DNA from: Clytia hemisphaerica
Lineage: Eukaryota; Cnidaria; Hydrozoa; Leptothecata; Clytiidae
Direction of reading: 5' to 3'
Assembly: GCA_902728285.1 (NCBI GenBank)
Contig: CACVBU010000004.1
Span: 175,130 to 239,129 of the forward strand
Length of the DNA: 64,000 bases
Under the pieces are notes generated by a model, which saw only the letters and a program-made list of their open reading frames with translations, was not told the DNA's origin and made no database searches. Shown piece by piece: positions 1 to 64,000 of this stretch. The translations under genes and the position numbers were made by a program. The first letter of the stretch is position 1; every line of letters starts with the position of its first letter.

Positions 1-825
1 TTTTCAGTCCAAATTTGGGTTTTTGCCTGAAAAATGGCTCTTAGCAGGATTTTATTTCCAAATGTCGGGCATAGACGCCTCCCAACCCAAATGTTTTGAT
101 TTTTGGAGTATCCCAGAATACTATCAATGCAAAAAAATGTAGTCAGCATTTAAACTCAGTTTGTCGAAGCTTGCCTTAAAAAATGCTATTTTTGATAAAA
201 ATAATTTGTTTTTGCTTAAAAAGCGATTTTTGAAAACGCCATTAATGAATTTTTGAAAAAAGTGAAAACTTGAAATTCATTTTGCTTAAAGACTTTATTG
301 AAGACTTCCATCTCTGAAAAATTTCAGACATGTGAATTAATCAGTTTAAAGGTTTATGATCTTGCAAAATTGGCCTTAAAAAAGCATTTTTGCTACCCAA
401 AATTGGCTTTAAAAAACGGCTCGTTTAGGGTTCCAATGGGCACAATTTTCAACCCAATATGATTATTTTGTTGTTTCTTCTTAAAATTTAGTACAACAAA
501 TGAAAAAAATAAGATTTGAAATAGTTTTGACAAATTTACAGGCCTGAAAAGGCCAGAAAATGCCATTTTTTCCAATTTTTGCCGGTAGTGCGAATCAGTA
601 CCCCCAGGGGGGTTCGGCCAATTTTGGACTTCTGACCTTAAAAATTGCGCAGAATGCCTCACAATAGGTTAACTTTTCATAAAAAAACACTACATCTTGA
701 ATTTTCTGACTTTGACATTTGACGCCCCACCCTACTAACGCAGACTAACTTACAGCCTGTATTGGTTTAATTTTAATTTAACCATAAGGTTATTCAAATT
801 TATTTTGTGTTTTTGTTTATTGCAG
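1..825. other. Intronic sequence, no feature
   Basis: AT-rich intron upstream of the exon at 826. It contains degenerate repeats of the type cttaaaaa...catttttg and one G/C run (cccccaggggggttcgg). I see no exon. Confidence 0.6.
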
Positions 826-934
826 GATTATATGCTACTTTGTAAGCAAGAAGAGAGAAACTTGAGACGTGTTGAAGGTGATATAATCAGGAAGGAATCC
901 AACCTCAAAGTGGCCATGAGAAATTATGAAAACG
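826..934 (+). CDS. Coiled-coil gene, first exon in window
   Basis: Acceptor ttgcag, donor gtaagt. Encodes a charged helix starting DYMLLCKQEERNLRRVEGD. Ends in phase 1; the split codon is completed by AC at 3204 to give Asp. Confidence 0.8.
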
Positions 935-3900
935 GTAAGTTTTGAATTTCTAATTATAAGCCTCTCCAATCCTGCCTGTGTTTAATTTCCCCTTGAACTT
1001 TTGTTTTGATCATGCTTTAATTTTTTTTTAGAAAGAAAAACTTGTTACAGGCTTGTCTAGATTAATTATTCATTTTTATGAAATCCTGTCTTTCAAAAAA
1101 AATACTGCATCAAGCTTTTTTTTCTACACAATTCGACAAAGCTGCAGAAACGTTTTGAGGGAAAAAATATTTCATATTCCCTTTGAAATCTAAATTCACA
1201 TCCCTTTCTAAAATTGGGTTACGATCTGTTTGAGATACTGATAGTTCTAAGAGATTTTTAACAAACATTTTTAACAAACATTATTTCCACTCATGGCTCG
1301 CACCCCCCCCCCCGCCTGAGCGGGGGGAGCTACACCTAAAATTTGCCATATAAGAGGTGGGAGCTGCTTGTTTTTCCTGACAGGCGGGGGGAGCTCTATC
1401 TTGGGGGGGACCTGCATTAGTTTATGTAACTCTGGGGGCTAAATAACACTTCCTAAATATTTTTCTTTACTGTTGGTTTTTAATTTCTCTAAACCTTTAT
1501 GTTTTCATGCAAAGTGTGAACCCTTAAGTGCCAATGGCGTATATATTAAACATGGGCTATGTAGGAGGGCGAAACCAAATTTGGCCCTGAGAAACTTGAT
1601 TCTGTCCTCCAGCGAATTAGTTTGAAGTTTTACCACTCGGCACCTTTCCATCATTCAGTCAGGTCCGCACCTAAATCTGGCGGCGCCAAAGGCGCCTAAA
1701 AGAAAGAGGAGACTCTAAACTATCCAACGGACTATAAACGAGCTTCCAACTCCTTCTAGATCTGGAGATGAGGCTCAGAATGCCTAAAAACTAAGAAACT
1801 TCTAAGAAACATGCTGAGGCTGAGAATGAGAAAATAAGATTTTTTAACTCGGTTTTTTTAAGAACCTTTCAACCCAGCCTTCCATGAGGCTGATTATGTT
1901 AAAAAGTTTAGAAACATGTAAGAAACATTTAAGGCTCAAAAGGCCGATTTCTTAAGAAACATTGAGGCTGCTTGGTGAAACTAGTTTCTTAAAAAAAAAA
2001 ACGTGTATTCTGTTCAAGATTCTACAGCATCTTCAAAGCATGGTGTTCTTGGCTACCTTATCGGAACTAATTTTCACAGGAACTAATTTACGCGGGAACT
2101 AATTATTTGCGGTCAAAAAAAATTGGGAAAATTGCATTTTGTGGCTTCTAAGTTTCGCGGTTTTACCCTTTCTTGGACAAATTTCTTTCATTTTCCCAGG
2201 GATTTTTCCACTTTCTTGATAAAATTAATTGCTGGTTCAAAAAATGTTGAAATTAATTCCCGCGAAAATTAGTTCCAAAATGGTAGTTTCCACCAGCTAT
2301 AAATAGCAGTGGGCTATAGAGACCTTTTTTTTCAAAATTAAGTTTGCATAATTTTTTTTGGTTGGTTGGGACCCAAATAACATAAATCTAAGATATTTTT
2401 GGATATTTCCAAAAAATGGCGGTTCTCCGCCCTTTTTTATGCCCAAAATGGGCCATTTTCGGGCCATTTTGCTTGGAAAAAAAATCTAAAACCTGCTGTG
2501 TTGGTGCTACAACCATCAAATTAGGCTCAAAATGATCCTTTGAAAAAAGTAGGATTAGAATGTAACAATTATATACCTCTGACCATATATATAAACTTAA
2601 AAAATTAGGTTTTTCGGCCAAAATTGACAAAAATTGCGAAAAACAGGGTTTTGCCTGGAAAAAAATCTAAAATCTGTTTTGTTTGGGCTACAAGCCTCAA
2701 ATTAGGGTCAAAATATTCGTTGGAAAAAGTAGGATTAGAATGTAACAATTATATACTTCTACCATATATGTAAACTTCAAAAAATTTGGAAATTGGGCCA
2801 AAATTGACCGAAACTGGGGAAAAAAGGGTTTGCCTGGGAAAAAAAATATAAAATCTGTTCTGTTGGTGCTATGAACCTCAAATTATGCTTAAAATATTCC
2901 TTGGAGGAAAGTAGGATTAGAATGTAACAATTATATACCTCTACCATATATATAAATTTAAAAAATTTAAGTATTTAGGCTGAGATAGACCGAAACCGGG
3001 AAGAAACTAGGGTTTGCCTGGAAATAAAACCTAAAATCTGCGTTGTTCGTGCTACAAACCTCAAATTATGCAAACTTAATTTTGAAAAAAAAGGTCTCTA
3101 TAGCCCACTGCTACTATAAAAGAAAGAATGCACACTTATCTTGAACTGACCTTTTCAACATGAACCTGCACTCATTCCGAAACTTTTTATTTTTTACATA
3201 AAGACATATACCATAATCAAAGACATCAAGAGACAGAAGCTATCACTGCTGAAAAAGAAGAAGAAAAAATCAAACAACACCATTTCATTGAAAACGAAAA
3301 GGTATTGAATCTTATGGGCCTATTATTCCCTAAAGTAAAAAGACCAATTTTATAGGTGATTTTAAATCATGGGAATGTTTGCGTTTCGCGAAATTAAATT
3401 TTGCGGATTTGTTGAAAAACTGTGAAATTTAATTCCACAAAAATTTGTTCCCGCGAAAATTTCTTCCCTTTAAAGGTAAGGAAGAACATCTTCTACTTTT
3501 TCTTTAGATAACAAAAGAACGCACCAACAAAAATATTGGTTTGATTCATAAAGAAAAAGAGGGAGACTCAAAAGTGATCAATAAACTGTATGAATCTATG
3601 ATCCAAGTTGATTCTTATCTATAACTTAGTGTATGTTTTAAAATAAAACCTTTAGAAGGCATTTGAAAAGGACACGAGTTTCGCATGACAGTCAATGTTA
3701 TTTAAGTTACTTTAATTTTTACACTGCAGTAAACACGGTTGCTATTTTATTCAAATATTTTGTTTTCATTTACTTCACATAAATCTAGATTCTTCTTCAA
3801 TTTTTCAATAATATGTTAGAAATGGCTTGGAGTTCAAATTTGAAAGTATCGCTGATGCCATTCAACAAAAACGAACCGAAATGGATTCAATCGTCAAAGA

Positions 3901-6900
3901 ATTTGAAGAAAAACTCAAATTAAAAGAGGTATTTTTGTGTTAAAATGATCATTATTTTGTCGTCCAAAGAAAGATTTGAATGTGTTCCGGGGGTGGGGGC
4001 ACTTGTTCTGAAAAAGACAGTACAGAAACCGACAAAAAGCACACCCTTACAGTGCATCATTCTCTTCATCAGACCTTTTTAATGGAACACCTCCCTTTCG
4101 AAAAGGTAATTTTTGAGACATGCAGATGGGAAATATACGCATGTACAAGAGCGCGAACAGCATGCTATTGATTGAATAATCTAGTTTAATTTCCTTCCTT
4201 ACGAAGGAACAAAGGTAACTTACAGTGCAGGTACAGGTAGAGGTAAAAACATACCCTTACATACCCTTACATACCCTTGAGTGCTCCCCCCCTGGGATGT
4301 GTTACCAAAGAAGATAAAAAAATTTTATGAAGGGGATTTTAAAGATTCTATTTTTTTGACGGTTTAAAGTTTATTGGTTATACCAAAGAAATTACATTAG
4401 TCTTTTTGGCTAATTCCAAATCATAGTTTCCACATGAAGGCTTAAAAGAAAACACACATTGGTGATTTTGAAAATACTTTAATATAGCCTGAGACTGTTA
4501 ACTTTGAGATTTACAGTAATTGGCAACAAGAATGTAGTTGTTATGATAAAATACGCGAACATAGTGGGTATAATATAAAAATGTAATTTGTATAAAATTT
4601 TTATTCTTAGGAAGAAGAATTCCGATTGAAGAAAGAGTTTGCTAACTTGTCCATCGAATTGAACATGGAGGCACAAAAACATCGTGTACAAAAGGAAAAC
4701 GACAAAGAGTAAGAAGTCTGAGAAATCAGCTCAAAAATCCCTAATTTTAGACCAATTTATTTGTTAAGTAGACCTTGGCTGGCTGGCAGAAGCGTTACTC
4801 GGTATAGAATGAGTACCAAAAAGAAGTCTTTAGGTAATTGTCTTTACCATCACTTCAAGATTTTGTTAGTATCCTCGCGCCGTAACGGCTAAATTGATTT
4901 TTTGCTAATTTAGAATAGGGTATGATTCTTCCAGAACGAGATCGGATTAAATTTTTACACTTTATTTTGCTGATAACTTCATAATTGTCACTCCTTTCCT
5001 TCAATAGATCTTCGAACAAAGTGTCTCTACGTAATAAAACCGTGAGTACATTTTCTTCTTCTTACCTATACATAATTTGAATGTCTTGATCTGGCAATGT
5101 ATTGTATTTATTTTTTTTCCGATTTGGATGAAATGTGTTCAAGAATTCCATTTTCTAAACAGTTCTATAATTAGCTGGAGGGAAATAATAAAGGGCAGAA
5201 CCAGAGTTCTTTTTTACTTTTTTTGATTTCGGCCCGCTTTTTCTGACGATTCTGGATCTTGTGGAACTAAACGAAACACTCGGGAGCTGCTCGGAAACTA
5301 CTAAGATACTTTAACTTACTTGCTTGTCGACTTTTCTTCTAATAGCAATAAATTTCTCTTAATTCTTAGGAGAACTCAAGGAGACTCAACGAACTTGGCC
5401 ATAAAGTGCAGTAAGCATCTAAACTTATTTTGAGACCTCTTTACTTAATTTTGTGGGACTGGTTCTAGCCCATAATTATTATTCTTTTATGTGCTGTATT
5501 TAAAGCAGCGGAGTGTATGTAATGTAAAAGGAACCAGACTTTCATAGCCATTTTTTGAAATTGAAACAAAATGATGGCCATGAAAATGCTCTAATAGTGA
5601 GGTCTGTTAGCACAAAAATACTTCAGATGGTGATAAAAGCATGAAATTTGGCACAGATGATCCTTAGAGGGTCCAAAACTTAATTTCAAACAGTAGCACC
5701 AAATTTTGCCACCTGACCACCTGCCAGATGACGTCATCAGGTGGCTGGGCAAAAAATTATTTTTTTGAAAATATTCAAAATCTGATGGTTCCAACGGAAA
5801 GATCATGAAATGCTGATGAAAATTGAGGTATAAAGCATGCCTTGAAAATCTTCCAACCAAAAGTTATCGAGGTTGAAAGTTTTGTGATGACGTCATCATA
5901 AGCCTTTCCAGGCAAAACCTAAAAATCCCGCAATAACGGAACTAGTTGACCAAATTTGGTGTCTTGAATGAATCCATGTCTGTCCCTCTAAGGATCATCT
6001 GTGCCAAATTTCATGCCTTTAGCTACCAGACCTCACTATAAAAAATAAAGACTTGAACTGGCATTTGATACGAATATGCGCTGTTATAGGGTTAAGTCGG
6101 ACGACATTCCGTCTGACACTGATTGCGCCCTTTCTCAAGATACCAGAGTTGACACTCTTCAAGGAAAATAATTTGCACCTATTTGTTACGGCCGAACCTG
6201 TTTGATAGCTCGTTGGAGATGTCACTTTTGATTAATTAAATTTCTTGGCTTTTTAGGGCTCATAAAGAACGACGAGACAAAGCTGAACGCAGTAAACGGC
6301 GATACAGTCAAGATCTTCATGAAATGATCGGTGTCATGTCTTCACAGGCTAGAGAAGGTAGAAAAATATTTCATTCAGCGTGATGGCAATACTGAAGCAA
6401 ATTGACGAAATCTAGTGTTTTTGCTTACCCTTTTTAAATAACAAATCGTAAAAAATTTTGCGGGGACGCGAGCGTGAAATTACTTAGATAATTTTTCCAC
6501 CATTCAGAATTTGAAACTGCTTTTGGTAGAGAAAGGAAATGGGCGCCGAAATTAATGATGGTTTTAAAGTGTATTTTGAGGTTTTAAAGTGTATTTTGAG
6601 GCCCCTAGAGCCAAGGTCTTCGAGTTACAAACTTTAGATTTTTTTTGAATCTTCCGAAGCTAAGACACTTGAAAGTTTTCTTTTTCCGTAAATCAAAAAA
6701 TTAATTTAAATGGTGGAAAAAATGGCCGAAATTTGTTAACAGTTCACGATTCTCTCACCTTGGTAGTAACTGTTTTCAGAAAATATTTCCAGGTACCACC
6801 CCTGTTTTTGAGTGATATCATCAAAAACATGCTCGAAATCACCCTAATTTGCGATTATTTTTCAACCTAAAGCCATTTTTGTGCTAGATTTTCTTTTAAT

Positions 6901-9900
6901 TTACTTGGTTAACAGCTGTTGAGAACATTTTAATGATAATTAGGGAAAGCATAATTTCAAAGTTGGGTCTGAGAAAATTTTCGTCCATTTATAACAAAAA
7001 TATTTTTTGTAACAAAAAAAATTCATTTTTTGTGAAAAATTTTGAAAGTTCTTTATAAAAGAATTAAAATATAAGCACTTACTACACCAAAAGTGCTAGT
7101 TTTAGTGTTTGGCACCACCCCCAAACAGCAGTTACTACACTGTGTAGTAACTGTTTTCATAATTTCTGAATACAGTACCACCACGGTAGTAAGTGTCATA
7201 CTGTCTTGTAGTAACTGCGTGCCCCCCCTGACCTAACCCTTATTGATATCAGATTATAATTATTTTATTCCAAAGCTCTGATTAAAGTGAAGTGAACTCG
7301 GGTTAAGTCGAACTTATAATATTAAAAATATTTCTAAACTTCTAACTAAATTTTTAAGTCCCCTTCAAGGAGAGATCTTCGTAAAGTGCTTTTTTTAAAT
7401 TCGAATATCTCCGTAATTTGAACAATTTTTTTACAATTTTCTATTCAAGTTCAAATGTCAGAGAGCCAGCTGTATGGAGATTTGATTTAATTCTAGATGG
7501 ACGACGTTTGAAAGATATCAAAGTGAAGATTGAAAAGAATACAAACGACATGCGACAATCACAAATCAAACATGATTTATTGCAAATGGAAAGGCTTGGA
7601 AAACAATCTAATGAAAAAGTCCTAGTAATGCTTTCTCTTTCTTCATGAACTCTTTTAGTGCAATATATGAACGAAATTTTTTTATCGGATATCAGTCTTT
7701 ATTTACACTTTTACAAAAAGACCTGAATGAGAGGATTGAAGTGAAATTTTATTCATCCCTATACATATTTTACCTGTCTGGAAAGGATTGGAGGTCACAA
7801 ATTTTTCTTACTGAGTTGATACATGTTATTTAAAAAAATCAAAATAGTTATACTAGTATGCGTTCATCTATCAAAGCCATGGACAAATTTTAAACACAAA
7901 CACGTAATAAATACATTCAACATTTTCTTAACATTTTCTTTTTAATCAACTTTCTTTATGTCGAACAGGCTGTAAACGCCCGTCGTAAAGAGATCCAAGA
8001 TATTTTATCGCAACAACGAAAACAAAGGAACGACCAAACTACGGACGAGTTCCGGATGCGTAATTTAATGGTCAACCACGAAATCAAGAAGCAAAATTTA
8101 GACGACAGTATTCAACATTTATCGGTATATATTTTGAGATTTTTGGACAAATTTATCATCATCATTTAGTAAACAGTCAAAGCTGGTCACATGAAAGATT
8201 TGTATATGTAATCACATGATAACGAGTGCAATTCGAATATAATTGCACGAGTGATTTTTTTGTTATTGATTTTCCGAGTCCGAAAGGACGAGGAAAATTC
8301 GAAACAAAAAAATCACGAGTGCAATTTTCGAATTGTACGAGTTATTATGTGATTACGAGCTAATCGCACAATGGCTTTCACTACTTTTTCCCAGCTAGGA
8401 AAGTAAATTACACTGAGAGTTTTATATTTTTCTTCTCTCTTTTTGTCTTTCTTTTCGTCTTTCTTTTATTGTTGTTTATTGATTTTCTTTCTCACAAAAT
8501 AAATTTCGAATGCAATTAAAACGTTCGATGAAAAAAAAATATAAGAAAAAACATTAAAATTCAATTTTGTAAACATTAGGGGTGTGATAAACGATTAATT
8601 GATCTCTACAGGATGCAATTAACGAATAATTGCTCTCTTTGAGGGCGTGCCAAGTAAGAAAAAATAACCCATCGTGCGATTACGTTCTGTTATCTTGTGT
8701 TATCGTATTTGAATTCTTGAATTAAATTAGATTAAAAGTAAAACAGTCCACCAGATCTTAGTTGTTTTTGGAAGATAAAAACAGTATGAAGCAATGTTTT
8801 TATTTGAGAATAAGGGGTTGCAAATATGTTATTGATGTTTGTTTCTCATTTTTTATTATATCTTTCAACGCCAAGCAGTTTTTTAGTTATTTGGATTTTA
8901 AACATTCTTTTTTTAAATGGCAACCTCGTCAAATGCTCCTAGTCTACTTCACTGAACTCAGCGTCATCAGAAATCATCAAAAAGCAAAGTTCAGCCAGAA
9001 GTAGACTCTAGTCTACTTATCTATAGGTTAATTCTGACCTACTCATGTCAAAAATGAGCTATTGCGCGTACGCTATTATAATAAGTCTCATGATAAATCA
9101 TCAATCAGAGTAAGAATCTTAAAAAGATGTAAAGAACTTATTCATGACGGGTGGTTAAACAGGGCCGGCGAAACCGGGGGGGGGGCTAGGGGGGCTATAG
9201 CCCCCCCCCCCCCCCCCCCCACTTTTTTGCAAAAAAAAAAAAGAGAGAGAAAGAGAGGGTAAGAGAAAAAAAGAAAAAAAGAAATAGAAGAAACGTGGTG
9301 ACGTTTCTCAAAAACAACAATCTTTCTTTGCTCCACATCCATAAAAATCTAACGGATAAACTTGATGAAGTTGGTAGAGAGTTTGTGTCGACTCGAGTGA
9401 ATCGCTTTAATTACTTTGGACAATTTTAATCTTTGATTACTGTATGCTTACTGCCTGTTAAAAGCATACTTTAAATCTAATTTTACTGACGAATTTTGAA
9501 CATGTAAAAGTCCCGCTTTATTTATTTATAGGTTTCATTTTGTTATTATATAGTAGTATATTCTTTAGCAGTATAAAAAGACACTTAACTTCTTTGATTT
9601 TTTCATTCCAATAACTTCATAAAAATTAAATTTAGGCCGATTCTAAGCTAATGTAGAGTACCATAATTTCAAAAATTTTCCGGCCCGTCGGCCCCAACCA
9701 TGGTGGGGCCTCCTTAGTCACTATATCATTTAGCCCCCTCACTTTCAAAACCGATTCGCCGGCCCTGTTAAATAGAATTTTAGTAAGAAATTCTATGCTT
9801 GCCTTATCATTTTTCTGAATTAGTTCTATCTGTAAACAAATCATGTTATTCGTTGTAGCGAGTTGTGGACCGGCATGAAGATACGGAACACACATTATAC

Positions 9901-11813
9901 GGGCAAGTCCGCCAACTGGAATCTGATCGACGGAAACAAGAGCAGAATGTCCACTCGTTGAAACAACAGTTATTAGAAACTCAAAAACAAAACAAATTAT
10001 TGTTAAATGTAAGAGGTTTTATTTAAAATTTTAATGATGCTTTTTGGACTTTTTGATTTTTCAATTGCAAAGATTACAAAGGGACTTAAGCTTAAGTAGG
10101 GAAGGGAGGAGGCCCGAAGGTCCCTCTCTTCATAGCTATCTACACGAAAGTAGGGAAGGGATCCACTCTTTCTAGAACTGGATTGCTCCTTGATCCGTCT
10201 CCTTAATTGCCGAGCATTAAAATCAGAAAGGCATAAATTACCATTTTAGAATCTTTGGTATGACCTTCGGACTTTGCCCACCATCGCAAAGCTGAGTGTT
10301 CTACTTTTACACCGCGGATCGCTTGAAGGCTGCTGGAGTTGGATGACGCCAATGTTATTTTTAGGGAAATAACCAAAAAGTTAAAATTAGACGGTTCATA
10401 AGGAAAAGGTCTGATACTTTCTGATAAAGTTTTCTCTATACATTTTCATAGCAAACTGCATTCCGCTGTAAACAGCAAGAGATCGAATTGGAACAAAGGC
10501 TATTACGCGAAGAGGCTGATCTCCGAAAGGTAAAATAATTTATTCTGGAAAAACGTTTTTTTGGCAAGTGACTAAATTTTCCTGTCATTTTGAAATTTTG
10601 GTCATGAAAAAATATTCCTACTTCCTGTGTTGCGTTATAAGTGATAGTTAGTTTTCCAAAGAAATTTTAGCTACAATAAATCCTCGCTTTTAAAAATATA
10701 CCAACCATACAGAGAGTTAATTGTATTGTGGAAATTCTGTTTCGTTCTTGGTGTAGGCATTAACAGAACGAGAAGAGCGCATTCAAACGTTAGCCAAATA
10801 CCGAGGATTTTCTAAAGAAGAGAAATATATGCTGGAAGAACAACGAAAGGTAACCTTCTCTCTTGATATCTAACGGTGTTTGCAAAATCAATTCATTCAG
10901 CTTTGTTTTATGTTTTGTGCCAGAAAACGAATCACGGCAAACCCCCTCCCGGTGCTTTCATTGCCATTATTCCCCAGATATCCTCTTTGTTGTAATCGGT
11001 GAGCCTCCTTCGAAACAAAAAGATATGTTCCATTATATCTTTTATCTGGAATTTTGAAGATTTGATATCAGCGCGTGAAAGAGTTTCGGTTCTAACTGAT
11101 TTAATTTTCGGAAAATATTTACGAAAATTAATTATGAGCTCAATGTTTATAAACCTGTTATACATTTATCTTTTTCATTTTTGTTTGCACAGCCCTAGCG
11201 CACGTCGTTTCGTCTAGGGCTAGTCTACTCTTGAGCCTATACTAGAATAGAATTGGTGGGATTTATTGACAACGATTGAACAGAATTGGTTCTGTATCAA
11301 TTCGCCTTACACAATAAACCTTACACATTTAGTAGGACTAGCAGCGTGCATATTGTTTTTTGCATGTATTTTATAAGAAAATAGACAGAAAATAGTTGCA
11401 CGTATCACAGCTTGCTGCATGCACCAAAAGTAATTAGTGAAGATTGAAGTGAAGAGAAGAGAGAAAAAGAGATTGAAGAATAAAGTTGTTTCAAGAGAAT
11501 TTTTTGCACGAAAGCTCAAGAAGGTATTTTATATTTAGAATATATAATATGACAAAATTCCTTTTCTTATTGTTACGGAAGGGCCTTTCGAAATAACCAT
11601 TAGAGAAAAGTTTTCACAATACAGTAAAAGTTCTTAGACGGTATCGGCGTTCCACTTGGCCCCTTTGAGTCTTAGGAAGTATATCTGAACCAACCATTTA
11701 GTATCTCTTTTCCTTTTTTTCAGAACCAGGATCGACTTCATCGAATCGAACGCAAAACGAATATGATCCTTGAAACGCAACCCATGGGCAAACAATACGA
11801 AACTGTCTATTGA
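826..11813 (+). CDS. Coiled-coil protein, C-terminal 454 residues (14 exons; 5' end outside window)
   Basis: Fourteen exons on the + strand join in one open frame: 826-934, 3204-3301, 3508-3587, 3820-3928, 4611-4708, 5008-5041, 5370-5410, 6257-6357, 7497-7624, 7969-8124, 9859-10008, 10452-10529, 10757-10849, 11724-11813. All have AG acceptors and GT donors, and phases match at every junction (1,0,2,0,2,0,2,1, then 0). The product is almost wholly charged alpha-helix rich in E, K, R and Q, with no signal peptide, membrane segment or cysteine pattern, so it is probably cytoplasmic, cytoskeletal or ciliary; that role is inference. It ends ...GKQYETVY-stop. No family was recognised. Exons as short as 34 and 41 bp that keep the frame argue strongly for a real gene. 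The first exon here opens in phase 0, so upstream exons lie outside the window. It converges tail-to-tail with the giant - strand gene. Confidence 0.85.
1780..2009. mobile_element. Degenerate member of the CACGTTTTTT MITE family
   Basis: Repeats of aagaaac..aaggct and the right end ttcttaaaaaaaaaacgtgta match the TIR family best seen at 13570-13804 and 40094-40351. The left end is not recognisable. Confidence 0.45.
2053..2288. mobile_element. Inverted-repeat element with GGAACTAATTTTCGCG words
   Basis: Left ctacct..cggaactaatttt mirrors aaaattagttcc..ggtag at the right. The interior repeats aactaattt-type words. Similar words recur near 3380-3470 and 12330-12400, so this is a dispersed family. 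Confidence 0.4.
2304..3113. mobile_element. TIR element with internal ~181-bp tandem repeats
   Basis: Ends form a ~50-bp inverted repeat: tagcagtgggctatagagac at 2304 and its complement ending at 3113, extending to the ttcaaaattaagtttgca / tgcaaacttaattttgaa pair. Both sides carry ctataaa (2297-2303 and 3114-3120), a 7-bp target duplication. Inside are about 3.5 tandem copies of a ~181-bp unit, each with gtaggattagaatgtaac. No transposase is present, so it is non-autonomous. Confidence 0.75.
3204..3301 (+). CDS. Coiled-coil gene, exon 2 in window
   Basis: Acceptor ataaag, donor gtattg, leaves in phase 0. Glu/Lys-rich helix (EAITAEKEEEKIKQHH). It lies just 3' of a TIR element with tandem repeats (2304-3113). 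Confidence 0.8.
3508..3587 (+). CDS. Coiled-coil gene, exon 3 in window
   Basis: Acceptor tctttag, donor gtatga, leaves in phase 2. Encodes ITKERTNKNIGLIHKEKEGD and on. Reading past this donor reaches a stop within 13 codons, which supports the splice. Confidence 0.75.
3820..3928 (+). CDS. Coiled-coil gene, exon 4 in window
   Basis: Acceptor atgttag, donor gtattt, leaves in phase 0. The first base A completes a Leu codon from the previous exon. Helical sequence with heptad-like spacing (FESIADAIQQKRTEMDSIVK). Confidence 0.8.
3987..4296. mobile_element. GC-ended hAT-like MITE (copy 1)
   Basis: Flanked by atgtgtt on both sides (3980-3986 and 4297-4303). The ends ccgggggtgggggcac / gtgctccccccctggg are inverted. 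The interior has cacccttacagtgca words shared with the copy at 19661-19998. Lies in the intron between exons 3928 and 4611. Confidence 0.65.
4611..4708 (+). CDS. Coiled-coil gene, exon 5 in window
   Basis: Acceptor attcttag, donor gtaaga, leaves in phase 2. Encodes EEEFRLKKEFANLSIELNME and on, clearly coiled-coil. Confidence 0.8.
5008..5041 (+). CDS. Coiled-coil gene, 34-bp micro-exon
   Basis: Acceptor tcaatag, donor gtgagt. Only 34 bp, but it takes phase 2 in and returns phase 0, encoding (E)SSNKVSLRNKT. It is found only by joining the frames. Confidence 0.7.
5370..5410 (+). CDS. Coiled-coil gene, 41-bp exon
   Basis: Acceptor attcttag, donor gtaagc. Encodes ENSRRLNELGHKV(Q) and leaves in phase 2, matching the next exon at 6257. 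Confidence 0.7.
5595..6038. mobile_element. PIF/Harbinger-like MITE
   Basis: TIR tagtgaggtctg at 5595 and cagacctcacta ending at 6038, with a longer inverted block around gcatgaaatttggcacagat. A 3-bp TAA flanks both sides (5592-5594, 6039-6041), as in Harbinger-type insertion. It carries two of the window's TGACGTCA palindromes. No transposase. Confidence 0.6.
6257..6357 (+). CDS. Coiled-coil gene, exon 8 in window
   Basis: Acceptor ctttttag, donor gtagaa, leaves in phase 1. Basic helix AHKERRDKAERSKRRYSQDL followed by a Met-rich turn. Confidence 0.8.
7497..7624 (+). CDS. Coiled-coil gene, exon 9 in window
   Basis: Acceptor attctag at 7491-7496. Two phase-0 donors are possible: gtaatg after 7624 (preferred) or the weaker gtccta after 7618; they differ by Val-Leu. 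Encodes (D)GRRLKDIKVKIEKNTNDMR and on. Confidence 0.75.
7969..8124 (+). CDS. Coiled-coil gene, exon 10 in window
   Basis: Acceptor tcgaacag, donor gtatat; exactly 52 codons, phase 0 at both ends. Encodes AVNARRKEIQDILSQQRKQR and on. Confidence 0.85.
8209..8355. repeat. Foldback (hairpin) element
   Basis: taatcacatgataacgagtg is mirrored by the block ending gagttattatgtgatta, with nested inner arms (cacgagtgattttttt / aaaaaaatcacgagtg). Lies in the intron after exon 8124. Confidence 0.6.
9160..9767. mobile_element. hAT-like MITE with CAGGGCCGGCGAA ends
   Basis: CAGGGCCGGCGAA at 9160 and its complement ending at 9767 form TIRs of a kind typical of hAT elements. Long G, C and A homopolymers lie near the left end. 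The target duplication is not clear. No transposase. Confidence 0.5.
9859..10008 (+). CDS. Coiled-coil gene, exon 11 in window
   Basis: Acceptor cgttgtag, donor gtaaga; 50 codons in phase 0. Gln/Arg-rich helix containing the run HSLKQQLLETQKQNKLLLN. Confidence 0.85.
10452..10529 (+). CDS. Coiled-coil gene, exon 12 in window
   Basis: Acceptor ttcatag, donor gtaaaa; 26 codons in phase 0 (QTAFRCKQQEIELEQRLLRE and on). Confidence 0.85.
10757..10849 (+). CDS. Coiled-coil gene, exon 13 in window
   Basis: Acceptor ggtgtag, donor gtaacc; 31 codons in phase 0. Contains the non-repetitive stretch LAKYRGFSKEEKYMLEEQRK, the best seed for a homology search. Confidence 0.85.
11724..11813 (+). CDS. Coiled-coil gene, terminal exon
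   Basis: A polypyrimidine tract and cag precede it. Encodes NQDRLHRIERKTNMILETQP and ends at TGA 11811-11813. A 200-bp foldback (11883-12081) follows in the presumed 3' UTR. Confidence 0.85.
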   Translation, partial: NQDRLHRIERKTNMILETQPMGKQYETVY

Positions 11814-11882
11814 GATGGTGATTGTTGTGAACTTGGTTGTTATGGTGATATGTTGATTTTGTTTGGACAAAGTGTAGTGGCT

Positions 11883-12081
11883 GGAATACACCTTTTCGAC
11901 CGTAGCCATCAATTGCCGCGCGGGCATTTTTTTGTCCGCCTTATCCCACTAAAACCGCCCCAGTCCTTTTTTCGCACCAATAAACAATAGAAAAATGCGT
12001 CAAAAAAGGATTGGGAGGGTTTTAGTGGGATAAAGTGGACAAAAAAATGCCCGCGTCACTACGGTCGAAAAGGTGTATTCC
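11883..12081. repeat. ~200-bp foldback downstream of coiled-coil gene
   Basis: ggaatacaccttttcgaccg at 11883 and cggtcgaaaaggtgtattcc ending at 12081 are perfect complements, and inner arms continue through the cccgcgggcattttttt region. It would give a hairpin in the 3' UTR or just past it. Confidence 0.7.
11979..11984 (+). terminator. Candidate poly(A) signal AATAAA
   Basis: AATAAA lies 166 bp past the stop of the coiled-coil gene, in the loop of the foldback at 11883-12081. A second AATAAA is at 12164-12169. Either could end the transcript. Confidence 0.4.
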
Positions 12082-12438
12082 GAAATTGAAGATGGATTGG
12101 AAATTATTATTATTATATTCAGTTTTTTTACATGAAATTGCTCACTCGATTTTCAGCTATTAGAATAAACCTAAGTAATAGATGTATGGACGGTTTTTGC
12201 GCTAAAAAGATTTTTTTTTCAAATTGAGTGAAATAAAACCTAGTCCTTTTTAAAAATCTTAACTTTGGCAGAGGTTTCAGCTGAATTAAGAAGTAACACG
12301 TAATGTCCCTAGAGTACGTATTATACCTTAAGGGAACTTATTTTGACGAGCGGCAAAAAATCCTGAAATTTTTTAATTTTAGTGGGAACTAATTTTGGCG
12401 AATGACAGAGTAAATCTGTTCTATTTTGCCTTATTTCA

Positions 12439-13002
12439 GGGGGGGGTTGGTACTAAAATCTCAGACATACATGAGTACTAAAAGGATTTTCGCTAATTTT
12501 TGACATACCCCCACCTATTTTTTCGAAAATGTTATTTTAGTACTAAAATTATTTTGAACAATTTAACATAGATACCACCCATTCTTTGCCCTTTTACGGC
12601 TTTAAATTTACCAAAATGGGGTCATTGTTACAAACCTAGTCAAATTTAGTGCATCAATCTGCAAAATAATATAATTTTATTACTAAACTGTGCTGAACTG
12701 TACATAAAAATATTTTCAAAAAATATTCAAAAATTTGGAAAAGTTCTGAAAGATTTCTGTAGATTTTTTTCGAAAATTCCTGAAAAAAAAAATCAAATTT
12801 TTTCCTAAATTGATAAAAAAAAACTCCATTTTGGCTGATTTTAGAACAAAATACTAAGATTTTTCAAAAATTTCTTTAAGAGACCACCCTTTTTGGTATT
12901 TTAGTACACATGGTACTAAAATTATTTTTGAGCTTTTTTGCATACCACCACGTCACTAAATGTCATGATGTCTGAGATTTTAGTACCGACCCCCCCCCCC
13001 TG
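12439..13002. mobile_element. TIR element with 9-bp target duplication
   Basis: cttatttca occurs at 12430-12438 and 13003-13011. Between these, ggtactaaaatctcagacat near the left end is mirrored by atgtctgagattttagtacc near the right end, with G and C runs outermost. A 9-bp duplication suggests a MULE-type element, but the family is not certain. Confidence 0.6.
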
Positions 13003-13569
13003 CTTATTTCAAGCTTCTTTTTTGTGGACTCATTATTTAGATAAAATACCAAAAAATTTAATTTTGGCAAGAACTTATTTTAATCTTTTATCGTAACGAT
13101 ACATGATTTGTTAGAATTGAAGCATTCTTTGAGATATGACAAACAAAGAAAAGGAAGTGCACACATGGACTTGTATAGTAGTATATTTCATTCAAGTTGA
13201 GATCATAATTTTAATGTTTAAACCCAATTTTGAGCAAGAATTTTAGAATTTCTGCCTCTGTTCTTTTAATCAGTATGTAGTCCTAAATAATTCGGGGCAT
13301 CCTGGAGACCATATATTTGATTTTGGTTTGATTTTTATCCGAAATTGTATTTAAAAACTAATATTTTTTCAACTATAAAAAGATATTGATTTTTTATATT
13401 ATTTTTGTAAAAGAATGTGACATATAATGTTTGTGATAATGTATTTGTATAAAAATAATTATTTATGGGTGTGTTGACACTTTAGTATTTCGTGATATAC
13501 AATCGAGTTTTTGGGTCCTTTATATTTTTTGATAGCTTTACCGTGACGAGTGGGTGGCTCTTGTAGCCT

Positions 13570-13804
13570 TACACGTTTTTTTATAAGAACAAACTATATA
13601 AGAACATAAGGCTTCGATAGCCAAAATATTAAGAGATGTTAATGTTAAGAACATTTTAAGGCTAAAACAACCAATTACAAAAAAAACGGGTAAAAATGTT
13701 CACAAATTTGAGAAAATAAGAACATTTTTAGGCTTAAAACTCAAAAAGTTAAGAACATCCAAAGGCTTCAAAAATATTGGATGTTTTTATAAAAAAAACG
13801 TGTA
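13570..13804. mobile_element. CACGTTTTTT MITE, full-length copy
   Basis: Begins tacacgtttttttataagaa and ends with the inverted ttataaaaaaaacgtgta. Interior repeats of aagaacat and aaggct. TA at both ends could be a mariner-type TA duplication. Other copies: 1780-2009, 21375-21620, 34622-35553, 37161-37525, 40094-40351, 40651-40803. Confidence 0.65.
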
Positions 13805-14458
13805 TATTCTACACTATACCCACACACATTCTGAGTATTCCTGTTTTTCTAAAATGGTTCCCAACACTAGTTGTTTATACCATTATAGCAATTTATTCTC
13901 AAGATATCACTTCGAAAGTAAGCTACTTAATTCCAAAAAAGACTCCAGTATAGTTAATTTTCTAAATTCTGATTTAGTTTTTTTAATTTTCAACACTGTA
14001 AACTACACTGGGGTGTTCCATTGGGAGGACTTATTTTTTTAATTTTAATTTTCGACGGAAATTTATTTTTGTACCTAGTGAATACCGTAGGTCGGCCAAA
14101 CTTTTTAATTCTCAATTCGGTTTTCGGGATCTCGCTGTTTTTATCGGAATATCGCCTTTTTTCGCTGAGTGAAAATGATTGACAATACAGAACGGCCTTT
14201 GTACAGACCCACCTAACAAGTTGAAATCATTTTGTACCTTTCTCTGTTATAAAGTGGCAATAGGAAATTTCCCCCGGAAATGATAAAGTTTGGACCATCC
14301 TACTGTTATTTTGGAAGTGATCAAGAATTGATTCGACGATGTACTGTCGAAAACGAAAAACTTATCTCTGATTTTTTTTGATTTCTCTGAGGCGGTGGGT
14401 GTGAAGCGCCCTTATTTTCAACATTTCTGTTCTGAACTTTAAGCGTTAAACACAGCAA

Positions 14459-14714
14459 TACACTCTTCTCGAGATGCATAAATTTATTGTTGTCCTCGTT
14501 TTCAAACAGATTCCATTGCTATAAAATTACATATTCACAATGATAATTGTGTTGTTTACACCTCATGAGACATTTTGAATTTCAAGTACTTTTGTTTTAG
14601 AGTTAATGTTTGCCTTTTGGGAATTTAAATTGGTTTAAATGTATAATTTCATAGCAATGAAAGTGTTTGAAAGCGAGGACAACAATAAATTTATGCATCT
14701 CGACAAGAGTGTAT
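14459..14714. repeat. Foldback element
   Basis: Arms of ~50 bp: tacactcttctcgagatgca at the left and tgcatctcgacaagagtgta at the right, both including the aatttattgttgtcctcg block. It sits directly beside the larger foldback 14745-17459. Confidence 0.6.
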
Positions 14715-14744
14715 TCACTGAAAAGGGAGCATGTAGATTAACTC

Positions 14745-17459
14745 AAGTCTGTCTCGAAATAATTTGCAGCTGGAGAAAAAAATGGCTTTAACTTTTGATA
14801 GAATTCGAATCAAGTTACGGTTTTGTGCTCGTTAAAAAGATATTCGTGAGTGGAATATTATCAAGTAAAAAATTGAGATAAAAAAGGAAAATGAAAATGA
14901 AAAATGAAGAAGAAAAAAATCAACTTCTTGTAGAAATGTGGTATAGTTATCATTTTCACAGGAGTGACTCTTCAATCTTAGATCATCATCACTGTGAAAA
15001 AATTTTTCAAAAATATTCATTTAATCAAAAGATATCAAACAAAGTTTATTGCTGGTTGGTCGACAAAAGGCAGGTTTTTTCGTTTTTTTGTCGTTTTTTA
15101 CTACTTTATAGAGTCAACCAGCAATAAATTTTGTTTGATATCTTTTGATTGAATGAATATTTTTGAAAAATTTTTTAACAGTGATAATGATCTAAGATTG
15201 AAGAATCACTCCTGTGAAAATGATAATTATACCACATTTCTACAAGAAGTTGATTTTTTTCTTCTTTATTTTTGGACCTACCCCGGTGGGGTGGAGGTCC
15301 TATATAAATTCACCTCTGTCCGTCCGTCCGTTCGTTACCAGCTTTTCTCGAGATTGAATCATAGGAATCATTTGATTTTTGGTACAAAGGTGCAAAATGG
15401 TGGTGGCCAAAATGTGACGGAGCCCGGTTTTCGAAAAAATAACTTTTGGGCAAATTTGGGCCAAAAAACGGCTAAAAAGTGGGTTTTTTGGACTTTGTGA
15501 AAAATTGGATCATTGATTTTCTCTGATTTTTTGCATGAAAGTAGGGTACCATCATAGGTAAAAGATGGCCCAGGGAGATTTTTGCAAAAAAATTTTGTTG
15601 GCTCAAAAAACGCATGTTTATCTATAAGAATCACTATTAATAAGCATACATTTAAATGTTCTTAGTCAAATTACTCAATTTTTTTATGAGATAGATGTTT
15701 TTTTTGCTCACGAGGGCTTACTTTTGAAGCATATGTGTGTTTAGACATGAAATTTTGGTTGCTTGGCGTGTTTTTATAGAAAAAGTGGCCAAATTTGATA
15801 TTTTTTTATAAGCACATTATCAATTACTTAGGTATTAGCTTTTCTCGAGATTGGCTCTTTCATTCTTTATGATTTTTTTGCACAAAGATGCATAACTATA
15901 AACCCTCGAATGTGACGGAGCCTGATTTTCGAAAAAAATGTTTTTGGGCAAATTTGGGCCAAAAAACGGCTAAAAAAAAGGGTTTTTTGGACTTTGTGAA
16001 ATATTGGATCAGGATTTTCTCTGATTTTTTGCATGAAAGTAGGGTACCATCATAGGTAAAAGATGGCCCAGGGAGATTTTTGCAAAAAAAATTTGTTGGC
16101 TCAAAAAACGCATGTTTATCTATAAGAATCACTATTAATAAGCATACATTTAAATGTTCTTAGTCAAATTACTCAATTTTTTTATGAGATAGATGTTTTT
16201 TTTGCTCACGAGGGCTTACTTTTGAAGCATATGTGTGTTTAGACATGAAATTTTGGTTGCTTGGCGTGTTTTTATAGAAAAAGTGGCCAAATTTGATATT
16301 TTTTTATAAGCACATTATCAATTACTTAGGTATTAGCTTTTCTCGAGATTGGCTCTTTCATTCTTTATGATTTTTTTGCACAAAGATGCATAACTATAAA
16401 CCCTCGAATGTGACGGAGCCTGATTTTCGAAAAAAATGTTTTTGGGCAAATTTGGGCCAAAAACGGCTAAAAAAAAGGGTTTTTTGGACTTTGTGAAATA
16501 TTTGATCATGAGTTCTCTGATTTTTGCTGAAAGTAGGTACCATCATAGGTAAAAGATGGCCCAGGGAGATTTTTGCAAAAAAAATTTGTTGGCTCAAAAA
16601 ACGCATGTTTATCTATAAGAATCACTATTAATAAGCATACATTTAAATGTTCTTAGTCAAATTACTCAATTTTTTTATGAGATAGATGTTTTTTTTGCTC
16701 ACGAGGGCTTACTTTTGAAGCATATGTGTGTTTAGACATGAAATTTTGGTTGCTTGGCGTGTTTTTATAGAAAAACTGGCCAAATTCGATATTTTTTTAT
16801 AAGCACATTATCAATTACTTAGGTATTAGCTTTTCTCGAGATTGGCTCTTTCATTCTTTATGATTTTTTTGCACAAAGATGCATAACTATAAGCCCTCGA
16901 ATGTGACGGAGCCTGATTTTCGAAAAAAATGTTTTTGGGCAAATCATAGGTAAAAGATGGCCCAGGGAGATTTTTGCAAAAAAAATTTGTTGGCTCAAAA
17001 AACGCATGTTTATCTATAAGAATCACTATTAATAAGCATACATCAATGTTCTTAGCCAAATTACTCAATTTTTTGATGAGATAAATGTCTTTTTATGCTC
17101 ACGAAGTCTTGAATATGAAAGAATATTTCAAGAGCATGAAATTTTGGTTTCTAAACGTTTTTTTTATAAGAAACAAATGACTAATTTTAATAAATCGTCA
17201 CTATTTGTGTTCTGAATGATTGTTTAACGTTCATGCTCACGTAGATATCAATTATATATGTGTTAAATGCATAACCAGGTAGGTCCATAAAAGTATCACT
17301 TGTTCATTTTCATTTTCCTTTTTTTTCTCAATTTTTTTACTTGATAATATTCCACTCACGAATATCTTTTTAACGAGCACAAAATCGCAACTTGATTCGA
17401 ATTCTATCAAAAGTTACAGTCTTTTTTGTCTCCGCTGCAAATTATTTCGAGACAGACTT
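14745..17459. repeat. Long foldback element, one arm split by a later insertion
   Basis: Left arm 14745-15058 begins aagtctgtctcgaaataatt; the right arm is 15119-15272 plus 17288-17459, ending aattatttcgagacagactt. The ~60-bp loop lies at 15059-15118. The right arm is interrupted by the TIR element at 15273-17287, so the foldback is older. Confidence 0.65.
15273..17287. mobile_element. TGGACCTACC element (copy 1) with ~497-bp tandem units
   Basis: Ends tggacctacc and ggtaggtcca are inverted. Each unit starts at agcttttctcgagattg: positions 15340, 15837, 16335 and 16828, so the period is 493-498 bp. The first unit is diverged at its 5' end and the last carries an internal deletion. A related copy lies at 22050-23013. 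No transposase ORF. Confidence 0.65.
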
Positions 17460-17818
17460 TAAATACCTTGCTTGATCTTTTGGTATGAAAGTGAATTTGT
17501 TCAAAGATGAATCTTTTTCCAGCAGGGACGGTGGAACCTAGTATAAGCTGAAATGACTTATTTTCTTTATGATTCAAGAACAAGTCTTACTTTTAGCTGA
17601 ACTCTGCTTCATGATTTCAAAAATTTTCGATGGGTTAGTAAAAATCTGTATGTGACCCCCACAGGCTAATGTTTGGTTGAATTAAACGTGAGATAACGCA
17701 AAGAATTACAGTATATTTACAATTTTGATTTCAAAAGTATGTATGTACAAAAGGCAAAAAAAGAAGTATTATGAAAGTATACGAACTTCAAAATAATTTA
17801 CAACAAAAGTAACAAATC
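17460..17818. other. Intergenic, no feature seen
   Basis: AT-rich sequence just downstream of the giant gene's likely poly(A) signal. I see no ORF, repeat or RNA gene. Confidence 0.5.
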
Positions 17819-17824
17819 TTTAAT
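17819..17824 (-). terminator. Candidate poly(A) signal ATTAAA for giant gene
   Basis: On the - strand ATTAAA lies about 73 bases after the predicted stop codon at 17897-17899. This is a common variant signal at a reasonable distance. Confidence 0.45.
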
Positions 17825-17896
17825 TACAAAATTATTATATACACTAAAAATCACTATTATTTTTTTACAATTTACAAAAGAAAACAAACTAGAAAA

Positions 17897-17935
17897 TTAT
17901 TTCCAAGAAAACATTGCTGAACATCTTGATCTGAC
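17897..17935 (-). CDS. Giant gene, exon Y: terminal exon of cytoplasmic tail
   Basis: Acceptor tttttcag, phase 0, encodes [12 protein letters not shown] then TAA. If the last intron is retained, the tail instead ends [11 protein letters not shown] and stop. The splice signals favour this exon, but it is short. Confidence 0.6.
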   Translation of the reverse strand, partial: VRSRCSAMFSWK

Positions 17936-20900
17936 CTGAAAAAATAAATGAAATGTAACATGATTAAGATTTTAAGGCAAAAACACCAAAAAATTGATTT
18001 TTCCTATCCTATGTTTTCATTCCAAAAAGTTTGGCTTTTCCTGAAAAAATATTTTAAAATCTTTTCCGCAAAGAAACCAATAAAGCCAAGGCGGTCATAT
18101 TCTGGAGGCTAAAGCACTTTTTATTTCCAAATCAGATTCTTTGATCAAGATTCAAAAACCTCCTTTGGGTTCTGGCTAATTTTAAAAGACCCAGTGGACT
18201 ATTTACAAACCCCCTTTGATTTTCCAGAGAACTCATTTGACAGAAATCAAGATCTCCTCAAAATGTCAGTAGTGCCGGTTTATGTGGAATAGTCTATATT
18301 TTTATGAACGAACAAGAGAGTATCCTTACCGGTGGTTCATTCATATTCGATGTTGCCTCTTTCATCCTCCATCTTTTCTTATAATTTCTCCACATTAAGT
18401 ACAAGGCAAGCGAGACAAGAATCAACGTCACCACAAGTGTTATGATAGTGATTAGATGTAAAACACGACGTGTTGTTCTCCCACTGCGCATGTGCGGATG
18501 AATGTTGTTTCTGGTTGTCAAGGTATGGTTGCCATGGTGAACAGGTATTGTTTTGTTTATTAGTTCTTCGTTGCCTAGTAACAAAAAAGATGCTTACGGT
18601 TAGCTCTCGATGACTCAAATTGGAATATTACATATAAGTGTTTCGCGAGGGTTTCACATTGACGGACAACTTGGTTCAAATAAACGGCGAGGGTCCAAAA
18701 TCTATGCTTAAAGTTGTTGCGTCCTTCATAGCCAAGGTTCTAGGCTCTTAGTCGATAAAGATATGCTCCCCTTTTCCGAAGATCTTTGGTAATCCCAAGA
18801 CAATAAAAATATTTTGTTAGCATCTACGTGTCAGTAAGCTATAACAAGAGGTCTTTTCGTCTAAATTTTTTGCAAAATCGAAGATTCTGGGCGAATGTAA
18901 ATATTTGTTTTTTTTTGCATTTCAAGTTCCGTCTGACAGGGAAAACTTTGCACTGCACAGCACTGCAATGTATTTTAATGAGACTTGGATTCTGATTCAT
19001 ATAAACTTTCTAAAGCTATATTCTGTCAAATATCAAACGAATGACTTACGACGTTTACAGGTCACGTGATCAATTGATGACAAATTGAACCCTGGGTTAC
19101 ACGAACAAAAATATGAGCCCTGGGTGTTAGTGCAGTTATGTTCACATTGATGACTTCCCATGGTACATTCATCAATGTCTACGAGAAAGAATTTAAAATG
19201 AGTAAAGAAGTAGGTTATCGTAAAAGGTTTGAACTTTTTCTCAGACTTAGAAGAAACTGGTAGCTTATTTCAACCCTTGCTCAAAACAGGGAGACTTAAA
19301 TGGCTCAAGTAATACAGAATAAAATAAAGAATTCACAAGACCTTTTTGGTTAACTCAAAAAAAGATTTCCATTGGTGTGGAATCTAAAACCACTGTTTTT
19401 AGCTGAGGCCCAATGATCATTTTGGAAGGTGTTTACGGAAGATGTCTCTACCGAAAAAAAGCTGGCCATGTAATTGAAACACTCTGATCTAGATAAACAG
19501 CAGGTCCCAAAAAAATCCTCATAATTTATGCCAAATTTCATGACTTTCATACTTGATTATTTTAATCTCAAAAACCTATTCAATCGTCTTTGGAATTGAA
19601 TATCTATTGTTTGAGCAGAAAATTTTAATCTTATTTTAATCATTCTAAGCCCAATTTAGACCCGGGGGGGGGGCACTGGGTTTGCGGACTGACGGTATGT
19701 GCGGGCCAAAAATTGGCTTTTAAAATTGCACCCTTACAGTGCAGCAAAAATCAGTGAAAATCATACCCTTAGAGTGCATTTTCCCCCAAATTTTCGATCC
19801 CTTTCGTGCAAAAAATGGTCAAAATTCTAGCATTTTTGGTCAAAATATCTAGATTTTTCAAGAATTTTCTGAAATTTCTACCCTTACAGTGCATCTCTAG
19901 TTTTTCCGACCCTTACAGTGCATTTTAAACATATTGGAAAAGGTACCCTTAGGACCCGCACATACCCGTCGATCCTTTTGCCCAGCTGCCCCCCCGGGAA
20001 TTTAGATAATGAAATGTGATGATTTAGCTTTACATAAAAATTTGTTCGTTCACACACTGTAGACAATCAAGCAGCCGTAGTTTACCTTTACATATTTTGT
20101 TATCTTCTTGCAGCTGGTAACCATGACGACAGCCACACGTGTAACTTCCCTCAGTGTTCCAACAGAAGTGATCACAATCATTGAACATCTCACATTCGTT
20201 CACATCTACGAAAAACCGAGAGAAAAATTTATTGGTAAGAATTACTTTGTATATAATCACCAGGCTCATTAAAGGAGTGTGTTTGAACAATAAGAATCCG
20301 CCTTTTACCCTCAAAATAATCATTGATTCTCAGTATTTTTTACGCTTAAACTTTCGCGATTTTCGCAAATTTTTGGCACTTTAGTGATCTCGAAAAATTT
20401 TTGAAAAAGACGCTGACTCGCGAACTTTAACCAACGCGAAAATCTTCAGATTCGCAATTCCACCATTTACCGTGTTATGTTAGAAGTCAAAATATTAAAC
20501 ATTGAACCAATTAGAATTTGATATACCTTGGCACGTGCTTTGATCAGCCAATAAGGTGTAGCCTTGATAACAAAAGCATTCGAAACCACCATAGGTGTTT
20601 GTACAGAGATGTGAGCAATTATGTTTGCCCGTCACACATTCATCAACGTCATTGACCAAGAGATAACCAGAGGCTGTGTCTGTACCTCCAACGTTGCCAG
20701 AGATGCACGTGTACTTGCCTGGGAAGGAAATTGAAATAGTCATCACACGGTATTAATTAAAAAAAAATCAGAAAGCATTAAAAAGAAAAGAAAGGTGTAA
20801 TTGAATAGCGACGAAGTTCAAAATTTTTATCCCAGTAATAATCAACATGCGAGTTTTATTTTTACTGAAATTGTTTGAATAGGACATGAAACTGTCATTG

Positions 20901-23900
20901 TTGAAAAAATAATTTCAATTCTTTAACTATCAATATATCCGAGTAAATACTAATTATTAAAGTTAAATTTATCATTCAAAATAGAATACCATCCAGCCGA
21001 TTAACCGTTAAACGCTAAAATAGCCTCCTTTTTTTAATGCTGAACTAAAATAAGAAAAAGTAAAAAAAGAACAAAAAACCTTACCAGTGTCTTGCATTTG
21101 AGCTTCAGTGATCATCAGATCGCCTCCTGGTAACATCTTGGATCTTCCGTATCCTATTGCGATGGTGGTGAAATTCTCTCCAAATGTCCAAACTGTGATT
21201 GGTTCAGGACTGCCCTGGGTTTTACATTGTAAGATAATACTATCGCCCTGGGTGACTTCAGTTGTGTTGATGATGCTAAGGATTTTGGGTGGAACTAAAA
21301 GGAAAGAAAATTGAAGTTTATGAAGCAGTCGAATAAATGATTTTGATGTAAAACAGATAGAATATGATTGAAAATACACGTTTTTTATAAGAGCAAACTA
21401 TACGAGAACATTGGCTTTGGTGGAAAAATATCAATAACAAGCTGGGAACGTTTTAAAACTTTATGCACTCTAAAACACATAATTTCTGAGGAAAATTGAC
21501 AAAAAAACTTCCAAAATGGTGAAAATAAGAACATGTTATAAGAACATTTTAGGGCTTAAAACTCAAAAAGTCAAGAAAATCCGAAGACTTCAAAAATTTA
21601 AAAGTAAAAATAAAGACGTTAAATCAATCATGTATGATAAGGAAAAGAATCGAATCAGCAATTCGTTTACTTGTCAGTGATTGGTTGACATTGGTCGTAT
21701 TGTTGCTGGTGGATGGGATGTTACTCTTTTTCCACACTGCTTCACCTGAAAAATGAAGAGAGTTTTAGAAATTTCATTCTCTCCGAGTTATTGTACTAGT
21801 AACCCTCAAATTTATAATTTAGACTATATTTTCACTGCTTTAGTATCACGAACCCCCTTTATAAACCAGGGGAACCTCACTCGTGGCTTGTAGACAAAAT
21901 TGCTTGCAACGAATAGGGCTATCAGTGTTAAAAGTTCTCCCGTCTCAAAATTCTGCATATTTCACCAAAATTTTAAGGATAAGATATTCTAATTTGTTTT
22001 GTAAAATCCATTTTCCCCTTAAACTAAAAACATTGTTTTCACTACTTTTTGGACCTACCGGGAGGTCCTTTAATTTGACCGTTGTCCGTTCGTCTGTTAC
22101 AAGCTTTTCTCGGGATTGGCTCATTAGTTTTTTTTAATTTTTTGCACAATGATTCAAAATGGCAATGCCTGAAAAGTGACGGAGCCCGATTTTTGAAAAA
22201 AAATTTTGGGGGGCAAATTTGGGCCAAAAACTACCTAAAAATAAGGTTTTTTGGACTTTGTGCAAAATTGCTTCATTAGTTTTTCCTGATTTTTGGCAGA
22301 AAGATAGAGTGCAAGGTACGCTAAAATGTGGCTGAAGTAATTTTTCTCGGAAAATTTTTTTTCGTCGTCAAATACGGATTTTCGAAAATTTGGGCCAAAA
22401 ACTACCTAAAAATAAGGTTTTTTGGACTTGGTGCAAAATTGCTTCATTAGTTTTTCCTGATTTTTGGCAGAAAGATAGAGTGCAAGGTACCCTAAAATGT
22501 GGCTGAAGTAATTTTTCTCGGAAAATTTTTTTTCGTCGTAAAATACGGATTTTCGTTTTTTTGGGGAAATTCCCTTTTACCATTTTCCTGTTAGCAGCTT
22601 TTCTCGGGATTGGCTCATTAGTTTTTTTTAATTTTTTGCACAATGATACAAAATAGCAATGCCTAAAAAGTGACGGAGCCCGATTTTGAAAAAAAAATTT
22701 GGGGTAAATTTGGGCCAAAAACTACCTAAAAATAAGGTTTTTTGGACTTGGTGCAAAATTGCTTCATTAGTTTTTCCTGATTTTTGTCAGAAAGATAGAG
22801 TGCAAGGTACCTTAAAATGTGGCTGAAGTAATTTTTCTCGGAAAATTTTTTTTCGTCATAAAATTTTCAAAAAAGACGACCAAGTTACACAATGATAAAA
22901 GAAAATAAATCAGACGTTTTTGCATTGTTCTAAAACTTATTGTGTTTGCTCAATACCAATAGTAAAATGTAGAACGCCTACTTTTATCTGATTTTGAACA
23001 ACAGGTAGGTCCATTCAGCATGTTGCTTGTTTATATTGATTTATTTTCAGTTTGTGAATCTACAATTTGTAATTTCCTTACCAGGAGATTCTTCACCACC
23101 ACCGATGATAAGCTGACAAGTCAACCGATCTGTACCCAATTGGTAACCACCAGGACACTGACAAACATAACTACCAGGTGTGTTTAAACAACCATGACTA
23201 CAACTATGCATGTCCATTGCACACTCGTCTAAATCTATCAGAGGAAGCAATGAAAGGAGGTAAATTTTTGTAAAAATTCGTTCCATAATTTGGTTCATAT
23301 TATTGAACGTAAAAACTCAGCAATTCAAAGAATAATTAGACTTGGCTATAGTCTGGTAACACTGGTTCTTTTTAAAATGAAGTACACTTTAATAAGTTTC
23401 TCTGTACGTTAATTCATTTTAAAGGGACATTAAAGAAGTAAAATGTAAACATTGCGCGAACCACGTGTCATTAAATAGAACAATTAAAATCACGAGTCCA
23501 AAACAAACTTGTAAAACAATTGAACAATTAAAATTAGCCATATTTGGTTTGGTTTTTTATTTTGACATGTGACATTTGTTTTGATTTTGTATCCGCTGCA
23601 TACAGTTTGTTTACAAATTTCACAAGTACTGTTATGTCCCTTTAAAGCCTAACAATGACTATTTTTAAACACGGGCTTAAAAAGTCTTAATTTTCTATAA
23701 AATTGAAGTCTTCATTTCTCACCTTGGCATGAGCTTTTATATGCCGTCTTCTTCAATACGTAACCACTTCTGCACTGGCATTGAAAGCCATCAGTCACAA
23801 ATTTACACGCCTGATCACAACCATGTGCTTTTGGTTCACACTCTCCTTCGTAGAGACAATGTTGGCCGTCCAATGCTAGCTGATAACCGTTCCTACACAT

Positions 23901-26900
23901 ACATCTTGGACCTCCGTGTAGGAGGGTGATACAAAAATGCTCACAACCGTATTTTGTTGAACTACACTCAGTGAAATCTGCGAAGGAAAATTTAGGGAAA
24001 GTAATTGTTATTGAGTTTGATGTGGCGGGCGAAAGATGAAAACCATATTTTTCTTTTGTATGGTAATAGTAGCCAAGCCAAAATCTGTTACTTTAAACAA
24101 TTATATTACCAAAAGTTATTGTTCCAAGGTATCGAGATATTATACAGTTCACTCTCGATAATTCGAAATAAAGAAAGTAATTTTTACTGTTTTTTTTCCT
24201 TGACAGGGACTAAGTACTAGTTAGGATTATACCTAGAAGGTTTGAATAATAGAAGTTCGAATTAGGGAGAGTCTACCGTAGTCAATGAAACAAAAGAAAT
24301 ATCAGACCATACCTTTATCATCACTCAATGATTTGATCACATTTGAATCCACATCGCTCAGAGGGAAATAGTATCTTTCTGTCGGTTGTGGCAATCGTTC
24401 TTGCGTTTTCTCGAACTGGTCCAATACCGCATCTGGTACGTTTCCACGTGTAAAACCAGGACTGTCTATTCCGGAACCTGATCCTGATTCAACTTGATCT
24501 TCAACGAATTCGTCATTTTCTTTTGACGGCTGATTTGAATTGTCCATTGTTTTCTTACTCAATTTAACATTAATGCTGGGTTTGTCTGTCATACTAGAAT
24601 TTCTAAAAGTTGAATTTGTTAGTGGTACAGTATAGTTATGTTTAATGAAATCAACACTGATGATGTCAACTTTTGGTGGCTTCGTTCGGACCACGAATGC
24701 AATGACCGGGTTTAGAAAGAAATTTGGAGCAGGAAACGTCTGGCACGTTTGACGACTAAAGCATTGAAGTGTGTAGCAACGTCTCCCGACCATGTAAGCG
24801 ACGTCGCACAGTTTATCTAGACAGCAGTATTTGACACACGACGGTATATCATCGACATCAGAAAGTTCACCGTGGTCGGTAAAAATGCCGGCTTTCATTC
24901 CGGCAACGAAACGGTGGTCGGTTAGAGTTCCGTTAGAGCGGCATGTTTCAGTTTTATTGACAGTTGATTCTGGCGTTATTGAGGAAATGTCAATACTGAC
25001 GTTTTTAGGTATTTCTGTTGTCGTTGTTAGGGGTGTGGTTGCTAAGTTGGTCGTTGCAAGGGTCGTTGTCACGGTACTTGTTGTAGTTGTTGGAGTAGAA
25101 GTGGTCGTTGTCGTTGTTTGTAGGGTCGTATCTGGGATGATTTCAGGCCGTTGAGTGTTTAGGAAAGCAGCTCCTTTAAAGGCGTTTTGTTCTGACGGGA
25201 AAAGCGACCAACCGTTTCTAACGACGTAACCGAGGCTTTTTGACGGCGTCGAAATGCGCGCTTGACATATATTTTGATTCAAACACAGTACAGCGTAACA
25301 CGTCTTGCCTTCCGTATACGCAACAGTACAATCGGGAACACGACAACATTCGCTAACACATTCTTGTATTGTAGAGACATTACCAAGAATTTTGGATGGT
25401 CCCGATTGAATACCCCCGTTCAATTCAACACCGGCCAATATGAATGATGGAGAACACCATGAAGTTACCCCGTTTTGTGGTCGTAAAACCGGGGGTATGG
25501 TATCACTGATAGGTTTCTGTAGTTTTCCATTGTCGGTTAAGGACTCTTGTAAGAGAACTGGGACGGGCAGTGTTGGTGATATCTTAGGATTTAGTGGAAG
25601 TGCAGTGGACGTTGATGACGTGTGAGAATCTTCATCTTCCGTTTCGTCATCTGAGGTAAAAGGGAAGAAATTGTGGATGAAAATGAATCAAAGCTGTTTT
25701 ACCCATTACGTATTTTCAAAAGAAGCCTCAAAAGAAGCGTGCACCATAAAAAGAAGCCCCCGTAACAGTGCACGAAAGCATCAAATACCCCCGTAACAGT
25801 ACGCGCAACATCAAAAGAAGCCCCCGTAATAGTGCGAGAAAGCATCAAATACCCCTGTAACAGTGCGCGCAACATCAAAAGAAGCCCCCGTTAACAGTGC
25901 GCGAAAACATCAAAAATTTATTTTATTTATTTGTTCTTTATTTAACGTTGGTAATAAAAAAAAAATAGTTACAAGTACTAATTAAATCCAACATGACATT
26001 CGAATATTTACTATATAGTAAATAATATTTTAAAATTTAAAAATACTAGAATATAGAACAGAGTTTGCATGAACAATAGATTTTGGCCTTGATAATTTTT
26101 CTTTTAAATTCAGCCAAAGATTCAATAGTTTTGAATTCTAACGGTAGTCTATTCCAGGCTTGGCCAGCTCGGAAATTAAAGGAATTCAAGCAAACTGTGT
26201 TCCTGGGAAGTGGAAGTCTAATTTGAGCGCCTCTTCGAAGACGAGGACGTTCGTTAGAATTGTCGTCCCCGTTTTCATTTACATCTTCATCCGTATCTAA
26301 ATGACTTTGGATGAATTCAAATTGGTCCCAGCCTAATTTATTGCCGATTTTATTGACGCTTTTATAAACTTCCACAAGCATAAACTGGAGATTTTTAGTA
26401 TGGATTGACTCACATTTAGCTTTCTTCAAAAGTTCATCATAGTTAAGATTGATAGAATTTTGCTTAGCCTTGAGGGCCCGACAATGAGTTTCGTTAAGAA
26501 GGTTGTGAGCCAATTTACTACAAAACAATCCAGATGAGAGGACAATATCTAAAAGCAGATAAAATAAAACTATTAAATAATAAATCTGCTTGCTCTTGGT
26601 TTAAATATGCTTAATTCTAAAAAGTTTTGGGTCTTCTGTGCAGCTTTTTTGCAGATGTCCTGTACGTGATTATAAAAAGTGAGGCCACTGTCGATAGTTA
26701 CTCCAAGCAGTTTCACGCTCTCGGAAGACTCTAATGTAATATTTCCAACATTGAAAACTATATTTGCATTCTTTGTGCCTGGAAACAACACCTGAAACTT
26801 CTCTGGATTTGCAACAAGGGAGTTGTGTTTAAACCAAGCTAGAATGATTTCTAGGTCTAGAATTAAAGCTTCGAGGGCCTCATCTAGAGACGAAGCACTT

Positions 26901-29900
26901 TTGTGCAGAGTATCGTCATCAGCGAAGTTACAGAGGTCGTCTTCATTAACAAAGAAAAACAAATCATTGATAAAAAACATTGAAAAAATAGGTCCTAAAA
27001 TAGATCCCTGAGGCACACCAAATAGCAAAGGTAGCCAATTACTGAACGATGAACCAACTCTGACCCTATGCTTTCTGTTTTTTAAATAACTTTGCATAAA
27101 AGCTAGGCTTCTACAATCCAATCCATATGCATAAAGTTTTGCGATCAGAAGATCATGAGGCAAACAGTCAAAGGCTTTAGACAGATCCATCAGAATTGCT
27201 CCAATCTTTTTTGATTTGGACAGTGAATTCTGCCATTTTCGTAACATATTTAGTAAAGCACTCTGCGTGCTATACTGTTTACGAAAACCACAGAGTCCGT
27301 TAGAGAAAAATGATTCAAAGAAGGTGTTGAGTTGATTTGAAATAAGTTTTTTTTCAAAGATTTTAGCCAGAGATGGGAGGAGACTGACGGGCCTGTAATT
27401 ATCCTTGTCATGTTTGCTGTTTTTCTTATGGACTGGAATTATATCAGCAAGCTTCAAGCTGTCAGGAAAGTTTTGAGATTGAAGAGAGTTATTGAAGCAT
27501 GATGTCAAAGTTGGAGCACAAACAAATTTGGCTAACTTTATGATTTTAGTAGGAATGCTACCACTGACTGACTTGGATTCATTCAGATGATTTAAGGCTT
27601 TAAGCATATCTGAATTTGTCACAGGTGAGAGCTCAAATTTATCAACATCACGCCTTTTTTCAAGAATTTTGATTATACTTGGATGATCAGCATATTTATT
27701 TATGGCGGAATTGACACTATCAGAGCCTTCACCTGTAACATTGTTCCAACTTGGAACGTCCAATCTGTCAGTAACAGTATTGTAATGATCGTTGAAAGTT
27801 TCAGCAATATCCAAGTCATTAGATAAAATACTTCCATTTTCAACGAGCTGAATTCTTTCCCCCGCAATATTGACCTTATTTGAGAACAAAGGTTTAAAGG
27901 TGTCCCAAAATCCCTTGGGAGATTGTTTTGGGTCATTTTTGAGGAAGAAAGATTTCTTAGCTTTCCTATTTTTATTAACAACAAAGTTTCTCTGACGATT
28001 ATAACGAGCAACATCCTCAGGATTCTTTGTTTTATTAGCAGTGCGTTTAAGTTGGGAACGGAGCATAATAGCTTTCCTGAGATCCTTAGTTACATGTTGC
28101 TTATTATTAGCGCGCCTATTCAAGCCTATTCAACATTTTAAACCTTTTGATTTGAACAATCTCTTTCACTTTGGATGTTTTTACGCCTCAGAGACACTCC
28201 CAAGTCAATAATTTAGAATAAAATGTAGAGTTTTAACTCAACATTCAGTGTTTTAATCATTCTAATGACAACAGCATTCAATGTTCGCTTTTGTCCGAGC
28301 CTTTCTGATGAGTCTTCGAAATACGTGTATGGGCAAATAGAATAGAAAAATGAAAGCTTTGACAGGCACTTTTAAATGATTATTTCGCTTAAAGATTAGT
28401 AATATACCTTCGTCATTATCCTCCTCTGTCTCGATTGCCTCCATTTCTTTAACCTTGTCTCGATATGCCAATTTCAATGTGAAACTTTCTGTTTGCGCCT
28501 TTCTTGGCTTGCAAAGTTCCGCACTCTTGCATGTCAATAAGAAACAACCGTTCTTCATCATCACTGCTACGTCACATCTGTCAGACTGACAACACATTGC
28601 TTTACAGACACTCATTGACGTCACAGTGCCTTTATTGGTGAAATTCCCTGCTTTTAAACCACCCACGAAGGTAGTTTTGGACAATGTCTTTTTGAAAATA
28701 CATTTCTTTGGTGTCTTCTTTTTATGTTTGAATGGGTTTAATGTATCTTCTAACGCCAATTTGAGGTCTTTCATGTTTTTCAAAGAGTCGGGTGTAACGC
28801 CTGGTTCGTTGGTGGTCCATGGGCGTGTTGGTGGTAGAACAACATTGTCGCCCAGTTGTGGAACTATGGAAAGAGGAGTGGTTTGAGTTTTACTTAGTAA
28901 TAGTGTACTAAAAAATTTACCTGAAAATTGGCAAAATTGAATTACTTTCGCAAGAAATTATTGCGAGCCTAGAATGGTAAGTTTCAGTTGTCAGTTTCTA
29001 CCAAGTTGGGAGAAATTGCACTTCTTATGTGTTACACACTTCGAATCAATTTTGCTCCATTGTCCCAAGGACAAAAGTGAGATTTCACTTTTATTGGTAG
29101 AAAGAAAAATGGGGTGGAGACACGAGAAAGCGTGTTGTGTTGGTGGAATGGTACATGTTGCATTGCACCAACACGAAAAAAAACTTTTTGTGTCCCCAAG
29201 CCTTTAGTCCTAAACAAATGAAAAAATGCGTTCCTTACTTTTCGGACCATCTGGTCTTATGATCATACCAATGACAGGCGAAACTGACCCAAGTCCTTTG
29301 GGAACAACCGAGCACAACTCTGTTGTATAACATTCCACCAAGTAACATCTAGAAGACACCACATACGCAAGATCGCAAGTAGTGTGTGCGCAACAGAGCT
29401 CCATACAAACTTGTACGTTTGGTGTGATGCCACGATCTAGGAAATTACCAGCACCGAGTCCTCCTTTGAGGTCTGTGTATTCGTAAACGTTACCGAACTT
29501 GCATCTGTTTTGTTGTAAAGATAATGGTTTTGTGACTGTTTTGGTGCTCAGTGTTGTGAATGTTGTTGGTTGTATCGTAGTTGTTGTTGTACTGGTCGTT
29601 GTGGTGGTCGGTGGAGTTGTTGTAGTCGTCGTTGTTGTAGACGGTTTGAACGTCTTGATCTTGATTGTCATTTTTCGGCTCGTTGGCGTCGGTCGTCTAG
29701 TCACGGGGACGGTCACAGGTGCCGGAGTCATTAGGAAACGCATTTCATCGAATTTCTTGATGTAGTTTAACACTTCGTCTTTAGATAAAGCTGATGAGAA
29801 TATATACACATCGTCCATGATTCCATGTAAAGGATGGCCGCCCTCATGTACTCCGAATCCCGCCTTCACGCCCCAATCGGTTGAAAATTGACCGCGTGTG

Positions 29901-32900
29901 ACACCTATTGATTGTATGCCACCGTTGACGTAAACCTTTGCTTCCCCGACGTCTCCATCAGCCGTGGCTGTAATCTGAAACCACTTATTACGTGTTAATA
30001 TAGGTCCTGTACGTAGCTGGAACGATTTTTCATGTCCGTCAATAACGTAAAGCCAACTAATCTTCCCCTCAATGACGGTTAGACGGAACCCGTTTCGTTC
30101 GTTCTGTCCCATCGTTGCAAACAACGTATTCCGTCCTGCCACGTCTTGTAGTTTAACCCATAATGCAACAGTAATGGCTTTAAGAGGTTTGGGTTTGAAC
30201 GTCTGACTATCCAATAGGATTGCACCACCGAAGAATGAGACACCGTTACCACGGATACCGCCGGCTGGTGAAACGCTGGCACCTGAAAATACAATGAAAA
30301 TGTTTTTGAAAATTTGGATCAATTTTTATTGGTGTGATTCTTTTAGCAGTTTTTCACCTGAGCACTTTTTATTCATTTGAGCGTAACTTTGAATCAATTT
30401 GAAAAATTCGCCCCTTCGACTCATAGCTGTTAAAATTGTTATGTCTGGGAAATGTTGGCAGATTGAATCTCGTGAATATGTATTTACCTTCAAGTAATTT
30501 CCCATTGTTGTTAAAACTCGATTCATCAATAACCAGATCTTCATCAAGTTTTTCAAAAGTGTAATGCAGGACCATATCAGGCCTCTTTCCGCTCATGCTT
30601 GGATACTTTGCGTGGTTGCTTACTGGTGGTCCGTTTCGTGTTGGTCCATTCGCTGAGTGAGGTTCTTCAGTTGAGATACGTGGTTTTGGGCGAGTATGTG
30701 TTGGTGGTCTTGTGGTCGGATCTGATTAATTGTATTGAAAATTTTAGATTTGAATAATATGACCGAGAAAACATACAATGTGCAATCAAATCTAGCTTTT
30801 CCAATCTCTGCCATGAAGAAATTTCCTACAAATGCTACACCAGTCAAAACTTTTAAGTTCCAAGGTCGTAATTAACATTTGCAAGAAGAATTTGATTTAG
30901 AACATCCTGAGGAAATTCAAAAAGATTTTGCTTTCAAGTTGATTTTCTTCACTTATCATTTGATGATTATTTTCATAAGGTTCCATTTATATCCAAAAGA
31001 GTCTCATCTTTGAATAAAAGTTGAGATAGTCATATCACCCTTTTTCTTTTACAAAACAGTCAGTTCTTAAAGGGATAAAAGAATGAGGACTTACTTAAAT
31101 GGTAGCCATCTCTAGCCACATATGCGATATGGGCGTGGCCATTGGGTGTGGTCTGGCAGTCATCCAGACTGTAGCAGTGTATGGTGAAACACTTCTGTCT
31201 CAACAGCATGACTAAATCGCAATCCGGTTCATTGCAACAATGATTGACACATGTTTTCAGATCTGGCACAATACCTACATGGAAAAATAAAGAAAATATG
31301 GTAGTTTGTTCCTGTCGTCGCAAGGTTTTGTTATTTCTTACACGTATCAACCCTAAAGCAAATATCCACAAAGAAATTGACTAAATCACAATCTTGCTCA
31401 TCACAACAATAATTGATACATGTTTTCACGATACCTAAAAAAGATTATTTTCTCTTTATCCAATGTGTCTCTGTTATTCAATAAAGCTAGTTTTACTTCT
31501 TTATACACCTCCTCCTCACAGACCCGGGAGGATTTTTTCAGCCAGTGGGGATAAAAATTACGGAGTGAAACTCGATGGGGATTTGTATTTCGATATTTTT
31601 TATGAACGGGGATTTCAATTCTTTTGTTTTCAAGACAGAAAATCCAGCGGGGATGGGAGAAAAGCATCATAGTTTACAGTGAGGATTGGTTTATTTGTTT
31701 ATTTTAAGTGGGGACAAAAATGAGAGGATAATTTTCCACCGGGGACGATATACTGGACAATTTTTCCAGTGGAAAGGGTTCCCAGTGGGTCTGTGGGAAG
31801 GGTTCCCAGTGGGTCTGTGGGAAGGGGGTGTCTTTATGAATTCGAAAGGTAAGGTAGCCTTTAGCCTTTAACTATCAAAACGAACAAAGAAATTACCTTT
31901 ATCAGTGAATTTGCCAGAAGTCCATCCTCCTTTCAAAGCCACTCCATAGTACACGTTACTTTGCAAACAACGTCGAAGCTGATTGGTTGGTGCAGCAGTG
32001 CTGGTGGTGGTGGTGGTGGTTGATGTGGTAAGATGGTGAATAAGGCTGACGTCACCTCCATTTTCATTTGATGTGTCTAATTGGTTTGGTGTCTCATCTG
32101 AAAAGGTATTGAAAATTGATAGTTGAATGTGTTTGTGCGACAAGGGCCGCTAGAAACTTTTATGTTAATATCTTAATTGCTAACGGAGATGACGTGGGAA
32201 CTTAAAGATATGTTCTTATTCTCTTTTTAACATAGGTCTGAATTCTCTTCCCTTTTCTTTAGTTTGTGTTTAGACCACGGTCGAAAAAATATCATATGGC
32301 TATCTCATTATTATAGATGTTAGACGTCAATCATCACATGAAGCTTGTGCTTTATAAGTGCAGTGTTGATATTGGTGTATTTGTAATTGTCTTAAAAGAA
32401 TCGCACCGGCGATGGTTAAACTCTCCAGACCGTGCTCTAAAAATTTGAAATATAGGCAACTCTCTCTCTGATCCTAATTTTCCTTATTCGAATCTCTCTG
32501 TAATTCAAGTTAAAACATTGGTCCGCTCAGCTTGAAAGTCGCATAAAAAAACCCTCCGTACTTCTTATTCGACGAAAATTCTTGTTCCCTTGAAAATCGA
32601 ATTAGAGAGAGTCAACTGTTGTTTTTTTGAAACCTTTGAAGACAAATATGGTATTTATTTAAATTACAGGGTACCTTTAATGTAAACGGATTCACCATTT
32701 CTATTCACGAACGCCACATGAACCAATGAACGGCCAACTTTGACCGGTTGGCATAACGACGGAAAATGACAAACGACAGTAAAACAGCGTCGTTTCTTCA
32801 TGTACGCTATATGACATTCTTTTGACGCACAGCATCTTTCGACACATTCGTCTAAAGACGTCACGTCACCGACGTCGGTAAAAACGCCGGACGTTTCGCT

Positions 32901-35900
32901 GCCACGTAAGTCGGTATTATGAAATGCAATCTGCTTACGACAATTATCCCGAGTAGTGTCGGTGTCATCTTCGTGAAAAGCGACTTTTGAATGTCGGTTC
33001 CCGACTTCTGTTTTACGGTTTTTATCGGTCGATAATCGTTGCAAGTCGGCAGCATTTTCCATCGGGATCGGATAATCACCGCCAACGTTACAAAGCTCCG
33101 ATAGATCTTTGACATCGTTGAATGAGAGTGCTTTCTCAAAGAAATAGAACTCGTCAACGAGGCCTGGTAACGAACCGTCTCGACCAATCGAAATCTTCCC
33201 ATTGAATTGTGATGACATTTTACCATTCCCTTGTACTTCTTTGATGAATTGTGAATCTATATACAACCTTGCGAAGCCTTTTGCGGGGTCATAAGTAGCA
33301 GCCACGTGTGACCAAAGCCCTACAGGCATAGTCGATTTCTGTACAGTCTCCAAATGAAAAACAACTTCCCCTGTCTCATCCACGTGGCTCCAATGTAGTC
33401 TACCATCTTTAATTTCGAGTGCCAAAACAGCACCTGAGCCATCCAAGGTCTTACTGTCTACGTTAAAAAGCGATAAATCTCTTTTCTCGTTTCTTACTTT
33501 CACCCACATGGCTATAGTTATGGCATCAATACCTCTATTTGATAGAGTTTGACCACGGATAATAAGCTCTCCACCGTTTAAATCAAGGGCAGCGCCACAT
33601 TTTGCGTCTTGCTTGGTCACACGTGCTCCATTCATTAACAAAGCATTGATATGATTGCCACTATCATCTGCCACATTGTTTAGTTCATGTTGCTCGAACC
33701 CGTAGTGAATCAATGATCCACTTGTTGCTAAAATATTAAAAATTGAAAAGAAAGATGAGATGGATTGAAAAGTTGTTCAAAGTATTGAGTGAAAGAAATA
33801 GCTAATGTTTTCACGCCAACCGTTAAAAAGAGTACAATATATCTTGTATCTGCGCTTTTTTCCTACACAAAAAGTGCATTTTTTGGATTACTGATAAACC
33901 AGTTATCAGACATTTGCTCGAAATATGGAAATATTCTACTTGTTCCGGATTTTCTCGCATCTGTCCGGTAACTATTACATCTTGTTTGATAGAGGCCACG
34001 CTCACGTATTTCACTCCATCTTCTACGCTGAAACTAAGTAAAGATATTGGCTAAAAGTTTTTCGTCGATTCTAACCATCCATTAGAATGTCTTTTCTTTG
34101 TTTCGGAATAGAATTGAGCAGTAATGTGTGGACCGAAATGATACAAAAATGTGAAAGGAATGGATTTCCATGTTGACTGAGCTAATACTTTCTTTAACTC
34201 ATTGGTGAAGAAGTGCTACTTGAAGACCAGTATAATCAGGGTCGATAGAGATGTACTGTTCTACATGTTACAAAAAATGTCAATATTTCCACGGCAACAC
34301 TTACATGTTTCCTATCAACGATACAATTCAAACTATTTCCAATAAAGTTTTGTTGATAAGCAAGAAAATTCAAGAAAGCGTAACAGCGTAAAAAGCCGGT
34401 GAAAGGCTTCTTACAATGTTATGCTTTCTAGAAAAATCTCAAACCTTATTTTTCAAAGATAGAAAAAGTTCAATTATGCCAGGTTTTGGAGACCTTTTTC
34501 GTTAGCAAGAGTCTCCCAGAAAGCGTAACAGCGTAAAAAGCCGGTGAAAGGCTTCTTACAATGTTATGCTTTCTATAAAAATCTTCAATTCATTATATCT
34601 CACAAGTGTAGAAAAAAAACTTACACGTTTTCTTTTGTAAGAACAAACTATATGAGAACAAGTTAAGATTATTTTAAGGGCTCTGACCATAGTGAATTTT
34701 TCATAATTGCCGTGTTTAAAATGTGTTTTCTGACTGATGTAACCAACAAAACTATGGCATGTTATACATTTTCTGTTAGACAAACTATTCCTGAATCTGA
34801 AAATTCAAAAATTGCATTGAAAAAATTTGATGAAGAAGAAAATGAAGACTTTTGCGAGGAAGAGTATTTCAACTTTGAAGAGCTTAGTTTCGGCGAAGAA
34901 AAAACATTTTGAAAATTTTTTCGCAGTACATGGTGTATCTTTTACCGAACAATAAAAATTTTTGCGGAAAATTTTTGTAAATGCTTCTTTGTCTCGAAAT
35001 CTTCAAAATAGTGGTTTTTCATCAATTTTTCATCTGGATTTTGCTTAAAAAAAACGACATAACTTTTGACACATCTTTTTAGAAAAATTTTCCGCAAAAT
35101 TTAAAATAGTTCAATTCTTTGCAGACAGTGTAAAGGAATTTTGAAACAAAAAATTTAATTACCCATTAAAACTAAGCACTTTTTGTAAAAGAGGGTGATG
35201 CAACATATTATTAACATCTTTTTAAAGTTCATAACGTCATTTTTGCAATTAAATTCTTAATTACTCTTAAGGGATTCGATTAAAAAGCAATTTATAAAGG
35301 CAATTCTTTGTTAAAAGTGTTAAGGAACCTGAAATATAACTTTTATGTTCAAATACCAAAATTAATTTTTGGACTATGGTCAGAGCCCTTAAGGCTTTGC
35401 GGACTCTAAAACACCCAATTTCTTAAGGAAATCGGACCAAAAATATACTCACATGGCGAAAATAAGGCATTTTTAGGCTTAAAACTCAAAAAGTTATAAA
35501 TATCCGAAGGCTTCAAAAATTTTGTATGTTCTTATATAAAAAACGTATATTGGTTCCAAAAAATTTTTCACCTTGTAATTTCAAGATGAGCACAACACGG
35601 TAACAAACAGATTGAATCGGTTTCTTACAATGTTATGCTATCTTGGTAATTACAAAAGAACTTTTAAAAGGTTCCCTGCTAAAACTGGTTTGAACGGAGT
35701 ACTCTCTTTGTCACTTAAAACCTACACAATAAAGACAGGAATTGATGGGGGGAGACCTCCTTCATAAACTATATTTTGCATACTGGATAAGTGGGACGTG
35801 GGACGATCATAGGCGTAGCGAGATACCCTGCAAATGTATGGACGGGAGCGGTTTTTACGACACTGTAATTATTGTCTTTGTTGTATCAAAAGATAATGAA

Positions 35901-38900
35901 TATGTCATAAACGTCTGCACTCCCTCATAGATTTTGCAGGGACGTGGGACGATGGGACGCTAAGTGGGACGATAGTGGGACGCTCAAGTGGAACACTCTA
36001 GAGCGTCCCACTACGTCCCACATATACCTCCTTCATACACTATATTTATGGAATTGGCTGGGACTTTACACATCTCCATCTACCATTCTGAGACGCCGAT
36101 CAATCTTTTCACAGTGAAAATGTATACAATTTTAGACACTCTTGAAAGAAAATTTAGATGCCTATTCTAGTCTTTTATTCATGATTTTGTAGGCTTTTCA
36201 TCATTAAATATCCTCGAAGAATCTTGGAAAATTATAGTTAAAGTTTCGACTCAAAACCTAGTACATCCGCAAACTTAACCCGACTCTCAAATTGTACTTA
36301 CCTTCAAGTAACCATAGCAACAACACAAGTATGAAATAAATGGTCACACTTTGGTTGAATCCCAGCACACTTTTTGAATCGTTTTTTCATCAAGAAATAT
36401 GTAACGGCCAGTATGGGTTTTCTTTTTCAAGACCCAGTGATAAAATAGTCATGCAATATCTTTGGTAATAATTATATCTCAAACTCTACTCTTCTGAAAT
36501 CTAAGATGCAATTATTAATCCAGTTACTAAAACGTCATTGGAATATCTTTAATAAGGTACTTAAGGTATAAGCCCTTTACATTTAGTACATAAAAACAAA
36601 AAATCACATGTTTCAGGTTACCAAGCTTTCTGAATTTTTAAACTCTGACCTATCTCCTTGGTCGAATTTTCTACAAAATTTTGACTTCAGCATAACTCAA
36701 AGCTTTTCTTTTTCAACCAAATTATTCTTCTTCGGGAAATTGAATAGTGTTCATTTAAAAGACGCTTTCTTTAGTTATTTGTAGACGCTGTTTTATCCAT
36801 CCTCAATGTGAGTAAACAGGTGTATATTTCTGCAATTTCTTGCAAAATCAAAGACCGCCCATGATTTGGTGGGGCGGGTGGGCGCTGGTGAGTTGAATTT
36901 CGTTTAACTGACTTAAACGTTAAGAATATTTTCAGATTCCCAGAAGTAAATATACTCAAAATAGGATACTAGAGTGGAACACAAGCTAAACACACTAAAC
37001 ACAGACTTAAGCTCAGCTAGAAGATTAGGTTTCTTAGAACTACAGGAAAGATTAAAATTATTTTGTATGGCTTTTTTTAGGTCAATAAGGGATAAGTTTA
37101 GTTCAGCCTCTTAATGTGTTTAAACGTGATGAATTATATAAAAATCCGAGATCCTGTTTAATACACGTTTCTTTTATTAGAACCCAGTTTATAAGAACAT
37201 TGAGGCTGAAATTCGTCGAAAAATTAAGAACATCGTAAGAACATGCCCAGCCTCAGTTTGGAAAAAAATGACAAGAAACTACAATTTTTTCCTCTTTTCA
37301 AGCAGTTTTAAACAAACTTAGGAATGGATTTTCTAAATCGAGAGTCAAATATTGTCCAAATTTTATCAATTTTAAGTGCTCTTTATTTTGCATGATATTG
37401 TTAATTTAGAGTAGTCTGAAAATTTAAGAACGCATCTAAGAACATTTCAGGCTGAAAATTGCTAAAAAAATAAGCACATCCAGGCTCAGCCAAATTTTAG
37501 GTGTTCTAATAAAAAAAACGTGTATCGCAGTATTTAAATTCGTTCAAGTGGTTTCAGGAATATAAAAAAGCAAAACCCTTACCTGGAACGACTGGTAGTA
37601 AATCTTTCTTCTCATCCCTCATCTTCAATTTTTCAATTCTATTTTTCTTCACAATCTCATGATTTTTCACACCCTTCACACCCTTCACACCCGTGGCGTT
37701 GAAAAATCGATCAAGTGTCATATCAGCTCCGCCTCGATGTAAACTTTTCGTCTGTGTGATACTAGTAGGGTGGGATGTTGTTTTGTGCCGATTCATCAAG
37801 ATTTCAGTTATATCCACCATGTTTGGTCCTTCTCTTTCCGTTTCTGGAGGGCGTGTTGTACCGCCCACGGGTGTGGTTTTTGGGCGTGGAGTGGAAAAAG
37901 CGAACTCGTCTTGTCCTCGACTTTTCCCGTTAGTTGATGTAAATTCAGGATGAAATTCGATATTCTCAAACTTCTTGTTAAAGTCAAGGCTATTATCTAT
38001 GTCTTCCGATTCTATTGACTTCTCTGTATCGTCCGACGTTGACTTAATTCTATCTTTCCTGTCCCTCAGCATGTTCTTTAAAGCAATTGAATCTAGTTCA
38101 TCATCATCCTCCTCATTGCTACGGAAACCTGCTTTGTGATTGGTCATTTCAATGGGCTCAAATAAATCGTCATTGTCACCAGTCCTCTCTGGTAGCTGCC
38201 CTAAGTCGCTCTTATTCTCTTTGTCTGGTGTTAGGGCAGCAGAGTCGACAGCCGTTTCCGGCATTTTGTGGTGATGTCTCGATAGAGGGGCTTCTGTCGT
38301 GGATTGGTCCTCAGTGTCTAGTTTCCCAAAAGCTGTTTCAAGATTCGAATCAAAATGTGTCGTCAACCTTCTACTCGGCTTGAAGCCAAGGTCCGGTAAT
38401 AACATTTGTCGGAGTGTATATCTTGGTTTAGTTGTCGGTCGGAACAAATCATAATCGGGAGTCGTGGGCACACTTTCTAAAACACCAGCATTGTCGCCGT
38501 TCAAAGTTTTCTTTAGTGAGTGTGTCACTTCAACTTCTGTTTCGTCATCGTTAGCCTCGTTCCTATCCTCCATATTTCCAAGCTTCGAGGCTAGATTTGA
38601 GGCTAAATTCTTAGGTGTTGTGTTTAGTTCGTGTAACGGTATAGGAGTTGGGTATGTCACAGTATCGTGAAATTGCCGCTGTGTAGTACTGATGTGGTTT
38701 TTCCTAAGTGCGCTATCGACCATTTTTTGTATTCTCTGATCTAAATTTTCTTTCGTTTCCTTTTGAATGCTACCCTCTAGATTTGCGTGTTCCATATTCT
38801 TGATCTCCTTCACAGAGGATGCCCCAAATCTTTCTCCCTCCTTGATTGGTGCTTTCTTGAATTGTTCGCCCTCCTTCTCATGTGATTTTACCGAATTTTC

Positions 38901-41900
38901 ACTCTTCACCGTGGAGAGTTTTCGTTCAATGTCCTCCTCCTTTTGAAACAACCTCTTCGCTTCATCATTCGAATGTGTAAGTTCTTTACTGATCGATTCT
39001 CGTAGTAAGGTATCTTGTTTATCATTTTCGTGTTCATTTTTCTCAACAGTTTTAGTAAAATTTGCAATATCCTTTTCAAGCTTTGCCAGTATCTGGTTTG
39101 GTTCTGTTGATAAAGAATGTCCTATGATAGAAAAAAAGGAATTGGCTGTTTTTTATCACTTAAAATACACCCTGTCCTAGTGACATGATGAATTTTCACC
39201 GGGTTAGGAATTCCTATAACGGCCATAAGTTCCGTCTTGAATTTTGGCAATTTCTTTTCGCTTTTTTTTCACCAGGGTGGATCTGACCGGGTCACTTAGA
39301 CAGGGGCGTTTCAATTAAAAGTATGAAATAAATTGCAACTGTAGTATTAGAATGAAAATGAATTGTTAGCCCGACAGTAGAAATGGAAGCAGTCAAAATC
39401 GATAAAATGTTTTTTTAGATGGGGATATTCGCAGTCGCAGCTCCTTCCTTTTTATACTATAGTTTCCCCCCATGTTTAATTAAAAATTCATCAAACATTG
39501 TTTTCAACCAACACAATGAAAACAGATTAAACATTTATTACTTCGAGTCAAATTCCATTCATATCACCATAGCAACAAAAGTGAAGTGGGAATTTCCAAT
39601 TATACAATCTCATTAGCCTGTACCCTACAATTATTTTCATGTTATTGAAGATTGTTGGTGTTTCACAAAAAAATTAGAATAATTTAGATTTGATGCAGAC
39701 TACCATCTCAATATCTTATAACCACAAGCAGAATTTAAACCAAAACTGTTTCGATATGTATGGAGCTTGAACCTTCTCTTAACCGTGGTCCGTTGAGGAT
39801 TGGTTATCACGTATTTCTCTCGTTAGAACGCTGGCGACCTTGGTTAGTCGTCGAAGGTTGGCTGAACCTTAAGAAGCCGCCCGATCGTCAGCCCTCTGGG
39901 ATCGACCACACCTTTTTCGCCTTTCACACTCGCAATAGAACACGAGTAAAGGACTGCGTCATTTAAAATGAAGTATTAAGAAATTTTGGAAAAGGAAAAG
40001 CCTCTTCGAGAGTGGAGTCTTTAAAATGTCTTCAAAAAAGGACACGATTTCCACGCTTTTATTTCTCGTAACATCTTTGGCAATAGAACTTGATACACGT
40101 TTTTTTTTATAAGAACGTCAAAAATTTTCGAAGCCTTCGGATGTTCTTAGTTTTTTAGATTTGAAGCCTAAAAATGTTCTTAAAATGTTCTTATTTTCAG
40201 CATTTTTTGAGCATTTTGATGTAATTTCTTAAGAAAATGCATGTTTTTAAGTCTCCAAAGCCTTATAATGTTCTTAGAATGTTCTTAAATTTTTGGGCCT
40301 CGAAGCCTTATGTTCTTATATAGTTTGTTCTTATAAAAAAAAAAACGTGTATTATATTAATGTCAAACATGTTTGATGATTTCTTTACCTGAATTTACGT
40401 TGATGGGATGTCTAGTACCCGGTGTTGCCGTCGTTGTCGTGTGTCCTTCTTCATATTTTGTTAATTTCTGCACCTCTTTGGACAAATCGTTCAATTGATG
40501 CGCCATTCCTTCCATAATGATATTCTTTGTTGGTTTGCTCGTCGTTGATGACGCTTTTGTGTTCGTTTCTGAAAATTTAAAAATAGTAATTTTATATTTT
40601 CAATTTTTTTACTAATCAGATTACTAAGAATCTTAAAGCTCAAAATTGTATTACACGCTTTTTTATAAGGACCAGTGAATATTTACTAATTTGACCTTCA
40701 ATTTAGTCTAAAAATGCAGCCATTCCAGGCTCAGCATCATTCTTAATTTTTGGCGTTTTAAGCCTCGATATTCTTAAAGAATTGCTCTTATAAAAAAAAG
40801 TGTTGCATCTCGATGGTGATGTGAATACCTAGATACACCTTTGTCACTGACCTGATAGGATTCGCCCGACCCGCTATGAATTGTACTCTAGGGCCTCTAG
40901 TAATGACGAAATTTTGCTCCTGTCAAGAAAATCTGCTTTTTTTTATACTTGATTGATATTCCACTCCATTGCTAGAACTAATGTACGGAATTTCCCTTCC
41001 GGTTCCAATTTCAGAGCAGAGCCCGTTAGGTTTTTTTAAGAGAGGTTTTCGCAATGAGATCGCTGTTTACCTTTTTCATTATATTCTTTCGTTTCTTCGT
41101 TCTCTTTCTTTCTCTTCTCTTCATCTTCTTTACGTATCTTTTCTTCATTTTCTTCCATACTCTTTATTTTATTCGTCAGATTTGAAATGGCTTTCTGGAG
41201 GTGTTGGACTTCTGCCGTGTCTTGCTCACTCGTTTGGTTAGGGACAATTTGCTTCGTGTTGTTGTTAGCTAAAATGAAAAAAAGTTTATGATATTTCATT
41301 TTCAGGAGCTGACAGAAACTTTAACTAGTCCCTAGTCCAACTGAAAATTTCTTTGGTTTTGTATTTTCTAAATTGGCTTAGCACCCCTCTTTGTGACTTA
41401 AAACTCTTCTAAAGTTATCAAAACACAGTATTGAATGTCCCACACCAGAGAACAGCTTTAGCTAATAGAATTTATTTTAACCAAAAAAATTGATCGCTAC
41501 ATCCGTGTAATTCTTCGATTTATCAAACCTTGTTTCGCAGCCTCTTGTTGTTTGGATTGCAATTTCAAAATGTTCTCTTTGAGATCTGACATTTGATGAC
41601 GTAACGAATTCAGCTCGTGATGGTCTAAATAGGAAATAAATTAATTACTGGATGATACACTGTAAAAAATAATTTTCTTAAGCTAGATAATCATCTCAAT
41701 TTAAGAAAACTTAACCGATTTTAAGATCACATCTCTTAAATTAAGATTCAAATTTTCGAGTTTTGAAAAAAGTACAGGTTATCCTAAAATAAGATAAATT
41801 TTCTAATGTTTTTGTAGAAAGTGCGCAGAGAAAGAAAAGGGTTTACTAAGCATTAAATTTCTTTTGTTTTTTATCAATAGAGTTTATTGAATAAAGAAAC

Positions 41901-44900
41901 TCGCTACGTTATTTTTTCAACAATTTTTTGAAAATTTTTGTAAGAGAAGTTTAGTATATGGAAGAGATTCTTTTTGATGAGAGAAGAGAAAAGACAAGAC
42001 GCGAACCATGAAAGATGAGTATTTTTCATCTGTTCACTTTACAAAATTGAAATATATAACATTCCTACACATGTGTTTTGACGCTTTTTCACTTTATAAT
42101 CACAAGAGCATGAAAAACATATTGGGATATTTTAGCGAAATTTGTAACATCAGTATTATTGAAAGAGATGGTATGGCCAAGCATAAATTTTAAATTCATA
42201 AATGCGTGGAAACAATTTGTAGTCATGTGCTACCTAAATTGTGCAGACTACCGGGCTAGCTTAATGGAGCAGCCCGTTTGTTTCTACAAAACCTTAGAAA
42301 GATAACAGTAACATATTGGCAAGTCAGTGTGGAAACAATTTGTAGTCATGTGCTACCTAAATTGTGCAGACTACCGGGCTACCTTAATGGAGAGGCCCGT
42401 TTGCTTCTACAAAACCTTAGAAAGATAACAGTAAAATTGGCAAGTCAGTGTGGAAACAATTTTTAGTCATGTGCTACCTAAATTGTGCAGACTACCGGGC
42501 TACCTTAATGGAGAAGCCCGTTTGCTTCTACAAAACCTTAGAAAGATAACAGTAAAATTGGCAAGTCAGTGTGGAAACAATTTGTAGTCATGTGCTACCT
42601 AAGTTGTGCAGACTACCGGGCTACCTTAATGGAGAGGCCTGTTTGTTTCTACAAAACCTTAGAAAGATAACAGTAACATTGGCAAGTCAGTGTGGAAACA
42701 ATTTGTAGTCATGTGCTACCTAAATTGTGCAGAGGCTACCGGGCTACCTTAATGGAAAGGCCCGTTTGCTTCTACAAAACCTTAGAAAGATTACTGTAAC
42801 ATTTGGCAAGTCAGTGTGGAAACAATTTGTAGCCATGTGCTACCTAAATTGTGCAGACTACCGGGCTACCTTAATGGAGCAGCCTGTTTGTTTCTACAAA
42901 ACCTTAGAAAGATAACAGTAACATTGGCAAGTCAGTGTGGAAACAATTTGTAGTCATGTGCTACCTAAATTGTGCACACTACCGGGCTACCTTAATGGAA
43001 AGGCCCGTTTGCTTCTACAAAACCTTAGAAAGATTACTGTAACATTTGGCAAGTCAGTGTGGAAACAATTTGTAGTCATGTGCTACCTAAATTGTGCAGA
43101 CTACCGGGCTACCTTAATGGAGCAGCCCGTTTGTTTCTACCAAACCTTAGAAAGATAACAGTAACATTGGCAAGTCAGTGTGGAAACAATTTGTAGTCAT
43201 GTGCTACCTAAATTGTGCACACTACCGGGCTACCTTAATGGAAAGGCCCGTTTGCTTCTACAAAACCTTAGAAAGATAACAGTAACATTGGCACGCATTG
43301 GCAAGTCAGTGTGGAAACAATTTGTAGTCATGTGCTACCTAAATTGTGCAGACTACCGGGCTACCTTAATGGAAAGGCCCGTTTGTTTCTACAAAACCTT
43401 AGAAAGATAACAGTAACATTGGCACGCATTGGCAAGTCAGTGTGGAAACAATTTGTAGTCATGTGCTACCTAAATTGTGCAGACTACCGGGCTACCTTAA
43501 TGGAAAGGCCCGTTTGCTTCTACAAAACCTTAGAAAGATTACTGTAACATTTGGCAAGTTAGTGTGGAAACAATTTGCAGTCATGTGCTACCTAAATTGT
43601 TCAGACTACCGGGCTACCTTAATGGAGAGGCCCGTTTGCTTCTACAATAAACCTTAGAAATATTACTGTAACATTTGGCAAGTTAGTGTGGAAACAATTT
43701 GCAGTCATGTGCTACCTAAATTGTGCAGACTACCGGGCTACCTTAATGGAGCAGCCCGTTTGCTTCTGCGTAAAAACCTTGAATACTATTTTGGACTTTT
43801 TTTCTGGTACAAGCCATTTATATTGAAATCAAAGCTCTTCGTATTTTTTTTTCAGGAAAAGTGAAGTGCAAACCCGGAAGTGAAACGTCATCTACATGTC
43901 TACATCTCTACAAGTCGTCTTCAAAAGGTAAGAAAATTTTTGTAATTGTTTACCCAGCACCTTCAATATTTGCGTCTTCATTACTCCAAGTACAAAATCT
44001 CTTCAGAGTCATTTAGCAAACGTAGGTGGAAAGAAGCACTTACTTATCTTTGAGTTATGTTGGCTTGTGAAGTCTAATATATTCTAATTTCCTTTTCTAC
44101 AGGAGACTGATCGACCGAACGCAAGAAAGAAAGAACTGTTTGCCTGAGATGCCAAGACTAATGGTAGAAGTTAGGACATGGAAATCGTTTATCGATGTAC
44201 GGTAGCAAGATTTTGACGGTGGAGCCGCTTCCACTCGGTTTCTTATGTTTAATGGTTTTGTTTTACTTGCTCCACGAATACTATCCAACAGACAGAGCTG
44301 ATTACCTGCATGCATGACAATCTAGCACCGGATCGTCTTCAAAGACACTTGTTGTAATGATTCTCATTACGAAAGCTTTAATAATGCAGTAAAAGGACTT
44401 CAGAATTTCTACCCAGCGATTTCGACACCTCTATGTCACAGAGCCGCTGGGACCCCCGCCCAACTGGAAAATTTGACAAAAATTTCGTGCCGGTAGGAAA
44501 AAAACCTTTCGGTCCCACTGCTGGGAAATTGACTTTGATTCCTTCCCCATTCGAAATAAACTATTTGCACTGAAATTCTTATCCCCAACGAGGAAAAAAG
44601 TTCCACCGGGGCTGTGAGACAGGGTTGTATTTCATTTTGTGGTTTATTTTATAACTACTATCGAGTTTTTAGAACTTTTGTAGAGCTTATTTTTTGTTAA
44701 TAATTTAGATACAGTTCGTTTTCGTACTTTTCAAACTTTTTTTCAGGAGCAAAGTCTCGCATACACTAAGGATTTTAACTTGAAATTGTTTTTGAATGGA
44801 ATATTTGCGTACAGATAAATAAAGGTGTATACATGTTAATATTTTCGTTAATTGTTATTACTCTTAAAGATGTATATATGAAAGGCTTTCAACAGGCCTA

Positions 44901-47900
44901 CTTTATTTTTGTTGATGATAGGATCCAAAAATCTCAAATTCGTCCATGGATGTATTGTTGGTCTGCCGAACTTGAGATTTTTGCGGCTTTTTAATCACGG
45001 AGAAAAGATGAAATACCAGCCTTTTGGCTCAAATTATACAGACTCAATTTTATTGAAAACCACACATTTCTGTCGGTACCCATTTCTGTCTTTACAATGT
45101 GTCAACTGGGTAATTCCCATATACAACAACTTAAATCAAGAAAGATCTCTATTGTGAAAATATCTAAAAACAAGATATGACAAGAAAAAATATCTAATAA
45201 TATTATCCTGTTTTGAGAAAAATATCATCTTAAAACAAGATTATTTAGGTTGAAATGTGCACTTGGTTTTAATCTTAAAACAAGAAAATTCTTCTAGATA
45301 AAAAATCTATGCCATCTCAAATCAAGATAAAATTTCTTACCCATCGGAATAGAAAATTTATCTTGAAAGTGGGATAATTTATCTAGTATTAAGAGTTTTT
45401 ATCTACTTTTTAGAAAATTATTTTTTACAGTGTAACACCAGGTACTTGGTGTTTCCATGTGTGGACAGTAATTCGCCTGTTTTATTTAATTCTGATTTCA
45501 GCATTCTTAATGACGAGAACAAAAGCCTTTCTGATGATAAAAAATCTGGTTGCAATACTGAATTTCAAAGGCCACATATCCCGATGGAGATGAAGGCGAT
45601 ACGCTTAAGAACTGGAAAAAGTCGATCAAATTGAAGTATTAAAGCGTTGGGGACAGTTTTCATTGATGACTGCTGCAAATTATAAGATGGTGGATTATTG
45701 AACACGAAAGTATTGTCATACCATCAGATTTTATCTTGGTAGGTGTGGTTGTAGATGTTGTTGTGGTTGGCGTTGTCTTCGGTGTAGATGTTGTTTTCAA
45801 CGACATTCTCAAGTTGTTCTCATCCTTTCTCATAGCATTGATACCTTTTATAACGAAAGTGAAGAAAATCAAGATTGTAGATATGTTTTGTAGTTCCATG
45901 ATTAATATAGATGTATTTGAATTTATATCACACCCCTATGTCACAGACCCGCTGGGACACCAAACTCACTGGAAAATCTGGCCAAATTTCGTCCCTAGCT
46001 TACATTTCAGCCCCAATAGAAACTTAACTGATTTCATCCCCTTTTAAAATTCAAAAGAAAAAATTGCACTACAAAACTATCTCCACTGGATTTTTTTCAC
46101 TGAGAACAATAGGATTTCTCCCCAATGGGATTTCGAAAAAAATTAAATTTTCATCCCCACTGTTGGAAGTTTCACCGGGTTGCGGGACCGTGAGACAATG
46201 AAACTTAAATTGAACAAACTGTACCTTTCGTCAGATTTGTGATGGCTCCTTTCAGCTCATCGAATTCGTGATTTCTATCCGTAGTATCTGTTGTCGGAGA
46301 AATTGACTTTGGTGTTGTTGCCAAGTGTGTTTTAGTCACATTCACCGTACTTCCTTTCGTCAATTTCAAAACATTGTCAAATTTTGTTTCAATCTTCTTT
46401 TCGAATTTCTCATTTTCTTTTTCTTGCATTTTTTGTAATGTATCAACAATGGAGGGTTTAGTTTTTATTTTGCTATGCTCTCCATCTTGTTGTTTCCCTT
46501 GTATAGAGCTAGTTGTTTGGTCATTGAAGACATCATTAGATTCACCAAAGAGTGGGTCTTGATTTTGGTCTTCAATATCTGTTGATGAAGTCTTGGCCTC
46601 GTGCCTCGAGACTTGTGGCGCGACAGGTCTTGGTGTCGCCTGGCTTGGTGTTGTAATTATCGCAGGTGTCGTCGTTGTCTTCAAAGATCCTGTTCAAATT
46701 AAATCCGAAAGATTTGAAAGCTGCATTCGTTATTGCATTTCAGTTAAAAAGAACGTCCATCTAATACACATATGACGTTTGATAAATGTTGGTTAAAACA
46801 AGCTTCAACTACAGTAGAATTTACATAATTCGAACACGCACGGGGAACACAAATTTGTTCGAGTCAAGGAACTTTTGATTTTATGGAGTAAAGTTTACAA
46901 GGCATTGTTAACTGAAGGGACGAGAAAACTTGTTCGAGTTAAGGAGACATTCGAGCTATAGAGGATCGATTTGTGAAGACTCCACTCTCTCTGTAAACAG
47001 TACCAATTACATTTTTTCTTTATTTCTGAGAAAATTACTCACCCGCTGTAGGTTGTTCAATAAAAATTTCAATATTCTGCTGTTGAGGTGTGGCCAGTGT
47101 TGTCGTGACCTGTTGTGCAACTGAATCACCTGTCGTCACAACACTGTCGCTACTGTTTTCATCTGTCGGTTCAGAAGCCTGTAAATCTTTCAAAAACTCT
47201 TTGCGTTGCTGTTGTAAAGCGTCTTGAACGATTGCAGATACGTTTAAAGGTTGTTGAGTTGTAGCTGTTGTAGGTTGTTGTAATACAGGAGCAGGTGATG
47301 TAGGAGGGATGATAACAACAGGTATATGTTGCTGGCTCCCATCCTTCTTTTTCAAGCTACCGTCAGGGTTGATCCCCACGATGACTGGTGTTTCTTCACC
47401 AGTAGGAGGTGGTAGATCCAAAGACTCTGCTTCCCCTACATCAGAGGTGGAAGTGGAGATGCCATTGTTTGCTTCCGGTTGCAGGTAGATCGGGCTCACT
47501 GAATAAAAACGGACTCTATTTTAGATCAGATCGCGTTGATTACTGGAAAATGTAACCTGCCTAAGGTTAGATCTTTTTGTGAATAGTTACTACCAAAAAT
47601 ATTTACAACGATATTTCAAACCTTTTGTTCAGTACCGTAAAAAATATAGCCCTTGTATTTAATTAAAAAATGTACTTTTTAACTGAGAATAAAGTTGTTT
47701 TAACGTTCATATAACGTCAGATGAAGTTCGAAACAAGTTGCGTGCAATAAAAAGGAGGAGTTCGTATAACAATAAAGCAAGAAACCTCATACCTGTAGTT
47801 TGGACGTCGCCGAGATTTCCAGTTTCACCATTCATAACAATCTTTCCAACGTCTTGTCTTTTGTTACCCTGCTCATACATTGCCTTTGTCTTGGCCAAAG

Positions 47901-50900
47901 TTCTGTAATTTTGTCTACCCGGTGATATCGTATCTTGTTCAACATCCTCTTGTAAACCGTACATCCGGTCTTGTTCCGTAATAACCGGTGTCCCGATATG
48001 CGAAGCACTAATGTCGTTAAATTCTCCAAACGCTTTGTTGGGAGAGCTGTTCTCAACGCTTAGATCTCCAAATTCACCAGAGACTCTATTTCCAGGGATT
48101 AGAGACTTTGGTGTTGCACTGGAGCCGAGATCATTGAATCGACCAGAATTGTGTAACATTCGGTTGGAAAGCTTTGGCTCGTTTGTGGATCCGAGATCGT
48201 CGAATCTGAGTGGAATCAATTTGCCTCTTTCTTGAGTATTCGATGTCCCAATATCATAGAAATGGCCTGAATTCTCAGGAATTCTCGACTTTGAATCTAC
48301 ACCAATTGAAGCATTTGATTTCATAGTGAATTTCGAATCACCAAAGCCTCTCTTTCCACTTTCTTTGATTTGTTTCAATTGTTCTTCCAGGCTCTTCAGC
48401 TCCTCTTCTTCTCGGCTTTGATTTTGGTTGTTCGTTTTCAATGTTTTCTCTATTTCATTTTTAACTGCTTTCTTGAAATCCTCTAAATTCTCCTTACTAG
48501 TCGATTTCCCAAAATCTTCGCCGATCTTCTTTTCATCACTGCTCTTTTTCTTCAAAAATCGCTGCAATTCAATCAAGGAATCACCACCAGGAATTTCCGA
48601 TCGTCTTTGGGAATCACCTATCCGTACAAACGCAACTCGAGGCCTGTACACACTATCATGATACTCTTCTGTGTCACAATAACCTGATTTACACGTCACA
48701 GTGTAACAATAGCTTTGAATCATAAATGCTAAATCACATCCATGTTCGCGACAACAGACTTCAATGCATTGATCATCAGTATCCATTACTCCGTGACGCT
48801 TAAAATTCCCGAGAGGCAAACCCCCTGATAATGTTGTATCCTCAATGAAAGTTGCTTCCAAACACTTTGAATTTGCTGTCGAATCAGTTGCTTTAACTGG
48901 GTGTTGTAAAACAGCTTTTAAATCTTCATTTGTGGTGTCTTTCAGTGACTTCGCAGGTTTTCGGAACCTGATGATTTTAGTGTCATACTTATTACCCTCG
49001 ACTTTTTGTGTTTCGCAGCTCTCCTTAGAATGACATTCAACTGCAAAACATTTGCCTTTGGTAATGAAAACGAGGTCACATTTATCATTATGGCAACAAG
49101 CTTCAGCGCAACCATTTTCATCAGAAGATGAATCAATGTCGGTGTACGTACCAGCTTCCAGTCCATTCTTCAAAATTGAATCGTGTTCAATGTTTACTAC
49201 CTTACATTTACCATCATCCGCTTTCTCTCGATTTGCTGATGCTTCAATGGTTGCCAATTCTACCGAAGCTTTGTCTGCCATATTTGATTTGATGTCACCA
49301 ATCTCCTTGCGTAAGCTTGTCTGCATTTTATCCATTGTTGAAAGAATGTCAGTTTTAAATTCATCTGATTTTGTATTATCCTTTGAAGGTTCTTTACTTA
49401 CTTTCGAGCTCAAATCTTTTAACCCATTTTCCAATTTCTTCATCTCTTCTTTAGTCTGCAGTTTATCTTTATTTCCCTCATTCTGGTCCTGATTTTTGCT
49501 CTTCAGTTGTTCTTTAATATCAGCAATGCTATCTCGAAGGTCGTCAACCTTCTCATCTCGGGACGTAAGTTTCTGGACCAGATTTTCAAGTCTTTCGATG
49601 AATTGACTGTTAACGTCACTTCCTTGAGCTTGAGTTGGTCGCAACTTATTTCTCAACATTTGTCTTTTTAAATCTTTGATTTCATTCATCACTGCTTGAT
49701 CTGCAATCTTGGATTTGACGTCATTCAGTTCACTCTCTAACCTATCGTTAGATCTACTCTCCACCATTTGTCGCGTGATCTTTTTCAACATTCCTTCTAA
49801 TCGTCTTTCATTTTCATTGTTTTTATAACGTTGGAGTTTCTCTTCCAGCTCTCCAATCCTTGGATCTCTACCACGATTTCTTGACCAATCAGGGTCGAAT
49901 TCAGTGTAATCATTATAAAAATCGTCGTTTTCCTCGGCAGGAAAGCCATGTGAGTTTCCCGCCAAATCTATACCTTCTCGTTCCAGATCTCCATCACCGC
50001 CGTTCCCAGTGCTCTCTATATTTCTTGCTTTTTGATTTTCAAGAGTTTGTAACCTTTTATTCAAATCATGAAGAGCCTGATCACCACCAGTATCGAAACC
50101 ACCCTCATCATTTGCTGTGATGACGTCATCTGCTTTTGGTGTGTCGTCACCAATGACGTTATCTCTAACAATTGCACCTCCAGTTCTATCGTTGGTCATT
50201 GAATGACGATTCTTCTTATGGTCCTTGTTCTTGATACCTGAGCTTTTCCCATGTTTTTGTTTAGATGTTTTCCTTGGCTTTGTGTCATCAATGTCGACCC
50301 TTGCAGTTGTCTTTGGTGTTGTTGTGATTATTGGAGCAACTGTTGTTGAAGTCGTTCCCGTATCCAGCGCTTGTGGAAAGTCCTCACCATCTAATTTTGA
50401 TGTATCATCAGAACCACCAGAGTTTCCATTAAGTTTTCCTGAATCACCAGAGTCTGATTTCTCAACGACATTGTTTTCACCAGGTTTTCCAGAGTTTTCA
50501 GTGGTTGATGGATCGTCCTTGATTATGTCGATTGTAACATCTTGGCTCAATCTTGGTGTTGGTGAGGTTGATGGTCGAGCCTCAGTCTTGTTTTGTTTTG
50601 ATGTCTTGATGACTTGACTTGGTTCTAAAACTTTTGTCTTTTCACCATTTCTACCTGTCACAATCAAGTTTTTCAGATCCTTAAACATATCTCCAAGCTG
50701 TTTTGTAGTCTTATCATCTAGACTAGAGGATATGTTTTTAGATGAAACACTAGCCTGTATTTTCTTTCTATACAACTTGTGCATAACTTGCGTAGCGAAC
50801 GGTAATGGTTTTTGAACTGGCATACAGTCTAGTGCAGAATGGCACTTGATCGTGAAACAGTTTTTATTTAGCATAAACGCGACGTCGCATTCCGGGTGCT

Positions 50901-53900
50901 GGCAACATTTTTCACTACACGCGGCAGCATCTTGAACAGCTCCCTGGTCAGTAAAATAGCCTGAGTCCCTTCCTCGGCGAAGCGAAACATTGTAAGAAAC
51001 CGGGCTAAACTGACACAGAGAGTGCTCAGTAGATACCAAATGTACTTTGTGTATATTTGGGATTTCATGCTGCCCGCTCATGAAATTCTTAAACTCCTCC
51101 TCGATTCCTATTGGTTGTTTAATGGAATCATCATCTCTGATTGGCTGAGATTTGATCACGTGATTGGTTATTCCATTGTTGTCTGTCACAATATCAATGG
51201 TCATTACGCCTCTGGGTTCTTCCTTTTTAGCAATATTCGACAAATCGTTGATCTCCTTAAGAAACACTTGTTGATCTTTAGGTATGGGTGACCAAGGATA
51301 GTATTCCGTTTTCTTTGTCGGATTATAATTCGGGTAAACAGACATTTTACCCGCGTGTCTTAAAATTAAGCTTTGCTCTTTTATGTAGGATCCTTTGAAA
51401 GTTAAGATGGTTGGAATGTGACTTGTCTTGGTTTTACGGATTTTGCAGCTCTCCAAATTAGCACAATGGACTGAATAGCAATTATCAGCCACCATAAATG
51501 CCGCGTGGCATGATTTGATACTGCAGCACCTGTCCACACACTTTTCAAATGAATCTATTTTCCCTTGGTCTGTAAAATTACCTGATTGAATACCTGCTTT
51601 TAGAGTGTATCCTTTGATAACTTGACCGTGTGCGCATAAATTGATTGGTGTGATATCGCTAATGAGAGATAATGAGTCTCGATCGCTTTCAGGGGTTGTA
51701 TGTGTTTTTGTAGATATTGTCGGGTGTGTTGTCGTGAGAGTTGTTTGTGTTGCGAGTGTTGTCGGGGGTGTTGTAGAGTTGGTTGGGTATGACTTTGGTG
51801 TTGTTGCAAGTTTTTGTTGTTGTGTTGAAACAGTACTTTGTTGTGGGTTTGTTGTATCTGCTTGAAGTGTGTCGTCAAGTGTTGTAGGTGGTTGTGGAGT
51901 TGTCTGGTCAATTTGTTGTAGAAAAGTAATAATGGTTTCGTTGGTCGCGGTAGATATTGGTTGTTGTACTTCAGGTTGTGGAAAAGTGTTGTCATCAATT
52001 TGTTGTGATGTATTGTCAATTGTGAGGGTCTCCTTATATTGTTGATTTTGGTTATGTGCAGTATCCTTGGATGTTGTAGAGGATTGTTGAGTAGGGTTGT
52101 CTTGTTGTGGTTCTACAGACTGTAGGGAAGTGTTGTCTACCTCTTGTTTTGATGTTTTATCTGTTTTGAGATTGTCTTTCTGTTGAAGTTTGTTGTCATC
52201 ATCTTTTGTGTCTTCTATAAAGTTGGTGATCATTTCTGGTTGTTCAAGCTGCTTGCTGGTCAATGTCTTGAACTGGTTTTGAAGGTCATTTAACGTACTC
52301 AGGATTTTCATATTAACTGGATTTGTTCGATTCAATGAATTCGCATTGATTTCATTCTTTTTGACAATGGGAGAACCTCCAATATCACTGTAAGGATCTG
52401 TCATATTGTGTGCTTGGTTTAACTTTTCTTTAAGGTTCAACTCGCTGACGTTTTTCTTGATTTCTTGCATCTTTTCCACCATTTTTAACAAGAAATCGTC
52501 ACGAATGTCGTCATCTTTATCGATCATAGCCTTAGATTCCAGTCTTTCTGCTTTCTCTTGGATCGCTGCAACAGTGCCATTGATATTCCAACTGTTCAGT
52601 TTTTCTAGAACATTCTTTTTTAGATCGGTTTGTTGCTTATTTGACACCTTACTATCCAAGCTTTGAATTAGACTAGCTACCGACCCAACGAAATGATCCA
52701 TTTTGTCGACAAGAAGGTCGAGTTGAGATGCTTGCTTTGAAAGTTCACTTTTAGTACTGTTTTTTCGATTTTCTGGATTCGGGGAAACAGGTTTCTCTAT
52801 TACCAGAATCGGGGTAACATCAGGTGTTGACATTTTATCCGATTTAGACTTCCAAAATGACTGTAAAAGAGCTGTTTTATCTTGATCTTTTGTATCCGGA
52901 TTTCCAAGACTTTGGGGAGATAACGTGGGCGGAGGTAAAACTTGTGGAGATAAAGTCGTCAATACTTGAGAAAGTAATATCGTCGAAACTTGAGGACTCT
53001 GTAGGTCTTTGGTATCCTTAGCTTCACTTGTGTTAATCCGAGAAATGGGGTAAAATCTATTGACTAATTCATACTGTGATTGATTCAAAGATTTTAAGAA
53101 ATCGATAATAGAATCTTTAGTATCTTCTTTTGGCTTTTGGACATCTTTTGAAACAACTCCTTTGTTTTGATTTCCGATGATGGATTTTAGTTGGTCCATG
53201 ACTTGTTTGATATCTCCTTCAGGAAGTGTTGAGTTTTCTAAAGCGTTCAAAGCGTTCGTTGGGCTTCCTTCAAGAACTGTTTTTGAAGTTTTGGCGGATT
53301 TTTGATTGTTTTCTTTTGAAATATTTTGATGTTTTGAATCGCTTATTTGAAAAAATGCATCACTCAGATCGTCCATGTTTGTCTGGTTCTGTTGACTTTT
53401 GTTTTTAAGTTCCTCTTCACTTTTGTTTGTCTTGCTTGGAGTCTTACTCATCTCAGCTTCTTTGCTTTGCGATTGACTACCAATTTCATCATGTGACTCA
53501 TTCTCGCCTTGTGATTGGTTTTTTGTTGTCTCACGTGACTTTTCCTTTTCTTTTGATTTGTTCTCATTGACTTTATGTGACATTGGTTTGGTTGGATTCA
53601 CATCACCAATATCTCCAAAATTTCGATTTCCTCTGTAACCAGCATCAAACCTTTTGCCAGCGTCTGCAGTCAAGTAACCATTCATACTCCAATAATCATC
53701 CAAAACGGTCTTCACCACTAATCTATCTTTCTCATTTTTTGGTATGAAAGCCAACTCTGAGCGTTCACCTTTCGTCAAAGGCACCAAAGAACAATTAACA
53801 GTATCCATACATAATTTGGTAAAGCATCGAACCTTATTTTTGAGGACCACCACATTGCAATGACTTCTCTGGCAACAGACCTCGACGCATTGTTTCAGAT

Positions 53901-56900
53901 TCTCAACGACGCCCTCATCTGACCAACCGTCTGTTTTCAACACGACATCCAACACAGTTTGTCCAGGTTGACATTCTGGTTTCGAACTTAGTGTCTGTAT
54001 CTGACGTTTTGTGCTCTTCTCATCTTCGCTGTTGGAGATTCTGCTGAAAGCGTCGGCAATGATGTCATCAGTATTATCCTTGTTTGAACGATTCTCAGTT
54101 CTCTTTGTACTGTTTGTATGTCCAGCTCCTTCGATCTTTTCACCTTTAGAACCTTCTTTTAACGGCGATTTTTCAGTTGTTCTTAAATGGTCTTTGTCCT
54201 TAAATTCTGTTTCCGACGAAAGCTTCAAGAACTGGTTAACGTCTCCTAGGCTAGAATCGTGTTTATCTTTCTGTGACTTTCTAGATTCATGGTTGATATC
54301 TTTAGCTGCTGGTGATTTCAGAAAGTCATCAAATTCGTCTAATCCTGGCGAGGAAGATGTGATGTTTTTATTCTTTGCATGGGTTTCAGACCCATGCATG
54401 TCTTTGGTATCGCTTTTTTGAGAACTTTCTGTCGAATCTTTTGTTGGCTCCAGAAAAATCAAAATCGGAGATGCAGTCGTTTTCGTCTTTTTCACCTCAT
54501 TTTCGCGCGCTTTTAATTTGGCTCGTGCCAGACTCTTATTGGCGTTTTCAGTGTTTTTATTGTTGTCGCCAATGAGCTGTATGACGTCTAATGCATTCTG
54601 GGTATCGTTCAAAGATTGTCGATCTGAAATTTCAGTTTTCTTGCCAACCGTGTGTTGTCTCGGATGCTTCAAATCAATGGGAAAATATTCATCTTCAAGC
54701 TTCTTCGTGTCAATGTCTTCTTGTATAGTTGTTGAACTCGGCGCATCGATTTTTGTATTGTTGCCAAGCGTGTCCATGATTTTATCAGGAGATAAATCAT
54801 AAGAATTGTCATCAGTCACGATTGATAATTCTGGTATGCGCGACGAGCCGTCCAGCATTGAATGTTGCATTTCTTGAATAGGTGGATCACTGCTGTTCAC
54901 AATATGATGGAGATAAAAGGGATCCATATTCTCCATAAGTTTAGACGTGGGTGGGGTTTCAATATCACCTGATTCCTTTGTTTCCATTTCTCCGAGCTGG
55001 GAAGAGATATCTTTGGTCACATGATTTGAACGCACCTCGACATTTTTTCCCTTTGAGGTATTCTTGTCTTTGGCTAATGTATTTGATGCAAGGTTTTTAG
55101 TTGTTTCCGATAGTATATTCGTGATAACCTTTGAAGGTTCAGAGGCTTGATACCTTGAGTTCTGTTCTTCATTCTTGTTGTTACCCAAATCTCTAAGACT
55201 TTGAATGAGGTCTTGGCCATTCCCAAAGCGCTTGTCTTCCGATTTTTTCAAAACTTTTGTTTTAGAACCATTGATTCGTCCTTGACTGTTATCTTTGTTC
55301 TTTTTGATCGGTTCCGAAGCTGTAAAACTAGAGTTGGCCGTTACCATTTCTTTATTCATTGGTCGAACGATTGTCAAATGTGGTTTGAAATAATGGACTT
55401 CAGCATCTTTAGTTTGACAAGATTCATAGTCACGGCACCGAAACAAATAACAATGAACCAGCACCATAGCAATGTTACATTCGTTCCATTTACAACATTC
55501 TTCTCGACATTGGTCGATATGCTTCACATGCTTCAATCCTTTGAACCAACCTCCTCCCCAGCCCTTTTTCAACACGGTGTCCCATAAAACGCCAGTATCT
55601 TGAGGACATGAAATGTTCCCTGAATGGTTGACTGCATTAGATGCTTCATCAGCAAAACCAGAGCTATCTTTACCAGAATCACTCATCAAGTTTCTGTCTT
55701 CAAAAGCAGATTTTTCGTCTGAATCCTGGTCATGGTTCTTTTGGTGATATTCTTGCTCTGGCTGTTTGTTCCGATCCTCAGGGGGTATGAAATTCTCTCC
55801 AGTTTTGCCAACGCCTTTGCTTTTTTTCCCACCCACATTGTTAAAATCATGGATTAGCGATGGACTTTCTTTCATCTTAGCCCATCGATCACCAATATAA
55901 GCTATAACTGAAGATTTTTTCATGACATGTTTATTTCTAATTGGTCGGCATTCTTTGTAACTATAGCAACTTACAATATAACAATGGTTTCCACGGAGAT
56001 AAGCTAACGTACATTGTGTAGTGAAGCAACACTTCTGGATACAAGATTCGATACTTTTTACGTGCCCTTGATACTTAACTTTCCCGCTTCGTAAACCATT
56101 GTTTAGATGATGATTTTCCAAAATAGAAACATCTTTCAAGCATAGATTGTTCTTTGATCGGAGTTCAATTTCAGATTCATTTTCTTTCCCCATGATGTTC
56201 CCTTTTTCTGAATTTTTAGCCATCCTTCCTCTTTGTTTTGATAGCGTTTTTCCATCAAAACCATTTCCTGGTTGATCAGCGCCTTCCGGTAACCTCTGTT
56301 TCAGAACGGTCATTACCTTATTCAGTTTCCCTTGGAGTTCTTTAAAATCCTCACCAACATTAGATTGTAGATTGTCACTTTCCTGTACTCGTTGTATTTT
56401 CTGAACAATCCCCATCAAACCATTCAACTTTTTCAAAGCTCTGGTTAAAGTCCCATTTACACTTCGTTCAGTGTCTTGGTCTTTCGCCATAAATTGACCA
56501 ACTGTTTCCAACTGTTTATCAACCAGCTTTTGACCGCGCGTCTCTTTTTCCATCAAACCCTGGAGCCTAGTAACCAGATTCTCAATCTGTCTAAAATCTT
56601 GAGAATCTGAATTTTTGATAGACTTAACATCTTCCATCAATCGATTCATCTCAGGACCATCCAAGATATCTCTGGCTATGTTAGATAAGCTACTTAGGGA
56701 TTCTCTTGGCACATTTGATACTTTTAAGTCAATATCTCTTGGCGATTCTCTAGCCATATTCGCTTCCTTCTTTGTCGATTTTTCATTTTTTGACAGCCTT
56801 GAACCTAAATCCCTTGATTTTTTTGGAGTGGGTCTCCTTGAAGGTGATAAAGCCTGTAATGTGATAGTGCCCTGACCGGGAGTTGCTGGATAAGCATACC

Positions 56901-59900
56901 AATCTCTCTTCTTATTCCCATTAATGTCAGTTCTATCGGTTCTATCGTCTGGTAAATTGTTCTGTTGGTTTTCAGTTGAATTCCTAACAAAGGTGTTAAA
57001 AGGTTTGTCATTGGTCTTGGCATCTTTGTCTCCACCTGGGCCATTGTCTCTTGATTTTTTAACAGTTTGCATCCCATTGAAGATGTCTTGTCTCTCACGG
57101 CTTGGTTTCTCTGTATTGAAGGTCGGTTTTCCCGTATTGGAAATCTTATCCTTTTTCCTCAATGATTCAAACTGAAGAACATTCTCTTTTGGATCTTGAC
57201 TTTCTGTCACCCATGAAATTTTCACACCTCCTTTCTTTTGGCTATTGCCTGTATCCACTTTATCGTTCTTTACATTAATGACCAATTCAAACGGAGCAGG
57301 CGTTGTTGTAATATCATTGGTGGAGATCAACACGTGATCAATAATACTGCTGTTTAATTGGCTCATTGTGTTGTTTATTTTTTCTAGAGGTAAATCATTG
57401 GTCGATTTAGTCACGTGGCTTCTGTTCTCACTTTCTGATTGGCCATCCAGTGATGATGCTTTTGTTGTCTCATTCTCTGTTATCAAGTTGAATTTCTCCG
57501 TCAAATTCTTTTTGGCTGAACTGCTTAATGTACTAAATTTCACAGTTTTTGATGTAGGTTTCAAAGTTGGCATTTCTTTGCTTTGAGTGACCTTTACTGG
57601 GACCAGATTTGAAGTGATTGTTATCAATTTTTCTGTACCTTCCTGAGATTGTGTTTTTGTTTGAAGCTGGTGCATCTTTTTAGTTGGATAAAAATCCTTC
57701 ACTAGGTTGAGAGCCATAGAGGATTTGTTTTGCTTCGTGAAATCATTCATTCCATTGAAAATCAGTTGGTTCTGACGCGGTACCATTTTGAAGCCCAAAT
57801 TCTCATCTGCAGCTTTTGGTTGGCTCTTCTCTACGTCATCTATGATGTGATTGGTTGATGTATTCGATTTAGATAAACTGAGTGGTTTATTAGAATCGTC
57901 TAGCATGTCCGTGTTGATTTGTTTTAACGATGATGGTGTCGTTTTGATCGTTGTTTTTGGAGATTCTGTAGTACTGGCCGTAGTATCTGCATTTCCTTTA
58001 CTGGTTCTTGGATAAAAAAGCGTAGTTAAGAATGGAGAAGCTGTTGTGATAAAGCCCCAGTCAGACTGCGTGTTGATTGAAGAATTGATGACATCCTTGC
58101 TAATATTCTTCGCCATTGAGTCAGGATTAGCAGACTCTGTTTCAATAGAGGTGTTGTTATCTTCGTTGGCATTCTTGGTTATAAAGCCTGCCTCAGATTG
58201 TGTTTTGATGGGATTGTTGGTACGAATTGATTTTGGGTTCTTAGTTTGGTTGTCTTTGATTCCTGGCAATTTCACCTGCTCTGGTGACTCGTTGTCATGG
58301 TGAATCTTTCGTTTGGCAGGGATGTCTCCTCGTCTCTTGTTACCATCATCTAAAAGTGAAATCATTTAACGAAAAAAGAGGCTTAACACGTTGTCTCTGA
58401 TTCTGGTGGGGTTTTTTATTTTTTATCCTTCTGAGTAATGGAATGAGACTTTCAGAGGTGAACGTACGAGATTCGACTTCAGTACAAAACATAAATGGTT
58501 TTCAATTATTTACCTATAACCTCTATATCCTCGATTCAGAATAAAATTCTATGAAACGAATCAAGAATTTCTTCTAAAAATCTTGCATTCTCACCACCGT
58601 AAAAGTTTTCCCTCGTGAGTATTTGGAAAAAGGACAATAATAATGACATACCGACATCCAATAGTGCAATCCTAATGTATGCGATCTTGGAATTAATCGC
58701 ATATTTGCCTTTATCTTTTACAGGATCTTCTACGTCACAAAGATCACGTGATTTACATCCAACCGTAAAGCACAGCTCGTTCACCATCATTAATGCTACG
58801 TCACAGTCGTCATGGAGACAGCACCGTTGGATACATGAGTCGAAATCGGTGACGTCACTTTGATGGTCGAATCGACCGGCAAATGAGCCACCGTGGAGAG
58901 TCTGGTTCTGGAAGATTTGGTAAGGTGTACACTCTGTTTTATTAGTTTCACTATTGGCTAATGTCTGATTGGACAGTACTTTACTTGACGTATTCAATCC
59001 TGTTGGTTCGGTCTTGTTCGTTGTTAAAGTGCTGTCACTTGTCAAATTTCCAAGCATGGTTTGCGAAGTTGGTATTGAATCTTCATTGACTTCACTCTTT
59101 GTGTTCATCGGATTCGTCGTCTTCATTGAAGCACTGGTCTCGTTAGCTATCGTTGGTGATTGTGAAGTTGAATGTTGGTAATGCTGCTCATTGGTAGAGT
59201 TCAGATTATCATTGTCAGTGCTCTTGAAAGCCGTTATCAGAGACATCTGTCCAGGTCCGTCATTTGTAGTTTGATTGGCAACTTGTTGGTGACTCTTCAC
59301 TTTTTGGAAATCGTTTTGAAGTGGAAGACCAAAAGATTTGTTCATTGTCTCGTGTTTGCTGTTTTTGATTGTTAAGTTATTTTTAAACGGTAAGCCGCTA
59401 GCAGTATTTGAATAATCTTTGTTACTTTTTTTGTTGTTGTTTAAAAGCTCCAAAATATGTTCTGGCGTTAGACCTTCTAGGCCGTACTGGGTCATTTGGT
59501 CAGCTGAAGTATTCCCAATTTTCAAATCCAGTTTAGGAGCTGTCTTTGAGTTTTCAACCTTCAGATCATTGTGACTTTCCTCTGACATTTCTAAAGAACT
59601 GTTCACCACGCTTGTATTTGATTTGTTTGTGTTATTTTGAGTTTTCTTATCAACTTTCATCACTGGTTGATCGATCTCTATTGACTTCAAGGTTGTTTTA
59701 TTTGATTCTTTATCCACGATTTGTTCTGTTGAATTCTGTTCAGGTTTCACCATCAGTTTCATTGATTGAAATTCAGTAGATTTATTTTGATTATCTGTGA
59801 GCTGCTTTGGTGTAGGTTTATCATCTTTGAGATTTTTTCGACCTTTTGATTTTATGTTCGTTCCATTCTCTCGATGAATTGGTGAGGCTAAATCATTCAC

Positions 59901-62900
59901 AATGCTCTCCTTTGGTTCTAAACCTGATAACAAATCTTGTTTCTTCTCCAAACTTTCATCAAGCACCCGCTTCCTGCTATTCAAATAAACAAGCTCTGGT
60001 CTCAGGTCTTCTGTATTCTGAGCCGGCACCATGGAGCATAGGTCTTTACTAAAACACTTCAATGTGAAACAAGATCCACCGATAACGAGTGCAACATCAC
60101 ATGCTTTTGATCGACAACAAAACTGGATGCATGTGTTTAGATCTGGTACTAAACCGTGCTGCACATAAATACCAGCATGGAATCCTCCCTTAACAGTCAT
60201 ACCATACTCGACATCTGAGTGCTGGCAAATGGATACTGTATCCCTGGAATCGGTTGCACCCAACCCTTTTTTGCCATTGCCACTGAATCTGGACAATCCA
60301 TTATCATCGGAATAAAGACCTCCTGGCTCTCTAGTGTCTTCGGAATCGGCCATCGGGGGTCCTTGACGTACATCTGAAATGAAAGTCACAGCTTCGCTAT
60401 TTGCTTCTGATTCTATCAACTGACACGTGTACTGGTTAAAGCAGATGATACTGTAACATTTATTATTGATGGTCATGGCTAAATCACAAGATCGATTCTG
60501 ACAACAATACTCAATACATTCTTCGAACCTCATAACAGGACCTTTATCTATGAAAACACCAGCCTCACTACCACCTTTAAGAGTCTTACCAATGGTTCGA
60601 TCAGAAGCTAAACAGACTCTAGTGTTTGAATGAGGTTTAGGTGGTTCAAGCATCTTCAGAGCATTGCTAGATTGATGGAATATAGGTTGGTTTGATTCAT
60701 CTTTGGTATTGTTTGGTGTTTGAATCTGTTTTATAGCTCTCTCTTGGGCCTGGTTTGTCTTTTTCTTGTCGTCTTTATTCTCCATCATAAACGAAATAGT
60801 TCTTTGTGGATGATCGCTCATTTTTATTGGCTCAATCTTGGTATCCTCGCTTTTCATTGGTGGATTCTTTGACTGTGTGTCTGCCATTGGTCGATTCTTG
60901 TCTTTGACGTCTGTCATTGGTTCTTTTTTAGACTCAATGTCACTGATTGGCTGGGTTGGTACCTTCTTTGTTTTAATTCGTTCAATATGATTATCTTCCT
61001 CTTGATTGGTGGGCTCTAACAATTGATCCATGACGTCATCTGGCTGTGTTTTCATTGGCTCTTCAAAGATTTGATGAAGGATTTCCTGGTCGTTGATTGG
61101 CTCGTTTTCTGAATCTTTAAATTTGATTGGCTGTCTGTTGCCTATTGTTTTGATTCTTTGGACAGCTTCTTCAATTGGAGTACCATGCTCTTTGATCCAG
61201 TCAGTAATGCCATGTGCTATTTGTCGGTAGCGATTATCCTGGTTATCACGGTTCACGTTCGTTTGTGAATCTTCAGACGGCCGTGCGGTTGTTGCAGTAG
61301 TTTGAGCAGACCGGTGCTCAGGTGTAATAAAACCCACACTGTGGCCTTCTTCTCTTAAATTACGTAATGCTTCAAGAATTTGATCTTCGGGATTTTTCTG
61401 TTCCGTTATTTCGTCTAAACCTGGTATATCAGCTATATGAAGCTTTGGTTTTTCCGTAGTAGAGCTTGTTACAATCTGCTGGTCATGAGGTTCCTTTGTC
61501 TCTGGATCAAACCTGTTACCACTTTTACTGTCTGCCGAATTGATAGATTCTCTTGGAAACGAAACCTCTGTTTCATTTCCTTTCACTGTTACAGAAAGCT
61601 CATCAACTGGTGTTTTTACGACAGCAGTTCTGATTGGTTCTTTTTGATCATGTGACAACTCTACTAGCTCAACCATTGGTCGTTGGGATTGATTCCGCTT
61701 GTCAGCGTCAACGTCCTTGAATCTGTTTGTGATCAAGTCTTTCGATTTCAACGATTCTGTCATTTTAGATGTTGGTGATTGAGTCTCCGTCATCATATCT
61801 TTGATAACTGATTTAAGCCTCGCCAAGATATCTTTAGGATTGTGTTTTAGATCCTCTCTTGAGTCTTTTTGCTCCAATGTTGGTGGTACTTCTGGATCTC
61901 CAGACTGCAGAACTCTATTGGCTACTGTAGATTCTCCCGGTACAATTACACCTTTAGGCTTTGACATTGCACCAACCTTTCCTTCCCGGGATACATTGAG
62001 ATGCCTAATTTTTACAATAATGGGGACATCATCAAGAACCTTGGATAGAGGCTCCGTTTGGCATTTCAGTGGATCTACACAATTCACCGTGTAACAGAAT
62101 CCTTTGAAAAACAGCGCATGCGTGCAATTGTTAAGTGCACAACACTTCGTGACACATCCATCAATGTTGTGCTCTGATAAAATGGTTGTGAAAACACCTG
62201 CATATAACCCACCTTTGAATCGATGGTTAAGAGTGAATGATTCTCTACGGCAGTTCTTCTCTTTTGATTTGAAAACACGCTTTGAAGGTGTGACGTCATG
62301 ATATACTGAGTTTGGTTTCAGGGTGAATCCATAACCTGATTTCCCCGATGATGTGAATCCGATGTCGTTAATCATGTTATGTAATCTAGCAAAATCGTTA
62401 AGTTCATCATTATCGTTTTTTGAAAATTTTCCCGATTTGGAATTTCGAAACCTGGTATTGTGTCTTCTGTTTTGCAACTTAGATGACTTTTCAAGGTTGT
62501 TTGAATTCTGGAATCTGGTGTTTGACTTTTCTCCTGGTAACTTTGGTGATTGGTAGTTATATTCACTCCCAAATGTATTATGGGTGAATGGTTTCCCGAT
62601 CAGACCTGGTAACTTGTCTACGTCCGAATCTGACTGAGGTATTATATTCGAGTGAGCTTTTCTGACTGGATGTTGGCCAAATCCAACTGATGAATAACCA
62701 GAAGGATTTAGTTTGAACGTTGTATCTTGTGGTAGAAAGTGGCTTGAGTAGTCGTATGGGTACGAGGAAACACTTTGAGATTGATGATATTTTTCTATTT
62801 TTCCAGTCTTTTGCTTTCTCTGTTCATCTTCTGGAGTCAGGTTTGGATTCACATGATAGTCGAATGGTTGGGTATCCATGGAATCTAATTCCTTGATGTT

Positions 62901-64000
62901 ATTTGAATTTTCACCATTCAAGTTTAATAATTGGTGCAGATTCTTAATTTTGTTGAGATTCAATCCCGGTTGATTTTCGTCCTTCATGTGTTCCAAGGCT
63001 TTGATATATGCTTTTTGATTCGCCTCTGTCCTGTCAATAGCTGTTCTTGTATTTGGTGTCACATCCAACCCAGCGCCTTTCTTTGGCACTTGTTCAACTC
63101 TTGATGGTTCAACTGAACCAATTGTGTCTCCAACCTCAAAACTTTGTTGTCTTTTGCTTGGTTTGACTTCAAGCTTGGGGCTTTTCATGATTACCTGGCT
63201 TGTATTTGGAGTAGAAGGTGTTTGGACCGAATTAAAAGTGTTTCCAACATTTAATCCTTGATGTTTTTTGGTTGCCATTAACGGTTGAATGTATTCTTCC
63301 TCCTCATTGTCAGTATCTTCATCAGGGAGATTCTCTGGTTTTAATTTTCTTATTAAACCAGTCTTTGACTTCGGGACCTCTTCTACCTTCTGTCCTTTCA
63401 CTATACCGCCAACTTCACCGAGAGAAGAATTGAACGTCTTGACCAAACCACTTGTCTCCTCTAAAATCTTCCTCAATCTTTGTTTTGTTTCGTCTGGCAA
63501 AAATGCTTCATCGTGAGTATCTAACTCCCTTATACTGTCAGTTCTCTTTGGTAACACTCTTTGCAGATCTTCAACAGCATTTAAGACATTCCCAAGAGCT
63601 TTCTTTCGAATCTTCTGATGTTTCTCTCCATGACCAACTGTATTGAGGTTCTCAACCGTTTTCAAGACTTTTTTCAAGGCGCCTTCAAACATCGAATTGG
63701 TGATGTTCTTTAGAGAATCACGCCTGGTGAAAGGTTGTAAGATCTTGTTCGACTGTTGTAGCATGTTTTCCAGGTAATCTTCATCTTGATCTTCATCAGA
63801 GTTGGTTGAATCTAGAGCGCCTGGCTCCGATCCTTTCGGTTTTTCCATCAAGTGATTACCAAGACCTTTGATATTATAACCTTCAACATCAGAATTTTCT
63901 CCTTGGTTGGTTTCGGATACACTTTTGTAGGAACTATTAATATCTTTCGATTCTACTCCCTTTGTATTCTTTTGAACGCCATTTGCTTTTGGGAAGTCTA
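17897..64000 (-). CDS. Giant multi-MANSC / LamG / EGF / Ig single-pass membrane protein (25 exons; N-terminus outside window)
   Basis: Twenty-five - strand exons join without a frame break to encode at least 8,294 residues; the first exon is still open at 64,000. Order: 11 MANSC-like domains in two giant exons, coiled-coil/Thr-rich stalk, LamG, MANSC, MANSC, LamG, four MANSC, three EGF, Ig, three calcium-binding EGF, transmembrane helix and short basic tail. The MANSC-like unit has eight cysteines: C, then about 30 residues with GG..AG.F.D.G, then C-x3-CC-x4-C-(D)-x-A, C-(Y/F)-x-V-x-C, and a last C. MANSC modules occur in HAI-1, LRP11 and KIAA0319. The extracellular placement, Thr-rich linkers and an SGSGSG site suggest a mucin- or proteoglycan-like surface protein; that role is inference. 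Ectodomain introns are all phase 1. Exon junctions rest on frame and splice signals only. Confidence 0.85.
18330..18574 (-). CDS. Giant gene, exon X: transmembrane helix
   Basis: Acceptor ttactag, donor gtaagg; enters in phase 1 and leaves in phase 0. A juxtamembrane stretch is followed by the hydrophobic [20 protein letters not shown] and LYLMW, then the stop-transfer basic run [10 protein letters not shown]. It gives a type I membrane topology with a very short cytoplasmic tail. Confidence 0.9.
19050..19178 (-). CDS. Giant gene, exon W: calcium-binding EGF domain
   Basis: Acceptor ctcgtag, donor gtaagt, phase 1-1, 43 codons. [16 protein letters not shown] and [12 protein letters not shown]. 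The last base, C, makes Arg with GC of the next exon. Confidence 0.85.
19661..19998. mobile_element. GC-ended hAT-like MITE (copy 2)
   Basis: Perfect 8-bp duplication aatttaga at 19653-19660 and 19999-20006. Ends cccgggggggggg / gcccccccggg and the inner pair ggtatgtgcggg / cccgcacatacc are inverted. Four or more cccttacagtgca words inside. Same family as 3987-4296. In the intron between exons V and W. Confidence 0.75.
20086..20205 (-). CDS. Giant gene, exon V: calcium-binding EGF domain
   Basis: Acceptor ttcgtag, donor gtaaac, phase 1-1, 40 codons. [15 protein letters not shown] and [12 protein letters not shown]. Confidence 0.9.
20527..20718 (-). CDS. Giant gene, exon U: end of Ig domain and cbEGF
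   Basis: Acceptor ttcccag, donor gtatat, phase 1-1, 64 codons. KYTC completes the Ig hallmark DTGKYTC; the cb[15 protein letters not shown]...[12 protein letters not shown] follows. Confidence 0.9.
21085..21294 (-). CDS. Giant gene, exon T: first part of Ig domain
   Basis: Acceptor cttttag, donor gtaagg, phase 1-1, 70 codons. [20 protein letters not shown], then LQC and VWTF: strands A-C of an I-set-like Ig with the core Cys and Trp. The exon ends within the D-x-G-x-Y-x-C motif, after DTG. Confidence 0.9.
21375..21620. mobile_element. CACGTTTTTT MITE, right end degraded
   Basis: Starts tacacgttttttataagagc and repeats the aagaacat / ggcttaaaactcaaaaag words of its family. In the intron between exons S and T. 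Confidence 0.5.
21671..21745 (-). CDS. Giant gene, exon S: 75-bp linker exon
   Basis: Acceptor ttttcag, donor gtaaac, phase 1-1, 25 codons ([20 protein letters not shown]). The split codon ends with A, read as Ile with TT of exon T. Confidence 0.65.
22050..23013. mobile_element. TGGACCTACC element (copy 2)
   Basis: Ends tggacctacc (22050) and ggtaggtcca (to 23013). Shares gacggagcc, aaatttgggccaaaaac and ggttttttggactt with the 15273-17287 copy, and carries its own internal repeats. In the intron between exons R and S. Confidence 0.6.
23082..23234 (-). CDS. Giant gene, exon R: calcium-binding EGF domain
   Basis: Acceptor tgatag, donor gtaagg, phase 1-1, 51 codons. DLDEC start and [12 protein letters not shown], the hydroxylation consensus of cbEGF. 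Confidence 0.9.
23723..23977 (-). CDS. Giant gene, exon Q: two EGF-like domains
   Basis: Acceptor tcgcag, donor gtgaga, phase 1-1, 85 codons. Two six-cysteine EGF units (start [16 protein letters not shown]; second [15 protein letters not shown]). Neither has the calcium-binding D-x-(D/N)-E-C start. Confidence 0.85.
24313..25650 (-). CDS. Giant gene, exon P: MANSC-like 16 and 17, mucin linker, candidate GAG site
   Basis: Acceptor cctcag, donor gtatgg, phase 1-1, 446 codons. MANSC-like domains at about 25222-25456 and 24694-24942 flank a Thr-rich linker ([20 protein letters not shown]). The acidic stretch [17 protein letters not shown] near 24465-24520 fits the consensus for glycosaminoglycan attachment (acidic residues before Ser-Gly repeats). 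The end is acidic, leading to the EGF exons. Confidence 0.9.
25737..25917. repeat. Short tandem repeat (cccccgtaacagtgcgcg)
   Basis: Alternating copies of aagaagcccccgtaacagtg and catcaaatacccccgtaaca, about 5-6 units, directly abutting the LINE tail. The words resemble the cccttacagtgca words of the GC-ended MITEs. Confidence 0.6.
26046..26528 (-). pseudogene. LINE ORF2 C-terminal fragment
   Basis: 160 codons in another frame, matching the usual C-terminal region of such ORFs ([39 protein letters not shown]). An acidic insert [18 protein letters not shown] is unusual. Separated from the RT frame by about 45 bp with stops. Confidence 0.7.
26573..28123 (-). pseudogene. Non-LTR retrotransposon reverse transcriptase fragment
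   Basis: 516-codon frame with the reverse transcriptase landmarks [59 protein letters not shown], and the catalytic FADD (as [12 protein letters not shown]), then the LLGVTID region. The order and spacing fit jockey/CR1-type LINEs. It starts inside the linker after the missing endonuclease and ends at a premature stop, so it is broken. Confidence 0.85.
28408..28863 (-). CDS. Giant gene, exon O: MANSC-like domain 15
   Basis: Acceptor tccatag, donor gtatat, phase 1-1, 152 codons. A Pro-rich start, a basic helix, then a MANSC-like domain at about 28463-28703 ([20 protein letters not shown]) and an acidic end (ETEEDNDE). Confidence 0.9.
29239..30282 (-). CDS. Giant gene, exon N: rest of LamG-like 2, mucin linker, MANSC-like 14
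   Basis: Acceptor attttcag, donor gtaagg, phase 1-1, 348 codons. LamG-like strands [28 protein letters not shown] and [13 protein letters not shown] lie at about 29780-30280. A Thr-rich mucin-like linker (about 29530-29680) precedes a MANSC-like domain at about 29258-29503 ([20 protein letters not shown]). Confidence 0.9.
30488..30721 (-). CDS. Giant gene, exon M: Pro/Thr linker and start of second LamG-like domain
   Basis: Acceptor taatcag, donor gtaaat, phase 1-1, 78 codons. A basic Pro/Thr-rich linker, then [20 protein letters not shown], which parallels the IHYGFEQ start of the LamG in exon J. The domain continues in exon N. Confidence 0.85.
31095..31274 (-). CDS. Giant gene, exon L: second half of MANSC-like domain 13
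   Basis: Acceptor catgtag, donor gtaagt, phase 1-1, 60 codons, split codon base A. Carries [20 protein letters not shown] and [12 protein letters not shown], completing the domain begun in exon K. Confidence 0.9.
31342..31434 (-). pseudogene. Degenerate duplicate of MANSC half-exon L (or cassette exon)
   Basis: Acceptor ttttttag and donor gtaaga bound a 93-bp phase 1-1 frame reading (G)[18 protein letters not shown] and on. It matches the start of exon L ([22 protein letters not shown]) closely at the DNA level apart from a 9-bp deletion. The second half is degraded (ICFRVDT) and lacks the last cysteines of the domain. It is either a dying tandem duplicate or a rarely used exon. Confidence 0.6.
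31480..31870. repeat. Degenerate CACAGACCCG repeat element
   Basis: cacagacccgggagg...agccagtggggat and a local duplication of ggttcccagtgggtctgtgg. Related to the elements at 44438-44627 and 45942-46196. In the intron between exons K and L. Confidence 0.4.
31897..32097 (-). CDS. Giant gene, exon K: Thr-rich linker and first half of MANSC-like domain 13
   Basis: Acceptor ttttcag, donor gtaatt, phase 1-1, 67 codons. [16 protein letters not shown] linker, then [20 protein letters not shown] and FTDKG, where the intron falls. This is the only MANSC-like unit of the 17 that is split by an intron. Confidence 0.85.
32675..33727 (-). CDS. Giant gene, exon J: LamG-like domain plus MANSC-like domain 12
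   Basis: Acceptor attttag, donor gtaccc, phase 1-1, 351 codons. About 33085-33720 encodes a concanavalin-A/laminin-G type fold: [18 protein letters not shown] start, [29 protein letters not shown] and the end [13 protein letters not shown]. The MANSC-like domain follows at about 32703-32942 ([20 protein letters not shown]). LamG folds usually bind glycans or proteins; the ligand is unknown. Confidence 0.9.
34373..34580. repeat. Direct repeat pair
   Basis: gaaagcgtaacagcgtaaaa and the following ~35 bases occur at 34373 and again about 145 bp later (34516); a diverged fragment (tttcttacaatgttatgct) is near 35620. Confidence 0.6.
34622..35553. mobile_element. CACGTTTTTT MITE, interrupted copy
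   Basis: Left part 34622-34677 (tacacgttttcttttgtaag) and right part 35389-35553 (ending with the atataaaaaacgtata type end) rejoin at a TTAA where another element has inserted. Confidence 0.6.
34678..35388. mobile_element. TTAA-flanked element nested in a MITE (Kolobok/piggyBac-like)
   Basis: Perfect 16-bp TIRs gggctctgaccatagt and actatggtcagagccc, flanked by TTAA at 34674-34677 and 35389-35392. A small acidic 66-codon ORF (34712-34912, + strand) is inside, but no transposase domain is recognisable. Confidence 0.8.
35750..36045. repeat. gtgggacg repeat cluster
   Basis: Many gtgggacg words and the inverse cgtcccac; cctccttcata.actatatt occurs at both ends (about 35757 and 36027). Origin unknown. 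Confidence 0.4.
36302..36390 (-). other. Possible alternative first exon / signal peptide with a 1-nt frameshift
   Basis: On the - strand a strongly hydrophobic stretch, [16 protein letters not shown], ends at a perfect donor gtaagt in phase 1, exactly what exon J accepts. The only nearby ATG (36388-36390) is one base out of frame, with six A after it (36382-36387); one fewer A would make a standard signal peptide. No phase-1 acceptor lies upstream, so it cannot be an internal exon. It is either a base error, a broken allele or chance. Confidence 0.35.
36391..37160. other. Intronic, no feature seen
   Basis: AT-rich intron between exon I and exon J. No exon or repeat recognised. Confidence 0.4.
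37161..37525. mobile_element. CACGTTTTTT MITE, diverged long copy
   Basis: Begins atacacgtttcttttattag and ends with the inverted taataaaaaaaacgtgtat. The aagaacat and gaggct words are kept. Confidence 0.6.
37583..39121 (-). CDS. Giant gene, exon I: 513-codon disordered charged exon
   Basis: Acceptor tatcatag, donor gtaagg, phase 1-1. A coiled-coil start ([20 protein letters not shown]) is followed by a long acidic and basic disordered region. Near the C-terminal end three VKG tripeptides occur in [10 protein letters not shown]. No cysteine domain. Together with exons C-H it forms the stalk between the MANSC array and the LamG region. Confidence 0.85.
39170..39306. mobile_element. Small TIR element
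   Basis: ccctgtcctagtgac at the left is mirrored by gtcacttagacagggg at the right, with inner pair ttcaccgggt / ccagggtgga less exact. In the intron between exons H and I. Confidence 0.4.
40094..40351. mobile_element. CACGTTTTTT MITE, full-length copy (opposite orientation)
   Basis: tacacgttttttttataaga at the left and ttataaaaaaaaaaacgtgta at the right. The interior reads as the complement of the 13570-13804 copy. Confidence 0.65.
40389..40568 (-). CDS. Giant gene, exon H: short helix in Thr-rich linker
   Basis: Acceptor attttcag, donor gtaaag, phase 1-1, 60 codons. Helix [20 protein letters not shown] between Thr/Ser-rich ends. Confidence 0.75.
40651..40803. mobile_element. CACGTTTTTT MITE, short copy
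   Basis: ttacacgcttttttataagg at the left and gctcttataaaaaaaagtgt at the right; internal sequence shortened. In the intron between exons G and H. Confidence 0.5.
41071..41268 (-). CDS. Giant gene, exon G: coiled-coil exon
   Basis: Acceptor cattttag, donor gtaaac, phase 1-1, 66 codons. Coiled coil [20 protein letters not shown], then a run of mixed Glu and Lys that could form a single alpha-helix. Confidence 0.8.
41529..41624 (-). CDS. Giant gene, exon F: 96-bp coiled-coil exon
   Basis: Acceptor ctatttag, donor gtttga, phase 1-1, 32 codons. The heptad-like sequence [20 protein letters not shown] makes a coding role convincing despite the size. Confidence 0.75.
42203..43775. repeat. Thirteen-copy ~121-bp tandem array
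   Basis: The word gtggaaacaattt starts units at 42206, 42329, 42450, 42571, 42692, 42816, 42937, 43059, 43180, 43311, 43442, 43564 and 43688. Periods are 121-124 bp, with two units lengthened to 131 by a gcacgcattg insertion. Each contains ctaccgggctaccttaatgg. Confidence 0.9.
43855..44830 (+). ncRNA. Possible spliced noncoding transcript inside the TIR element
   Basis: Acceptor-like ttttttttcag near 43854, donor gtaaga near 43929, acceptor ctacag near 44101, another ttttttcag near 44746, then AATAAA near 44819. The stretches between have no long ORF. Suggestive only, no homology seen. Confidence 0.2.
44438..44627. repeat. Small inverted-ended repeat (tgtcacag family)
   Basis: tgtcacagagccgctgggac near 44438 and caccggggctgtgagaca near 44610 are roughly inverted. 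Related to 45942-46196 and 31480-31870. Confidence 0.4.
45722..45844 (-). CDS. Giant gene, exon E: short Thr-rich mucin-like exon
   Basis: Acceptor ttataaaag, donor gtatga, phase 1-1, 41 codons. The second half is almost all Thr, Ser and Pro ([13 protein letters not shown]), a likely O-glycosylation patch. A TIR element lies in the next intron. Confidence 0.7.
45942..46196. repeat. Small inverted-ended repeat (tgtcacag family), second copy
   Basis: tgtcacagacccgctgggac at the left, caccgggttgcgggaccgtg then agaca at the right. In the intron between exons D and E. Confidence 0.4.
46225..46689 (-). CDS. Giant gene, exon D: Thr-rich linker plus coiled coil
   Basis: Acceptor tgaacag, donor gtacag, phase 1-1, 155 codons. 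Thr/Pro-rich start, then a coiled coil ([20 protein letters not shown]) and the end motif [12 protein letters not shown], which resembles [12 protein letters not shown] in exon G. Confidence 0.8.
47043..47498 (-). CDS. Giant gene, exon C: Pro/Gln/Thr-rich linker
   Basis: Acceptor ttattcag, donor gtgagt, phase 1 at both ends, 152 codons. Pro- and Gln-rich, with a short helix [16 protein letters not shown]. No domain recognised; it looks like stalk sequence. Confidence 0.8.
47793..58349 (-). CDS. Giant gene, exon B: 10.6-kb exon with seven MANSC-like domains
   Basis: A single 10,557-bp exon, about 3,519 codons, acceptor cttttag and donor gtatga, phase 1 at both ends. MANSC-like domains lie at about 55890-56142, 55368-55607, 53742-53973, 51396-51636, 50780-51017, 48962-49207 and 48618-48864. 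Between them are coiled-coil segments (about 56280-56640 and 49300-49900), a Gln/Thr-rich stretch (about 51650-52150) and long charged disordered runs. The C-terminal end (about 48010-48260) has five short repeats around F-x-D-(L/I)-(G/S). The domain at 48618 has a shortened final loop (CKSGYC). All seven keep eight cysteines. Confidence 0.9.
58652..64000 (-). CDS. Giant gene, exon A: four MANSC-like domains (5' end outside window)
   Basis: Open from the window edge to the donor gtatgt; at least 5,349 bp without an intron. The first ~530 codons are hydrophilic and disordered with short helices. MANSC-like domains lie at about 62010-62252, 60380-60615, 59983-60227 and 58668-58934, each with the eight-cysteine pattern (for example [20 protein letters not shown]). 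Linkers are rich in K, E, N, S and T with many N-x-S/T sites, suggesting heavy glycosylation. A decapeptide repeat sits at about 60805-60955. Ends in phase 1, the split codon giving Asp with exon B. The frame continues upstream of 63851, so no start codon is assigned here. Confidence 0.9.

Follow-up and report, generated by a model that had tools for sequence, protein, structure and literature searches.

miR-2022 and miR-2030 are reported to be the only two miRNAs common to all cnidarians investigated (PMC9923473). They are cited by Praher et al. as the only two then known across Cnidaria, and a paper on Hydractinia adds miR-2025 to the pan-cnidarian set. In Nematostella, NVE19315, termed 2030T, is reported to be cleaved, with the miRNA site lying in the coding sequence, and the miR-2030/2030T pair is described as conserved between anemones and stony corals (PMC7935066). 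The same source dates the anthozoan split to 500-650 Ma and describes slicing after extensive pairing as frequent among cnidarian miRNAs (PMC7935066). A second report gives LOC5501396 as the Nematostella target of miR-2030 (PMC8141815) and, because LOC5501396 and NVE19315 are each reported as a miR-2030 target, we infer that the two names denote one gene. Surm et al. report miR-2030 in an intron of NVE19315; combined with the target reported by Praher et al., this makes the Nematostella miRNA intronic to the gene that it targets. For Hydra, a differing miR-2030 expression and a weak homolog are reported, and another target has been suggested there (PMC8141815). The mature coral miR-2030 sequence is available in print (PMC3962355), and cnidarian miRNAs have been proposed to arise from their targets (PMC7713132).

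Within the accessible parts of the literature searched, no statement was found that puts miR-2030 inside its target or assigns 2030T to the MANSC proteins; the founding paper of 2014 may state the host relation. That paper, by Moran et al., reportedly described 2030T. None of the terms MANSC, MANEC and KIAA0319 turned up in a word search of PMC12549020 (main text), which treats the Nematostella matrisome.

Here, we analyze a stretch of 64,000 nucleotides from Clytia hemisphaerica (the window, 175130-239129 of contig C3; coordinates below are those of the window unless a contig is named). Most of it is taken up by one giant gene whose likely anthozoan orthologs include 2030T, and whose predicted transcript carries three miR-2030-like hairpins in an intron as well as a candidate miR-2030 site in an exon.

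Results

One giant gene on the minus strand

The gene model was built on the window plus 40 kb of the same contig, from splice scores and exon phases with the reverse-transcriptase region masked. It describes a single gene, on the minus strand throughout, with 28 predicted exons and 11,116 residues, running for 56,380 bases from signal peptide to stop with a CDS of 33,351 nt (Table 1). Twenty-five of the 28 exons lie wholly or partly inside the window and supply about 8,290 aa of the protein. The predicted 5′ end is 10.4 kb beyond the window, in a signal-peptide exon at about 249,525 on the contig that was the sole candidate printed by a scan for a hydrophobic start. Two giant open frames on the minus strand, one of 3,552 aa (47707-58365) and one of 4,386 aa that extends past the window edge, connect in frame with each other and with the small exons that follow as far as 18017. 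The introns, 27 in number, are all of the GT-AG type; 26 have phase 1 and the final one phase 0. Phase 1 is the usual intron state of shuffled extracellular modules, and the uniformity seen here is partly built in because phase 1 was used to choose among the candidates for several small exons. Some of exons 6-12 (39784-47498) are weakly supported. A coding model lost most EGF exons at both penalties because it had been trained mainly on linkers, and these exons were refilled from phase-1 candidates.

The transcript-derived TCONS_00000040-protein (P0003, EukProt) is identical to the gene model at 1315 of 1322 positions. The sole gap consists of seven residues at one splice donor, and exon 14 is thus 21 nt longer; with exon 14 lengthened in this way, all eight junctions agree between the inside of exon 14 and the inside of exon 22. 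Transcript coverage is limited to exons 14-22, and introns 1-13 and 22-27 are predicted. P0003 stops right after EGF 3 in exon 22, ahead of the Ig domain and the membrane span, and because it ends there an alternative form without a membrane span, maybe secreted, is possible.

An earlier note on this DNA, made from its letters, had joined 25 exons in one frame into a giant single-pass membrane protein of at least 8,294 residues with 17 MANSC-like modules, LamG, EGF and Ig domains, ending at 17897, and had proposed profile searches and transcript sequencing as checks. Its 25 exons reappear here among the 28, with GT-AG joins, and its length agrees with the window's share of the longer whole model. 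The one-gene model and the one hydrophobic span support the single-pass membrane protein. Transcript evidence bears out exons 14-22 with their eight junctions and leaves the rest of the gene without transcript. The gene end has to be moved: the most likely stop is at 18017, because the C-terminus it yields (EKPNFLE) is like those of Anthozoa (KKSLFSW(T/M/L)E). The three miR-2030-like hairpins of intron 13 and the miR-2030 site of exon 5 were absent from that note.

Table 1 Features of the giant gene, with window coordinates
Feature	Position	Strand	Content	Basis or remark
Exon 4, part in window	58652..64000	-	MANSC 3-6, long K/S/T/N-rich linkers	Whole exon 12,987 nt; open frame 4,386 aa; PF23597 in 4 stretches (P0001); module list
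Exon 5	47793..58349	-	MANSC 7-13	10,557 nt; 3,552-aa open frame; PF23597 in 7 stretches
Candidate miR-2030 target site	50980..51001	-	Codons of PVSYNVSL, module 11	In exon 5
Exon 6	47043-47498	-	Linker	Phase-1 splice candidate
Exon 7	46225-46689	-	Linker	Phase-1 splice candidate
Exon 8	45722-45844	-	Linker	From first model alone
Exon 9	41529-41624	-	Linker	Phase-1 splice candidate
Exon 10	41071-41268	-	Linker	Phase-1 splice candidate
Exon 11	40389-40568	-	Linker	Phase-1 splice candidate
Exon 12	39784-39861	-	Linker	From first model alone
Exon 13	37583..39121	-	Charged linker ahead of LamG 1	Open frame and splice scores
Intron 13, predicted	33728..37582	-	Houses three hairpins	GT-AG; junction outside transcript coverage
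Hairpin hp1	34361..34441	-	Pre-miR-2030-like	MFE -34.0 kcal/mol, z -8.61, 0/200 shuffles
Hairpin hp2	34506..34586	-	Pre-miR-2030-like; near-copy of hp1	MFE -34.5 kcal/mol, z -7.36, 0/200 shuffles
Hairpin hp3	35573..35655	-	Pre-miR-2030-like	MFE -33.7 kcal/mol, z -9.45, 0/200 shuffles
Exon 14	32675..33727	-	LamG 1, MANSC 14	PF13385 4.4e-16; PF23597 1.7e-11
Exon 14, 3′ end	32675	-	GT donor	Fixed by P0003
Exons 15 and 16	31897-32097, 31095-31274	-	MANSC 15, split by intron	Pfam (exon 16); P0003 junctions
Exons 17 and 18	30488-30721, 29239-30282	-	LamG 2, MANSC 16	PF13385 1.9e-18; P0003 junctions
Exon 19	28408..28863	-	MANSC 17	Pfam; P0003
Exon 20	24313..25650	-	MANSC 18 and 19, T-rich mucin-like linkers	Pfam 3.4e-20; P0003
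Exons 21 and 22	23723-23977, 23082-23234	-	EGF 1-3	Pfam; P0003 up to CQLII of exon 22
Exons 23 and 24	21085-21294, 20527-20718	-	Ig (I-set), EGF 4	Ig_3 3.8e-9 (exon 23); Cys pattern (EGF 4)
Exons 25 and 26	20086-20205, 19050-19178	-	EGF 5, EGF 6	Cys pattern (EGF 5); Pfam EGF_CA (exon 26)
Exon 27	18330..18574	-	Juxtamembrane stretch, single membrane span, basic tail	Hydrophobic run judged by eye; aligns with hydrophobic run of Montipora and Nematostella
Exon 28	18017..18040	-	Final codons EKPNFLE and stop	Splice candidate

Several other elements lie in or around the gene. An intron holds a LINE-like element with a reverse-transcriptase open frame on the minus strand (26573-28129; RVT_1, 1e-26). 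An automatic model that took three reverse-transcriptase pieces (26249-28125) as exons contained two stops and was dropped. Tandem arrays are found at 15411-16944 (period 498, 3.1 copies) and, in intron 8, at 42206-43767 (period 121 with 12.7 copies, or 243 with 6.3). Upstream of the giant gene is what we take, from its sequence, to be a Serinc-like gene.

MANSC modules and protein architecture

The predicted protein contains 19 MANSC/MANEC modules, two LamG, six EGF and one Ig domain, and one membrane span. A count by Cys motif places 17 of the modules in the window, as the earlier note had found, and an HMM trained on Clytia and Montipora modules recovers the same 19, which belong to its training set and so are not an independent confirmation. 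Module 1 is weak, with 27 bits from the trained HMM and 16.7 from Pfam, below the 27-bit cut-off. Eight Cys columns are invariant among 16 aligned modules (those of the 19 that lie in single window exons). Pfam ranks KIAA0319_N (PF23597) first and MANEC (PF07502) second for the modules: PF23597 matches the exon-5 frame at 1e-50 in seven stretches and PF07502 reaches 1.3e-19, the two being above cut-off in six and three, respectively, of eight exon-sized pieces. Comparison of the module profile with the PDB gave two sequences at an E value of 1 or lower, and each of them is human HAI-1 (E 0.0027 and 0.042). The Pfam and PDB matches together confirm the MANSC family, and the LamG, EGF and Ig domains are also above Pfam cut-offs. 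Matches of the modules to PAN_3 are weak and below cut-off, and no PKD domain was matched in the scanned pieces, which covered exons 2-7, 13-23, 26 and 27. N-glycosylation motifs number 155 in the 11,116 residues.

We are fairly confident, as part of one overall explanation, that the product is a type-I membrane glycoprotein of giant size, with disulfide-rich MANSC beads, putatively of the PAN/apple type, that are carried on long linkers and stand above a conserved LamG-MANSC2-LamG-MANSC4-EGF3-Ig-EGF3 stalk. Its signal-peptide-like start, N-glycosylation motifs, T-rich linkers, LamG and EGF domains and hydrophobic span near the end make it probable that the protein is an extended molecule at the surface or facing the matrix.

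MANSC is an expanded family in this species, with 58 genome-wide matches to PF23597 in the 417-Mb, 951-contig assembly. Further loci lie on C939, C300, C342, C8, C234 and C850, several with many modules, and on C822 MANSC exons form two clusters in mirror-image arrangement (at about 296-315 kb and 506-527 kb) whose scores largely match, which would fit an inverted duplication or a fold-back in the assembly. All these loci, those on C822 included, were set aside as candidate orthologs of the anthozoan genes on their MANSC content alone: they are mostly single modules in small exons, with exons of 475 and 485 aa holding three and two modules.

Orthologs in corals and anemones

Queried with the C-terminal part, LamG1 together with module 14, or the relative from Montipora, the databases returned three full-scale relatives, all named uncharacterized: Montipora foliosa (P0037; 5,252 aa), Oculina patagonica (P0043; isoform X2, 5,230 aa) and Nematostella vectensis LOC5501396 (P0044; 6,953 aa), the last of which we take to be NVE19315 and thus 2030T. 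P0003 aside, none of the other matches, among candidates limited in length and for the C-terminal query scored in part, had the MANSC family among its Pfam domains, a result that does not imply absence from Bilateria. MANSC modules number 19 in Clytia, 15 in Montipora, 15 in Oculina and 21 in Nematostella. The Montipora and Oculina models have a Clytia-like layout and end in KKSLFSWTE and KKSLFSWME, but are about half the Clytia length and have no signal peptide at the start (by eye); the Nematostella model, with the same C-terminal domain order, has more modules than the Clytia protein in a shorter chain. The earlier note had named no described protein with this layout; that it is undescribed anywhere is not supported, since the same C-terminal order is found in all three orthologs and the Nematostella gene is already in print as a miR-2030 target.

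After the linker, the order LamG-MANSC-MANSC-LamG-MANSC x4-EGF-Ig-EGF-hydrophobic span is followed by all four proteins. LamG1, LamG2 and Ig are in place in each anthozoan, and each Clytia LamG scores best with its equal-ranking counterpart in all three; an EGF pattern recovers six EGFs in three of the four proteins and five in Oculina. From LamG1 on, identity is 33.6% between Clytia and Montipora, 33.3% between Clytia and Nematostella and 48.2% between Montipora and Nematostella, and in the alignment of these three each of the 88 cysteines of Clytia is matched by a cysteine in both of the others. The lower identity of Clytia to the two hexacorals fits a position outside Hexacorallia, and its orthologs and miR-2030 mark it as a cnidarian. 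In a tree of 70 modules, Clytia modules 16, 17 and 11 group with anthozoan modules of matching position (86, 92 and 84% support, respectively). Clytia 18 pairs with its position match only jointly with Clytia 7 (76%), the pairing of Clytia 14, 15 and 19 with the modules expected from their position is not clean, and support is low at many of the deep nodes. The far C-terminus (18017-18040 in Clytia) is similar in the four orthologs, with SW-x-E in Anthozoa and NFLE here, which hints at a cytoplasmic partner. Judged from domain order, cysteines and module tree, and within the same overall explanation, the window gene is in all probability the medusozoan ortholog of anthozoan 2030T.

miR-2030-like hairpins of predicted intron 13

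A scan of the window for the 17-nt miR-2030 core, tolerating three mismatches at most, gave four occurrences where 0.32 would be expected, and four occurrences were found in 0 of 100 shuffles. Three of these are exact copies on the minus strand (34409-34425, 34554-34570 and 35623-35639), which is the gene strand, and they fall within intron 13 in the 5′ arms of three stable hairpins, hp1-hp3 (Table 1). The fourth is a two-mismatch copy on the plus strand (50981-50997) and is the complement of the exon-5 target site described below. The 5p arm of hp3 equals coral miR-2030 over its first 18 nt and those of hp1 and hp2 over the 17-nt core; hp1 and hp2 together form a 90-nt direct repeat (89%). 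The antisense strands fold well too (z -6.2 to -8.2), as expected because the hairpins are inverted repeats. Ranked by energy among non-overlapping windows of the intron, hp1-hp3 are 2nd, 4th and 6th, which counts against a self-targeting loop. No Rfam family was matched here, and viral contigs scanned for coral miR-2030 gave no match. From core identity and folding, the three hairpins are likely candidate copies of miR-2030.

A stronger inverted repeat of GTGGGACG-type units is present in the same intron at 35952-36032 (about -52 kcal/mol, or -56 with flanks), and has the look of a local palindrome rather than of a miRNA. Its presence counts against a self-targeting loop.

A candidate miR-2030 site in exon 5

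The arm shared by hp1 and hp2 (hp1/2) pairs with the exon-5 site through 19 Watson-Crick pairs and one G:U pair of 22, with mismatches at miRNA positions 5 and 6, whose adjacency is a point against a self-targeting loop. The hp3 arm has three mismatches (positions 1, 5 and 6), and coral miR-2030 has three mismatches plus two G:U pairs. For all three versions this is the best site in the whole CDS: the hp1/2 arm scores 2.5 mismatches here, and the second-best sites score 8.0 (hp1/2), 7.5 (hp3) and 6.5 (coral). Among 3000 letter-shuffled miRNAs, an equally good site was found for 0 (hp1/2), 1 (hp3) and 13 (coral). Only one of the 19 modules contains such a site, the others scoring 8.0-10.5, and the duplex energy with the window's own arms is 77-80% of that of a perfect site.

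The codons at the site were compared with synonymous draws in which the peptide PVSYNVSL was held fixed and the gene's own codon usage was followed (P = 7e-5 for hp1/2, 0.0014 for hp3 and 0.004 for coral miR-2030). The pairing of the actual codons with hp1/2 equals the best value among 100,000 draws. The codon wording, beyond the peptide, fits miR-2030; this supports function or a shared descent of miRNA and site, not function alone.

The anthozoan proteins were scanned at the protein level, so that their sites are deduced from peptides, not DNA. In all three, the best encodable site for coral miR-2030 was PISYNVTL, with one mismatch and ranking first among 20,838, 15,735 and 15,669 frame positions, and this peptide belongs to the module that groups with Clytia module 11 in the tree. 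The same codon-free scan of the Clytia protein gave PVSYNVSL as best, at 2.5, and control proteins gave 4.5, 2.5 (P0009) and 4.0; the Clytia codon-free score is not decisive alone because one of the three controls equals it.

Discussion

A predicted self-targeting loop and its possible age

Host and target of miR-2030 appear to be one gene in both cnidarian lineages, and from the hairpins and the site it is quite probable that in Clytia, too, the same gene serves as both. Upon transcription of the giant gene, the intron 13 hairpins would be freed from the pre-mRNA as miR-2030. The mature 5p arms would then guide Argonaute to the single highly complementary CDS site, in MANSC module 11 of the spliced mRNA, which would be cut there, as extensive pairing within the CDS leads to slicing. 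Through such a loop, a cell that transcribes the gene would keep the production of a giant and very costly protein in check. We infer the processing, the cleavage and the feedback role in Clytia, as well as the surface function of the protein, from sequence.

This self-control loop may be as old as Cnidaria. That an intronic miRNA has resided in one giant gene, and cut its mRNA, since before the split of Anthozoa and Medusozoa seems to us rather probable, with less assurance than for the loop in Clytia. To our knowledge, no self-targeting miRNA-host pair known in animals would then be older than that of miR-2030 and the giant gene. More boldly, miR-2030 itself could be derived from an inverted duplication of a MANSC-coding stretch of the gene, an idea suggested by the fact that the target site codes for a Y-N-V-T-L-like strand that recurs in the modules; visual comparison of hairpins and target shows no homology beyond the 22 nt.

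Alternative explanations

The hairpins could be true miR-2030 and the exon-5 site a leftover of descent or chance, with miR-2030 acting on other genes in Clytia. The mismatches at positions 5 and 6, the encodable site of equal quality in one control protein, and the differing expression and weak homolog reported for Hydra (PMC8141815) are all in keeping with this, yet the exon-5 codons reach the best pairing among the synonymous draws, none of the 3000 shuffles matches the hp1/2 site, and the site occupies the corresponding codons of the orthologous module. On this evidence a leftover site is unlikely.

Alternatively, the hairpins might have a cis effect: being cut out by the miRNA machinery, they would reduce the splicing of the host pre-mRNA, and the exon site would be inert. 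Their sense-strand, intronic position suits such an effect, but it would leave both the shared site and the codon fit unexplained, and we regard it as very improbable.

Just as little credence, or slightly less, is given to the view that the gene encodes a giant adhesion or glycan-presenting receptor and no regulatory RNA of its own: the signal-peptide-like start, the 155 N-glycosylation motifs, the LamG, EGF and Ig domains and the membrane span all speak for a receptor, but the hairpins and the site would go unexplained. It is hardly probable, finally, that the apparent giant is two or more genes or an assembly join, as the predicted 5′ exon and the introns without transcript support (1-13 and 22-27) might suggest, since single models in three anthozoans link N-terminal MANSC blocks with the LamG-to-membrane part and 26 of the 27 introns share phase 1.

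Significance

The predicted self-targeting of the giant gene by its own intronic miR-2030 bears on several questions. The target of miR-2030, so far an 'uncharacterized protein', is now identified as a giant MANSC protein, the candidate target site is extended from Anthozoa to a second cnidarian lineage, and miR-2030-like hairpins are seen inside their own predicted target in Clytia as well. If the loop is real, a self-limiting circuit would have been kept for more than 500 million years in a phylum with otherwise fast miRNA turnover, and the proposed origin of cnidarian miRNAs from their targets (PMC7713132) could be tested well on it. The giant protein, presumably located at the surface and shared by corals, anemones and Clytia, is, moreover, open to study in laboratory cnidarians.

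Comparison with known systems

The modules of the Clytia protein find their best Pfam family in the N-terminal domain of KIAA0319, and KIAA0319 and KIAA0319L (AAVR) have one module plus PKD repeats. The only PDB matches of the module profile are to the MANEC domain of human HAI-1 (SPINT1; 2msx/5h7v), which differs in that a single MANEC domain is combined with PKD-like, two Kunitz and LDLR-A domains, as described in PMC12940448. As a regulatory arrangement, the proposed loop is closest to miR-579/ZFR in human (PMC4370670) and miR-92/jigr1 in Drosophila (PMC4441384), where, as reported in these sources and as proposed here, an intragenic miRNA exerts negative feedback on its host. The candidate site in Clytia is highly complementary, lies in the CDS and is common to two cnidarian lineages.
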